A stretch of 64,000 nucleotides of DNA. It comes from Batillaria attramentaria (lineage: Eukaryota; Mollusca; Gastropoda; Batillariidae). The stretch lies in NCBI GenBank assembly GCA_018292915.2, contig JACVVK020000285.1, positions 290,001 to 354,000 of the forward strand, in the 5' to 3' direction. The notes under the pieces were generated by a model. That model saw nothing but the letters and a program-made list of their open reading frames with translations. It was not told the DNA's origin and searched no databases. Position 1 is the first letter of the stretch. The number at the start of each line of letters is the position of its first letter. Shown here piece after piece: positions 1 to 64,000 of the stretch. A program made the translations under genes and the position numbers.

Positions 1-2
1 AC

Positions 3-242
3 AGCGAAGCAGAGTCGGGGTTGGCGGAGACTGCACAGTCTTGTAACGGCATGGAAGATTGTTCAGAATTTTCCGCTGGCTCTTCCGCGGGTCCCTCCGC
101 GGAGGCTCCTCGGAGAAAACGCAAAGCGGAGGAATCCAACGAGGAAACTGCCCACGAGAAAGAGCAGTTGGAGCAACAAACCCTGATGTTAGCTCCGACA
201 CAGAGAAAGTTGAAGAGAGAGCCAAGAAAGATGGTTGTTTGA
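3..242 (+). CDS. Possible 3'-terminal exon of an upstream plus-strand gene (partial)
   Basis: The reading frame is open from the window edge to a stop at 240-242 and gives about 79 residues. The peptide is hydrophilic, with a Ser/Gly/Ala-rich start, a basic PRRKRK cluster that could be a nuclear localisation signal, and a Glu/Gln-rich stretch. No domain is recognised. The start lies outside the window or in an earlier exon. A second frame over 59-250 ends in CLIS, a CaaX-like C-terminus, but it has a stop just upstream. The true frame is therefore uncertain, and this could also be non-coding. Confidence 0.3.
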   Translation, partial: SEAESGLAETAQSCNGMEDCSEFSAGSSAGPSAEAPRRKRKAEESNEETAHEKEQLEQQTLMLAPTQRKLKREPRKMVV

Positions 243-589
243 TCAGCTAATTAATTCATGGATTGAAAGCAAACAGGCAAATCAATCAACCACTCAACCA
301 CCCAGCAAACAAATGATGGGCAGAAACATACTTTATATCAACGTGAATGAAAATTGTGTATCTAGTAATTAGACACTCGATTCATGTTTTGTTTTTTCAA
401 GGTCACGCGTGCGTTGTACGTAATTTACACAAAGAAAACACACACAATAACAATTTACTGCCTGATCGTCTCGGCAAGTTGGATTAGGTGCAACCAGCCA
501 GTGGCTATAGTGTCCAAGATACAACTCAAAGTTCTTGTTCTGGTTTGTGAGCATTTTGTTTTATTGAATATCCCTTCTCTTTTCTTTTT
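243..589. other. Non-genic stretch
   Basis: This is AT-rich DNA between the possible left-edge exon and the pearl-like element. I see no gene, RNA or repeat structure in it. Confidence 0.4.
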
Positions 590-660
590 GGCTCCCTTGT
601 GTTACAAAGGGAGTCTATGTACTAACCCTCCGTCTGTGTGTGTGTGTGTTGTGTGTGTGT

Positions 661-707
<47 letters not shown>

Positions 708-2331
708 GCAGTAAATATATAGAAACCTTAACATTGGCATTTTCTCAGAATCTACAAATAGCAGAGGCACCAAACTTGGCTTGCTGATAGAGAGTCCTAA
801 GACCTTTCAAAATATATCACTTTGAATGACCTCTACTCAAGGTCAAGGTCACCAAAGTGGTCTGTTTGAAAATTTTACATTGTCATTTTCTTGGAATCTA
901 CAAACACCAGAGATTTTAAACTTTGCATGCTGATAGACATTGATAAGAACTTTACAGATATACATGTACTCAATGGCCTTGTTTCAAGGTCAAGGCCGTA
1001 CAAGCTATCTTCGGCATTTCCCCAGTAAACCTTAACATTGGCATTTTCTCAGAATCTACAAACAGCAGAGGCACCAAACTTGGCATGCTGATAGACAGCC
1101 ATAAGACCTTTCAAAATATCATTTTGAATGACCTTGACCTTGAGTCAAGGTCACTAAAGCGGTCTGTTTGAAAATTTTACATTCACGTTTTCTTGGAATC
1201 TACAAAAGCCAGAGATTGTAAACTTTGCATGACAATAGACATTGGTAAGAACTTTACAGACATACATGTATTCAATGGCCTTTTGTCAAGGTCAAGGCCG
1301 TACAAGCTATTTTCCACATTTCTGCAGTAAACCTTAACATTGGCATTTTCTCAGAGTCTACAAAGAGCAGAGGCACCAAACTTGGCACGCTAATAGACAA
1401 CCATAAGACCTTTCAAAATGTATCATTTTGAATGACCTTGACTCAAGGTCATGGTCACTAAAGCAGTCTGTTTGAAAATTTTACATTCACGTTTTCTTGG
1501 AATCCACAAAAGCCAGAGATTGTAAACTTTGCATGATGATAGACATTGGTAAGAACTTTACAGACATACATGTATTCAATGGCCTTTTTTCAAGGTCAAG
1601 GCCGTACAGGCTATTTTTCACATTTCTGCAGTAAACCTTAACATTGGCATTTTCTCAGAATCTACAAACAGCAGAAGCACCAAACTTGGCATGCTGATAG
1701 ACAGCCATAAGTCCTCTCAAAATATACCATTTTGAATGACCTTGACCTTGAGTCAAGGTCACTAAAGCTGTCTGTTTGAAAATTTTACATTGGCATTTTC
1801 TTGGAATCTACAAACACCAGAGATTTTAAACTTTGCATGATGATAGACATTGATAAGAACTTTACAGATATACATGTATTCAATGGCCTGTTTCAAGGTC
1901 AAGGCTGTACAAGCTATTTTTGTGAAACCTTAACATAGGCATTTTCTCAGAATCTACAAAGAGCAGAGGCACCAAACCTGGTATGCTAATAGACATTGAT
2001 AATACCTACGCATACGTATCACTGTGAATGACCTTGACTCAAGGTCAAGGTCATTAAAGCTGTCGTGAATTTTAATATACCGGTTTTGGAGAAACTACAA
2101 ATACTAGAGGCTTCAAACTTGGCATAATGATAGACATTGATGAGATCTCATTTGAATGACCTTGACCCAAGGTCAAGACCATACAAACAGTTTTAGGTAA
2201 AACTGTAATATTGCCAGGAACTAAGAAACACCAGAGACACCTTACTTGGCTTGATGATTTTTACAAACATACTCTTTTGAATGAACTTGACCCATGTCAC
2301 AAGGGAGCCATGGAGGCTACTGCCTCTCTAG
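590..2331 (+). mobile_element. Pearl-like HINE (non-autonomous Helentron), left copy
   Basis: It starts with GGCTCCCTTGTG and has the inverse CACAAGGGAGCC at 2298-2309, giving 12-bp subterminal inverted repeats. A (TG)n microsatellite (about 618-705) follows the 5' end. Then come roughly 150- and 300-bp tandem units that repeat the phrases AACATTGGCATTTTCT and TGACCTTGA...TCAAGGTCA. After the 3' inverted repeat comes a small hairpin (GAGGC...GCCTC) ending in CTAG at 2328-2331. Subterminal repeats, a microsatellite, a tandem core, a 3' stem-loop and a CTRR end are the described build of HINE/pearl elements of molluscs and DINE-1 of flies. A second, inverted copy is at 47196-48710. Confidence 0.75.
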
Positions 2332-2560
2332 TTTTTTTATTAATAGCCTTGTGGGGAAGGACCCTGTTTGGCCGCGAAATAGTCTTTGTCGCTTGCGCGG
2401 CGTAAAGCCCTAAATAACTTACCAATGAACTGGATTATGGGCTCTTTTTCCTCTTCTGGTACAGAGAACTGGTACAGCATACGTTTCCAGTACTTTGTAT
2501 TTCTTCTGGTGGTGGTGTTGCCGGAGATATGGTACCAGATTCTCAGGATCACTAATGCAG

Positions 2561-2562
<2 letters not shown>

Positions 2563-2634
<72 letters not shown>
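2563..2634. repeat. (GT)n(GA)n compound microsatellite
   Basis: About 48 bp of GT is followed by about 22 bp of GA. The flanking 2332-2562 and 2635-3079 show no gene. Confidence 0.95.
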
Positions 2635-2635
<1 letters not shown>

Positions 2636-3079
2636 GCTGTTTACACTTTTACTGGGTTTTACCCGAGAGGAACTAGGTCTTTGCAAAACTAATACGTAGA
2701 GGCCTATTCAGTACATTCTTCAATTGATGCTGAAAATATTCCAGAAGCGCATGACATGAGTAAAACCGACAAAACCTTGTTTCCTGATTTTATTGTCATG
2801 AAAGTCTCGTGAAATTGTGTGTACTGTTTTACGTTAGCCTATTTCTACCAGTAACAGGGTGTGTGTGTCTGCTATTCGTTATCTTCATCATCGTCCCCCT
2901 GGCAGTCACCACAACCTCATCATCGCGCCTGCCTTAAGTGGTGACGTTGAATCAAAATTTCCATTTGTGCGACCTCTACCGAAGACATAATCAAAGTGTG
3001 GGTTTTAGTTTATGCTTTCGTATGTCTAGCTTAACTTTTACCGCATGAGGCTCTGAAACTTGCAATTCGTATGAGGTTG

Positions 3080-3255
3080 TTGGGGGAGCCGGGGTGGCCG
3101 AATGGTAAGAGCGTTGGACCTCCGATGCTCGGGTCGTGAGGTCGATCCCCGCTGGGGCCACATATTGTGCTGGCTTTTTTCATCGTTGCCCCGTCTTTGA
3201 TATCACCCGTACGTGGTGGAAAAGGACGTTAAACTCCCAAACACCCACCCACCCT
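3080..3255 (+). mobile_element. SINE family 1 (tRNA-derived), full length, 12-bp TSD
   Basis: The tRNA-like head has an A box (GGCCGAATGGTAAGAG) and a B box (TGAGGTCGATCCC). It is followed by the family body (GTGCTGGCTTTTTTCATCG, GGTGGAAAAGGACGTTAAAC) and a CACCCACCC tail. Identical 12-bp target duplications CGTATGAGGTTG flank it at 3068-3079 and 3256-3267. The A box carries one extra A compared with other copies. Confidence 0.9.
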
Positions 3256-3727
3256 CGTATGAGGTTGGTTGCCAGGTACGCAGTATAGCTTACATCGGGA
3301 TATGCTGAAAAATCCACAACCATTTGTGTGTTTTTCACAGATTACTCTGTCATTTTTAAGTATAAACTAGATATTTGGCAGAGTGAAAGAGCAGATAATT
3401 TTTAAAGCCAAGAGCACTATAAAACATAGTTTAAATGCTTTCATAAACACACAAATAAGCAAACCTCTTCAACCCGACGTTAGTCGTATGCTTCTGTGCA
3501 TGGCCGTTGCGCTCCGAGAGGATCGAGTGACTATAATTATGTCTGATCAGTACATGTTCCCGACTTCAGACGCGATACTGATTTCATGTTTTAGGTAATA
3601 ATACGGCAGTTCTAACCGTCCTCGAGGAATATCTGAAGTGTCGAAAGTGTGAGAATAATGAGCAAAACGTAAAGGTCCTGGGTGTTTTACACACGGCTCA
3701 TACGGTGAAGGTTAAAGTGCTACCATG

Positions 3728-3842
3728 CACCAGTTAGTTAGTAAGAGTTAGGATGCTAACGTCTCTCCGTATAATGCTAGATTGCTACTGTACAGTTAGT
3801 TAATAAGTTGGGGATGCTAAACGTCTCTCCTTATAGTGCTAG
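3728..3842. repeat. Two-copy direct repeat (about 60 bp)
   Basis: The phrases CAGTTAGTTA, GGATGCTAA and CGTCTCTCC recur twice in the same order with small differences. The surrounding stretch 3268-4037 is otherwise featureless and is the likely 3' flank of gene D. Confidence 0.6.
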
Positions 3843-4037
3843 AAAACAGTGCTTTGAAGCATTGATGATGTCCATGTGTGCCTCTGGAGTCACATATTTC
3901 AGCCATTTGGAAAGCATGTTAGTGTAAACGACGGATACATGTACTACCTGAAAAATTACTGATGATCATAGTAACCACAGTAACCTAGGTCGAGGTAATA
4001 AGCAGCAGTTTCTATTGTAGCAGCCTGTGTATCAGGC

Positions 4038-5073
4038 TCACACCGTTGAATTCTTTTGAAAAATGGACAAAAAGTCAATGAAACCTTGTCTAAGCGCTTC
4101 ATACTTAATGTCGGTTGCAGTATGAAACAAAATCACAGAGACACTTAGCAAAATGAAGCTGAAATACATGCCGCAGAATACTGGAAAGAATTCGATGCAT
4201 GGCGTATTCGCCAGTCTTGACATCATTGTACGGTTGAAACAAAAGAAAGTGTTTGTTTCCATAGGAGCTTTTTCTGTTCCTGGAATATGAATTTCCACTG
4301 CTTCTTTCCGATTTCCAGAGTTCATTTCTGAGCCAATGTCTTTTCTTGAAGTTCCGCAGCTTTCGACGGATGTAGGTCCTTCGTATCTTCGCGCAGTTGC
4401 AGGACTGCAAGTTGACTCTGGCATCACCGTTCTGCTTGACGTGCCGGACGATCTCGTCAAGGAGAATCTGCTTTTGCGTAGCCACGATCCGACCTGCGAA
4501 ATTAAAATCCTATAGATACCACTTTCTGTCAACAGCAACGTACCATTCTGAGATTTTAGACAGTATAGTTGCAGAGCATTTTATATGTCAACGTTGTCTC
4601 CCTACAGACTGGGTAATTAAATAGAAAATAACTAGGCCCGAAATTGAACAGCAGCCTGGCCCACCCCTGGTTAAAAGGAAAAACAATCAGGCCACGAGTA
4701 GACCGGCCAATCTCCAGACCGCTAAAGCCAGAAATGAACATTCTGTCCAACGATACAAGCATATTTGGACAGATAAAGAGGCCTGAAGACTTGGAATACA
4801 AGATTCTTCCGGGAGCCCACCTTTTTCACAGGAGCTGCAAACATGGCAACGGGAGGGCTGGCCAGTGGGAGGTCACAGGTGCACGGCAAGCCCACAGACA
4901 CGATGTTTTTCAGACTTTTTTCATCAGGGCATTTCATGTTGTACCGCCGAAGGAGGGATCTCAAAAGTTCCGTCAGAGCTTCAACTTCTTGGTCCGATCG
5001 CTCGCAAAACGCGCTGAAAAGCGCCAGCCATACAGACTCTGTTTCAAAGGTCCCTGAAATGATGTCTCTGAAG

Positions 5074-5153
<80 letters not shown>

Positions 5154-6281
5154 TCAGTACACGCACCTGATGCGGAAACTTTCGAGAATGATCTCACGTA
5201 CAAGTCTGACAGAAAAGCGGAGAGAATGCCAGATCATTGTTTACTACCTTTCAACTTGTGATGGATTATTTCGTAAAGCAGAGGGTGGGGGGTGGGTGGG
5301 TGTTAGGGAGTTTAACGTCCTTTTCCACCACGTAAGGGTGATATCAAAGACGGGGCAACGAGAAAAAGGCCAGCACAAATATTTGGCCCCAGCCAGGATT
5401 CGAACTCACGACCCGTGCTTTGAGAGTCCAACGCTCTACCATTCGACTATCCCGGCGCCCCTTAGTAAAGCAGAGAGAAGAACGTTCAAATCAAATCAAA
5501 TGTTAAAAACACATCATCTTACAACTGATATTGTCCGTATACGCAGTACACAGAGAGGAGACAGAGAGAAAGGTCAGGTACCCATAGTCTTCGAAGTCCA
5601 AGAAGTCCTTGTGATACAGCATGTCAGCCATTGAGGTTGCCCGGATGCGACTTTGGATAGCGTGCCGCAGACATTTCTTCACCAGTTCTTTTGCTTTGGT
5701 GTCATCTTGTTCCTTGTCTTGCCTGAAGCGTTTGGGAATGATGTGTCCATACTTCTTGCATAGTTCTGGGGCAACTTTGGACATGAAATCTTCCAGTGGT
5801 ATTTTGTTCAAAATGAACCAGAGTTTTCTGGCCTGAAATAAAGCACAGATAACAACTTGTCAGTATACTCTTTGCCATCGGCCGTATGATATTTCTTATT
5901 TTATGTGTACATTTTTTTTTAAACAAATATCACATGGAAGCACGTGTACTTTGATATGACTGAAACACGAAAAAAAAACCCCAGTAAGTCCTTTGACGTC
6001 ATTTTAGGTGTGGGGGGGGGGGGGACCATCAGTGTCTTTCCTCTTGAAATCACCTCTTCTGCCCCGGGTCTTTCCGAGTGAGTTCATCTATTTGCATTTT
6101 CTTTCACCCACCTGGTCTTTACGGGTCAAGACGTCCTTTCCAGAGAGAGACTCGTTGTCAGTGTCCGTGAGGAGGTAGCTGGCATACAGCGTGTCCAGGA
6201 ACCCGTCTTCTCTCGGGTCAACCTTTTTTATGAACTCCGGCAAGATTTCCTTCATCATGTCGTGGAGGTCTTTCTCTGTAC
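4038..6281 (-). CDS. Gene D: CARD-like protein with short Ser/Thr tail and C-terminal hydrophobic segment (5' end not found)
   Basis: Exons on the minus strand: 6281-6112, 5832-5582, 5067-4821, 4493-4038 (stop TGA at 4040-4038). All are bounded by AG acceptors and GT donors, with phases 1/0/2/0. The first two exons encode the CARD-like fold, with FLDTLYASYLLTDTDNESL matching the helix 2-4 region of CARDs, then ARKLWFIL after the junction. Exon 2 also has CLRH where paralogs have CxxC. Exon 3 ends with LPCTC, the CxC motif. The last exon is only 151 residues: a Ser/Thr-rich segment, then a 20-22-residue hydrophobic run (FFPVFCGMYFSFILLSVSVI) followed by about 30 residues. It lacks the long linker and C-terminal block of A, B and C. 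The CARD intron is phase 0 instead of 2. A leader exon like those of A-C was not located, so the start is unknown. The hydrophobic tail could be a membrane anchor, as in MAVS-type CARD adaptors, but that is inference. Confidence 0.7.
5078..5151. repeat. (AC)n microsatellite forming the pyrimidine tract of a splice acceptor
   Basis: On the minus strand this is (TG)n followed by TTCTTCAG, directly abutting the exon of gene D that starts at 5067. Confidence 0.9.
5284..5464 (-). mobile_element. SINE family 1, full length, 11-bp TSD, in an intron of gene D
   Basis: The copy is in reverse orientation. The reversed B box (GGATTCGAACTCACGA) and A box (CTCTACCATTCGACTA) are intact. Identical GTAAAGCAGAG target duplications lie at 5273-5283 and 5465-5475. 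Confidence 0.9.
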
Positions 6282-6670
6282 CTGGTAATAATGAATGAAG
6301 CACAGGGCATAAAACCCGGCCATTTAGGTCATGGAAAATCCAAATGAATGGCCATGGAGAGGATGCGTACTCGGCTGCATAAATAAAATGATAAGTTGAT
6401 GTAGGTTTAGTGCAGTGTTTTGAAATGCAGTTTCACGCAAAATAAACTTGAGACATTTGTTTTTGGCACGGTATCCAAGGAAACAGTATGTCACTATTGT
6501 TATGCTAAGGTAGGGTAAGGCAAGTGAAAGCTCCCTAGTTTGCTCACGTTTATTTTGCGTGGGACTGAACAGTGTGCACAGCCAGCTGTATGAAATTGAA
6601 CAAACTGAGCATACTACTGAGTAGGTGAATGTTATTATATTTTTAATGATAACGGAGAAGATGACAAGAA

Positions 6671-6672
<2 letters not shown>

Positions 6673-6733
<61 letters not shown>
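6673..6733. repeat. (AC)n microsatellite
   Basis: About 30 uninterrupted AC units. Confidence 0.95.
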
Positions 6734-6869
6734 ATATGCCATATGTTGGTGCACACACCCATAGATACACATGCACATACACCAGCCCGTGCACTGCCAG
6801 CTAAAAGAGACCAGGGTAGAAGGGAAACAACTCTTGCGGTCATTACAAAATTATATTCAAGCGAGTTGC

Positions 6870-7031
6870 GAAAAAAATCTTTCTATAACAGCTTAGGCAC
6901 CATGGCGGAATGGACCCGCTTCCTGACTTTAAAAAAAAAAAAAAATTTTAACCCTAGAGCTGGTTTAGTTCGAGGTTAGACTTTAACCCTGGGCTGAAAT
7001 ACCTAACCTCGACTTTTACATGCGGGCCCAG
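6870..7031 (-). mobile_element. Partial CAGGGCCCG-family MITE
   Basis: It shares the family phrases GACCCGCTTCCTGA, CCTAGAGCTGGTTTAG and CGACTTTTACATGCGGGCCC with the copies near 16.4, 17.3, 17.8 and 57.7 kb. Only one terminus is present. Confidence 0.6.
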
Positions 7032-7177
7032 AATACTTACAAATATTGAGAGTTACTTCACACTGCATTCCAAGCATGCAGTCAGTTTCGTCTGCCGTCA
7101 TCGTTTTCCGTCCGTGTGTTGCTCAGGATATCTGTCAAGAAATGTAGACTTCATCTGAGCCTGACGTATACCATTTA

Positions 7178-7181
<4 letters not shown>

Positions 7182-7240
<59 letters not shown>
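7182..7240. repeat. (GT)n microsatellite
   Basis: About 29 uninterrupted GT units. Confidence 0.95.
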
Positions 7241-7242
<2 letters not shown>

Positions 7243-7384
7243 CCAGGAAATATAACGTTTATTTGAAAAGACTCAAAAGTAGAGAAGTTCACTGTAAGCA
7301 TATTATTTTAGGCTGTTGGCAAAGAGTTCCCGTGTTACATAATATGTCCAAAATATTATTTTGGACATGTTAGCGCGTTATATC

Positions 7385-7475
7385 TGTCCTGGCCTTTTTC
7401 TCGTTGCCCCGTCTTTGGTACAACCCTTACTCGGTGGTAAAGGACGTTAACCTCCCGGACACCCATCCACCCTCT
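7385..7475 (+). mobile_element. 5'-truncated SINE family 1
   Basis: Only the tRNA-unrelated body and tail remain (TCGTTGCCCCGTCTTTGG ... GGTAAAGGACGTTAA ... CACCCATCCACC). Confidence 0.7.
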
Positions 7476-8426
7476 CGTGCCTGTGTATGTTTGTGTGGAT
7501 TCAGATTTCTGTTCAGTTAAATTTCTTTATGGATCGACTGACGAGAGATTGAGAGACGGGAGTTTAAGTTTCCTGTCATCTTCCGCAGTATTTGCCGATT
7601 ACACCAGCGACGACGCCGATACGACGACTGATAATGATATTACATGCAATGATATGCAATTTATGGTCGCTTAGAATCGCTGGCATTGGTTTGACTCGAA
7701 CGACTCGGGAATCCCAATAAGGGAGAACTGACTAGACATGTCCTTGCGTAGTGTAAAACAAGGCTATAATAAGAAATCGGGAAATCCCCGGAATATAGAC
7801 TTCTAGGAGATCCTATTTATACGGCTGACTCTATGTAGCTGAAACAAGTAACCACAACTTGCCATACATTGTGTTTTGCCCTTTTCTGATAATGCTCTTG
7901 TTAATAAGACTGAAGCTTCAGTTGTCACTTTAATTCGATTTTGAGGACGGTTAAACCCCTTACCACAGACAATAATTCAACAAGTGTACCTTGTCCTTCC
8001 CACACACAACTGTTTTGATTCCCCATGGTAGTCCACTCTTCCTGGCGACTACAAATAAAAAATAAACCCCATGAAGCATAGCCCCCAGCCTCCATGGATC
8101 TAATAAGTCACCCGAGTTTCTTTACTAAGAGACAGGTGTCTGCTGTACTCTTCATATCAGTCAGTCTGGATGGAAAATTACCGCGGAAATAATGTGTATG
8201 GCGATCTGGTATCCCGAATCCCAATATTGACTGAGGGGTTAAAAATCCTGTTTCCAAACATGTCTGCCCGGCTGTGGCCATGTAAAATTGTAAAGTTTAG
8301 CAAATAGCACAGAAAACGTTTTACGTCGATATTTTGGGAGTATAAGATAAGAGTACTTTATTGATCCCTCGTGGGGAAATTTCATATCTGCTCAAACGTA
8401 CAGTGACAATACAATACATTAAAATT

Positions 8427-8474
<48 letters not shown>

Positions 8475-9804
8475 CCCAAAAATCACAGCTGCATGCCGCA
8501 CATACTGGTTAGTATACAGCTTGCTACTTCGCCGGTGCGAGTACTTCAAACAGGGATCAGGGTACGTACTAGTTGCTTGGGCACACCACCAGTTCCCAGT
8601 AGCTAAAGACCACAGACACTTCAGATAGTTACCAAGATGTAAACATACATAGTAAACAATACACGAACAAAGCCTTCAGGCACAGTATAAAAACTGGGGG
8701 GGGGGGGGGGGACACAGAATAATCGTGATAACATTACCTCACTTGAAGCTGCTATCTGTCTCCGCCCAGTCCGTGAAAGCGCTCCGTTGATTATGTGGTG
8801 CGCAGGGACAGTTGGAGAAGTCAGTATTGTGCAGCAGCTGTGACTGATACAGTGCCTCTTGTCTGTAAAGCGAGCGCGAGTTCTTGGCATTCCCAGCACG
8901 GTAGTTCCCCTCTGTGCAACCTCACCACGAGCCTCGAGACAGAGCAGACGCAGTTTGTATGCGACGAGGTGTGACTATTCTGTCCACACATAGGCGTTTG
9001 GGTCGGTAACGCCCGGTAAACGATTGCAATATTATGCTTCGCCGTGCGACAGTGCAAACAACCTCTGCAAACGGAGGACTAAGGCCAGTAAGGGTTTTGT
9101 CCGTCGTTTCTATACCCTATCTATCTTCGTCGTGCAGTTTGGGAGGCCCGTAAGTGCTAAAGCATTCATTGCTATATGCTTGGCAGCTTGCCAGTCACGG
9201 TAAATGTGTACCCTTACACAACATGACGTGCTGAAAAGTTTGTGGATGACTGATGTCAAATTCAGATTATCTTTACTGAGTTGGGCAGAATTGCTCTACT
9301 GACGGTTTTCCACTTCTTTGGAACAGTCTGTCTTTTTATGTTCGTCACGCTGCGTCGGTTGACTGGTTCACTGTGTTGAAGACGCATCTCTTCCGCCTCT
9401 GTCACCAAGACTGAATCAGTTTTTCACCATCACCATGATCACGAGTGTACTGTATGACTGTGTATGTGATGTTCTGCTATTGTAAGACAGAGCCCAGATC
9501 TCCAGCAGGAGATTGGGCGCCAGACAAATCCTCCTTATGATTACTGTTATTAAACCCGGAGGCAAAAGCATGCATACTCAACAGGTATAATCTTTGCTTA
9601 CAACTCGGTTTTCTCAGTTTTTTTTTAACAGATAGCCTAGCCCGTCGATAGTGTTTCGACTAATGACACGTACCTGGTAGCAGACAGTATGATTTACTCA
9701 TTTCTGGACACAATTGTTTATGTTTTGTGGTCCATACAACCCATGTTCGTGACACACAACCTGTATTCTATATTCTTCTCATCCTTCGTCAACCGTGAAT
9801 GAAT

Positions 9805-9810
9805 TTTATT
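9805..9810 (-). terminator. Possible poly(A) signal of gene A
   Basis: AATAAA on the minus strand about 580 bp past the gene A stop. The distance is long, so this is only a candidate. Confidence 0.3.
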
Positions 9811-9929
9811 GCAAACTCTGTATTTGGGAAAGTCCTGGCATCAGTTTAGCCGTTTGGTAAGTGAAGGATACGGAGCGGCAAGCAGGGAGTCAAAAGCTGA
9901 ACAAACTGCTTCAAACATCTCCGGGCAGA

Positions 9930-10050
9930 ATAATCATCATCATCATCATCATGTGTTGTGTAGGCGCTTTTCCCAGTTTCTTGAACTGGCTCAGAGCGCT
10001 GCAAACTGAACCTTACACGGACACACGCTCACGTGAATCACACCCACGTA
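9930..10050 (-). mobile_element. SINE family 2 fragment (3' part)
   Basis: It matches the 3' half of the 50.9-kb copy in reverse: GTAGGCGCTTTTCCCA, CTCAGAGCGC and GCTCACGTGAATCACAC, beside an (ATC)n tract. Confidence 0.6.
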
Positions 10051-10392
10051 GTCCAAGATACATTTGAGTCTCAGTTGTTGCCTCAGATAAATTTAAATTC
10101 TTTGTACCTACACACCATGAGCCGACTGCTCCGCGCTTGCAAAAACAGCCCACAAACAGCTTGGCCCGCCGGTCGATTTTGGTTTGTCTCGGCTTAAATG
10201 TCTTACAGCACAGCGGGCAACCGGAGTAGTTCTCAGTATCTGACACGATACTTCAGTTTGTTTGTTTGGTTTTTGTTGTTTTTTGTAGGGGGTGGGTCAG
10301 TGGGAGGGGACGTCTGCGCGTTTGAGCATACGAGAACAACCCGCTAAACTACTCTGCACACTGGATGTACCACAGAGGAAGTAATGGTGAAA

Positions 10393-13300
10393 TCAAAACT
10401 TATCAAGAAACTTTTGAATGCAAACAGCAAGTGTCTTCAGCAGTTCGTCGTGACAAGGATTTTCCTGCGATTGGGTGACGTTCGGAAGCTTTTCCACCAA
10501 CTCGTTCATGGTGTCGCTGACCCGCAACAATACGTCCCGCGCAGCAGCTTGAACTTCCCAATGGGTTTGCTCTGTACAGTGCGTGTTCACGGTATGAAGG
10601 AAGATATTGCACATGGTGAAAGCTTTATGCCAAACGAGCAACTCCTTGCAAAGTCCGTCAATGGCTTCAAACCTTTGCTGTGACTGCTGGAGGAGAGACT
10701 GTCCGTCAGACGACGAGGGAACTTGCGATGTGGTCACCAGCTCATTCATCTTTGCAAGGATACCTACGCACAACATATGCATGCATAAAAGTCCATATTA
10801 AGTCTCTGCAATGACAGATATTTGATTGGTCCAAACATGCAAGCCACATCATAATAACTACAACAATAATAATAATACACAAGAAGAAGAAGAAAAAAAG
10901 AAGAACAACAACAACAACATAACATTCTTGTATAGCGCAGTGTCCCCACAAAGTGGGAAATGATATTTTTGGAAACGGACTGAAGCCTGCAAGAAACAAC
11001 AACAGAAAAAAAATTGTCGAAAGGGTGTTTATTTTGGGAGGTTAATCATGAAATAAATACTAGCTAGGTAGGCCAAGAAAGTGAAAGCATTCGCTCAGTC
11101 CTGTTATCCTTTCAATTCTCAATGGTAGACAGCCTGATACCGACGATGTTCTGGTAACGCTGCTGGTGCCCGTGATGAACTAATATGAAAGTGTACGTCA
11201 CTGACCATCTATACTCACCTTTGTATTCGTCCTCCACTTCAGAGCATGCGCGGACGAGATCTCCTAGCACTTCCTTCACGTCAGGGCTCACCGATTCAAG
11301 CATATCAGCGAGTGTTTCTGCAGTAGGATTGGTTGTCTCCACATACTGGTGCAGTTCATCGAGGTCACCGTCCTGCAAAACTAATTGATCCAGATCTATT
11401 TCCAAAGGGTTGTCCGGGTCTCCTTCTCCCTGACTCTCCGTGGAATCCGATTTTGGCGAGGCGTTTTCAGAAGGACCCGATGTTCCCAAGTCTCGGTCAC
11501 TATCTCTAACGCCTTCTTCTTCATCTGGCTTCGAATCATGAGGGCTGTCACCTGTGACATTTCCTGCGACACCCGCAGACCAGCCACTCTTGCATGTTGT
11601 TACCTGCTCCTCAGTAACTGAGGTCGTTTCATCGTCACGGATGTCGCTTGCTTCTTCTTGACGGCTCGGTGAGGTCTCAGTTTTACAGTACTGTTCGTTT
11701 TCTTTCGACTGCATGCCGTTGAAAGATAACCGTCTCGACTCGTGTGCTCTAGGCTGTGTTCGGCCGAAAAGACCTTCACTAACAGCATCCACGATTGACA
11801 CACGTTTTTTTGACGATGGGCGGATTGAAATATGTTTACTCTTCTGTCCTGAGGCAGCATCGTCTTCTGCAAAAGCTTTCTTCATCCTTGTTCCCGACCA
11901 AGTCTGAATGTCTTGCAAGGGGCTTTTTCCCTCCCGATGTTGACTCGATACCGATCGCATGTTTCTGGCGGATGGGCTTTCCACCGGTTCTTTTAGGACA
12001 GTGTTTTCACTTACTGTTGATAAAGTGTCAGAGAGATCGTCTATGCTGGATGACGACCCTGGAAACAAGGAACGCACTGAGGGTCTGCTTGATGAGAGCG
12101 AAGACCGCCGGGACGACAGGGTCGAGAAGAAACTTGAGAGCTGAAAATAAGTAACACCCCAATATACAATACAATGCAATACTACACAGCACAATAGAAC
12201 TTTATTGCCTGCTTCTGCAGAAATTTGCATTCACACAGTACAATAGAACTTTATTGCCTGCTTCTGCAGAAATTTGCATTCACACAGTACAATAAAACTT
12301 TATTGCCTGCTTCTGCAGAAATTTGCATTCACACAGTACAATAACTTTATTGCCTGCTTCTGCAGAAATTTGCATTCACACAGTACAATAAAACTTTATT
12401 GCCTGCTTCTGCAGAAATTTGCATTCACACAGTACAATAAAACTTTATTGCCTGCTTCTGCAGAAATTTGCATTCACACAGTACAATAAACTTTATTGCC
12501 TGCTTCTGCAGAAATTTGCATTCACACAGTACAATAAACTTTATTGCCTGCTTCTGCAGAAATTTGCATTCACACAGTACAATAGAACTTTATTGCCTGC
12601 TTCTGCAGAAATTTGCATTCACACAGTACAAGAAAACTTTATTGCTGCTTCTGCAGAAATTTGCATTCACACACAGTACAAGAAAACTTTATTGCCTGCT
12701 TCTGCAGAAATTTGCATTCACACAGCACAATAGAACTTTATTGCCTGCTTCTGCAGAAATTTGCATTCACACAGCACAATAGAACTTTATTGCCTGCTTC
12801 TGCAGAAATTTGCATTCACACAGTACAATAGAACTTTATTGCCTGCTTCTGCAGAAATTTGCATTCACACAGTACAATAAAACTTTATTGCCTGCTTCTG
12901 CAGAAATTTGCATTCACACAGTACAATAAACTTTATTGCCTGCTTCTGCAGAAATTTGCATTCACACAGTACAATAGAACTTTATTGCCTGCTTCTGCAG
13001 AAATTTGCATTCACACAGTACAATAGAACTTTATTGCCTGCTTCTGCAGAAATTTGCATTCACACAGTACAATAGAACTTTATTGCCTGCTTCTGCAGAA
13101 ATTTGCATTCACACAGTACAAGAAAACTTTATTGCCTGCTTCTGCAGAAATTTGCATTCACACAGTACAGAAAACTTTATTGCCTGCTTCTGCAGAAATT
13201 TGCATTCACACAGTACAAGAAAACTTTATTGCCTGCTTCTGCAGAAATTTGCATTCACACAGTACAAGAAAACTTTATTGCCTGCTTCTGCAGAAATTTG

Positions 13301-14011
13301 CATTCACACAGCACAATAGAACTTTATTGCCTGCTTCTGCAGAAATTTGCATTCACACAGTACAAGAAAACTTTATTGCCTGCTTCTGCAGAAATTTGCA
13401 TTCACACAGTACAATAAAACTTTATTGCCTGCTTCTGCAGAAATTTGCATTCACACAGTACAAGAAAACTTTATTGCCTGCTTCTGCAGAAATTTGCATT
13501 CACACAGTACAAGAAAACTTTATTGCCTGCTTCTGCAGAAATTTGCATTCACACAGCACAATAGAACTTTATTGCCTGCTTCTGCAGAAATTTGCATTCA
13601 CACAGCACAATAGAACTTTATTGCCTGCTTCTGCAGAAATTTGCATTCACACAGTACAATAAAACTTTATTGCCTACTTCTGCAGAAATTTGCATTCACA
13701 CAGTACAATAAAACTTTATTGCCTGCTTCTGCAGAAATTTGCATTCACACAGTACAATAAAACTTTATTGCCTGCTTCTGCAGAAATTTGCATTCACACA
13801 GTACAATAAAACTTTATTGCCTGCTTCTGCAGAAATTTGCATTCAGGCTCGCCAGTAAAACAAAACGCTTGCTTAAAACTGACTAAATCCAACTTTCTTC
13901 ATACCTCAGCTATGATTTCATCAAAGCAAATAATGTGAGTTAAAGAATGTGTACATGTATATGTACACAAAGAATATATACACTGTTTCCCCCCCCCCTC
14001 TCTCTCTCTCT

Positions 14012-14052
<41 letters not shown>

Positions 14053-14997
14053 CCCTCTCTCTCTCTCGCTCTCTCTCAGTAGACGTCTTAATAATCTGTA
14101 CCTGTACGTATCAAAATTCATAACTCCATGTCGGTACAAGAACCCAGCCAGATAGCTTGATGCAGGTAAATATCGATAAAGGTCTGTGGCTTAATACTGT
14201 GCTTCCACTGAAAGAACATGTACGCCCCAAAAGCTTTATAAAGTTACCATCAGTACACACTTATTTAGGTGACATTTGCGATGAGATAATGAAATTGGCT
14301 CCTAGTACTAATACAAGAGAAATTTGCTTGTCCTAGAAAATATACAAAGGACAGAATCCAAGCATCACCACTCACACATCCACTATTCAAAAGAATAAAA
14401 AAAATAAACAAGCTGTACAGGCATAGATACTTCAAAAGAGAATAAAAATGCGACATGGTTATCGTGCTGTGTTATCTATTCTGCGTAACAGCCTGGTATT
14501 GTCTGACAAGATGCAACTGGCCTCAAACACGCACTCACAGTTTTCTCTTTTGTTTTGTTTTGTTTGTGTTTGTTTTGTTTTGTTTTGATTTGTTTTTTGT
14601 CTGTTTTTTGTTTTTTCTTTGTTGTTTCCACCCCCCCCCCCCCCATTTACCTCTGTGGGTGTGAGACTTCCACGCTTTGGCTCAGCCGGAAAGCATCGAC
14701 AGGGAAATCCTTGGGTAATGAGGTCAACAAGGTCATCGGGCACGTGCAGGCTATGGTCAGAAAGCATCCTCTTCATTTCTGGTCTGTAACGTTGTGCGTC
14801 TGGCCGTGAAATTCTTGCAAAAGCATCCAGTGTGTCATTCCATTGCTGATCGTCACAGTATTTGTCTTTTGTCAGGTTGCTGCACAAAAATGCATACAGT
14901 GTGAAAAAAAAAATCAAGCCTTCCCCCCCCCCCCTACCCTTTTCGCTACATACACACTCACACTGTCACACACACGCACGATTTTTACTTGTTGATC

Positions 14998-15040
<43 letters not shown>

Positions 15041-15287
15041 GGAGCCGGGGTGGTCGAATGGTAGAGCTTTGGACTTCTAATGCTCGGGTCATGAGTTCGT
15101 ATCCCGGCTGGGGCCAAATATTTGTGCTGGCTTTTTCATCGTTGCCCCGTCTTTGATATCACCCGATGTGGTGGAAAAGGACGTTAAACCCCCAAACACC
15201 CACCCTCTCTCTCTCTCTCTCTCAAGATGTAAGACAGGTCTGCGTACCTAATCTTTTATCCTTGTAAAATAAAGTTTCGTTCGTTCG

Positions 15288-15320
<33 letters not shown>

Positions 15321-18127
15321 CCCCCCCCTCTCTCTCTCTCTCTTAGTAGACGTCTTAATAATCTGTACCTGTACGTATCAAAATTCATCACTCCATGTCG
15401 GTACAAGAACCCAGCCACTTCTGACATCCGGAGGCGACGACGTAGCGCGCAACGCAGACAGTGTGGGTTTTCTTCCTTCTCGTCCGGCCCACTCACCTTG
15501 TGGACAACCTCTGACTTTGACCTGTACATGAATTGTCGTTTCCAGAACTCCGCCGGTATAATGAACCCGGCTTTTTCGCAAAGCACTGGGAGCGCATCTC
15601 TGACGAAGACTTCATGGCTGATTTTGCACAGAATTTTCCAAAGGTGCCTGAAAATCAATACATTGCATTTTGACGGAACATACCTTTCGTGGCAAGTGTA
15701 TGGTAGATATTCATATATTGCATAGCCATCGGTAGATATTCAGCCTGTCCGCTTGCCAAAACAAGTGCCTTACTGCGTTTCTGCCATCAGACGTTAAGTA
15801 TACTGCATAATAAGTGTGATGTGGATAGATCTAGCACTACAGCCATTTCAAAAATAAGTGAAGGAAAATTTAGAAAATGAAGGGTGGGGTGGTGGTGTTT
15901 AGGGGTACGGGTTTAAACGTCCTTTTCTACCACATAGAGTGATATCGAAGACGGGCAACAATGAAAAAAGCCAGCGCAAATAGAAAATGAATGCGAAAGT
16001 CAGTGAAGATGCAATGATGATAATTAAATGCGTCCATTTTTAACAGGAGAGAAAAACAATTGTCACAGCGATTCAAACCTAGCACGCTCTCGTCGATTGC
16101 CGCGGTTCCTGGGATCGAGGGATTCGTTGTCGATGTCATTGATGACGTTGCGAGCGATCAGAGCGTCCAGTAGCCAGACTCGTGAATCTCCACTTTGGAG
16201 ACAAACGGCTCCAGTATCGCCTTCATCAGTTTCTCCACATCGTTCTTGGACTCTACAAATTCATGGCGGAAATCCAGGTGTGAACACTGACGTCTATTGC
16301 CAAACAAATTACAGTTTTCCCGACCAAATCTCCAAACCAGACCATACGGGGCCAGGCTAAACTAAGTTAAGTAATGGATCTAGGTCTGTAGGTAAGCCAG
16401 AACACAGGGCCCGATTGTAAAAGTCGAGGTTAATTTAACCCACCACTACGGGCCCAACCCAGACTAGGACAAAAGAAACCAGAAAACAGAATTATATTTA
16501 AAGAAAAAAAAAAAAAAAGGAGGCGAAGAAAGGAAGAAATAAATCCTTCTATAACGGTTTAGGCATCTTGCTGGAATGGGCCCGCTTCCTGATTTAAAAC
16601 AAAAAAAAAAAACAACAGAAAATTTATTCCTAGAGCTAGTTTAGTTCGATTTTAGACTCTAACATGCGGAGCCAGCAAACCAACAAAAAGGAAATGGGAC
16701 AACCGGGACAGAACAGGGTGAATGAGTGCTTAAGGGTTCATCCTCCTTTTCCCACCATGTAAGGGTGATACCGAAGACGGGGCAACGAGGAAAACGCCAA
16801 CACCATTTTTTTTTTTTTTTTGCTCCCAGTCAGGATTGGAATTCACGACCCGAACATTGAAAGTCCACTGTTCTACCGCGTGCCTTTCCCAGCTCCCCCA
16901 GACCAGACCAGAAAAATTACACGAAACAAAAGGACAAAACACCCCCCCCAAAAAAAAAAAAAAAAAAAAAAAACTCAGGGATTTGCTCCCATCTCCGCCG
17001 CCCCCCCCCCCCTTTTGTCGTGTCACATTATGGTTTTAGCGTTTATATGTACAGATATTTCAGTCCGTTAATAACCAGACAAACAACAACAACAACAATC
17101 CAACTTGCACATGTATGCGTTGCAAGGCCCTAATTTTTTATGTTGTGATTTTCACTGTGTTCCAGTTGAATGGAGCTAAAGAAACATAATTTTATGAAGT
17201 ATATATTTCGTAATGGGGCCATGATCAAATTTTTCTTGGTTATGAAAGAATCCCTATGATTATGCCTATAACTGACAACTGGGCCCGTATGTAGAACTCG
17301 GGCCTAACCTAGACTAGGACAAAAGAAACCCCAATACAAATTTAAATAAAACAGGAAGTGGAGAGAGAAAGACAAAAATCCTGTAACGGCATAAGCACCT
17401 TGCTGAATGGGCCCGCTTCCTGATTTACAGAACAACAGAAAATGTAATCCTAGAGCTAGCTTAGTTCGAAGTTAGACTCTTACCCAGGGCTAAACTCCCT
17501 AACCCCGACTTTTACATGCGGACCCTGAGCTTTTCTTGGCGTAAAAGAAACTGTCAAATAGTAATGACTTGGCCAAAGCACACCTACGGATTATGCATAC
17601 CCTTGAAAACTGAGCAATTCTTCAGTAGAAGTCCATAAAGACTTTTAGAGACGTCGAAAGCAAACCAAGAGATCATAATTATGTCAATACTGCGTGACAG
17701 CGGGCTGGTTTCCATTATGAGCGGGGTCTGTGTTTTGAGACCGTTTCCAAAACAGGTCCTGGGCCCGCATGTGAAAGTCGGGGTTAGGGAGTTTAGCCCC
17801 GGGTTAGAGTCTAGCCTCGAACTAAACTAACTGTTGTTGTTTTGTTTTAAATCAGGAAGCGGGTCCATTCCAGCAAGGTGTCTGTGCCGTTATAGAAGGA
17901 TTTTTCTCCGCTTCCTTTTTTAATTTAATTTTGTTTCGTCCTAGTCTGGGTTAGGTCCGTAGACGTGGGTTAAATTAACCTCGGGTTTTACATACGGGCC
18001 CTGGAGTGATTGTCCAGACACTAAAGGTGCCGCATGAGTGGGTTCTGTTCGGTTTCCGCGCAAATGAACACAAACAAAAGTCAGCTGTGCAAGTTTATTG
18101 ATCTACTTTTGACCGCAACTGTTCACT

Positions 18128-18171
<44 letters not shown>

Positions 18172-18383
18172 GGAGTCGGGATAGCCGAATGGTAGAGCGT
18201 TGGACTTGCAATGCTCGGGTCGTGAGTTCGAATCCCGGCTGGGGCCAAATATTTGTGCTGGTCTTTTTCTCGTTGCCCCGTTTTTGATATCACCCATGCG
18301 TGGTGGAAAAGGACGTTAAACTCCTAAACACCCACCCTCTCTCTCTCTCTCTCTCTCTCAGACACACACACACACAACACACA

Positions 18384-18414
<31 letters not shown>

Positions 18415-18461
18415 CGCAGAGACTCACCGATTGGGATCAGAGAGAGAGAGAGAGAGAGAGA

Positions 18462-18527
<66 letters not shown>

Positions 18528-18569
18528 GCGCGCAGAGACTCACCGATTGGGATCAGAGAGAGAGAGAGA

Positions 18570-18640
<71 letters not shown>

Positions 18641-18749
18641 CGATTGGGATCAAATCCCGATGATCTCTAGAAGCACTGTCCGGTGTGGTAGTTACAGCAC
18701 GTGCTGAATTCTCCGTCGGTAAGGTAAATGACTTGGCACGACGAAACAT
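10393..18749 (-). CDS. Gene A: CARD-like long-linker protein, one-base deletion in the CARD exon
   Basis: Exons on the minus strand: 18749-18641, 16252-16079, 15647-15369, 14879-14651, 12140-11219, 10763-10393 (stop TGA). Intron phases are 1,2,2,0,1, as in B and C. The leader ends in RDHRDLIPI. The CARD-like fold is split over exons 2 and 3 (helix phrase [10 protein letters not shown], then [15 protein letters not shown]). Exon 3 has the CLRC pair followed by [16 protein letters not shown]; exon 4 ends in GFPCRC. Exon 5 (307 codons) is a Ser/Asp/Glu-rich linker with a [16 protein letters not shown] motif and a conserved DLDELHQYV segment near its end. Exon 6 carries the C-terminal block ending in IQKFLDKF. 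Exon 2 is 174 bp against 175 bp in B and C, and the frame breaks at about 16173. Without that deletion the product would be near 694 residues. A weak donor (GTTTGA) follows exon 2. It may be a young pseudogene, a null allele or an assembly error. Confidence 0.72.
11219..12140 (-). CDS. Gene A exon 5 (long linker exon)
   Basis: It is bounded by a TTATTTTCAG acceptor and a G|GTGAGT donor, phases 0 and 1. It encodes a low-complexity Ser/Thr/acidic chain. An early [16 protein letters not shown] stretch gives possible phosphorylation sites, and a basic [16 protein letters not shown] motif has counterparts in gene B (RARRSILTSVCDGLF) and gene C (TKLVTAILRELLG). The last 60 residues are helical and conserved. 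Confidence 0.8.
12190..13845. repeat. 49-bp minisatellite, about 34 units, in intron 4 of gene A
   Basis: The unit is nearly invariant and includes ACTTTATTGCCTGC, TTCTGCAGAA, ATTTGCAT and TCACACAGTA. Variants differ mainly in the short A-rich junction (AATAGA, AATAAA, AAGAAA, AATAA). Read in the gene's direction, each unit holds AATAAA, the octamer ATGCAAAT and TTTCTGCAG, which resembles a 3' splice site. The array ends about 50 bp upstream of the real exon 5 acceptor. Confidence 0.95.
13990..14152. repeat. Duplicated exon 3 fragment with (CT)n tract
   Basis: Bases 14085-14152 repeat the 3' end of exon 3 of gene A and its donor (compare 15350-15417), with a neighbouring CT/C-rich tract copied as well. 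The copy lies in intron 4 and is too short to be a complete exon. Confidence 0.8.
15039..15210 (+). mobile_element. SINE family 1 inserted in a (CT)n tract
   Basis: It has a complete head (GGTCGAATGGTAGAGC; CATGAGTTCGTATCCC), body and CACCCACC tail. It is flanked on both sides by CT repeats, which act as the target duplication. Confidence 0.85.
15295..15344. repeat. (CT)n / C-run tract beside an exon donor
   Basis: It lies about 25 bp past the exon 3 donor of gene A. Confidence 0.9.
15880..15980 (-). mobile_element. SINE family 1, truncated
   Basis: Reverse body only: ACGTCCTTTTCTACCAC, GTGATATCGAAGACGGG and AAAAAAGCCAGCGCAAAT. No tRNA head. Confidence 0.7.
16173..16176 (-). pseudogene. One-base deletion (frameshift) in gene A exon 2
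   Basis: Reading ...VEIHESG then [11 protein letters not shown] requires a frame change here. The aligned exons of B and C are both exactly 175 bp and in frame, while this one is 174 bp. The residues on both sides remain well conserved, so the lesion is recent or is a sequencing error. Confidence 0.7.
16408..16680 (-). mobile_element. CAGGGCCCG-family MITE
   Basis: It starts with CAGGGCCCG and TTGTAAAAGTCGAGGTTAA. The interior has CCCAGACTAGGACAAAAG, GGGCCCGCTTCCTGATTT and CTAGAGCTAGTTTAGTTCG. The far terminus is decayed. Confidence 0.65.
16728..16905 (-). mobile_element. SINE family 1, diverged
   Basis: It is reversed, with degraded boxes (GGATTGGAATTCACGACC; TTCTACCGCGTGCC) and a T run inserted in the body. 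Confidence 0.7.
17281..17528 (-). mobile_element. CAGGGCCCG-family MITE
   Basis: The termini GGGCCCGTATGTAGAACTCG and CGACTTTTACATGCGGACCC are inverted relative to each other. The interior matches the copy at 17760-18001 in reverse. Confidence 0.7.
17760..18001 (+). mobile_element. CAGGGCCCG-family MITE, complete
   Basis: It runs from GGGCCCGCATGTGAAAGTCG to TTTTACATACGGGCCC and is about 240 bp long with no coding capacity. The inverted termini suggest a DNA-transposon derivative. No target duplication is evident. Confidence 0.75.
18170..18340 (+). mobile_element. SINE family 1 inserted in a (CT)n tract
   Basis: Head (AGCCGAATGGTAGAGC; GTGAGTTCGAATCCC), body and tail are complete. CT repeats flank both ends. 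Confidence 0.88.
18361..18637. repeat. Compound (CA)n/(GA)n array carrying two extra copies of the exon 1 donor
   Basis: Units of (GA)n(CA)n of about 100-115 bp are separated by the phrase GACTCACCGATTGGGATCA at 18421 and 18536. The phrase recurs once more at the true exon 1 boundary (18635). Confidence 0.9.
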
Positions 18750-18915
18750 TTTCTGGCACAGCAGACCCTTTACTCCAGATTGAATAAGGAAACTTCACGT
18801 GAACCCTGATGGACTTCTCGTACATACGCTTCTTCAGTGAAAGTTCTGATCTTCAGGTGCAGCCGCTTGTCTATTCAAAACACTGGTCAAATTTTGTGTC
18901 TTGGATTCGTCACAC
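18750..18915 (-). other. Probable 5' UTR part of gene A leader exon
   Basis: A TTTGCAG acceptor-like sequence precedes 18915 on the minus strand. This suggests that the exon with the gene A start codon continues upstream as untranslated sequence, preceded by at least one non-coding exon. Confidence 0.4.
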
Positions 18916-19319
18916 CTGCAAATAAATCGAGCACAGTGGACGTAAACTGACCGCCTCCCGATAACCTACATGCACAATTTAAACTGAATTCGAGTAGAAA
19001 CCCTGCGTTATGCGCTGAGCGACACACAGCTGTCTTACACCCACCAAAATGGCTGTGTAGTCGGGTTACATACCGCTTCACTTCTATAAACGCAATTAAA
19101 TATGGAAAGAAAAGAACGAAAGGAATGCGCGTCCCTCGCGAGACGACACCTATTCAGAGAGCCGTACGCATGGGCCGTAAAAGCAAAGCTGTAACCTGAC
19201 TCTATTTCATTATCAAGTCAACCAGGAAGTAGGCGCTGTAACTCCTCCTCTCAGTGTCCGCGTCAAGTCACTCGGCCCCAGACTGTCACCCACAGTACGT
19301 AAAACTTTCAATATATATA

Positions 19320-19361
19320 TTTGGATTCAACCAGCATATATATATGCTGGTTGAATCCAAA
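19320..19361. repeat. 42-bp perfect palindrome
   Basis: The two 21-bp arms beginning TTTGGATTCAACCAGC are exact reverse complements with no spacer, around an AT centre. Confidence 0.9.
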
Positions 19362-19439
19362 AAGCCCCCTAAGTCAGATGAACCGGACTACTCACTAATT
19401 AGATTGCAGACTAATCACAACCGCTTTTGAAGAAACTTA

Positions 19440-19640
19440 AACTGCCGCCAACTTGTTTCGTCTCAGACCGCAGTTTCGGCACTGCTCAACAAGTCAATAT
19501 TCACAATTCCGCCATAGTTGTCTACGCTGTCTCCTGCGTAAACAAATTATTTTTACGCAGACGACAGCGTAGAATACGTCAAGAGATATATCCAATATAG
19601 AGGCAAGCGGCTCAGATACTGCACGTTGTTAGGGCCGCTG
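19440..19640 (-). promoter_or_regulatory. Gene A upstream block, duplicated upstream of gene B (left part)
   Basis: It aligns with 37866-38010: cues include GCAGTTTC, CACTGCTCAACAAGT against CACTGATCCACAAGT, and ACGCTGTCTCCTGCGTAAAC against ACGCTATCTCCTGTGCAAAC. The gene B copy has a perfect donor CAG|GTAAGT at 37865. The gene A copy has lost it. Confidence 0.6.
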
Positions 19641-19903
19641 CTACACGTTGCCAGGATTGGTACTTGCAGGGCTGGCAACGCTGGCAACCCTAATTAAATC
19701 GCTGGCGGCCAGCTGGCAAATCCCCCTTGCCGGTGCTGGCGCAGGAGTAGAAAGCCGTTCTATTTTTCCTGGCAGCCAGCTAGCCACAGGCAGCCCGTAC
19801 AGCCAACTGACCAATCACTGCCCAAACCTTGCAACGCCGCAGGCTGCGTGTGCCGCGGAACACTTGCCCGCCAGCAGGCAGCCGAGTACGGCCACATGCA
19901 GAC

Positions 19904-20970
19904 GGGGTCGGCCCGCTATTGCGCGGGTCCGTTAGTGCGCGGGTCCGCTAGTGCGCGGGGCCGCTAGTGCGCGGGTCCGGGTCCGCTAGTGCGCGGGTCC
20001 GCTAGTGCGCGGGGCCGCTATTGCGCGGGGCCGCTAGTGCGCGGGGCCGCTATTGCGCGGGGCCGCTATTGCGCGGCCATATCATCTATAAGAAGCAATA
20101 CTTGCCAAGGTGACGGGGCCTACCGTGCACCCCCCCCCCCCCCCACCCCGGGAATGTACTACGATGGTGCCAGATGTCTTCCTAGGATGTCCTGATTGTA
20201 TTTCAAAAATGTTCCCAAGAATCCATAGGGATGCACCAGAATTACAGCCCTTAACTTAAAGGCGCGCTTTCACACTTACGACGACTTACGTGATATTCAC
20301 AACAGCTGGTCTAAATCATAAACAGATTCTTGTACTACTTAAATCAATTATTATGCCACTTGCCAATGGTTTATTATCATTTAAACAAACAGAAATGAAG
20401 TATATATCAAAATGCTTATCATATACGGTGATGGTCAATGTACGCGTAGTATTATGGACGACTTGCCGGTATTGGTAAAAATCTGACAAATGAGTGTTTT
20501 CATTGGTTGTACTTCTTTATAATAAAATACATCATAAACTCTTTATTAAATGGCCAAAGTAACATTTATACATGTATATAAATTTGAAATTTGTTTTGTA
20601 TCACTTTGGTGCTCGTGAGTCACGGCACATGATCTGAGATATTTTCCTCGAGCTACAAAAGTATATGACATACATTATGACAGATGAAAATAAGAGCAAT
20701 GTTTTGATCTTCGAAAATGTCAGGTTCATATCACATGAAAAATCTGCAGGAGTCCGTAAATGTGACATGTCAAACACAGTGTGTATAGTGCCTAATCACG
20801 AGCCAGAATATAGCATGTCTGAATTTGTCAACATACATTCATCAAGTGAATCACCCAGCCCATCCTACGCAAATATGAGTGATTTAATGCTTTAAAACTT
20901 CCACATTAGAAAAGCATGATCACAGGGCTTTCCTGTGCCCCCCCCCCCCCACCCATCAACCCATTGATCC

Positions 20971-21032
<62 letters not shown>

Positions 21033-21403
21033 CCTATAAATACGAGAAATTTCCATTTGAAAAAAAAAGGGTTTCACAAAAACAGTGGGTTCCTTGGAAA
21101 ATCGTCAATATTTTCCATATAATTATACTACTTCACATTTGCTTTGCATCACTACAAAGACAAAGACTGTTGAATAGACAATCTGCTTTTATTTCATTAA
21201 GGTAATTACATTGCAATCCTCGCGCATAAGGCAACAAAACAGAACAATCATAACCGAACATTTCATTCCCGCGCACTAGCGGCCCCGCGCACTAACGGCC
21301 CCGCGCACTAACGGACCCGCGCACTAGCGGACCCGCGCACTAACGGACCCGCGCACTAGCGGACCCGCGCAATAGCGGACCCGCGCAATAGCGGCCCAGC
21401 CCC
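19904..21403. mobile_element. 1,500-bp inverted-repeat (foldback-like) DNA element with 9-bp TSD
   Basis: CATGCAGAC is duplicated at 19895-19903 and 21404-21412. The ends are arrays of a 16-bp unit (CCCGCGCACTAGCGGA and relatives) in inverted orientation at about 19911-20085 and 21270-21395. The interior is AT-rich with a C run, (CA)n at 20970-21030 and a 76-codon ORF (20665-20895) that I do not recognise. There is no transposase, so it is non-autonomous. A 9-bp TSD and G-rich termini are compatible with Merlin- or Mutator-like elements. Confidence 0.8.
20970..21030. repeat. (CA)n microsatellite
   Basis: About 29 CA units inside the 1,500-bp element. Confidence 0.95.
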
Positions 21404-21444
21404 CATGCAGACTGGCAGTCGTGTAACCGTGCGCTGGGTCCTCG

Positions 21445-21715
21445 ATTAGCACCCCATACCCGCTACTCAACATGCACGTGTGATCTGACCTGTCATCATA
21501 TCGCCTCTGGCTAATCGACATTGTATCCGCTTGATCTCATGCAGTTGCAGGTTACACTGCAAACGTTTACTTGGTGCACATAACTCATAAAGTTCACGAG
21601 ACTTTGGGGTTTTCCAAAACAGCGCAGCGACATGCTTCGTGACCGAAATATGCTGAAAGTGCAGCTAACTGATGTCCCAGTTCCGCGTCTCGGCGCAATG
21701 TAAACTTTTTTTCCT
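21445..21715 (-). promoter_or_regulatory. Gene A upstream block, duplicated upstream of gene B (right part)
   Basis: It aligns with 38040-38300: TGATCTGACCTG, ACTCATAAA, TTTTCCAAAA, TTCGTGACCGAAAT, CTAACTGATGT and GCAATGTAAACT occur in the same order. GGGGTTTTCC at 21606-21615 fits the kB consensus GGGRNNYYCC. Together with the block at 19440-19640 this frames the 1,500-bp insertion. Confidence 0.6.
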
Positions 21716-22804
21716 AGGAAAGTTTTCTCTCTCAGCGCTTAAGCCAGGTAAAGCTAGGTGAAAAGAAGTTGTATTTTGATTCTGAATGTTTTTGTGTATA
21801 ATCTTTCTGTAAGATTATTTGTGTCTGTAATAATAGTGTGATTTAGGAAAAACTGCCTACGTGCACAGTTTTGATGCTTCAGTTAGTAGTGTTCGCGGTC
21901 GCTTCAGTACCGCAATTTTGAGTGACAGCGGGCTGACCCCACGTAACCCCACACGTGCGAAGGCAGAGGAAGAAAAGCTGCACTAAAATTAGTATCAGAG
22001 ACAGCCGACCGTTTTTGTTTGGATACCTCAGTGTCGCCAGTGTTCTCCTCTTCGGGTTATCAGTACCACCAGGGATATTCAATACAATTCAATTCAATTC
22101 AGAATACTTTATTGTCTTTTTAAGAGAGGCTTTAAAAACAGAAAATCTTCTTCGGACTCACATGATGCTCTGTCACAGATAAGATAAAATACAGTCATTA
22201 AAGGTCTTGATATAAAACATAAAAATAAAATAGGGTTAAACATTAGGGCCTAACAAACTTCAGAACAATTTAAAACAAGTAATCATTGTTATTATTGTGG
22301 ATTATTACCATTTACATTGTTCACTTTGTATTATTGATTAGAGTACGGAAAGTCTGGTTAGTATTTTAGTTTGGAAAGAACTGTTCGATGAAGTTTTTTT
22401 TACTGGTAAATTCAAGCTACTGTAAGTGAGAAGGTGTAGTGTTTGTAGGACTTTTTTTCTGTTTAGCTTTGTAGCTGTAGAGCGTTTTGGTTTATTAGTC
22501 CGTGTGTTAGTCCGTCTGGTTTTGTATTTGCATTTCACCCTGTGTAGTCCCATTTTCTTTTTCTTTGCTTGTTTATTCGCCATCACCACACGAACCTGGT
22601 TGTTCGTTTTGGGCCTCGGGCTTCCAAATTTATGAGGTTCGGTAATATTGTCTACATCTCTTTGATTTGTAAACTTTTGTTTAATAATAAGAACAGAAAC
22701 ATCAGACTCCTCCTTGTCATGGTTTGCATGTCAGCTGTAGGGACTGCATGAAAGGGAGTGCTACATGTTTTCTTTCTTTGTTGCGTGTGCACGAGAGCGA
22801 GTCT

Positions 22805-22808
<4 letters not shown>

Positions 22809-22871
<63 letters not shown>
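22809..22871. repeat. (GT)n microsatellite
   Basis: About 31 GT units. Confidence 0.95.
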
Positions 22872-22873
<2 letters not shown>

Positions 22874-23020
22874 GCTCAGCGGCCTGTACAGTGCGCTAAC
22901 ACCAGTTCAGCACGCGTTCTGTACTCAGACATTCTCTATGTTTAAATGTAGTGTCAGAGGATGGAATAAACACTTCGGCCGCGATCCGGCGCTACACGCT
23001 GACCTGTTCATCTGTGAATA

Positions 23021-23221
23021 GTGAGACTTAGTAGGGCTTCGTACGGAGAACTTCGCTGAGCAGCGTAACCCACTTGCATGTAAATTAGGCACGTTACGGG
23101 TACCATTAGCTAATCGCAGCGCGTTAGCAGTTTGCGGCCTCTGTCGTGTGAGCCTAATTTACATGTAAATGGGTTACGCTGCTCAACGAAGTCCTCCGTA
23201 CGAAATCCTACTAAGTCTCAC
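23021..23221. mobile_element. 201-bp MITE with about 68-bp inverted repeats and TA TSD
   Basis: It starts GTGAGACTTAGTAGG and ends in the inverse CCTACTAAGTCTCAC, flanked by TA on both sides. The arms continue through GAGCAGCGTAACCCAC and CATGTAAATTAGGC with few mismatches. It is non-coding and consistent with a Tc1/mariner-type MITE. Confidence 0.75.
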
Positions 23222-23228
23222 TAATATT

Positions 23229-23350
23229 TCATTCAGATCGTAGCAAAGGGTTTGGTTAGGGTTTGAACGGGCGTTTCCGGAATCCCGTGACCTCAGGTGA
23301 CGTCCGTCTAAAAATAGACCTGTACGAGTTCCCTCCATAATAGCCTTCGC
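23229..23350. mobile_element. Half copy of the telomere-motif MITE
   Basis: It matches the element at 38869-39067: GTTTGGTTAGGGTTTGAACG, CGTTTCCGGAATCCC and CGTCTAAAAATAGACCTG, ending in TTCCCTCCATAATAGCC. Confidence 0.7.
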
Positions 23351-23774
23351 CATTTCAAGGAGCGGCGAGGTATGAATGAGCATGCGCATACCAGAGGCGT
23401 GCAAGGTTTTCACACACACACGTTTTCATATGTTGAATTTTCAAAAATACTTTTTTCTAACTGGATCTTTTGCTGTTATTATCATTTGACTGAAATTTCC
23501 ATTAACATCTCACTTACAGCATTCTAGGACTCGTGTAGTTGACTGGAGATCACGAAGGTCTGGATTTGTTTCGATAACTAAAAATTCGTGTATGATTAAT
23601 GAATAAACCTATTTCTGCTGATCTTTGAAGGTTATATGTTTGTGGTGTAATCTTTTATTTGTTTTTAATAGAAAATACGTCTTACCAAGTCTGCGTGATA
23701 TGTCTTCTTTAATTCATTTTACCCGTCTGCTGCAACCTCTGCCTGTCTGCATGACTGTCTGTCTCTCTCTCTCT

Positions 23775-23779
<5 letters not shown>

Positions 23780-23831
<52 letters not shown>
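23780..23831. repeat. (CA)n microsatellite
   Basis: About 26 CA units, preceded by a short (CT)n tract. Confidence 0.95.
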
Positions 23832-23832
<1 letters not shown>

Positions 23833-24657
23833 TCTGATATGTTGATCTGTACAACTGTATTTGCTGTTACTGAAAAATACATTGTATGTAGCACAATCAT
23901 TTATTTTGGTTTAGAATACTGTAGAAAAACACCTAATGACAGTAGTTCATTGAGAAAAACCAAAGCCATTGATAAAGTAGAGAATAGCAGAGCAGAACTA
24001 ATTGACTTAAGTACAACAATGACATGGAATGACGATATGCCAAATTACGTCACCGCGTTCCATAGTCGTGACGTCCACGCACCTTACTCTGTCTCGTATT
24101 CCCTATGGCTCAGTTTAAACAAAGCATTTGAGTGTAATTGTTTGAGGTAATGTTAGAAATAGTGAGATTTCTCTATTCTCAACTTTTAGCTAGTATTGAG
24201 GAAAATTATTTGTGCCGTAGAACTGATCTGTATGCTTTAAATAAAGTCATCAACATCTACTCACAAGGAAAAATGACAACCAATTTTCTTATTTGAAAAA
24301 TAATTATAAATGCAACGTAACCATGCAGACTTGAAGGCACGCAAATACAGTAGTTCAAATCAGAAAAAATAACCTCCAGCGTCACTACTTACGAAACAAA
24401 TATCAAAGATGGTATGCATATCTTCATGGAGTAACTCAAACATTTTTTTTTTAATCATTAATTTTTGATATTTTCAAGGTTTCGATTTTTTTAACTTAGA
24501 ACACAGCTTTTACCCGTAGACGGTATGTAGTACACAGTGCTGCCAGATACCAATACTACTTTCAAACCTACTCTTGTCAAAATCTACTCACAAGTTGTCA
24601 AAGGGACGAGCAACCTTAAATACTGACTGTTGCTAATATGAGGTGTGTCATATGATT

Positions 24658-24660
<3 letters not shown>

Positions 24661-24721
<61 letters not shown>
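24661..24721. repeat. (AC)n microsatellite directly after the gene B stop
   Basis: On the minus strand the repeat starts 3 bases after the TGA, so the 3' UTR of gene B opens with (TG)n. Confidence 0.9.
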
Positions 24722-24723
<2 letters not shown>

Positions 24724-24724
24724 C

Positions 24725-25699
24725 TCAGAACCCATCGAGATACTTTCTGATGCCGACATCAAGCCCTTCTGAGAAGTCCCCTGGAAGATTCGTAGTTTCC
24801 AGGCACAGCACCGAAAACGTTTCAAGTTTTTGTAGCGTTCCAGACAGGGAGGCCTCAACGAGCAGCAGCAGATCGCTCACAACTGTCCCTGTCTTCTCAC
24901 GCGTTCTGTCAGTCTGCACCCTGGGAGGCATGTTGAGGTACACGCTGCACAATATGAATGTTCTCTGTAATACCAGCAGGTTCTCGCACAGTGTACAGAT
25001 GCCAGTCAACTCTTCCTGTAACCGGAGAAAGGGTGAAGGAGATTCAAGGCCGATAGGTGTCTTGGATTTCAGTGTCGCCAGCATTTCGTCTGTCGTTTCA
25101 CGGATGCCTGCAATTATTGAAACAAAAAGCAGTTGAAGTTCTCGTTATGGACAGGCTCGACAAGGCAAGAAGGCCTCCGATTCATAAAACAGCCAACACA
25201 CCAAATAACACTACACTACACTACACTACACTACACTACACTACACTACACTACACTACGGGTGGGTGTTGGGTGGGTGGGTGGGTGGGTGTTGGGTGGG
25301 TGGGTGGGTGGGTGTTGGGTGGTTTAACGTCTTTTTCCACCACTTACGGGTGATATCAAAGACGGGGCATCGATGAAAAAGCCAGCACAAAATTTGGCCC
25401 CAGCCGGGATACGAACTCACGACCCGAGCATTGAGGGTCCAACGCTCTACCATTCGGCCACCTCGGCTCCCCACAATACAATACAATACAATACAATACA
25501 ATACATGTTTATTGTCCTAAAAAAGGATATTCCTCTTACAGCCCGCTGAGCATTCAACAACAGAAATGTACAAAAAAAACCTACGCTGTTCAATAAATTA
25601 CATAAAACAATAGTAAAAATAATGAGCCTCAGGCCCTAAAAGAAGGAGATACAACATACAATAAAAAATTCGCTATTTTCACACCTCACACCACTAACC

Positions 25700-25790
<91 letters not shown>

Positions 25791-25799
25791 GCGCACGCA

Positions 25800-25830
<31 letters not shown>

Positions 25831-28036
25831 CAGACATCAACCCATTACAATCACGTGGTGCGAGGGGCCAACTCAGCTATTTAAGTTTCTTAATTTAGTA
25901 TTGCATTAAAAAAAAATTGCTATGGGCTGAAAATTTCCAATTTCTGTTCACATTATTATTCAATATTCATTTTTTTCTTAACGAAAAGGAATTAATAGTG
26001 TTGAGAGGTTGGTTGGAGTGTGGTTTGAATTTTAATCACTGATGTTTGTTTGCCCCGGATGTGACTTCAAACATGTTGCGACCCTAATGTGCTTTGAACA
26101 GGAGGATGTCGTCACATGTTCAGATGCCTGTCATGTTTAACCAGGCACAATGGACCAGTTTAAGGACCGATTCCACTGTTAAGCGTACTTGCCATTATAC
26201 TGTTGGTGCAGTTGAATGTAGTCCTGGGTGAGCCCCACCAGATTCTGATTGGCAACAGGGTCCACAACCACGGGTCTTTTCAGCAGGGCGACCAGGTCCT
26301 CTATCGTGACGTCAGAGGACACAAACTGACACAGGTCTTCAAGGTCACTGTTTTGTTTTGCTGCTTCAATCTTACTGGCCTCTGTTATCTCTATCTGTTG
26401 ACACTGACCTTGGTTCTCAAAGTCGCAGCTGGGCATTGGGGATTCCAGATGCAACTGGCAGCGTTTTGTTTCCGAACATTGACACATCCCCTGAAAGCTG
26501 ATTCCCGCCCGCACGTCTTTACAATCCGAGTTCACGTTATCTTCAAGTTTCTGATGATTTTCTCCGCCAACTGCATCAGTCCCTTCGCAGATGTGCTGTT
26601 GTGACAAAATGTCACTCAACACCCCACTGGCGTTCATACCATCTGCACTGCCAAGGTCAAGTTTTGAAGACTTGTCCAAATTCACTTCAACTTCAGGCTT
26701 ACTGGATATCCGTCCGCCATCGGCAAGTCTGCCCGTCACATAGCGTTCACCAGAGGCGTCCTTAGGCTTTGGATTTGCAGACTCTCTAGGAGACGTACCA
26801 GTCACGTCGTTCAGTACGTGTTTTTCGGACGCTTGGCTGGGGTCTTGTGTCTGTTCTCCATGACACTGCACGCTAGGATCACGATCGCCCTGGAGATTCT
26901 CAGGTCCTTCGAGAGGATGGACTTGTCCACTGGTATGAGGCGGAGCGTTTGCAAAAAGTCCATCACAAACTGAAGTGAGGATCGACCTCCGTGCTCTCTG
27001 TCTGGCGCGCTGTGATAGGTAGATGCATCGCTGCTGGTCGGAGTCGCTCATGACTTCCGGACACGATGTCCCGTCAGATTTTAGGGTTCCTGTTTGGCTG
27101 TCCTCGCTGTCGTTGCTCAAAAAAGCATCTGGGCAAAGTCTCGCACTGCCACGAGCTTCAAAGTCTCCTTCGCCATGCTCGCTGACAGTGTGCTGTGTTT
27201 TTATTGAGTTTTCGCTCGCAAGAGACACAGAATCAGCGTCAGCAGAGCTTGAATCAGACTGAGGGTACACACTCGATTCTGTACTGAGAACTGAATCGTT
27301 TGATGGTCGTCGGTTTGCTAGAACACCAGCAAACATGTGCATCTGAAAAAGACGAACACATTTTTTTTTTTTTAATGCTAAATGCACTTCTGTTAATCTA
27401 AAATGGCACCGTATAGTTTCTTCTGGCCAGGGAAACACAAACAAACGTGACCCTCCACCACGAAATGAGTCTTCTTGTGCTATTTGTTCATGTTACAAGA
27501 CGACTTATTTCGAGGTGGAGGGTCACATTAACTTTAGGATACTTTTCTTGTAAACCTGTTGAGCGCTATCTGCGATATATAAGAATTATTGAGCTTTCAG
27601 GAGAATTTCTCTCATCCATCGTGCCGGTAAATGTGTCAGTTTTCCCTGAGATATCCAATCAGCAAAGGGGTACAGCTTCATAATTATCATAGCGGTCTGC
27701 TTGTAAGGCAATGACTACTGTTTCTTACATGTGATGTCACTTGAATTGTACCGTCTTTGTGCTTGCGCTCAATACAGTCTGTCGTTAATATCCATGGTCA
27801 GTGTGTGGATGCTATCTGGTAATAACACAAAGAGATTGGGTGTTGGCTGGTTCGCGGGTTTAACGTTCTTTACCACATCATAAAGGGTGATATTATAGAT
27901 AGGGGAAAAAGCCAGCACATATGTTTGGATTTCACCAGGGACTGAGTACTGAAAGCTCAACGCTCTACCAGTCTGCCGATATGGGCACCCAAACAACACC
28001 AGCAACCACACACATGTACGCACGCGCGCGCGCGCG

Positions 28037-28101
<65 letters not shown>

Positions 28102-28152
28102 GCACGCACGCACGCACGCACACAAACCCTGTCTGTCTGTCTGTCTGTCGCG

Positions 28153-28191
<39 letters not shown>

Positions 28192-31100
28192 TACCCGTCT
28201 TGCTCTGAGGGTCTTTGCACTTGGTGGTCGCTTGGTGGAACGGCATCGACAAGGGAAGCCCTTCATCATCTGATCAACTAGGTCATCGGGCACGCGCAGT
28301 GAATCGGTCGACAGGATCTGCTTCATGTCCTTCTGGTGACGCGATGCTGATATACGCTGTAAGCGACGGAACGAATTGAAAATCTTGTCCCAGTCAGTTG
28401 GTGATGTCCGATTTTTAGCCGTCAGGTCGCTGTTTTGAAAGAAACGAATGATTTCTTCTTTTTTTTTAAATGTGAAAGTGTCAAAGTTAGCAACAAAGAA
28501 ACCGGTCTCTATGTTGTTACGACCGGTGCGGTGTATTACTGGACACCCAAAGAAATAGACCCCCCCCCCCCACCACCACCCCGGTCCAATCGTATTAAAA
28601 TGAATGGAGGGTGGTTGTGGGTGTTTGGGTGTTGAACGTCCTTTTCCATCACGTAAGGGCGACATCAAACACGGGGCAACGAGAAAGAAGGCCAGCACAA
28701 ATATTTGGCCCAAGCCGGGATTCAAACTCACGATCCGAGAATTGAAAGTCCAATACTCTATCCATTCGGCTATCAAGGCTCCCCAAAATTAATGGACCCC
28801 CGGGGTCCAGCAATCATAATCGGAAGGCAATAACTTTCGAACTCCCACTAAAATTGTTGGACTTCCTTTTGCTTGGCTGAATTTCTGTGGATTACTAATA
28901 GCTCCTTAGTCTTTCCTACAACATACAACAAAAAGTGGTTTGGGTGTAACATCACTACATACGAATACAATCAACTATCGTTTGTGTTCGGAACGCTCCT
29001 TATCCAACTGACAGATTGGGAAGAAGCTACTGCATTAAGCTATGCATCCAAGTGTCCATCCTACAACATACAACAATAATGGTTTGGGTGTAAGATCACC
29101 CCTACATGGTCCACCCCTTGTCGTGGGGTAGTGGCTTGTGTACCTCAATGACCCAGAGAACTATGCCAGCAGGAGCACATGCTCCTGGCAGGGTCACCCA
29201 AGCTGGACAGGTCGAAGGGTAGAGGTCAGACGAATGTGGACCACCTCTCCAAGAGGCTAAACGGGTTTGCGTAGGGTTAACAGCCCTACCTGTAAAAAAC
29301 ATTAAGTTACAAAAGCATCGACAGCAACAAACCAAGACATTCACCTGGGCGAGGAAGGGTCTCCATCCCGGAGACCTATGACGCATTGCAGTGAAAGCCG
29401 AAAGGAAGCTGCAAGGCCGACCCCCCTTCTAACACCCAGGACAACAACGAGAGTAGCCACATGGAACATCAGGACAATGTATGAAGTAGGAAGGACCATA
29501 CAAGTAGCAAGAGAGATGAAGAACTACAAGATAGGAGTACTGGGACTGAGTGAGACAAGGTGGCTACAGACAGGACAGCTGAGATTTTCATCGGGAGAGC
29601 ATTTGCTGTACTCTGGACACACAGAGGATGGAGCCCCCCACACTGAGGGCGTGGCCCTGATGCTGGCACCGGAGGCACAGCGGGCACTCATCGGCTGGGA
29701 ACCTGTCAACTCCCGCATCATCACAGCCAAATTCATCACCAAGAAAAAAGACATCAAGCTGAACATCATCCAGTGCTATGCTCCCACCAATGATGCGGAA
29801 GAGGAGAAAAAAGATGACTTCTACCAACAACTGCAGACAGTGATAGATAGAGGAGGAGCCAAGGACATGACCATACTGATGGGAGACTTCAACGCCAAGA
29901 TTGGATCAGACAACACAGGCTACGAGGACACCATGGGAACACACGGACTGGGACAGATGAACGAAAATGGCGAGCGCTTTGCAAACTTTTGTGCCCTGAA
30001 CCAGCTAGTGATAGGAGGCAGCATCTTCCCACACAAGCGCATCCACAAAGCCACATGGAGATCACCGGACCATGTCACGGAGAACCAGATTGATCACATC
30101 TGCATCAGCCGGAAGTTCAGGAGATCGTGGCGGGATGTGCGCGTGATGAGGGGTGCCGATGTATCATCAGACCACCACCTTCTTGCAACAACATTGAGAC
30201 TTCGGCTTAAGAGGCACACCAACGCCAACAACACACGGACCAGGTACAACGTTGGACTACTCAGGAACACAGACACACAAGCAGCATTCCGGATCAGCCT
30301 TTCCAACAGGTTCCAGCCACTGCAAGACCTGATAGAAGACAGTGAAATGGACATCGAGACACACTGGGAACACAGCAAGAAACTTTGGCACGACACATGC
30401 GAAGAGGTCCTTGGCAAGAGAAAGACCCAACATAAGGAATGGATCTCTGCTGATACCATCCAGAAGCTGGAAGTTAGGAAAGAGAAGAAAACTGCACTGA
30501 ACACGAGCCGAACAAGAAGATCTAAGGCAAAGGCACAGGAAGAATACACAGCAGCTGACAGAGAAGTGAAGAGGAGCACCAGGAAGGACAAGAGGGACTA
30601 CATCGACAACCTGGCCAGTCAAGCAGAGGAAGCAGCCCGACAAGGGAATCTAAAAGACCTGTACCAGGTGACCAAGAAGCTCGCGGGCAAATTCCAGCAG
30701 ACAGACAAACCAGTGAAGGACAAGAACGGGCACCCACTAACAACAACTGAGGAACAGCTGAAGCGATGGGCAGAACACTTCAGGGAGCTGTTAAATCGCC
30801 CCATCCCTGAAGCACCACCAGACATCCCACCAGCAGAGACAGAACTACCCATCAACTGTGACAAGCCCTCTAAGGCGGAGATCAGGAAAGCCATCATGAC
30901 ACTGAGAAATGGGAAAGCTGCAGGGCCGGACGAGATACCAGCAGAAGCCATCAAAGCAGACACAGAGACAGCCGTCAACATGCTGCACAGCCTTTTCAGC
31001 AAGATCTGGGAGAAGGAAGAGGTGCCAGCCCAGTGGAAAGAAGGGATCGTCATCAAGCTGCCAAAGAAAGGGGACCTCAGGGACTGCAGCAACTACCGAG

Positions 31101-32496
31101 GGATCATGCTCCTGTCAGTGCCAGGCAAGGTTCTCAACAGAATTCTACTGGAGAGGATGAGAGAGGCAGTCGACCCCATGCTCCGAGACCAGCAGGCGGG
31201 CTTTCGCAGGAACAGGTCCTGCGCTGACCAGATTGCCAGCCTACGCATCATTGTGGAGCAGTCACTGGAGTGGAACTCCCCTCTCTACATCAACTTCATA
31301 GACTATGAGAAGGCTTTCGACAGTGTAGACAGAGAGGCACTGTGGAAGCTGCTAAGGCACTATGGAGTTCCCGGGAAGATCATCTCCTTGATCCAGTGCA
31401 CCTACCAAGACATGAGCTGCAGGATTGCCCATGCTGGCCAGTTGTCAGAAAGCTTCGAGGTGAAGACCGGAGTCCGCCAGGGATGCCTGTTGTCCCCGTT
31501 TCTCTTCCTCCTGGTCATCGACTGGATCATGAAGACCACTACAGCAGGCAGGAAAAACGGGATACAGTGGACACTCTGGACGCAGCTGGATGACCTCGAC
31601 TTCGCAGACGACCTGGCGCTCCTGTCTCACAGCCACAGCCAGATGCAGGACAAGACTACGCGCCTGGAAGCCACATCAGCCGGAACAGGGCTCAAGATCA
31701 ACAGGAAGAAAACCGAGCTGATGAAGATCAACACCACTGCCAACACACCAGTCACAGTCGGTGGAGAGCCCATCAGGGAGGTAGAGTCCTTTGTCTACCT
31801 GGGAAGTGTGGTTGATGGACAGGGAGGCACAGACCGAGACGTCACAGCCAGAATCGGCAAGGCAAGGGCAGCGATGGTCATGCTGAAGAACGTCTGGGCA
31901 TCCAAAGTTGTCAGCATAAGAACCAAACTTCGCATCTTCAACTCCAACGTGAAGTCGGTTCTGCTCTACGGATGCGAAACATGGAGGACAACGAAGACCA
32001 TGCAGCAGAAGATCCAGACATTTCTCAACACCTGTCTGAGGCGCATCTTCAACATCCGATGGCCAGAGAAGATCCGGAATGAAGAGCTGTGGGAGCGAGC
32101 GGGGCAGGAACCAGTGGCCAAGCAGATCCTGCGGAGGAAGTGGGGCTGGATTGGACACACCCTCAGGAAGCCAGCATCCAGCACCACACGCCAAGCCCTG
32201 ACATGGAACCCACAGGGGAAAAGGAAGAGAGGCCGGCCTCGCAACAGCTGGAGGCGGGACACTGAGGCAGAGCTATGTAAGCAGGGTACCAACTGGACTG
32301 GAGTGGCAAGACTAGCCCAGAACAGAGTGCGATGGCGAAGGGTTGTCGATGGCCTATGCTCCACGTGGAGCCAAGGGCCTAAGTAAGTAAGTAAAGTAAG
32401 ATCACCTTTAAATCACAAGACATACCTGTTCCGTCAGGCTTTCCACAGATAACTGGGACCAGGTCTGTCCATGTTCATGGGTAGGTGGGTGGGTGC

Positions 32497-32549
<53 letters not shown>

Positions 32550-33020
32550 CTCTGAGTCTGTACTTCAGAGACGGGCGCCTTATAAGTATGATGTAGTATT
32601 ATTAATATTACTACATGAGAGTGCATTTAGCTATAGTCTGTGTTCCGAACGCTTCTTATCCAACTGACAGATCGGTAAGAAGCTATCGCATCAAGGTACG
32701 CACCCATGAGTCTTAAAATCGATCATCCCGATCCTGTACAGAAAGTCAGCCAGTTTTTCAGGGCGATCTCGGGACACGATGGCGCATCTGGTACAGACTT
32801 TCTCTTTATCCGCTGTGCTCCCTGTGCGTGCAGTCTGGCCAGAGCAGCCGTCGGTAGGGAGGTCCGATGCCGCAGTTTTGAAGAGCTTTCCTGGGATGAT
32901 GAAACCAACCTTCTCGCACAGGACCGGCAGTACCTTCTGAATGAACACATCGTGATCGATGCCGTGCAGAATTTTCCAGAGATGTCTGCAGAAAACAATT
33001 CACTTGCTTTGTTCTGCTCA

Positions 33021-33074
<54 letters not shown>

Positions 33075-35397
33075 TTTTAAACAAATTTCGCACAGGGGCC
33101 TAACATTGTCTTATCTGAATCGAATGTGTTGCTTGGGTATCAGCCGGATAAGTTTAGAAACGGAGATGTGCAAATTATAAATCACTTACTACTCATTGCC
33201 AAAATGGTAATAAAAAAGTTTAAATATGGTCATACTATAGACATTTGTGCCTTGTTTGAATATGAGGTTGAACTTAGAAAAATTTGATTCGTACTTGTGA
33301 AATTGCCAACACGTACTGTTTCAACATGACCTGTCATTTAAATACATGCAAACTTACATCCACAAAAACATAAACGCACACATAAATGAACAGACACCAT
33401 AATTTCAAACACTGGGAAAAGATTGTACATCCTTTAATGAACTGTCCATTACAAAAAACAAAACAAACAAAAACAGTCAACACATTTCTGTACGATGCAT
33501 ATCGGTTATTTAAAAAAAAATCACTTGCTTTGAAAGACTTGATAATTATATTCTAGTTTTTCTTCTGTGGACCCTAAGACATCTACTCGAAGATTTGTAC
33601 ATTTACTGCTAACCTTGGACCACAACGTTCTTTCCGGTCAAATCTCCTCAGCTCTTTCAACAGACAAAGCAAGAACAACCACTCAAACCAGCGGAGAAAC
33701 CAACTAACCGAAAAAGCAAACAAAAGCGACATAAAAGGGACAGAAACCACTTAACTTTCACAAAGGACAGCACGGGTCAACGTTTTGGCTTTCGCCTTCC
33801 TCAGGACACAAACAAATGGGACATAACTTCAACAAACAAAAGGTAACTCTGCTGACATACTGACATACACGGCGCGGGGGAAAAAACGGTGGGGGAGAAA
33901 AGGACCAGAAAACAATAGTTAAAACATCACAACACCCATCCTTTGGTGACAGAAGACCATTGACTGTGTGTGAACTTTAAAAAAAGTGGGAGAGAAAAGA
34001 ACAGAAAAAATTGTAACTTAAAAAGGAAAAATCGAAGAAACAAGAAAAACAGAACAAACTCTTTTCATCATCATCATCTTCTTCTTCATTGTCCGTTAAT
34101 GTGTGTACATGGAAGAGAAGATCTACTTCATCTCGGGTTGTGTAGATTATTGCAGGCCACGTTCTAGTCTAACCTTTGCGACAAAACCTCAACAACTGTG
34201 AATCAAATAAAAATTGCCCTCCCCCCCCCCCCCCAACCTCTCTCTCTCTTTCTCTCTATGTTTGGAGGGAGGGGTGGGGGTGGTGGGGTGATGAGGAGGA
34301 CAAACTGGTGAGTAGGTGGTCGTGCACGTGTGCACGCATTAATTAGCACTTTCCACTACAAGCGTGCACAGCAAAATTAATATGCTTAGTTGTACTGCAT
34401 GGTAGCTGTGAGCGCTGCTCACTCCCTATGCCCACTAACTGTAATAATTATGTACCTTGCCCGCTCAGTGCGTGTAGGGTGGTGGAGTGCGTTCAGCGAC
34501 TCGTTGTCGATGTCCGTGAGAACCTGGCTCGCCAACAGCGCATCCAGCAGTCCATCTTCGACGATGTTCACTTTCTCCGTGAATGGTTTCAGGATATCTT
34601 TCAAAAACCTTTGCACGTCGCCGTTTGTCACTGAAATCATATCGTCACGTAAAGAAGATTTATGGAGAATGAAATCCAGAGTTTACGGATACGTCCTAAG
34701 GAAGACAACAAGTCAACACATGCACGCGAAAATTAAATGTCTTTAGCTTGAGACTACAGAATCAAGTAGCAGGGAGAGTAGTGTCATTAACCTTCGCCGT
34801 ACGTCGCCTTAAAACTTGCGCGCCGTACGTCGTGGGTACTAACGCACCCATGCTTTTAAAGAAGGAAAAAAAGCGTGCCATAATCAATGTTTTTGTTTCC
34901 TTTTTTTTTAAAGCATGGGTGGTTTTGCATCCACCACGTACAGCGAGGGTTAAAATCAAAGCAGACAAGTAAGCACGGCCATTTGCTTTGCACATCCTTC
35001 CAGCACAGTGAAGGTTATGCTTTATATATTGCGGGTACTTATATTCTGCCAGTTTTAGCTTACTTACAGTATACATACAAAATTTAACGGATAAGGACGT
35101 GTTGATTACTGGCCAAAGACGTAACTGGGGTGTGGTTTTGTGAACTTATCAACCACTAAACTTTTTTTAACTTCAGAGAGAGAGAGAGAGAGAGAGAGAG
35201 TCAAATGAATCTTTATTTTTCAACGGTAGAGGAAGTTAACGTGACAGTCTGTCGTTGCTAATTCTAAATTCTAAAGACATCTGCTTAAGGAAATTAACAC
35301 TTAGCATGAAGTAAAAATAATGATATTACTAACTGATAATATTATCAACATATTACAAAAATAAAACCAACAGAACAACCAGCCATACCCACCAGCG

Positions 35398-35473
<76 letters not shown>

Positions 35474-35778
35474 GGGTGGGTGTTTGGGGTTTAACGTCCT
35501 TTTCCACCACAAACGGGTGATATCAAAGACGGGGCAACGATGAAAAAGCCAGCGCAAATATTTGGCCCCAGCAGGGATACGAACTCACTACCCGAGCATT
35601 GAGAGTCCAACGCTCTACCATTCGGCCACCCCGGCTCCCCGAGAGAGAGAGAGAGAGAGAGAGGAAATGGTTTATTCGGTATAGGCTGTCGGCCCATTCG
35701 AATTGGGGAAGGTGAGAGAGAGAGAGAGAGGAAATGGTTTATTCGGTATAGGCTGTCGGTCCATTCGGATTGGGGAAG

Positions 35779-35823
<45 letters not shown>

Positions 35824-35887
35824 CCAACGGTTTCAAGTCCTGATAATCTCTGTAAGCACTTCCTCGTACAGGCTGTGCTTCGGCCAT
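24725..35887 (-). CDS. Gene B: CARD-like long-linker protein
   Basis: Exons on the minus strand: 35887-35824, 34630-34456, 32985-32704, 28429-28195, 27342-26193, 25107-24725 (stop TGA). Phases are 1,2,2,0,1 and the total is 762 codons in frame. The leader MAEAQPVRG... ends in YRDYQDLKPL and has a good start context (AAGATGG). CARD-like fold, residues about 22-125: LLDALLASQVLTDIDNESL, then RHLWKILHGIDHDVF after the intron. CTRC at about residue 152, then KLADFLYRIGMIDFKTH; the next exon ends at about residue 252 and includes GFPCRC. Residues 252-635 are an acidic Ser-rich linker with RARRSILTSVCDGLF and, near the end, DLEDLCQFVSSDVTIEDL. The last 127 residues are the conserved C-terminal block ending in IRKYLDGF. 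The last intron uses a GC donor (G|GCAAGT). Introns hold an intact RTE LINE and two SINEs. Confidence 0.82.
25208..25258. repeat. (ACTAC)n pentanucleotide repeat
   Basis: About ten units, directly followed by GGGTGGGT repeats that form the tail of a reversed SINE. Confidence 0.9.
25259..25473 (-). mobile_element. SINE family 1 with an expanded tail
   Basis: Reversed copy with intact boxes (GGATACGAACTCACGA; CTCTACCATTCGGCCA). Its 3' CACCCACCC tail has expanded to about 60 bp. Confidence 0.85.
25699..25830. repeat. (CT)n(CA)n(CGCA)n compound microsatellite
   Basis: CT, then CA, then CGCA units, in intron 5 of gene B. Confidence 0.95.
25837..25946 (-). mobile_element. SINE family 2 fragment
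   Basis: Reverse middle section: CATTACAATCACGTGGTGCG, CAGCTATTTAAGTTTC and GGGCTGAAAATTTCC. Confidence 0.6.
26187..26192 (-). promoter_or_regulatory. GC splice donor (GCAAGT) of gene B intron 5
   Basis: The paralogous site is GTGAGT in A and GTAAGC in C. All three are phase 1 after an aligned final codon. The rest of the site matches the donor consensus strongly, as is usual for GC-AG introns. Confidence 0.75.
26193..27342 (-). CDS. Gene B exon 5 (long linker exon)
   Basis: The acceptor TCTTTTTCAG precedes 27342; the exon is phase 0 at the start and phase 1 at the end. It encodes 383 codons rich in Ser, Asp, Glu and Gln with no recognised domain. Its end (NQNLVGLTQDYIQLHQQYN) aligns with the ends of exon 5 in A and C, which fixes the GC donor position. 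Reading past that donor meets a stop 4 codons later. Confidence 0.82.
27836..27992 (-). mobile_element. SINE family 1, diverged
   Basis: Reverse copy with decayed head: GGGTTTAACGTTCTTTACC, AAAAAGCCAGCACATATG and CAACGCTCTACCAGTCTG. Confidence 0.65.
28021..28187. repeat. (CA)n(CGCA)n(GTCT)n(CT)n array ending at the exon 4 donor of gene B
   Basis: On the minus strand the (GA)n part begins 8 bases after the donor CGG|GTAAGA of exon 28429-28195. Confidence 0.92.
28605..28785 (-). mobile_element. SINE family 1, full length
   Basis: Reverse copy with boxes GGATTCAAACTCACGA and CTATCCATTCGGCTAT. Near-identical flanks AAAATGAATGG and AAAATTAATGG look like the target duplication. Confidence 0.82.
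29101..32395 (+). mobile_element. Full-length RTE-type LINE with 11-bp TSD in intron 3 of gene B
   Basis: GTAAGATCACC is duplicated exactly at 29090-29100 and 32396-32406. The element is about 3.3 kb with a short 5' leader, a single intact ORF (29378-32386) and a 3' end of TAAG-type microsatellite instead of a long 3' UTR, as in RTE elements. It is antisense to gene B. Perfect duplications and an intact ORF indicate a recent insertion. Confidence 0.9.
29378..32386 (+). CDS. RTE LINE polyprotein: APE endonuclease and reverse transcriptase
   Basis: The product is 1,002 residues. The N-terminal apurinic-type endonuclease runs over about residues 25-285, with ATWNIRTM, LSETRW, MGDFNAKIG and the terminal SSDHH catalytic motif. 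The reverse transcriptase spans about 470-780: KAAGPDEIPAEAI, NYRGIMLLS, INFIDYEKAFDSV, GVRQGCLLSP and the catalytic FADDLALL. The C-terminal part has the GHTLRKP and GKRKRGRPRNSWRRD motifs of RTE-like elements, which databases often call craniofacial development protein 2-like. It would nick target DNA and copy its own RNA. The ATG at 29378 is the first in frame; the frame has no internal stop. Confidence 0.93.
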   Translation: MTHCSESRKEAARPTPLLTPRTTTRVATWNIRTMYEVGRTIQVAREMKNYKIGVLGLSETRWLQTGQLRFSSGEHLLYSGHTEDGAPHTEGVALMLAPEAQRALIGWEPVNSRIITAKFITKKKDIKLNIIQCYAPTNDAEEEKKDDFYQQLQTVIDRGGAKDMTILMGDFNAKIGSDNTGYEDTMGTHGLGQMNENGERFANFCALNQLVIGGSIFPHKRIHKATWRSPDHVTENQIDHICISRKFRRSWRDVRVMRGADVSSDHHLLATTLRLRLKRHTNANNTRTRYNVGLLRNTDTQAAFRISLSNRFQPLQDLIEDSEMDIETHWEHSKKLWHDTCEEVLGKRKTQHKEWISADTIQKLEVRKEKKTALNTSRTRRSKAKAQEEYTAADREVKRSTRKDKRDYIDNLASQAEEAARQGNLKDLYQVTKKLAGKFQQTDKPVKDKNGHPLTTTEEQLKRWAEHFRELLNRPIPEAPPDIPPAETELPINCDKPSKAEIRKAIMTLRNGKAAGPDEIPAEAIKADTETAVNMLHSLFSKIWEKEEVPAQWKEGIVIKLPKKGDLRDCSNYRGIMLLSVPGKVLNRILLERMREAVDPMLRDQQAGFRRNRSCADQIASLRIIVEQSLEWNSPLYINFIDYEKAFDSVDREALWKLLRHYGVPGKIISLIQCTYQDMSCRIAHAGQLSESFEVKTGVRQGCLLSPFLFLLVIDWIMKTTTAGRKNGIQWTLWTQLDDLDFADDLALLSHSHSQMQDKTTRLEATSAGTGLKINRKKTELMKINTTANTPVTVGGEPIREVESFVYLGSVVDGQGGTDRDVTARIGKARAAMVMLKNVWASKVVSIRTKLRIFNSNVKSVLLYGCETWRTTKTMQQKIQTFLNTCLRRIFNIRWPEKIRNEELWERAGQEPVAKQILRRKWGWIGHTLRKPASSTTRQALTWNPQGKRKRGRPRNSWRRDTEAELCKQGTNWTGVARLAQNRVRWRRVVDGLCSTWSQGPK
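32500..32550. repeat. (GT)n microsatellite
   Basis: About 22 GT units followed by GCGCGC. Confidence 0.95.
33031..33071. repeat. (TA)n microsatellite
   Basis: About 20 TA units, 45 bases upstream of the exon 3 acceptor of gene B. Confidence 0.95.
33718..33812 (-). mobile_element. Penelope-like terminal fragment with hammerhead-like motif
   Basis: It shares GCGACATAAAAGGGACAG and CACTTAACTTTCACAAAGG with 48797-48943. On the minus strand it carries CTGAGGAAGGCGAAAGCC, then AAAACGTTGAC. One core G (GAAAC) is changed to A. Confidence 0.5.
35177..35471. repeat. (GA)n and (AC)n tracts upstream of a SINE in gene B intron 1
   Basis: GA runs at 35177-35200 and 35436-35471, and AC at 35402-35432. 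Confidence 0.9.
35472..35640 (-). mobile_element. SINE family 1 inserted in a (GA)n tract
   Basis: Full reversed copy (GGATACGAACTCACTA; CTCTACCATTCGGCCA) with GA repeats on both sides. Confidence 0.88.
35641..35818. repeat. Two copies of a 66-bp GA-linked unit abutting the exon 1 donor of gene B
   Basis: GGAAATGGTTTATTCGG ... GGCTGTCGG ... TTGGGGAAGGT occurs twice with (GA)n between. The last GA run touches the donor G|GTAAGT at 35823. Confidence 0.85.
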
Positions 35888-36184
35888 CTTGGATCGTATC
35901 AAAGGATCATCAGACACACCAGGAACATATCCTAGACAGTCAGACGACAAGGCCAGACAGTGATAACGTACAACCTTGTACAGAAGTGTATGTTTCAAAT
36001 GAAAAGAGGATAGTCTAGCGTCTTCATGTCTCACAATTCCGCAACAATATTATGGCTAGGTTCGCCTAACGCATCACGCTAGACAGGTTCGCTCTGGAAT
36101 TAATACGACATAGCGTGAACAGGAAAAGGAATTAGGTTAAACCATATAAAAACGCATCCGTTGACGAAATATCCCGCTCCTCCG

Positions 36185-36185
<1 letters not shown>

Positions 36186-36250
<65 letters not shown>
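36186..36250. repeat. (CA)n microsatellite
   Basis: About 32 CA units. Confidence 0.95.
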
Positions 36251-36252
<2 letters not shown>

Positions 36253-36891
36253 GACTAATACATCTACATCTTCACCTTTCGAGATAATTTGGAACTAGGA
36301 AAAAAAGGGAAAAAAAATTCTTCCTACACTCTCTTCAATGAACACACCACACGCAGCCACGATAGTCCCAAGCAAACAGAACCGCGGGCAGCGAAAGCAC
36401 GTTTTAAAAACCCAGGCACATTTTGATGACTGCAGCACGTCGCTTTCTTCTCATAATATTGTGTTCCTCGATCGACAATTGAAAGAGTTGCATAGAATGA
36501 AAATGGAGAACCGTAGATCGGCACACCTACTGTGCCTAGGTCCTGTTTCGTCGATGAGGGTTAAAGTAACCTCGAGTTTTACATGCGAGGCCTGATTGTA
36601 AGGTGGCTTGTGTCTTGTGAGGGGCTGGTGGATTACGGGAGGGGCCGTAAAACTGACACCGAGCTATCGAAACAGAGATAAGCTTCCTGATTGAGGTAGG
36701 TTACATTTCATACGCAAGCTGTGGTGCAACTCTCCGTCTTCTCAAACTATTTTAGACCTCTCCTTAGACTAGTTCATGCAAGTAAAAAAAAAAAAAAAAA
36801 ACTTTAAAAAAAATGTCGAAATGTGGGGACCTAACAATAATCAATTTTCTCTGTTTTTCTGATGTTGTGGAATGAACTCTTGCATTGCGCG

Positions 36892-37068
36892 GGGAGCCGG
36901 GGTGGTCGTATGGTAGAGCGTTGGACTTCTAATTCTCGGGTCCTGAGTTCGATCCCGGCTGGGGCCTAATATTTGTGCTGGCTTTTTTTTTTTTTTTGCC
37001 CCGTCTTTGATATCACCCTACGTGGTGGAAAAGGACGTTAAACACCCAAACACCCACCCACCCTCTTT
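36892..37068 (+). mobile_element. SINE family 1, full length, with TSD
   Basis: It has box A (GGTCGTATGGTAGAGC), box B (TGAGTTCGATCCC), the body and a CACCCACCC tail. CATTGCGCG is duplicated at 36883-36891 and 37069-37077, extendable to about 15 bp with one mismatch. Confidence 0.9.
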
Positions 37069-37346
37069 CATTGCGCGAAACCTTCGAGGAGGCAAACAAT
37101 CATGAATTATCCTTTCGGTTTTTCCAGGAAGCTAAATGTGATTACGAGGCATTAGTCAGTACACGCGCACTTCCTAGCCATGAAAGTGTTTCAAACAAAC
37201 AGATGTTTCTAGCGTTTTCGTTTCCGTGAAAGTCGTTCATGTGATTTGGGTAAACGTTAAGACAGTTCAGTATGATGTAATCCCTTTAACACTATGGTCA
37301 TGTTCACTAAAGTCACTATGTTCGCAATCAGTTTGTATGTGTGTGT

Positions 37347-37499
37347 GGGGAGCCGGGGTGGTCGAATGGTAGAGCGTTGGACTTCTAATGCTCGGGTCGT
37401 GAGTTCGATCCCGGCTGGGGCCAAATATTTGTGCTGGCTTTTTTATCGTTGCCCCGTCTTTGGTGGAAAAGGACGTCAAACCCCCAAACACCCACCCAC

Positions 37500-37502
<3 letters not shown>
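37347..37502 (+). mobile_element. SINE family 1 inserted in a (GT)n tract
   Basis: The head is complete; the body lacks the GATATCACCC segment. GT repeats lie on both sides. Confidence 0.85.

Positions 37503-37568
<66 letters not shown>
37501..37568. repeat. (GT)n microsatellite
   Basis: About 34 GT units right after a SINE tail. Confidence 0.95.
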
Positions 37569-37571
<3 letters not shown>

Positions 37572-37864
37572 GGAGGGGGGAGGGGAACTGCAGTTTATAA
37601 AGCTCTAAGGGTGTTTGCCAGAGATGTTTCTTTTCGCTGTTTTCGTGACCTTTCGGCTTCTAACAGCAAACACGACTTTTTGTCTAACGCATCCGTACCT
37701 GGTACCTGAACTACACGTCGATATGACCAACTCGCTAAAACTAGCCACCGATGGAGCATCACTTCATTCGGTTGCATTCTACCAAGTTTCGGCTCACGTT
37801 AACGACAGCAACTGCAATTAACTGATTAGCCTCAGTAATAGCAACAGATTTTGAATAAACTTAC

Positions 37865-38300
37865 CTGTTTGCCTTCAGACAGCAGTCAGTTTCAACACTG
37901 ATCCACAAGTAAATATCAACAATGCAGCGCGGCCAGATATTCCACGCTATCTCCTGTGCAAACAAGTACCTCTTGGCGTAGGCAAGCAGAGCAGCTATTG
38001 CACACCGCCACAGTGGTAACACGGAAGACTCATGCCATACAGGAACGCTTAACACGGCTCATGTAATCTGACCTGCCATTACATCGACTCGTACCGACTG
38101 GAAGTTTACCCACTTGAGCTCCGGTGAATGTATTCTGCTACCGATCTCAACGACCAGTTCTTTGCCCCATGACTCATAAAATTTCACAAGACAGGCCTCT
38201 TGGGTTTTCCAAAATACCGAAATGAATTGCTTCGTGACCGAAATCTGCTGAGAGTGAGGGCTAACTGATGTTCCTGTTATCGCGTTTCCACGCAATGTAA
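37865..38300 (-). promoter_or_regulatory. Gene B upstream block (non-coding exon and promoter candidate)
   Basis: A perfect donor CAG|GTAAGT ends at 37865 on the minus strand and suggests a 5' non-coding exon. The block is shared with the gene A upstream region. It contains AP-1-like TGACTCA at 38170-38176 and TGGGTTTTCC at 38201-38210, equivalent to the kB-like site of gene A. The transcription start is not visible. Confidence 0.5.
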
Positions 38301-38868
38301 ACTAGTTTTATCGCAACGGTTGAGAGCGGTACGCTGGCACGTTCAGCTGTGAATTTTTTTTTTATTGCCTCTTTAGAACTGCACAAAGGAGAAGGCAGCA
38401 CGCAGCAAGGGTCTGTGCGGTCATGCGAGACACAAACGCGACCTTCGAACCGTGTCTCGTAAATCAAGGAGCGGCGAGGTATGAATGAGCATGCGCATAC
38501 CAGAAGGGTGCAAAGTTTTCTCACACACACACACACACACACAGAGCGAACAGTTGCAGACAAAAGTAGATCAACAAACTTGCACAGCTGACTGTTTTGG
38601 TTTTGTTCATTTGTTTTACTGAGAATTCTGTTCAGAATAGTGTAGGAACAACCGCAGGTGATACAGAAGCATTGAACGGGCACTGCAACGCACGTACACA
38701 TCGCAAGTGCTGAAGTTGTTCGCTGACGGATTACGCGATTGCAACTTGCTTGCCAAAAATTGCAAGCGCGAACCCGCTACAACAGCGATTCGAGGTTCCC
38801 TGCTAGAACATACGATCGTCTTTCTATCTGTATCGACTGTACCTTCTGGCAAGGACCCCTCGGATGGT

Positions 38869-39067
38869 GAAGGCTATTATGGAGGGAACTCCTACAGGTC
38901 TATTTTTAGACGGACGTCATCTCAGGTCAGGGGATTCCGGAAACGCCCGATAGCGCGCTCAAACCCTAACCAAACCCTAACCCTAAGCCTAACCCGAACC
39001 CTAACTCTAAACCTAACCCTAACCGTCTAAAAATAGACCTGCACGAGTTCCCTCCATAACAGCCTTC
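38869..39067. mobile_element. MITE with 45-bp inverted repeats enclosing telomere-like repeats
   Basis: The arms (GGCTATTATGGAGGGAACTC ... GGTCTATTTTTAGACGG and its inverse) flank about 60 bp of imperfect CCCTAA units (38960-39024). A half copy is at 23229-23350. Confidence 0.75.
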
Positions 39068-39289
39068 CCCTCCTCGGATTGTAGACGACCGTAGTACCTC
39101 CTACCAGTTCACTCCCCTTGATGTCCGACTCAGAAGTGGGATGGTCCATCCCCAGTCCCTGCCAAAGAGCTACTGCATAATTCTTGAAGCTTACTGTTTA
39201 GTTGCACTGAAAATACTCTTAAAAGACAAGCAAAACTGTTAGTGTGAGTAAAACATGACAAAACATGAACCTAGAATGTTGAGTGAAGG

Positions 39290-39470
39290 TATTTGGGAGC
39301 GGGTTGGGTTTCTGCGAGCTTCACGTCCTTTTCCACCACATATGGGCGATATCAAAGACGGGGCAACGATGAAAAGGCCAGCACAAATATTTGGCCCCAG
39401 CCGCGATTCGAACTCACGACCCGAGCATTAGAAGTCCAACGCTCTACCATTCGGCCACCCCGGCTCCCCA
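39290..39470 (-). mobile_element. SINE family 1, full length, beside a second head fragment
   Basis: Reversed copy (CGATTCGAACTCACGA; CTCTACCATTCGGCCA). A second reversed head fragment is at 39545-39616. Confidence 0.82.
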
Positions 39471-39861
39471 ATAAGAACGACTTACGGCTCTTGACATTGC
39501 TTCACGTGTGTTTGCAAGGCACAGCTCTTCCACCTATCGCACAGAGACAACTCACGAACTCACGACCCGAGCATTGAAAGTCCAACACTCTACCATTCGG
39601 CTATCCCGGCACCCCAGTATTTGGGAGCACTTTTGTCCAACGTAGCTGAACTGGTAATAGGTACGCAGGTGCTCCGGGAGGAAATGGGGGTGGGGTGGGG
39701 GTGGGGTGGGACTGAACAGCCCATCTGAACACTATGAAGTCTCGACAGACAGAAAGTTCGGTCGGTCTGATTAATCGACGACGGCCTCGGACACGTTACA
39801 AGCTTAGTTCACCTAGTTATGTCTAACCCGTGAGTGATCGGGGAAGTCACATCCTTGATAA

Positions 39862-40040
39862 CAGGGTGGGTGGGGTGGGTGTTTAGGAGTTTAACGTCCT
39901 TTTCCACCACGTATGGGTGATATCAAAGACGGAGCAGCGAGAAAAAGGCTAGCACAAATGTTTGGCCCCAGCCGGGATTCGAACTCACGATCCGAGCACT
40001 GGAAGTCCAACCCTCTACCATTCGGCTAGCCCGGCTTCCC
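39862..40040 (-). mobile_element. SINE family 1, full length
   Basis: Reversed copy (GGATTCGAACTCACGA; CTCTACCATTCGGCTA). A truncated plus-strand tail (GGTGGAAAAGGACATTAAAC) is at 40170-40217. Confidence 0.85.
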
Positions 40041-40148
40041 GTTCAGTTGAGAAAGACTGATAGGTCGGCCACATTTGATCTACCCTTGGCTGTGATGGAC
40101 AAGTTACACAAACAAGCCAAGTTCACTCAGCTTGAGGAAACAGGCACA

Positions 40149-40154
40149 TTTATT
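40149..40154 (-). terminator. Candidate poly(A) signal of gene C
   Basis: AATAAA on the minus strand 114 bases past the gene C stop, at a normal distance for a short 3' UTR. Confidence 0.5.
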
Positions 40155-40267
40155 TCTGTGCTCCCACCACTGTGTGGTGGAAAAGGACATTAAACCCCCT
40201 AACACCCACCCACCCATTCGCTCCTACCAAGGAGCTTCCCATCGTTGCGTCTTCAGTCGCTATTTGG

Positions 40268-43200
40268 TCAAACCCCGTCAAGAAATGACCAGACCTTCGA
40301 ACCAAACTCATCACAAAGACATCTGTCAATGTCAGTATTTTCTAACCCTTTCCTCACAGAATGCAGTTTTCCGGTCACATCCAGCACGGCGCATTCTATA
40401 AGAACGAGTAAGTCCCCTGCTGCTTGATCTGCTTTCAAGCATGTCCGTTCCGTGGTCAGTTTGGTCGTTATTTCGAGGTAGATGCTGCACAGAATGAGCG
40501 TTCTTCCATAGTCGAGCAAGTCTTTGCAGAAATGGTCGATGTCCGCCAAGTGTTGCTGAATCTCGGTGCTGCTTTCGTAGTCGCCAGACTGAAGTTTGTC
40601 CACGATATTGTAAAGTGTCTCGCACAAGTCTGAAACAGAAAGAATGATTGTGCATTATGGTTATGGTTATGGTGATATCTGTTGGCTCGGGAGGCTGTTC
40701 AGCAATGCATCCCTGGAAAAAAACAAACAAGCTCGAACCTCGTGCACATCAGAAATATTCAACCCACAAAATTCAAAAACAAATGCATTTCAAAAATAAA
40801 ATTAAATTCCTGAGATGGGCCTACGTACCACGTGATTGTAATGTGTTCCCTGGTGTCCAGTGTGTGGAAGAATGCGTGTGATTCACGTGAGCGTGCGTGT
40901 TGAGTTTAGCTCATGGCGCTTTGGGCCAAATATTTGGGATAGAGCGCCTATATTAATGTGGTTATTATTATTATGTTTGGAAGCTGAAATCTTCCGTCAT
41001 CTTGTAAAAGGGTCTAAACGGCTTGAATATGATAAGCACGCAGACCTTTTTTCCAAGCGATAGCAGAGATGTTGAACACGTCCATGGACGTTATCATCCG
41101 AAAGATTCATAGAAAGGCACACACAGATAAAATAAACTGTTTACGTCTGTTCAGACAGATGATCCGCTTACCTTGGTACAGCTGTTCCTGCTCGTAGTGA
41201 TCATGGATGAGGTCGCTGAGGTTATTTCTGGCGTCGACATTCAGCACCGCAGCTCTTCTGAGGAGTTCCGCAAGTTCATCTATTGTGACCTCAGATGTCA
41301 CGTACTCATGCAAATGTTTCAGGTCATTGTTTTGTCTCGCTGCCTCAAGGTCCCGAGTCTGTACCGCGTCCGATTCTTCTGGCTGGTTCTGGTTGCCTTG
41401 GTTACTGGTGTGGTCGGATTCCCCAATGCCATCCGTGTAGCTGTGTTCGAATGGCACCACCTCGCTCATACGATGTGAATTAGTTTCCTCATCTTCATCG
41501 TCCCAGTTGTGTTCATAGTTCTGACGTTCCGTTGCAAGAAAAGATGTGCAGGTTGAACACACCGTCCACTCTGAGACGACCCCCGTATTCTGCTGTCTCT
41601 CGTATTCTCCTTTGTACAAAGTGGTTTGTATGTTTCGCAGATTCTTCGTCAGATTGACACCAGGTGGCGCCCATGCATCATCGGCTTGTGAACCAAAGAC
41701 TCGACTGTTGGCAGATGCACTCAGTTCATCTCCTCCGGCAGCCTGGCTGGACAAAGTCTGTGATTTAGCTCCACGAACTATGTTCTCGGTTTGGCTTTGA
41801 GGAGAAACGGCTGCCGCAGAAACGGATTCTGTGCGCAGATTCAACATATCTGCTGTGTGTGCTCCGCCCTGTCTGCCAACAGTCTGGCAACGCTTCGTTC
41901 CCAAAGCGCTACGCTCCTGTTGGACCTGCGGGCGTCTGTGTGTGGAGGGTCGGGGAAAAGTGCCACCGCGATGGCAAGAACGAGTGGACACTGCAGAGCA
42001 TCGTCCAGTGGGTAATGTGTACTCTACTGAAGGCTCTCTATCTGGTCTACTCTGTTCCCTGACTGTATCACTTTGCTCAAATGTGCCCTGCATATCAGAG
42101 GAACTTGTGTCCTGTGATTCAGGGATACTTGAGCCCTGTGAATCAGGGATACCCGTACCCTGTGTATCAGGGGTACCTGTGCCCTGTGAATCAGGAATAT
42201 TTATGTCCTGTGTATGAGGGATAGTTGAGCCCTGTGTATCAGCGATAACTGTGCCCTGTGTATCAGGGATACTTGTGCCCTGCGTATCACGAATACTTGT
42301 ACCCAGTCTATCAGGGATACTATAACCCTTTGCATCAGGGGTCCCAGAAACATACGACTGATCTGAAGTCACGTTTTCCTTGACATCCTCCTTGCCCAGC
42401 AGCTCACGGAGTATTGCCGTTACCAGCTTTGTATCGTCCAAAGGAAGCCGAACAGACATGTGTTTAGTGCGTCCGGACTTTCGTGAATCTTCCTCTCTGA
42501 GAAGATGTTGCTGAAAGGTTCTTTCCGACCACGTTTTGGCCCGTTCTTTCCTCTCGTCCACACGTCTAACTTCACTCTTGTGATCACTTTCAGCACAGCA
42601 ACATTCGGTAGTTCCGTGCAGCTCCACGTCCACCTCGGGAGGTAGACCAACCCCATCGGTGGGAATTCCCGATTTGCCACGTTCGGGGCTTTGTGGAGGT
42701 GCTTGTACTTTCGGGTGAGTTTCTTCTGTCGCATGTGGGTCGTTGCAGGAAATCCTGAGGTTGTCGCGACGAGCTTCGTTGTAAGAGAGAATTTCGTTCG
42801 CTATGGATGCATCCGAGAACCGACGGGCTGAGAGTGTCTCGTACTGCAGTCGGAGCTGCAACGAAAGGAAGTGACCAGATGAAGTATACTCGTCTAAAAC
42901 TATGTTTTCCACAAATTTAATAATAAGAATAATCGCATTGATTTAGGCGCTTTATCCAAGATATTTGGCTCAGAGCGCCGCGAGCTAAACCCAACACGCA
43001 CACTTACGTGAATCACACGTATTCTCTCAGACACTGAACACACAACAATCACGTGTTGCGAGGGTCTAGTTCAGGAATTTAAGTTTCGGAATTTTAGAAT
43101 TGCATTTTTTTTTTTTTTTTTTTGTTGTCGGCTGAACATTTCGAACGCAGAGGGGAAGGAAGCCGGAGTACCAGGAGAGAACCCCCGACGGTCGGCCTGA

Positions 43201-43901
43201 ATGAACGGTGTCACACATGAGACAGAAAAAGTCTTCGCCCCGAATGGGACTCGAACCTGACTTCTCGCATTGGTGACAAAGTCTTAACCACTAGACTTAA
43301 CGACCGCAGCAAAATTCAAATTCACATTCAAACGACTTTATTGTGTCCATCACTGAAGAATAAATTTGTTTTTTGATCAGGGGCATGAATAAATAAAGTA
43401 AAGGGTTAACATTCAAAAGCAGCTTCACTATGTTCGACTAATATAAGACGAGCAAACTAAAACTGATAAGAAAGGACACAATGCATAAAACTGATTCACC
43501 ACTAATTTACCAACTAACTAAAGTGAGCTTATAATATTGAAGGTTAACTTACTAAGTTACTCGGAGACACTTCTTGCAACTCGTTACTCAGCTTACTCGA
43601 AGATACTTCTCACAACTAATTTATACGCAAGACATGCAAGTGCCGTGAAGCAGACCACATATGCATTAAACTTTGCACGCCAAACTATGGCTATTATGAT
43701 GCTACAGTATTAGCGAGCATTTACAAAAAGTTGTTGGAACACGACAATATTTATTCTGATTTTGTTTGTTTTGAGATATGCGTCTTACAGGTACTAAGCG
43801 CCTTTTTTGCAGGTGTGCTGATGAGCTCTCCTGTTTCCTGTCTCGATCGCAAAACGCCCCCCCCCCCAAAAAAAAAAAACAAAAACAAAAAAAAAAACAA
43901 A

Positions 43902-43933
<32 letters not shown>

Positions 43934-46900
43934 CCGCAAAATCACCGGCACCCGTAGTATAGTGGTTAGCACTTCGGACCATGGACCGGGAGACCCGGGT
44001 TCGAGTCCCAGCCGAGGCAAGCGGGATTTTTCCTACCTAGGTCGGCTCCTGCCCAGAGCGGGTGTGCTATGGACCCAATGGGGAGGCTGTTGCCACACAG
44101 CCGAGATTCACCCACTTCCAAGAGTTGGGGCAGCAAACAACAACAACAACACGCAAAATCAAATACCAACCCCCCCCCCCCCCAAAAAAAAAAAAAAAAA
44201 AAAAACCAAAAAAAAAAAAAAAACCCAAAAAAAACAACAACAAACAAACAGTCGAACGCCAATGCTAAATAGAGCTTCTCTGGTGGCTCAGAGTGGATTA
44301 CAACGAGAGAGGCCCACCAGATGTTTCGCGTCTCGTAAAGCTACCTTGTTGAACGTCTTGCAAAAGCTGAAACATCTCCTGACATACCACTCTGAGCTAT
44401 CGGATCAATTTGCTTCCGCAACCAAATTTCCAAAAGGAAATATGAAGGACAAAATACGAACCCGTGTTTTCTTCAAACTGTCCATGCTGCTCCCAATTGC
44501 CAGAGAGCAGCGACAAGGAAGACCCTGAGTCATCAGGTCCACAAGGTCACAGGGCACGTGCAGATCGTGGGTCGACAGAATTTTCTCCATTTCCGGTTGC
44601 AGACGGGACGCTGTGGGTCGTGGAAGGTTTTCAAAAGCCCTGAATACCTCATGCCAGTTGGGTGGCGCAGTTCGGAAGTGTCTTGTCACATCACTGAAAA
44701 CAAGAAAAAAAAGCAACCTTTCGTAAAATGTAATATACTCTCCCTCCGATCCTCCTTTAACCTGCCGGGCAGCATGAATAGCCGATGATATAGCGTTGGA
44801 TTTTCAATGCTCGAGTCTTCGGTTCAAATCCCAGCAGGGGCCAAATAATTATTTGTGCAGGCTTTATTTTCTCGTTGCCCCGTCTTAGATATCACACTTA
44901 CCTGGTGGAACAGGACGTTAATCTCCTAAACACCCACCCACCCTTCAACCTGCCAAACCCTGGAACTCACCACCTTTCTTCCCCAGCTGGGCTATCCTGC
45001 CTCCACTACAAACCATACGTAAAAATATGTTTCTACACGCATCACGCGACACCCCGACACGCTACACACTACACCACTAATCCTCAGGTACGATATCCCG
45101 GATACGACACCGATACTCTGCTGCACCCCATTTACGACACCAAACACCCCGTTTCACCTGCTTTGCGACACGGCTACGTCCAGCTTATGACACAAACACA
45201 AACTGGGGTAGGTCGGGGATGGAGGGAGTTGATATATCAGGATTTTCCACTGCACATTACTAGAAGATTTCTGTGGAAAAAAAAAAATAATGATAAAAAA
45301 AACCCACCAAAACCCAACTGAATTCAGTAAGGTCCCTGCAAGAAAGGAATTGGGCAGAGAGATGGTGGAGGTCAGCAGTGGCTGGTTCGGTTGTGTGATA
45401 CTTAGTGCATTCTCTCAAGAAAGATTTTTTTTTATGTAAACAGGGAAGCGCCCCCAAAGTCGCACCCGTGAAGTGGGTGAGTCTCGGCTGTGTGGCAACA
45501 GCCTCCCCACTGGGTCCATAGCACGCCCGCTCTTGGTAGGAGCCGACCTAAAAGTCTCGCTGGCCTCGGCTGGGATTCGAACCCGGGTCTCCCGGTTCAT
45601 TGTCCGATTAAGTGCTAACCACTGCACTACGGGGTCCAGTTTTAATTTTGGCTCCAATCAGTTGCCTGTGAGTATGACAAAAAGTTTATAATCAGTTTAA
45701 AAATAGAATACCTGTGAGTGTCGTCATCAATGAGATCAAAACGATACAGGAGGTCAGCCATTTTGGGCAGCCGAACTCTTCTCTTGATGTCGCATCTTAC
45801 GCAGTATGACGTTTGTTCTGGGCGATGACCTTGGCATGCCTTTGACCTTGACATTGACCCAGTTTTCCAGAACCGAGCTGGTATTAGGAAGCCTGCCTTC
45901 TCGCACAAGACTGGCAACGCTTTCTGGGTGAATTTTTCACAGCTGATCCCGCGAAGAATGTCCAGTAGTCGTCTGCAGCAGATGATTATTCAAAGAGTAT
46001 TGTTAGACATACGGTAGTTCGGGTAACCCATGAGTGATCGGGGAAGTCACATCCTGGGTTCGGGATCCAAGCGGAGAACCTTTTTGTGGCTACATCTTTT
46101 ACGTGGTGGATAAGCACAGGAAAACGTCAGGCTAATGTAAGAAACATGGCAGCGTACCTAAGCCGTTCGATGATTTTTACTAGCTGAGCTTGATTGAAGT
46201 TAGAATGGGATCCCCTATGGCGCACGGCGAACCTCACCTTGCAGTGTTAGCGTGGGACATTTTCCACTGAGACACACACGCACTGTAGCTTGAAGGGCTA
46301 AAGTGTGTATTTTCGCGGAGCGTTATTCAGCGTCAGTTGTGTCCTATCATTATTTATACATTGGTCCAGCCACCACAGAGATCTTAATGTGTTGATTTTT
46401 TTCCTATGGTATCCAACATGACCCTCGATTACAGGAGAGGGATATCATGACTAGACATACGGTATCTCACACCAGTCGGAAGCTACGGAAGCCTGCGATC
46501 GCCAGGGACTATGCTATTCTGCTTTAGATGTTTGTATGGATAAAATGGCCAGATTGTGCACAGTATTGGTGGCAGACTGTTTGAGTCTTACCTTGCACGT
46601 TCATGACGTGTGGGGAGATGGCTCCCACTGAGAGATTCGTTGTCGTCGTCATTGATGATGCCGCAGGAGATGAGAGCATCGACCAAGTTGGACTGGTGAA
46701 TGTCGATTTTGGCGACGAAAGGCGTCCATATTGCCTTCAGCAGTTCGTGGACACCTTCCTTAGTTTCTGGAGACAAACAAGATTAATAAACAACACCGAC
46801 AACAACAAAAACACACAAAAAATAAACAAAAAACCAACCCCAAACAAACAAACAAAAACAAGCAAATACACAAACAACCAAGATAAACCTAAACTTATAA

Positions 46901-48612
46901 TACTCTGTGTATATACAAACAAACAAAGAACCCACCCTAAATAGCTAAAGTGTGTAAGGCAATGAGAATGTACATACATGTATGTGTCCATTGTCTGATT
47001 GTAACATGTAGGCAACAACAGTAGACCCCCCCCCCCCCCCCAAGGAAACACAGTCTTAGTACTACAAGTAACTGTTCTTACTGTACACTGTTTCTATACT
47101 AATGCATACCATTGTCATTTTTTTTTTTTTTTTAGTCACTGATGGTGGCCATGATGACTGATGAGAACATATATTCCTGTGTACCCACACATAAACTAGA
47201 GAGGCAAAAGCCTCCATGGCTCCCTTGTGACGTGGGTCAAGGTCATTAAAAAGAGTATGTTTGTAAAAATCTTATCACTATCTATCATCAAGCCAAGTAA
47301 GGTGTCTCTGGTGTTCTTAGTTCCTGGCAATATTACACTTTTCCCCAAAACCAATCAATCAATACATCTTTATTATCCCAGAGGGAAATCAATACATCTT
47401 TATCTTTATTATCCCAGAGGGAAATTTGTCTAACTATATGGCCTTGACCTTGGGCCAAGGTCATTCAAAAAAGATATATCAATGTCTATCATTACACCAA
47501 GTTGGATGCCTCTAGTATTTGTAGTTTCTCCAAAAACGGTAATATTGAAATTCACAACAGACAGCTTTAATGACTCACGGTCAAGGTCATTTAAAGTGGT
47601 ATGGGTATATAGTTCTTATCAATGTCTATTAGCATGGCAAGTTTGGCGCCTCTGCTGTTTATTGTTTCTGAGAAAATGCCAATGTTACGGTTACACAAAA
47701 ATAGCTTGTACGGCCTTGACCTTGACACAAGGCTATTGAATACATGTATATCTGTTAAGTTCTTATCAATGTCTATCACCATATAAAGTTTAAAACCTCT
47801 GGTTTTTGTAGATTCCAAGAAAATGCCAATGCAAAATTTTAAAACAGACACCTTTAGTGACCTTGACCTTGAGTCAAGGTCATTCAACATGATATATTTT
47901 GAAAGGTCTTACGGCTGTCTATAGGCATGCCAAGTTTGGTGCCTCTGCTTTTTGTAGATTCTGAGAAAATGCCCATGTTAAGGTTTACTGCGGAAATGCG
48001 GAAAATAGCTTGTACAGCCTTGACCTTGACACAAGGCCATTGAATACATGTACATCTGTAAAGTTCTTATCAATGTCTATCATCATGCAAAGTTTAAAAC
48101 CTCCGGTTTTTGTAGATTCCAAGAAAATGCCAATGTAAAATTTTCAAACAAACAGCTTTAGTGACCTTGACCTTGAGTCAAGGTCACTCAGAATGATATA
48201 TTTTGAAAGGTCTTACGGCTGTCTATCAGCATGCCAAATTTGGTGTCTGTGCTGTTTGTAGATTCTGAGAAAATGCCAATGTTAAGGTTTTCTACGTAAA
48301 TGCGGAAAATAGCTTGTCTGACCTTGACCTTCATACAAGGCCATTGAATACATGTATATCTGTAAAGTTCTTATCAATGTCTATCATCATGCAAAGTTGA
48401 AAACCTCTGGTATTTGTAGACTCCAAGAAAATGCCAATGTAACATTTTCAAACAGCCAGCTTTAGTGACCTTGACCTTGAATCAAGGTCATTCAAAATTA
48501 TATATTTTGAAAGGTCTTATGGCTGTCTATCGGCATGCCAAGTTTGGTGACTCTGCTCTTTGTAGATTCTGAGAAAATGCCAATGTTAAGGTTTACTGCG
48601 GACACACCCACA

Positions 48613-48662
<50 letters not shown>

Positions 48663-49112
48663 GACGACGGAGGGTTATAACATAGACTCCCATTGTTACA
48701 CAAGGGAGCCAAAAATGAGAAATAAGAAAAAGCCCCCCTTCCCTCCCAACAACCCCACCCCCCCCCCCCCTCCAACCCCACCCCTGTCATCCAACTAAAA
48801 GCGACATAAAAGGGACAGAAACCACTTAACTTTCACAAAGGACGGCAGATGTTTATGTCCTGAGGAAGGCGAAAGCCGAAACGTTAACCTATGCCGTCCT
48901 TTGTGAAAGTTAAGTGGTTTCTGTCCCTTTTATGTCGCTTTTATTTGCTTAACTTGTAACCACTTGGCAGTCATTACCGTTTCCTTTTCTACGTCATCCA
49001 ACCCCCTCCACCACCTCCAACACCATCACCAGCAACACGATGAAGCTTCCCGTACGCCCTCCAGCCCGCCACCAGAACAACGACGCGAACACGAACACGC
49101 ACACACACACGC

Positions 49113-49160
<48 letters not shown>

Positions 49161-49252
49161 TTACCGATTGGGATCAAGTCTCGGTAATCCCTGTATGCGT
49201 TGTCACGTGTAGAGCTGACGTCATGTTGACGGTTCACATTTGATACAGCCAT
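40268..49252 (-). CDS. Gene C: CARD-like long-linker protein, complete
   Basis: Exons on the minus strand: 49252-49165, 46766-46592, 45972-45712, 44693-44462, 42855-41172, 40629-40268 (stop TGA). Phases are 1,2,2,0,1 and the total is 933 codons in frame. The leader MAVSNVNRQ... ends in YRDYRDLIPI. CARD-like fold, residues about 31-125: NLVDALISCGIINDDDNESL, PTRHERA, then RRLLDILRGISCEKF, the PTRxE+A+xLLDxL pattern typical of CARDs. Then CVRC with MADLLYRFDLIDDDTH, and LPCRC at the end of the fourth exon. Residues 252-813 are a charged linker with an 8-residue tandem repeat and the HLHEYVTSEVTIDELAELL segment. The last 120 residues are the conserved C-terminal block ending in VWSFLDGV. The donor after exon 4 is weak (GTTCGT). 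This is the best-preserved member of the cluster. Confidence 0.85.
40776..40982 (+). mobile_element. SINE family 2, 5'-truncated
   Basis: The 3' body (ACCACGTGATTGTAATGTG, GTGATTCACGTGAGCGTGCG) and an (ATT)n tail. Confidence 0.7.
41172..42855 (-). CDS. Gene C exon 5 (long linker exon)
   Basis: 561 codons, with acceptor CGTTGCAG and donor G|GTAAGC. It begins LRLQYETLSARRFSDAS and is rich in charged residues, with a KHMSVRLPLDDTKLVTA segment that aligns with the [16 protein letters not shown] segment of gene A. The tandem 8-residue repeat follows, then Cys-containing but unrecognised sequence, and the conserved helical end. Confidence 0.85.
42083..42346 (-). repeat. 24-bp coding tandem repeat in gene C exon 5
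   Basis: About eleven units encode the pattern SIPDTQGT with variants (IADTQGS, IPHTQDI, TPDTQGT, IPESQDT). The frame is kept across all units. No such repeat occurs in A or B. Confidence 0.9.
42918..43313 (-). mobile_element. SINE family 2, full length
   Basis: Reverse copy: AATAAT tail, TAGGCGCTTTATCC, GTGAATCACACGTA, ACAATCACGTGTTGCG, GGAGAGAACCCCCGACGG, then the tRNA-like head in reverse (B box GGGACTCGAACCTG, A box CTTAACCACTAGACT). Confidence 0.85.
43860..43935. repeat. C run, A-rich tract and (CAA)n
   Basis: Simple sequence upstream of the family-3 SINE. Confidence 0.9.
43947..44135 (+). mobile_element. SINE family 3 (tRNA-derived)
   Basis: Head with A box TAGTATAGTGGTTAGCAC and B box GGGTTCGAGTCCC, then a body with CAGAGCGGGTGTGCTATGG, CCCAATGGGGAGGCTGTTGC and CACAGCCGAGATTCACCC. 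A second copy is at 45435-45637. Confidence 0.82.
44768..44943 (+). mobile_element. SINE family 1, diverged, full length
   Basis: Head AGCCGATGATATAGCGTTGG and GGTTCAAATCCCAG, then body and CACCCACCC tail, in intron 3 of gene C. Confidence 0.78.
45435..45637 (-). mobile_element. SINE family 3
   Basis: Reversed copy: TCTCGGCTGTGTGGCAACAG, CCCACTGGGTCCATAGCAC, B box GGGATTCGAACCCGGGT and A box GTGCTAACCACTGCACTAC. Confidence 0.82.
46770..46940. repeat. A-rich (CAAA)n tract in gene C intron 1
   Basis: Low-complexity ACAAA and AAACA sequence directly upstream of the exon 2 acceptor. Confidence 0.85.
47196..48710 (-). mobile_element. Pearl-like HINE, right copy (inverted)
   Basis: In reverse it starts with GGCTCCCTTGTGTAAC at 48710, has (GT)n at 48612-48660 and GTCCGCAGTAAACCTTAAC, then repeated units with the TGACCTTGACCTTGAGTCA phrase, and ends CACAAGGGAGCC, hairpin GAGGC...GCCTC and CTAG at 47196-47199. 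Within the unit array near 47360-47425 an extra duplicated TTTATTATCCCAGAGGGAAA tail motif is inserted. Confidence 0.75.
48797..48943. repeat. 51-bp perfect inverted repeat with hammerhead-like loop
   Basis: The arms begin AAAAGCGACATAAAAGGG and are exact reverse complements. The spacer holds CTGAGGA (48860-48866), a GGC/GCC stem with a GAAA loop and GAAACGTT (48878-48885), reminiscent of the hammerhead motifs of Penelope-like elements. Confidence 0.8.
49103..49159. repeat. (CA)n microsatellite next to the gene C exon 1 donor
   Basis: On the minus strand the (TG)n run starts at the fourth or fifth base of the intron (G|GTAAATGTGTG). Confidence 0.93.
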
Positions 49253-49486
49253 ATCGACCTGCACTGTGGACGTAACCTACATTATTTGTTTCCAGAATGC
49301 GTTTTAGTTCTGAAAAAGGAAAACAACACCAAGTCGTAAAACAGCGTCTGAAAGACCAGTTAAACAAAAGTCTAAAACAGCCGTTACGCATAACCTAACG
49401 ACGGTCTCATCCTTTTCCATTCATAGAAAAACACAATCGCCTGCAGCTAGAATTTCATGCACTCCTTTTCTCTCATTCTATACATG

Positions 49487-49663
49487 GTGGGTGGGTGGGT
49501 GGGGGTTTGGGGATTTAACGTCCTTTTCCACCACATACGGGTGATATCAACTACGGGGCAGCGATGAAAAAGCCAGCACAAATATTTGGCCCCAGCCGGG
49601 ATACAAACTCACGCCCCGAGCATTAGAAGTCCAACACTCTACCAGTCGGCTACCCCGGTTCCC
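49487..49663 (-). mobile_element. SINE family 1, full length
   Basis: Reversed copy (GGATACAAACTCACGC; CTCTACCAGTCGGCTA). A plus-strand tail remnant follows at about 49670-49720. Confidence 0.83.
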
Positions 49664-50789
49664 GTATACGTGGCGGAAAAGCACGTTAAACTACAAACAC
49701 CCACCCTTACCCACCCTTTTCTCTCCTTATTGTGTATGGCTCACGTATTCCATTTGAAAGGAGCCTGCTGAACACCTGGAGGTCCCCTACTGAAACTGTT
49801 TACATAAAACTACTTGAGAAGTAAGGCACACCTACTTTAAGCGGCTAAAAAAGCGGCTTGCACATATCGTTTTCGTACAAGAGGCCACAGGTGACACAAG
49901 CTGAAAAGACTGGTGCTGTTTTGAGTGACGTAAAGCACATAACAGACAAAGAGTGCGTGTGTACTAGACCAGTGACAGTAAAGCAACGCAAAAATAACTG
50001 ATATCTCAACAAGGAAGTGTTACACTCACATCTGACGTGGTTATAATTATGTGTTTGACTAAGAAACATACCCTCTCTAGGTCTGTTTTTGCTTATTTGT
50101 TTTGTTTGCTTGTTTGGTTGTTGTTGTTGTTTGTTTGTTTTTTGTTTCTTTTGTTTTTTGTTTGTTTGTTTGTTTATTGTTGTTGTTGTTGGTTTTTTTT
50201 TTTTTTGGGGGGGGGGGGGTATCAAAAGCAACAGTTACTATTTTGAAAGTAACTGTCAGATTTTGAATGCCAGAGTACAAATAAAGTTCTCGTAAGATGA
50301 GTGAGTGAAGGAATTCAGATATCCCAATCTGAAGCATCAACCAGGCAACGTACATTATCTAGGCAAGCATGGTGTGCCAAATACATCCGTCCGATCGCCA
50401 TTGGCCCCTGAAACGCTGCTGGGCTCCTGGTTTCCACTGAGTCAGGGGCAAGATTGGTCCTTAAAGTCTCATCTATTCATCGTGGACCATACTTTTCACC
50501 CAGGTATCATTTTTCTGGTGTGGGCATCAGCTTTCTGAGCTGGGCATCGCTTTTCTGATCTGAACATTTGTCTTGGCCTAAATCTGTCTACCCAGTCCTT
50601 GAAAGTGCAGTGTGTATAGTTTCAAACAGTATTATTTTCTGCTATTCCTTTGCCCCACGGGTGATTTGGCCTGTTTGGAGTCGAGCGTGAAGCAAAATAA
50701 GGTTTACTAGGAAGATTTAACACGTACGAGTTTGAGTGCTGGAGTACGCGCATTGAGTCATTTTGTGAGAATTTGTGCTATACAAGTAC

Positions 50790-50792
50790 GAT

Positions 50793-50832
<40 letters not shown>
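50790..50832. repeat. (ATT)n microsatellite
   Basis: About 14 units, the tail of a decayed family-2-like retroposon. Confidence 0.92.
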
Positions 50833-50903
50833 GACTGTAGGCTGTAACGTAGCTTGAGACTGCAATAGCTAATCAATGATTTGATATTGTTCGCACCATC
50901 AGG

Positions 50904-51303
50904 GGCGGTTGGTGGTCTAGTGGTTAAGAGACCTGTCACCAATGCGAGAGGTCAGAGGTTCGAGTCCCACTCAGGGCAAAGAATTTTTCCTTCTCGTATG
51001 TGGCACCGTTCATTCGGGCCGATCGTCGGGGGTTCTCTCCGGGTACTCCGGCTTCCTCCCCCTCTGCTTTGGAAATGTTCAGCCCACCAAATTTGAAAAA
51101 TAAATGCAATTCTTAATCCCGAAATTTAAATAGCTGAGCTGACCCTTCGCACCACGTGATTGTAATGTGTTTATGTGCAGTGTGTGAGAGAATGCGTGTG
51201 ATTCACGTGAGCGTGCGTGTTGGGTTCAGTTCACGGCGCTTTGAGCCGATTCATGAAATTGGGTAAAGCGCCTATACAATACTCATTATTATTATTATTA
51301 TTA
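50904..51303 (+). mobile_element. SINE family 2, full length (about 400 bp)
   Basis: tRNA-like head (A box TGGTCTAGTGGTTAAGAG, B box AGGTTCGAGTCCC), long body (GGGGGTTCTCTCCGGGTACT; ACCACGTGATTGTAATGTG; GTGATTCACGTGAGCGTGCG; GGGTAAAGCGCCTA) and an (ATT)n tail. This is the reference copy for the family in this window. Confidence 0.88.
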
Positions 51304-51309
51304 TCATGG

Positions 51310-52420
51310 ACTCATCCATTCATCGTCTGCCCGGCCTGTGTTTTAATGAGGCCGCGATTAGCTGCTGTCGTCCCCAATACGTGTGCACAGCTGGACAAGC
51401 ATTACATAGCAAAACACGTCTTGTCACCTACCATGTGTGTTGTCAAACGTGGTTCAAGTCACGATAGACAACGCCAAAAAGCTGCAACCACGGTATGTCA
51501 ACAATACGCCTCGGTCAGAAACACTGTCTGGGAAACGTGTCTTCTCCAATGATCTAAACAGAGCTGGGTTTACTCGAGCGTTTAAAACATACAAGACGGG
51601 TCATATCCCACTAACACACGTGCACTTGCTTTACATTTTAGTTGTACAACTGTAAAGTTATGTACACAATGAACGTGTTTTGTGCTAAACACTGACCTTG
51701 GCGCTTTTGAGGAGTCGACGTGTTCTCAAGGCGAAATATCCACGTATTCACCTCTCCTGTTTTCAGTCCACAAATCATCTGAGTCAACACAGAACGTGTA
51801 TACACATAGCACCCTACCCGCACAGATATGTTGCACTTGTGGGAGCCACGATATGTCACCAGGTTATGCTACACATCATGGAGTGCATTCTAGATCGTCG
51901 CTGTCAGCCCCTCCTCTTTACTTGATACTTGCCTGAGTGTGAGCTCGGCGCTAAAAGACACTACCGCTGAAATATGTGGCTCTTTGGCTGTCGATGACAC
52001 ACCCAAGAATTTACTGAATAGGCTGGAAGGCAGGACGACGCAGTAACAACAACACACGTATAAATAGCTCGCCTCCGCTTACAAGGGGAAACCCCACATG
52101 CTACATATTTACTTACTCAAAGTTAAAGGCGTGACACGGATTATCAGACATCGTAGTATGTCCCTTAGTAACAGAGTGTTCCTGTACTCACGTACTGTGA
52201 AATACGATGCTTGTGTGGCGCAAGAAGAAGGGGAATGGCCAGACGTCGACCGCAGTTAAACAAAAAACCACACGGGTTAGATTCCTGTATAAGTGCTAAC
52301 AGTACTTGTGCACCAAACCGAGACAGGAGAAGTTTGTTGTCTCTGTGCGACAGGTGGAAGAGCTGTGCACTGCAAACACACGTGAAACAATGTCAAGAGC
52401 CGTGGGTCGTTCTTATTGGG
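51310..52420. other. Upstream flank of gene C, no gene seen
   Basis: There is no supported coding sequence. A TATAAATA sequence (52057-52064, plus strand) and a kB-like GGGAAACCCC (52086-52095) are present, about 2.8 kb upstream of the gene C start. Neither is tied to a gene. Confidence 0.35.
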
Positions 52421-52422
52421 GT

Positions 52423-52591
52423 GCCGGGATGGCCGAATGGTAGAGTGTTGGACTTCTAATGCTCGGGTCGTGAGTTCGTATCCCGGCTGGGGCCAAATAT
52501 TTGTGCTGGCTTTTTCATCGTTGCCCGGTCTTTGATATCACCCGTATGTGGTGAAAAGGACGTTAACCCCACAAACACCCACACCCACCCT
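52423..52591 (+). mobile_element. SINE family 1, full length, 11-bp TSD
   Basis: CTTATTGGGGT is duplicated at 52412-52422 and 52592-52602. Head (GGCCGAATGGTAGAGT; GTGAGTTCGTATCCC), body and tail are intact. Confidence 0.9.
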
Positions 52592-52809
52592 CTTATTGGG
52601 GTTGTATTGCCTCGTTCACCTACGGCAGTTGATGTGACACGATAGCCCGTTTGGGTTTGTCGTCGCTAACAATTTTTGGCGACAAACTTTTCGCTGAGAA
52701 ATTAGTGTTCTGGGTTTTGTTTTGTTTTTCTTTCTTCTCAGCGTAAATCAGCAACCTAACTGACATTTTCACTACTGTTCTGGAAACATGAAACGTCTTT
52801 TTCGAGGAG

Positions 52810-52855
52810 GGTGGGTGGGTGTTTGGGAGTTTAACGTCCTTTTCCGACACGTATC
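52810..52855 (-). mobile_element. SINE family 1 tail fragment
   Basis: GGGTGGGTGTTTGGGAG and TTTAACGTCCTTTTCC only. Confidence 0.6.
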
Positions 52856-53772
52856 TTTTTCGAGAAATGTAATCGTTCCAAAATAATATTTTGTGACATC
52901 ACTCTTTCCTGCATCATGTAGATTTATGTTTACACGAATACATGATTTTAGCCGTGAGCTAATGAGTAGTCGTGAGTGGCTATTCACATGACCTAGGCTG
53001 TACCGACCATTTTCCTCCCGGTGGGAGGTGAATTGGGGTCGTGGAATGGCGAGATACCCTTAGATCTGTTAGGTGTTTCAGCGGTAGAATGGTAGGTCAC
53101 CTCTAAAAGAAAACAAAACAACTATGCACTGGCCGTGACGTATGAGTTCCAAATGTTTGAATTGACGCACTTTTTTTGGCGCGTCTTTGACTGATGACGT
53201 AACTGTAGTGTGTTTTTGTGAACTAGTAAACCACTCAGTGAGTTCTGAAAAGTCGTAACTCAAACTTTCGCTTTCTGTTTCTTTACTTTTTTGGCTGACG
53301 TAAAGCACTCATAGTTAACTCACTTAACTAGCGTACCTCACTTAACTCACTACGGGAAGTTGGTAAAGCTGAGAGAGCAGCTTAGGCCTATTAGATGTGT
53401 GCTTTATATGTCATTGGCCAAGTCCGCCTTGCCCGACATTGACTACAAGCCGCAGTTTCGGGGAAGGGGTCCTACCATCCCACCGCTGAAACAACTAATA
53501 GATCTAAGGGTATCTCACCTTTCACAGAAGCCCCATTCAGCAAAATTGTCGGTACAACCTAGGCCATGTCAATAGATGATTTGTACCCGCTCACGACCAT
53601 GGTTTCGGGTCAAAATGCTGTGAATCGCAGCGCAGGAGAGGGGAAAGACAGGAAGATCCTTATTCTTTCCTAACTGATGTCGAGTTCCAAACAGCAGCCA
53701 GAAGGGAAAACTTTATCATACTGGAAAATGGGCTGTTTTGGATCTGAAAAGATCTTCCTCCTTTTCGCCTCT
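52856..53772. other. Non-genic stretch
   Basis: Short ORFs only. I see no gene or repeat that I recognise. Confidence 0.4.
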
Positions 53773-53945
53773 GCGGGGAGCCGGGGTGGCCGAATGGTAG
53801 AGCGTTGGACTTCTAATGCTCGGGTCGTGAGTTCGTAGCCCGGCTGGGGCCAAATATTTGTGCTGGCTTTTTCATCGTTGCCCCGTCTTCGATATCACCC
53901 GTATGTGATGGAAATGGACATTAAACCCCCAAACACCCACCCACT
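53773..53945 (+). mobile_element. SINE family 1, full length
   Basis: Head (GGCCGAATGGTAGAGC; GTGAGTTCGTAGCCC), body and CACCCACCC tail are complete. No clear target duplication. Confidence 0.85.
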
Positions 53946-54039
53946 CTCTCCCACCACCTTGCAAGGAAGTTATCGAACGGAAGCAAAACCCACGTCTCGA
54001 GCATACGCATCAAAGGGATTTCCCCAAGCTTAAAATAGA

Positions 54040-54176
54040 TTACCGGGTTAGGTAATCCACGCTCTAACTTCGACTTCTACATCGCGCTAAATCGATCCCA
54101 TTAGCCTCGGACTAGCTAGTCTGAGTTAGGTCCGTAGCCAAGGATTAAATTAACCTCGAGTTTTACGTGCGGGCCC
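54040..54176 (+). mobile_element. Degenerate CAGGGCCCG-family MITE
   Basis: TTAGGTCCGTAGCCAAGG, TTAAATTAACCTCGAG and TTTTACGTGCGGGCCC remain. Confidence 0.55.
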
Positions 54177-54404
54177 AGAAAGCCGAAAGTAACTATGGCA
54201 TTCTGTTCTAAAAGGAATACGACAATCACCATTTCGGCGTCAGTAACCAGCACGTGCATCAAAGAAGCTTCTCTTACGAGACAATGCCACAGACGTAAAG
54301 AGATAGACGCACCGCCACACGCTGCCACCGCTGCTTGCGAGTGTCGCTATCGCGGCCATCTTACTAATACCAGAACTCAGAGGCTCTGTGTATAGGACGC
54401 CTCG

Positions 54405-54817
54405 TTCGAAATACAAACTTCTTTGGAAAGACGTCATCAGAAATGTGACGTAAGATAAAGCGGACCAATGCTATGCGCGCTATGTAAACAGCTGATAGCG
54501 TCTGGCCAATGCTATGCGCGCTATGTAAACAGCTGGCACTTCCAGGTACTAGCAACATGGCGCGCGGCGGCGTCATTTTTCCGGCACCGCGGTGCGTCTA
54601 TGTCTATACGTCTGTGGACAATGCACACCTCTTCACGCAATATCTGTGACGTAATGTCTAGTCGAACTCATCCTTGGAACACAAAAGAATTACTGTATGG
54701 ACAGACCTACGCTATTGCAACTTCCATCGTGACGTCAAACTGCGCGCATAGCATTGGTCCGCTTTATCTTACGTCACATTTCTGATGACGTCTTTCCAAA
54801 GAAGTTTGTATTTCGAA
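54405..54817. mobile_element. Element with 76-bp perfect inverted repeats
   Basis: The arms at 54405-54480 and 54742-54817 are exact reverse complements, containing GACGTCATCAG and GTGACGTAAGATAAAGC. The interior repeats CCAATGCTATGCGCGCTATG and TAAACAGCTG. It has no coding capacity. The identical arms point to a young foldback or MITE. Confidence 0.8.
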
Positions 54818-54849
54818 TGACGCCTTTGTCTAGCCTGTGTACGTTTTGA

Positions 54850-56025
54850 ACCACGTGACCTTTCAAGAAAACGGTTTGGGGGAAAAGCTTTCGTTGTAGC
54901 CTTGGTTTCGTTTGCGTATGTGATTCAGGCACCCTGGACAAAGCATGGGTAAGGAAAGACTATTTCCATGTGTACCACAATAATTTTTAAAACCAGGACA
55001 AGAAGCTCCTTCGAGGATATGGAGGAAACGAAAGGATTGTAAGCGCAAACCGCAAAATGCGACGCTACAGTATGCAGAGTGGCAGAGATAACGGCCGTGC
55101 AGAAGGAAACGGCGACAGACGATGTTTCACGCCGCAAAACACCATCACGACATGACGAGTCAGTGGATAGACGACACAAGAAGAGCCGTTCAAAAAAAAA
55201 AGAAAAAAAAAGGTTCACTTTCACGGTCAACCGGCAGAAAATCAAAACAGGACGACAGTGAAAAGTGTTTGTTCGTTAGGTAGCGGACTTCATTTTAGTG
55301 GAATCCAGGATAGCCAAGCTCGGACTGTGGGTTCAAATCCTCAATGGGATCCAGGTGGCGATTTTGTCATCCTCGTGTGGTGGCAAATGGCGTTTTTCGT
55401 TCACCTGCAACCAGTCCAGCACATGACAAACCAACCAGTATGAACCTTCTTTTGGAAAAGGCAGCAGTGCAATAAAATAGCCTAACGGAAAACACTCGGA
55501 GGATGAACACATCTGACGGTTCGCTTGGAACAAGTTGGAAGACATGATCATGCTCTTTGATAAAGCAAATTGCATTCATTTGCTTCATGCAGCAGCGGTT
55601 ACAGACTGACAGGCTGTTTTGATAAAACTACAAGACATCAGCGGCAGAGGCGTGATCCGAAAGGTAAGGTTTCACAAATGACAATTTACGATCAAATAAA
55701 TGCGCTTCTCTCAGCTACGTACAAAGTTAAGCCAGAAGAGTTGTCAAAACCTCTGGAGATAGTCAAGGCGAAGACAATATGTTCGTGTCAGGCGCCCTCC
55801 GACTCTCTACACCATTCCTCCCCCCCCTCCCCCCACGCTCCCCCCAATCTCTACGCACCCTCCAAATGGCAAAATATTTAAATGTGTAGGCGGCCGCTAA
55901 ACGGAACAGACAAACAAACCAGTGGTGCGTATCTTGGTTTCTCTCAGAGAGTCTGAGAGACAGAGACAGAGAAGACAGAGAAGTCGACGTTTGGACAGGA
56001 GCTATAATACAGTGTAATAATAATT
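54850..56025. other. Non-genic stretch
   Basis: It holds a lysine-rich short ORF (55079-55261) with no family resemblance and a tRNA-like SINE fragment near 55300-55350 (GTGGGTTCAAATCC). No supported gene. Confidence 0.4.
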
Positions 56026-56026
56026 A

Positions 56027-56312
56027 TTATTATTGTATAGGCGCTTTACCCAATTTCATGAAAGCGACGCGAACTGAATCCAACGCGCACGCTCACGTGA
56101 ATCACACACATTCTCTCACACACTGGACATATAAACACATTACAATCACGTAGTGCGAAGGGTCCGCTCAGCTATTTCAGTTTCGGAATTTAGAATTGCA
56201 TTTATTTTTCAAATTTTGTGGGCTGAACATTTCCAGAGCAGAGAGGGGGGTGGGGGGCAGCCGGAGTACCCGGAGAGAACCCCCGACGATCGGCCCGGGG
56301 TCCCTTCTGCAA
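56027..56312 (-). mobile_element. SINE family 2, 5'-truncated
   Basis: Reverse tail (ATT-rich), TAGGCGCTTTACCC, CACGTGAATCACACAC, CAATCACGTAGTGCG and GGAGAGAACCCCCGACGA. The tRNA head is missing. Confidence 0.75.
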
Positions 56313-56319
56313 CACCCGA

Positions 56320-56385
56320 AGGGTTTTGTTGGTGGTGGTGTTGTTGCTGTTGTTGTTGGTGTTGTTGTTGCTGTTGTTGTTTGTC
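56320..56385. repeat. (GTT)n-type trinucleotide repeat
   Basis: Interrupted GTT and GGT units. Confidence 0.9.
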
Positions 56386-57650
56386 AACAAACCATATTTA
56401 GTATAGTCTCAACTTATACGAAAATCTGACAATCGTGCACCGTGTCGCTTTGACAGGAATCAGTTTAGCGTTCCTGCACTGTGAAGCACGTTGTTTGTAG
56501 AATAAGGAATGCGACTGAGTATTTTTAGGTTTGTTCCTGTCAACAGAACGCGTTGTACGCAACTTTGCCGAGGCCGACATGGACGGCTGCTTCATCAAAA
56601 CCAGGGGGGATTTCAACCTTGACAATTGCTCAGAGACGTGGGACGTGTGACGGTGCTGACATCAACAACATCATCAGCAACGACATCAGCGACACCATGT
56701 TTCCCAGCAAGAACTAAGATCCTTGTCTCATAAAGCACCGGCTTTACGGCCATCACACACTGAGACTCCCCTGTGGGTTCTACATATCAAGTCTTCGTCA
56801 GCGATTACAGACGATGCGGTCATCCGCGACCTTGTACAATTCAATACTCTATTTATCCTGTATCAGGAAAACGTGGTCGTAGGTATGGGGCAGGCGTCTT
56901 CTAAACAAATGTTGCTCTTTAGGAACCTGGGTGGTTTAGTTGGTGTACTCACCTGCAATATTTCAACGCGTTCGTGTTACATCGAAATATTTTCGTCCAG
57001 CTGCGAATTTGGCCATGAAAAATCTGCATCTGATGTTCAAATCTAAAAGGCAAAAGAAGTAGGATGAGCTTGGCCTTTTACGAATATTGACTCCTCGAAG
57101 GAACAGCTCATTTTGAGGTAACCGCAAGTCCTCACACAGGTATATACAGGATACGGGGGAAGGGATAAAGAACAAGAGCCGAAAACAAGCGCAACTCTAG
57201 TCTTCTTTCTAAAAATGCGACATCTGACGTCATTTTTGTTTTATACGAACATTCATAATCATGACTGTATCAGGACTTTACACGTTAACTCTCTCTATGC
57301 TGAGAGTTTTTCGTGAAATACTAACAGATGGTTGCTTCCCTTTGACTGGTAGAATCCCGTTCTGCTAGCGCTGCACTAGTTCCGTACTTTATAATGTCAC
57401 GAGAGAGAAAACTAGAAAGTTGGCGATCCCGTAAATCAGGCAGGCAGGCTTTGTGAACATGAGGGACACAGATGGGGACCTTAGCATGGAGAGAGTTAAC
57501 GACCAAGCGTTAGTCTGTGGGTAACAGGACGCAAAGCAAAGTATCTGTCTAGCATAAGGCAGACCATGTTTCCACGAACGCAGGGGAAATGCTGAAATAC
57601 CTTGATATCCCGACTTGCAAAGTGCATTGACGTTCGGACACACATCATTC
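56386..57650. other. Non-genic stretch
   Basis: No coding region or repeat that I can support. Confidence 0.4.
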
Positions 57651-57969
57651 AGGGCCCGCATGTAAAAGTCGGGGTTAGAGAGTTTAGCCCCGGGTTAAAG
57701 TCTAACCTCGAACTAAACTAGCTCTAGGGTTAAATTTTCTGGGGTTTTTGTTGTTGTTGTTGTTGGGTATTTTTAATCAGGAAGCGGGTCCTTTTTTTTT
57801 TTTTTTTTTTTTTTAGCAAGGTGCCTATGCCGTTATAGAAGGATTTTTGTCTTTCTTTCTTCGCTTCCTTTTTTTAATTTCATTTTGTTTTTGGCTTTCT
57901 TTTGTCCTAGTCTGGGTTAGACCCGTAGCCGTGGGTTAAATTAACCTCGAGTTTTACATACGGGCCCTG
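57651..57969 (+). mobile_element. CAGGGCCCG-family MITE, complete
   Basis: It runs from CAGGGCCCGCATGTAAAAG to TTTTACATACGGGCCCTG. The interior has GGAAGCGGGTCC, TATGCCGTTATAGAAGG and TTTGTCCTAGTCTGGG plus a T run. CAGGG termini recall hAT elements, but no 8-bp duplication is visible. Confidence 0.78.
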
Positions 57970-57975
57970 GTCTCT

Positions 57976-58238
57976 CTGAGGCTGTTTCACACTTGCCAAT
58001 TTGACTGGGTTGGAGCCGGGTTGGAGCTGCGTTTACATTTAACCAACTCGGGTTAAAAGCGACTCGGGTTCAACCCCCGGTCCAGGGCCAGCTTGCATTT
58101 CAGATCTAAACATGCAGCCAGCGTCCTGATGCGATGCTTTCGTCAAGGCATGACGGCGGGCATGACGTCAGTTTTCCCACGTCACTGTCTTGTAGAGAAT
58201 GCAGTGCAAACGCGAACTCGGGTTGTAAACAGCCTCAG
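57976..58238. mobile_element. Candidate MITE with 12-bp terminal inverted repeats
   Basis: CTGAGGCTGTTT at 57976-57987 and its inverse AAACAGCCTCAG at 58227-58238 bound 263 bp with no coding capacity. Confidence 0.5.
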
Positions 58239-58280
58239 GGTCCGTCCGTCCGTCCGTCTGTCTGTCTCTGTCTGTCTGTC

Positions 58281-58370
58281 TGTCTCTCGTCTTTTTCGTT
58301 GCCCCATCTTTTGGAGAAAGATCATCCTAATGTGGTGGAAAAGGACGTTAAAACCCCAAGTACCCACCAA
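58281..58370 (+). mobile_element. SINE family 1, 5'-truncated
   Basis: CGTTGCCCCATCTTTTGG, then GTGGTGGAAAAGGACGTTAA, followed by an (ACT)n tract. Confidence 0.65.
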
Positions 58371-58473
58371 TCCTTCTTAGGTGGTGGGGTTAAAAGACTT
58401 TAAATCCCTGATCACCAACAACGGCAACAACAACAGCAACTACTACTACTACTACTACTACTATCATCTCTCG

Positions 58474-58650
58474 AGAACCTGGATAGCCGAATGGTAGATC
58501 GACGGACTTACAATGCTCGCGTCGTGAGTTCGAATCCCGTCAGGGGCTTAATATTTAGTTTGGCTTTTATCTGGTTGCCCCGTTTTTGGTATCACCCATA
58601 CGTGATGGAAAATGACGTTAAACACCCTCAACACCCATGCACCCACCCTC
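58474..58650 (+). mobile_element. SINE family 1, followed by (CT)n
   Basis: Head (AGCCGAATGGTAGATC; GTGAGTTCGAATCCC), body and CACCCACC tail running into a CT tract. The LINE starts shortly after. Confidence 0.85.
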
Positions 58651-58961
58651 TCTCTCTCTCTCTCTCTCTCTCTATATCCCGGCCTAGTCAATCGGCTCTG
58701 GTCACGTCCTGCCCTGCTGCACTTTCTGGTAGTTAGTTTAGACCCTGGACACCACGCTATGGTCTTTGTTGCCGGTTCTGGTGTCATACAACAGCGGTCC
58801 TCCCTCCCTGGTAGTGTAGAAGAAAGCGGTGGCTTAACGGGTCAATCGGGGGAACACCTCCGAGTATATCTTCTGGGCAGCCCTGGTGCGCGTCAGCTGG
58901 AGACCCGCTGACATATGCGCATCCCCTTGTTGGAGTCGGTGGCGGCTGGGGACCCCGGAGG

Positions 58962-60170
58962 ATGAATCACCAGAAAATTACCATGGGCCCAAAAAAAAAT
59001 CAAAAGCGATCACGTACAACAGACATAGACATTGACTCAGACTCAGACTGCGAGCACGCCCCCAGTGGTCCAGTGTTTCACGATGAGGCCTGGCCTCGTT
59101 ATCTAGTCATTCACTCTTCTGATCCTTCTCGACCAGTGAACAGATTTCATCCATTCCTGGTTGGGAAGACACTTCAAAGTTATGTCGGGCGCCCTGAAGC
59201 CCAACGCCTACGCAGCGGCGACCTCTTAGTCGAATGCCAAAAGAAGGCACATGCCTTGTCACTAATGCAGCTGTCTAAGATTGGTGACCACCCAGTCACC
59301 GTATCCCCACATCGCTCTATGAACACTTCCAAGGGCGTTGTGAGGGATGAGTCACTGGCTGAGCTCGATGACGCAGAGCTAATCAAGGAGCTAAAGTCAC
59401 AGGGAGTGACCAGCGTTAAGCGCTTCACTGGTACTAGGAACGGCCAGCAGGTCCGCCTTCCAACCATCATTCTCACTTTTGGTCTTCCCAAAGCGCCTGA
59501 GCGTATCTGGGCAGGCTTTTACTATGTCAAAGTTTCTACCTTTATCCCTCTGCCTCTGCGCTGCTTCCAGTGTCAGAGGTATGGACACGGACGCTCGAGT
59601 TGCAAGCGTGCTGCTGCATGCTTTAAATGCGGTGCCACTGACCACGAGGGTTCGGCTTGTACGGCCAGCCCCAAGTGCGTCAATTGTGAGGGCAGCCATC
59701 CTTCATCATCAAAGGATTGTCCTCGTTGGAAGGAGGAGTGCGCCATTCAGCGCATTCGAGCGGAGCAAAGGGTTTCTTTCCCCGAAGCCCGTAAGATTGC
59801 AGCTGCTGCCTCAGGAACCTCCCCTTCCACCAGTTCCACCTCGTATGCTTCCGCTGTCAGGGCAAAGCCTCAGATGCGCTCCGTTGAGTGCCAGACGGAG
59901 ACGCCCTCTTTCACATTCCAGGCGAGGCCTTTAGCTCCTCGGAGGACTTCGTCTGGACCTCATGTCACCTCACAGACCATCTCCCAGTCAAGCTCCCAGA
60001 CCATCTCACGCCCATCTTCTCAGATGGCTAACACCCCCCCAGCCCATGGTGTCAGGCTGGGATCAGGGCCAGCTGACACCGCCGGTTCCCAGGCCCAAGG
60101 CGCGGGGTCTCGAACCCAGTCCCAGCGCGCCACCCCCTCCCGTCCCCCCCCTACCCCCCAAGCCAGCTAA
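58962..60170 (+). CDS. LINE ORF1 protein (gag-like RNA-binding protein)
   Basis: 402 residues. A basic N-terminus is followed by a putative RNA-recognition-like region (about 45-200, with PRYLVIHS and VSTFIPLPLRC). Three zinc knuckles follow at about residues 205-255 (CFQCQRYGHGRSSC, CFKCGATDHEGSAC, CVNCEGSHPSSSKDC). The C-terminal part is Pro/Ser-rich. It would bind the element's RNA and form the ribonucleoprotein. A second in-frame ATG lies 21 bases downstream and could be the true start. Confidence 0.88.
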   Translation: MNHQKITMGPKKNQKRSRTTDIDIDSDSDCEHAPSGPVFHDEAWPRYLVIHSSDPSRPVNRFHPFLVGKTLQSYVGRPEAQRLRSGDLLVECQKKAHALSLMQLSKIGDHPVTVSPHRSMNTSKGVVRDESLAELDDAELIKELKSQGVTSVKRFTGTRNGQQVRLPTIILTFGLPKAPERIWAGFYYVKVSTFIPLPLRCFQCQRYGHGRSSCKRAAACFKCGATDHEGSACTASPKCVNCEGSHPSSSKDCPRWKEECAIQRIRAEQRVSFPEARKIAAAASGTSPSTSSTSYASAVRAKPQMRSVECQTETPSFTFQARPLAPRRTSSGPHVTSQTISQSSSQTISRPSSQMANTPPAHGVRLGSGPADTAGSQAQGAGSRTQSQRATPSRPPPTPQAS

Positions 60171-60390
60171 AAACACCAAAAGCAAAAAGCCCTGGGGCCC
60201 GCTTTCAGCGAGGGTCCAGAAGGGGGATCAGGGTGTTCTGTTGACCAACCCCTTTTTAGTCCTAGAGGATATGGAGGTGGTCACAGTTGAGTCCCACCCC
60301 CTGCCCCCGTCGCCCACCAGTTCCCCATCGAAGTCATCAGCCGCGACATAGCCTTTGTTGCTGTGCACGGTTTTCATCTTAATTTTTAAA

Positions 60391-63300
60391 ATGGCTACAT
60401 TAGTGCATTGGAATTGTCGAGGTTTTCGGGCAAATTTTGAAGAATTAAAGATCTTAGTGAATTCGCTTAAGCCGGGTGTGGTGGCCCTTCAGGAGACCTT
60501 TCTTCAGGAATCATCCCCCGCATCTTTTACTGGTTTTAAATTTGTCCACCAGGGGTCCTCTTCGGAAAGGCCTCATGGTGGCGTTGGTATTTTAATTCGT
60601 AAAGACATCCTACACAGCCCAATTCATCTTAATACCCAGTTGCAAGCCATTGCCGTCCGCATTTCTTTACACAAGTCTGTCACGGTGTGCAGCATTTATC
60701 TGCCACCGTCCGAACGTATGTCCCCGAGAGACCTTAACTCTCTTATTGACCAGCTTCCCCGCCCCTTTCTTCTGCTTGGGGATTTCAACGGTCATGCTCC
60801 ACTCTGGGGCAGCGACCACTCAAACGATAGGGGTCAGATTCTAGAGGATCTCTTTTCCTCGCTTGACCTCTGCGTCTTAAACACTGGCTCTCCTACTTAC
60901 CTTCATCCAGCAACTGGTACTTCTTCAGTCCTCGATCTATCTGTCTGTGATCCTTCCCTCGTCCTGGATTTTGAGTGGCGTGTCCACGACGACCTGTGTG
61001 GTAGCGACCACTTCCCGGTCGTCCTGTCGACCGCCAGCAGCGAGGAGGACGCAACAGTGGATCGTTGGAACTTGAGGAAGGCAAACTGGGATATGTTCAG
61101 TGCCTCTTGCCAGTCACGTCTGACCGAGGAGGAGGTAATGTCTTCGGAGGATCCTGCCTCCACTTTCACTAAAATCTTGATTGATGTGGCCAATGATGCC
61201 ATCCCAAAAACCTCGTCATTCGCTAAAGGTCCCAAAGTCCCCTGGTTTAATGATGTGTGTAAAAATGCGCAGAAAGATCGCAAGCGTGCACAAAGACGAG
61301 CCTTCAGGTGCCCCTCCCAGGCAAACATCCTCTCTTTCAAAATGTACCGAGCGAAAGCTCGCTTCATTTATAAACAGCAGCGAAGGTTGTCCTGGAAACA
61401 GTTTATTTCTAGCCTGTCCTCCAAGGCGCCTTCGCAGAAAATTTGGAAGGCTATACGTAAAATTAAAGGCAAAGCCGATACCTCCTCTATCTGTCATCTT
61501 AGAGTGGGTGATAGGCTTGTCACCGACAGGAAAGCCGTTGCTGACCTGTTGGCGTCAACCCTGTCGCACAACTCTTCATCCGATCATTATTCTTCCTCTT
61601 TCCAGAAACTTAAACAACTGAAGGAATCTTCCCCTTGTAATTTTAACTCCACAAACTCTGAACCTTACAACTCTCTGTTTAGCTTAGCTGAACTTCAGCA
61701 GGCTCTGCAGAAGAGTAACGATTCTGCTGCTGGTTTGGACACTGTCCACTATCAGCTCCTAACGCATCTTCCCGAGGAAGCTCTTTCTGTCCTTCTCTCT
61801 GTTTTTAATCATATTTGGACAACTGGCGCCTTCCCGCCCTCATGGCGTGAGGCGGTGGTGGTTCCTATTCCTAAACCTGGGAGGGATCATTATGATCCGG
61901 GCAACTATCGGCCCATCGCCCTGACTAGCTGTCTCTGTAAGACTATGGAGCGGCTGGTCAATGCTCGTCTTGTGTGGGTTCTTGAATCCGAAGGACTCCT
62001 GTCTGACCTGCAGTGCGGGTTTAGGCAGGGCCGAAGCACCGTTGACCACCTGGTTCGTTTTGAGTCCTTTATACGGGACGGTTTTATTAATAAACAACAC
62101 ACAGTAGCCATCTTCTTCGACCTCGAGAAGGCCTATGATACTACATGGAAGTATGGCATATTGTCGGACTTACATGACATGGGCTTCCGGGGTCGGTTAC
62201 CTATTTTTATTAACAAATTTTTAACCGGACGATCTATCCGTGTCCGTATTGGCTCCACCTTATCAGACTGTCAGGAGCAGGAGATGGGTGTTCCCCAGGG
62301 CAGCATTCTATCCCCTGTTCTTTTTAGCCTAAAAATTAACAATATAGTTAAAGCAGTAACTAAAGGAACAGATGCTTCTCTATTCGTTGACGACTTCGCC
62401 CTTTGTGTCAAGGGCAAGTCGCTTCGCCGGGTGGAGAGGCATCTGCAGCTTTGTGTAAATAGTGTCAAAAAATGGGTTGCTGATAATGGTTTTAAGTTTT
62501 CTCCGTCCAAAACAGTATGCATGCACTTCACCAAAATCCATGGGATCTTTCCGGAACCCGATCTTTCTATTGATGGTTCCCCTATTAAAGTTGTCCAGGA
62601 AACGAAGTTTCTTGGGCTCATTTTTGACCGTAGGCTCACCTTTCTTAACCACATCAAATATTTGCGAGCCTCTTGTATGAAAGCACTGGACGTCCTTCGG
62701 GTCGTGGGTCACACCGACTGGGGTGGTGACCGTACCGTCCTGTTGCGTTTATACCGAGCTCTTGTTCGTTCCAAGCTGGATTATGGATGCATTGTTTATA
62801 GCTCTGCATCCAAGTCCACTCTTAAACTTCTTAACACTGTTCATCACGAAGGTCTTCGTATCTGTCTGGGCGCCTTCAGAACGTCCCCAGTCCATAGTTT
62901 GTATGCTGAGGCGGGTGAACCCTCTCTGGCGCTCCGCCGCACTCGTCTCACGCTCAACTATGTCCTGAAGCTGAAGGCTAACCCGGAAAACCCTGCCCAT
63001 AACTGTGTTTTTAACCCAATCTGTGAGGACCTTTTTGATGTTCATAAAAATGAACCTAAACCCCTGTCCCTCCGCGTCCGACCCCTTTTACAGGAGGCCG
63101 GAATAGATATTGACACTGTTGAGGAAACTCTGTTTCCAACCACCCCTCCCTGGACACTTCCCACCCCTGAGGTCAGGCTGGACCTGACCATCCACAAAAA
63201 AAATCAGACCCCAGATACTATCTATCTTCATGGGCTGCAGCAGATCCTGGCCGACTTCCCGGGCTTCCGCCGGATCTTTACCGACGGGTCCAAGTCTGAG

Positions 63301-64000
63301 GATGGTCGTGTTGGGGCTGCTGCAGTCATGGACGGTCGTGTTTTTACTAGACGCTCAGCGAACGGTAGTTCTGTGTACAGTGCTGAACTGCGGGCCATTT
63401 TACTCGCACTTCGGTACGTATACCAGTCTATTGATTGTAATTTTTTAATCTTGTCAGACTCCTTGTCGGCTCTCCAGGCTCTGCATGGCAGAAGATTGGA
63501 TCACCCGCTTCTGGTGTTGATCCATGAACTGCATGCATCCTTGATTGCCGACAACAAGGACATTGTTTTCATTTGGATCCCAGGTCATGTCGGCATTCGA
63601 GGAAACAGGTGCGCTGATCGGGCTGCGAATGCTGCTCGCGATGGCCCTGTGGAGGATGAGCGCATGGCCTGTTCTGATTTTAAACCTTTAGTTTCCGAGT
63701 TTGTTCGAAAGGAGTGGCAGACCCAATGGGCTGCTCTCCCGGAGAACAAACTGTTCAAAGTTCTTCCAAACATCTGTGATAACCTCCCTCGCTGTCGACC
63801 TAATCGGCGCGAGGAGGTAGTTCTTAGCCGGCTCCACATTGGGCATACCTACATCACCCATTCCCATCTGTTGAAGGGGGAGGATCCCCCTTGGTGTGTC
63901 CCATGCCACGAGTCTTTCACTGTTGAGCACTTCCTAATTTCATGTACGGATCTCACTGAGATCCGTGCCAAACATTATTGTGCAGATTCACTGAAGGTGC
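60391..64000 (+). CDS. LINE ORF2: endonuclease, reverse transcriptase and RNase H (3' end outside window)
   Basis: I read the frame through from ATG at 60391 to the window edge, about 1,203 codons, without a stop. APE endonuclease: HWNCRGFRAN, LQETF, LLLGDFNGHAPLWG and GSDHFPV within residues 1-215. Reverse transcriptase, about 440-720: NYRPIALTS, CGFRQGRSTVDHL, IFFDLEKAYDT, GVPQGSILSP and the catalytic FVDDFALC at about residue 664. RNase H, about 960-1090: FTDGSK, YSAELRAILLALR, LSDSLSAL and GNRCADRAA hold the D-E-D-D set. A Cys/His segment (CVPCHESFTVEHFLISC) follows, typical of the C-terminus of these ORF2 proteins. Confidence 0.92.
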   Translation, partial: MATLVHWNCRGFRANFEELKILVNSLKPGVVALQETFLQESSPASFTGFKFVHQGSSSERPHGGVGILIRKDILHSPIHLNTQLQAIAVRISLHKSVTVCSIYLPPSERMSPRDLNSLIDQLPRPFLLLGDFNGHAPLWGSDHSNDRGQILEDLFSSLDLCVLNTGSPTYLHPATGTSSVLDLSVCDPSLVLDFEWRVHDDLCGSDHFPVVLSTASSEEDATVDRWNLRKANWDMFSASCQSRLTEEEVMSSEDPASTFTKILIDVANDAIPKTSSFAKGPKVPWFNDVCKNAQKDRKRAQRRAFRCPSQANILSFKMYRAKARFIYKQQRRLSWKQFISSLSSKAPSQKIWKAIRKIKGKADTSSICHLRVGDRLVTDRKAVADLLASTLSHNSSSDHYSSSFQKLKQLKESSPCNFNSTNSEPYNSLFSLAELQQALQKSNDSAAGLDTVHYQLLTHLPEEALSVLLSVFNHIWTTGAFPPSWREAVVVPIPKPGRDHYDPGNYRPIALTSCLCKTMERLVNARLVWVLESEGLLSDLQCGFRQGRSTVDHLVRFESFIRDGFINKQHTVAIFFDLEKAYDTTWKYGILSDLHDMGFRGRLPIFINKFLTGRSIRVRIGSTLSDCQEQEMGVPQGSILSPVLFSLKINNIVKAVTKGTDASLFVDDFALCVKGKSLRRVERHLQLCVNSVKKWVADNGFKFSPSKTVCMHFTKIHGIFPEPDLSIDGSPIKVVQETKFLGLIFDRRLTFLNHIKYLRASCMKALDVLRVVGHTDWGGDRTVLLRLYRALVRSKLDYGCIVYSSASKSTLKLLNTVHHEGLRICLGAFRTSPVHSLYAEAGEPSLALRRTRLTLNYVLKLKANPENPAHNCVFNPICEDLFDVHKNEPKPLSLRVRPLLQEAGIDIDTVEETLFPTTPPWTLPTPEVRLDLTIHKKNQTPDTIYLHGLQQILADFPGFRRIFTDGSKSEDGRVGAAAVMDGRVFTRRSANGSSVYSAELRAILLALRYVYQSIDCNFLILSDSLSALQALHGRRLDHPLLVLIHELHASLIADNKDIVFIWIPGHVGIRGNRCADRAANAARDGPVEDERMACSDFKPLVSEFVRKEWQTQWAALPENKLFKVLPNICDNLPRCRPNRREEVVLSRLHIGHTYITHSHLLKGEDPPWCVPCHESFTVEHFLISCTDLTEIRAKHYCADSLKV

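What the first reader, a model, noticed from the sequence alone, without database searches (positions are those of the whole stretch)
4038..49252. Undescribed tandem cluster of four CARD-like genes
Genes D, A, B and C share exon order, intron phases and aligned motifs. Each has a split death fold whose sequence fits CARDs (in C: DNESL..., PTRHERA, RRLLDIL). The composite architecture of leader, CARD, CxxC, second helical block, CxC, long linker and C-terminal block matches no protein I know. An expanded tandem array of CARD adaptors would suit a lineage-specific innate immune or cell-death module. The exon structure is seen in the sequence. The CARD assignment is pattern-based. The function is inference.
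Basis: partly seen in the sequence, partly recalled or inferred. Interest (0 to 1): 0.92.

Follow-up and report, generated by a model that had tools for sequence, protein, structure and literature searches.

The report
Unnamed snail CARD protein gene array
This stretch of what looks like a marine snail genome carries a row of four related genes whose proteins begin with a CARD, a docking module used in immune and cell-death signalling, followed by parts that match no named family; the CARD is well supported, while what the proteins do is still a guess.

The parts
49165..49252 (-). gene C exon 1 (leader MAVSNVNRQHDVSSTRDNAYRDYRDLIPI, donor GTAAAT, phase 1)
   Evidence: shares its ending RDLIPI with A and resembles YRDYQDLKPL of B
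46592..46766 (-). gene C exon 2, CARD first half
45712..45972 (-). gene C exon 3, CARD second half + CxxC + start of second helical block
   Evidence: CARD Pfam hit of joined exons 28.0 bits
44462..44693 (-). gene C exon 4, second helical block ending in PCRC
41172..42855 (-). gene C exon 5, long Ser/Thr-rich linker with 8-residue repeats and first helix of C-terminal block
40268..40629 (-). gene C exon 6, C-terminal helical block and stop
35824..35887 (-). gene B exon 1 (leader MAEAQPVRGSAYRDYQDLKPL, donor GTAAGT, phase 1)
34456..34630 (-). gene B exon 2, CARD first half
32704..32985 (-). gene B exon 3, CARD second half + CxxC
   Evidence: joined CARD 25.9 bits
28195..28429 (-). gene B exon 4, second helical block ending in PCRC
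26193..27342 (-). gene B exon 5, linker (GC donor)
24725..25107 (-). gene B exon 6, C-terminal block
18641..18749 (-). gene A exon 1 (leader [11 protein letters not shown]..., cf. MHKKARSFTLP of L. saxatilis; donor GTGAGT, phase 1)
16079..16252 (-). gene A exon 2, CARD first half, reading frame broken
15369..15647 (-). gene A exon 3, CARD second half + CxxC
14651..14879 (-). gene A exon 4, second helical block
11219..12140 (-). gene A exon 5, linker
10393..10763 (-). gene A exon 6, C-terminal block
6112..6281 (-). gene D exon 2, CARD first half (donor phase 0)
5582..5832 (-). gene D exon 3, CARD second half + CxxH
4821..5067 (-). gene D exon 4, divergent second block ending in PCTC
   Evidence: weak by tblastn
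4038..4493 (-). gene D possible exon 5, open frame with hydrophobic tail; coding status uncertain

Best explanation
A tandem array of a snail-lineage family of CARD scaffold/adaptor proteins. Supported here: the N-terminal domain is a CARD. Inferred: on activation it stacks onto CARDs of an upstream sensor and of itself. The second helical block, held by a CxxC/H...CxC metal site, would be a second protein-protein domain. The disordered Ser-rich linker, which opens with an RRxS kinase-type site in C, B, A and both L. saxatilis proteins, would be a phosphorylation-tuned spacer. The C-terminal helical bundle would self-associate or recruit effectors. The array would diversify this adaptor in one lineage, with A and D possibly decaying.
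Confidence: 0.6

Rival explanations
1. CARD-bearing inhibitors or decoys: the CARD caps CARD filaments or occupies partners, as ICEBERG and ARC (NOL3) do (recalled), so the family dampens rather than transmits signals.
For: No enzyme domain or TRAF-type motif in what was scanned; NOL3 and ICEBERG appear among the weak sequence matches of the CARD profile (E 0.11 and 0.044).
Against: The proteins are far larger than known CARD-only regulators, with a second folded block, long linker and C-terminal bundle kept in an L. saxatilis relative, which suggests recruitment of something else.
Confidence: 0.2
2. A highly divergent stand-in for the molluscan MAVS adaptor (oyster MAVS is CARD + Death domain + transmembrane tail); D would be the membrane-tailed form.
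For: CARD followed by a second six-helix block; D's last open frame holds a 19-residue stretch of hydropathy 2.34. MAVS could not be found in Aplysia, and its authors allow for a divergent MAVS in heterobranchs (PMC9334734, passages); oyster MAVS architecture from PMC5557890 (passages).
Against: No membrane segment in C, B, A (exons 3-6) or the two L. saxatilis proteins (best 19-residue hydropathy 1.15-1.51). D's hydrophobic tail lies where codon usage looks non-coding. The second block was not shown to be a Death domain.
Confidence: 0.1
3. Partly dead array: the family was functional, but A (frame break) and D (missing 3' half, divergent second block) are pseudogenes, leaving B and C.
For: Frame break in A exon 2; D lacks recognisable exons 1, 5-tail and 6 and has the longest branch, 1.63.
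Against: A's exons 3-6, including 921 nt of exon 5, are open with coding codon usage; a one-base difference could be an assembly error; D exons 2-4 are open and score best in the coding frame.
Confidence: 0.35
4. An extracellular serine-rich adhesin, as the database name of the L. saxatilis relative says.
For: Only the automatic name and the Ser-rich linker (22% Ser in P0001).
Against: The three leaders show no hydrophobic signal-like stretch (read by eye); an N-terminal CARD is a cytosolic docking domain (recalled).
Confidence: 0.03

Closest known systems
Littorina saxatilis 'serine-rich adhesin for platelets-like' (P0001) and 'uncharacterized protein' (P0002)
   Same: Leader, CARD, CxxC, second block, CxC and linker; P0001 also has the C-terminal helical part. 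P0001 45% identity over 90% of B residues 1-230, E 1.2e-41
   Different: 30-43% identity to the four window genes over the first two domains; P0002 stops at the start of the C-terminal part
APAF-1, CARD9, CARD11, NOD1, MDA5 and other CARDs
   Different: 12-24% identity across the CARD rows; none has the rest of the architecture (recalled)
Oyster MAVS (CgMAVS)
   Same: N-terminal CARD followed by another domain (PMC5557890, passages)
   Different: CgMAVS has a Death domain and a C-terminal transmembrane segment; C, B and A show no membrane segment
BCL10
   Same: CARD with a Ser/Thr-rich tail (recalled)
   Different: BCL10 is short and lacks the second block and helical C terminus (recalled)
CARD9/CARD11 family
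   Same: CARD and a helical self-association region (recalled)
   Different: Their coiled coil follows the CARD directly (recalled); here a second globular block and about 500 low-confidence residues intervene

Membership tests
CARD domain (PF00619) | sequence above Pfam's curated cut-off | tested here: met
   C 28.0 and B 25.9 bits against 23.9; P0002 22.6 and P0001 18.6 below it; D no hit; A not tested because exon 2 is broken
CARD domain (PF00619) | CARD-type helical bundle fold | tested here: met
CARD domain (PF00619) | homotypic CARD-CARD binding or filament formation | not testable with these tools
   needs experiment
MAVS | N-terminal CARD | tested here: met
   as above
MAVS | C-terminal transmembrane tail | tested here: not met
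   best 19-residue hydropathy 1.15-1.51 in C, B, A (exons 3-6), P0001, P0002; D's possible last exon 2.34 but doubtful as coding
MAVS | TRAF-binding motif PxQxT | tested here: not met
   none in C, B, A (exons 3-6), D last exon, P0001, P0002 by simple pattern
MAVS | Death domain after the CARD (oyster form) | tested here: inconclusive
   six predicted helices 166-251 of P0001, no Pfam hit in 6 of 6; block never folded and searched on its own
Caspases, IAPs, NLRs, RLRs with CARDs | protease, BIR/RING, NACHT or helicase domain | tested here: not met
   Pfam scans of exons 3-6 of C, B and A, exons 2-4 and last frame of D, and both relatives: only CARD nears or passes a cut-off
CARD-coiled-coil family (CARD9/10/11/14) | coiled coil directly after the CARD | tested here: not met
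   in the P0001 and P0002 models a second short-helix block follows, then low-confidence chain
Tandem CARD protein | second block is itself a CARD | tested here: inconclusive
   local profile match E 0.015, probability 2.9%; 7 of 200 column shuffles score as high locally, 89 of 200 globally

The most novel reading that the evidence does not exclude
A caenogastropod-specific family of CARD adaptors with a second, metal-braced death-fold-like domain that fills the place of the MAVS- or BCL10-type adaptors, and that diversifies by tandem duplication as an immune signalling hub.
Probability: 0.2. Interest if true: 0.75.

Novelty: new variant of a known kind. Interest (0 to 1): 0.52.

Why it matters
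CARD adaptors are hubs that turn pathogen or damage sensing into inflammation or cell death (recalled). In one gastropod, Aplysia, the adaptors MAVS and STING were not found (PMC9334734, passages). A tandem family of large CARD proteins with an unfamiliar second domain, hidden under a misleading database name, is a concrete candidate for a lineage-specific signalling hub, and it can be tested directly in Littorina, a model genus for speciation (PMC11050657, search listing and passages) and a trematode host (recalled).

Tried and rejected
Pfam on single exons reached no cut-off (only weak chance-level names); joining exons 2 and 3 brought out the CARD. PDB sequence search with the CARD profile: the top rows are TAL effectors matched over 15-residue repeats, an artefact; then ferritin, RIPK2, USP7 and ICEBERG stand level at E 0.024-0.044, and further CARDs reach 0.37; none is significant, so this search alone does not single out CARDs. 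The earlier profile put USP7 (0.13) level with RIPK2 (0.15). Second block against PDB: best E 0.68 (zeste), a PYD at 1.5. C-terminal exon profile against PDB: nothing at E up to 1. NCBIfam: 0 of 3 proteins. Foldseek on both models: no match at E<0.001; CARD rows there have E 0.26 and above with probability mostly over 0.9. In the P0001 run the highest Z (12) belongs to generic bundles on the C-terminal part. The viral structure library gave mostly noise, with two viral CARD proteins at probability 0.98. D leader: one ORF stretch, MTADETDCMLGMQCEVTLNI (7101-7041, with a shorter start at 7077), ends in a good phase-1 donor but resembles no other leader, so it is not claimed. In the leader comparison the highest gene-to-gene scores came from translated GT microsatellites and were discounted. 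A transmembrane tail for D was left open. A tree of the first two domains supports only the two Littorina proteins together (100%; the others 28 and 40%). Attempts to align exon 6 pieces onto P0001 misplaced them, so the C-terminal part was folded without paralogue rows. Literature: ten searches, lists capped, showed no title or abstract start that describes this architecture; supplements were not read. The same automatic name occurs in a Biomphalaria gene list (PMC11699755, passages); no sequence was compared. Rfam and tRNA scans were empty. Relatives outside Littorina are not ruled out: the protein search needs shared exact words and a length window, and two of the three searches scored only the top 7,985-7,987 candidates.
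Full report
WHAT IS THERE. The finding describes four genes on the minus strand. I rebuilt each exon from the sequence with its splice sites. C: 49252-49165, 46766-46592, 45972-45712, 44693-44462, 42855-41172, 40629-40268. B: 35887-35824, 34630-34456, 32985-32704, 28429-28195, 27342-26193, 25107-24725. A: 18749-18641, 16252-16079, 15647-15369, 14879-14651, 12140-11219, 10763-10393. D: 6281-6112, 5832-5582, 5067-4821 and perhaps 4493-4038. In C, B and A the five introns have phases 1, 2, 2, 0, 1. In D the first listed exon starts in phase 1, but its donor is phase 0, a few bases from the shared position; the next two introns agree in phase (2, 0). The introns are GT-AG except the GC donor of B exon 5.

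IS IT MORE THAN CHANCE. Each gene finds the others exon by exon: with C as query, exon 3 of A at 4e-18, of B at 1e-15, of D at 1e-10; exon 4 of B at 1e-15; exon 2 of B at 3e-10; exon 6 of B at 5e-9. D's exon 4 is found only weakly (E 0.086 with C, 0.015 with P0001). Among paralogues the third codon position differs most in 20 of 21 exon pairs (exons 2-6); the exception is B-D exon 4 (first 0.67, third 0.64), and C-D exon 3 is nearly level (0.57, 0.58). In a leave-one-out codon-usage test against introns, the annotated frame was the best of three in 17 of 17 exons, sometimes narrowly (0.09 against 0.05 for C exon 4); A exon 2, the three leaders and D's last exon were not part of those 17.

INDEPENDENT SUPPORT FOR THE GENE MODEL. 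A search of 5.8 billion proteins with B (residues 1-230) returned one protein, P0001 of Littorina saxatilis, 1002 aa, 45% identity over 90% of that stretch, E 1.2e-41. A second search with an alignment added P0002 (523 aa), from a contig of the same length, 74.7 Mb, so probably the same chromosome; a third returned P0002 only. P0001 aligns with C from residue 44 to 962 (24.7% identity, 5e-52) and with B in the first two domains and the C-terminal part. Its start, MHKKARSFTLP, matches A's leader [11 protein letters not shown]. The leaders of C and B are weaker: they share the ending and a phase-1 donor only. P0001 is itself a database gene prediction.

THE REST OF THE PROTEIN. After the CARD come Cys-x-x-Cys, a compact block and Cys-x-Cys. 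In an alignment of six sequences the first Cys and both Cys of CxC are invariant; the second Cys of CxxC is Cys in five and His in D. Cys and His are both common zinc ligands, so a metal site is likely, but this is inference. The block is predicted as six helices (166-251 of P0001), with block means of pLDDT 78-97. Whether it is a second death fold is open: the local profile match to the CARD is weak (E 0.015, probability 2.9%; 7 of 200 shuffles reach it locally and 89 of 200 globally), Pfam finds nothing in 6 of 6, and the fold searches were filled by the CARD and the C-terminal bundle. The linker has pLDDT mostly below 50 and 11, 15 and 22% Ser in C, B and P0001; an RRxS motif opens it in C, B, A and both L. 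saxatilis proteins. The last 200 residues of P0001 are long helices (pLDDT about 50-80), and their matches are generic bundles.

STATE OF EACH GENE. C and B are open from leader to stop. A's exon 2 changes frame inside the CARD; this could be decay or an assembly error. D is the most divergent (30-35% identity to the other five over two domains; branch 1.63), with 18% identity in exon 4. Its last exon is doubtful: the frame that continues exon 4 ends in a hydrophobic stretch, but codon usage there is not coding-like, and in the first half the other frames score about as well. The paralogues A, B and C are about as far from each other (44-49%) as from L. saxatilis (37-43%), so the duplications are old or evolution is fast.

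HOW IT MOST LIKELY WORKS. The CARD is supported; the following is inference from the domain. The CARD docks onto, or stacks with, CARDs of a sensor or of sister proteins. The second block and the C-terminal bundle provide further contacts. The linker spaces them and can be phosphorylated. No catalytic or sensor domain was found in the exons and relatives scanned, which favours an adaptor or scaffold over a sensor or enzyme. A decoy role is the main functional rival. A MAVS-like role is attractive because MAVS was not found in Aplysia, and the authors allow for a divergent one in heterobranchs (PMC9334734, passages), and because oyster MAVS is CARD plus Death domain plus membrane tail (PMC5557890, passages). 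But C, B, A (exons 3-6) and both relatives show no membrane segment.

NOVELTY. The CARD is a known kind; the rest of the architecture reached no Pfam or NCBIfam cut-off, and no protein outside Littorina was found in the three searches made. Two littorinid genome papers were looked at by passages only; the word CARD does not occur in either main text (PMC11423352; PMC11050657). Ten literature searches with capped lists showed no description of it. That the source is a snail close to Littorina is an inference; the window's own genome could not be queried.

Noticed in passing
window 723-2064 and 47698-48602: Two arrays of a 304-bp satellite, about 90% alike and in opposite orientation: one beyond gene D, the other inside intron 1 of gene C; possibly linked to instability of the array.
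   Followed up: no
window 29306-32386 (+): An open 1026-aa LINE-type frame with endonuclease and reverse transcriptase domains (Pfam RVT_1 4.5e-33) lies antisense inside intron 3 of gene B.
   Followed up: partly
window 12184-13845: A 49-bp minisatellite, 34 copies, in the intron before exon 5 of gene A; it starts 44 bases from the exon.
   Followed up: no
window 42082-42321: A 24-bp tandem repeat inside gene C exon 5 encodes about ten copies of an 8-residue unit (like SIPDTQGT).
   Followed up: no
window 49165, 35824, 18641: In C, B and A the leader exon's donor runs straight into a (GT)n or (CT)n microsatellite.
   Followed up: no
window 5289, 25300, 35468, 39297, 39868, 49492: A dispersed repeat family containing GGATTCGAACTCACGA or close variants, which looks like a tRNA-derived SINE (the tRNA resemblance is recalled; no tRNA gene found).
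   Followed up: no
window 19913-20076 and 21268-21394: GC-rich 16-bp arrays (CCGCTAGTGCGCGGGG) in inverted orientation about 1.2 kb apart.
   Followed up: no
window 58815-60170 (+): Open frame with zinc-knuckle-like CxxC motifs, resembling a gag-type protein of a non-LTR element (recalled); no Pfam hit at E up to 0.01.
   Followed up: partly
P0001 (Littorina saxatilis): Named 'serine-rich adhesin for platelets-like' although its predicted N-terminal fold is a CARD; a misleading automatic name.
   Followed up: yes
window 14104-14157: A short second copy of the end of gene A exon 3 (88.9% over 18 aa, E 2.7e-5) downstream of exon 4.
   Followed up: no
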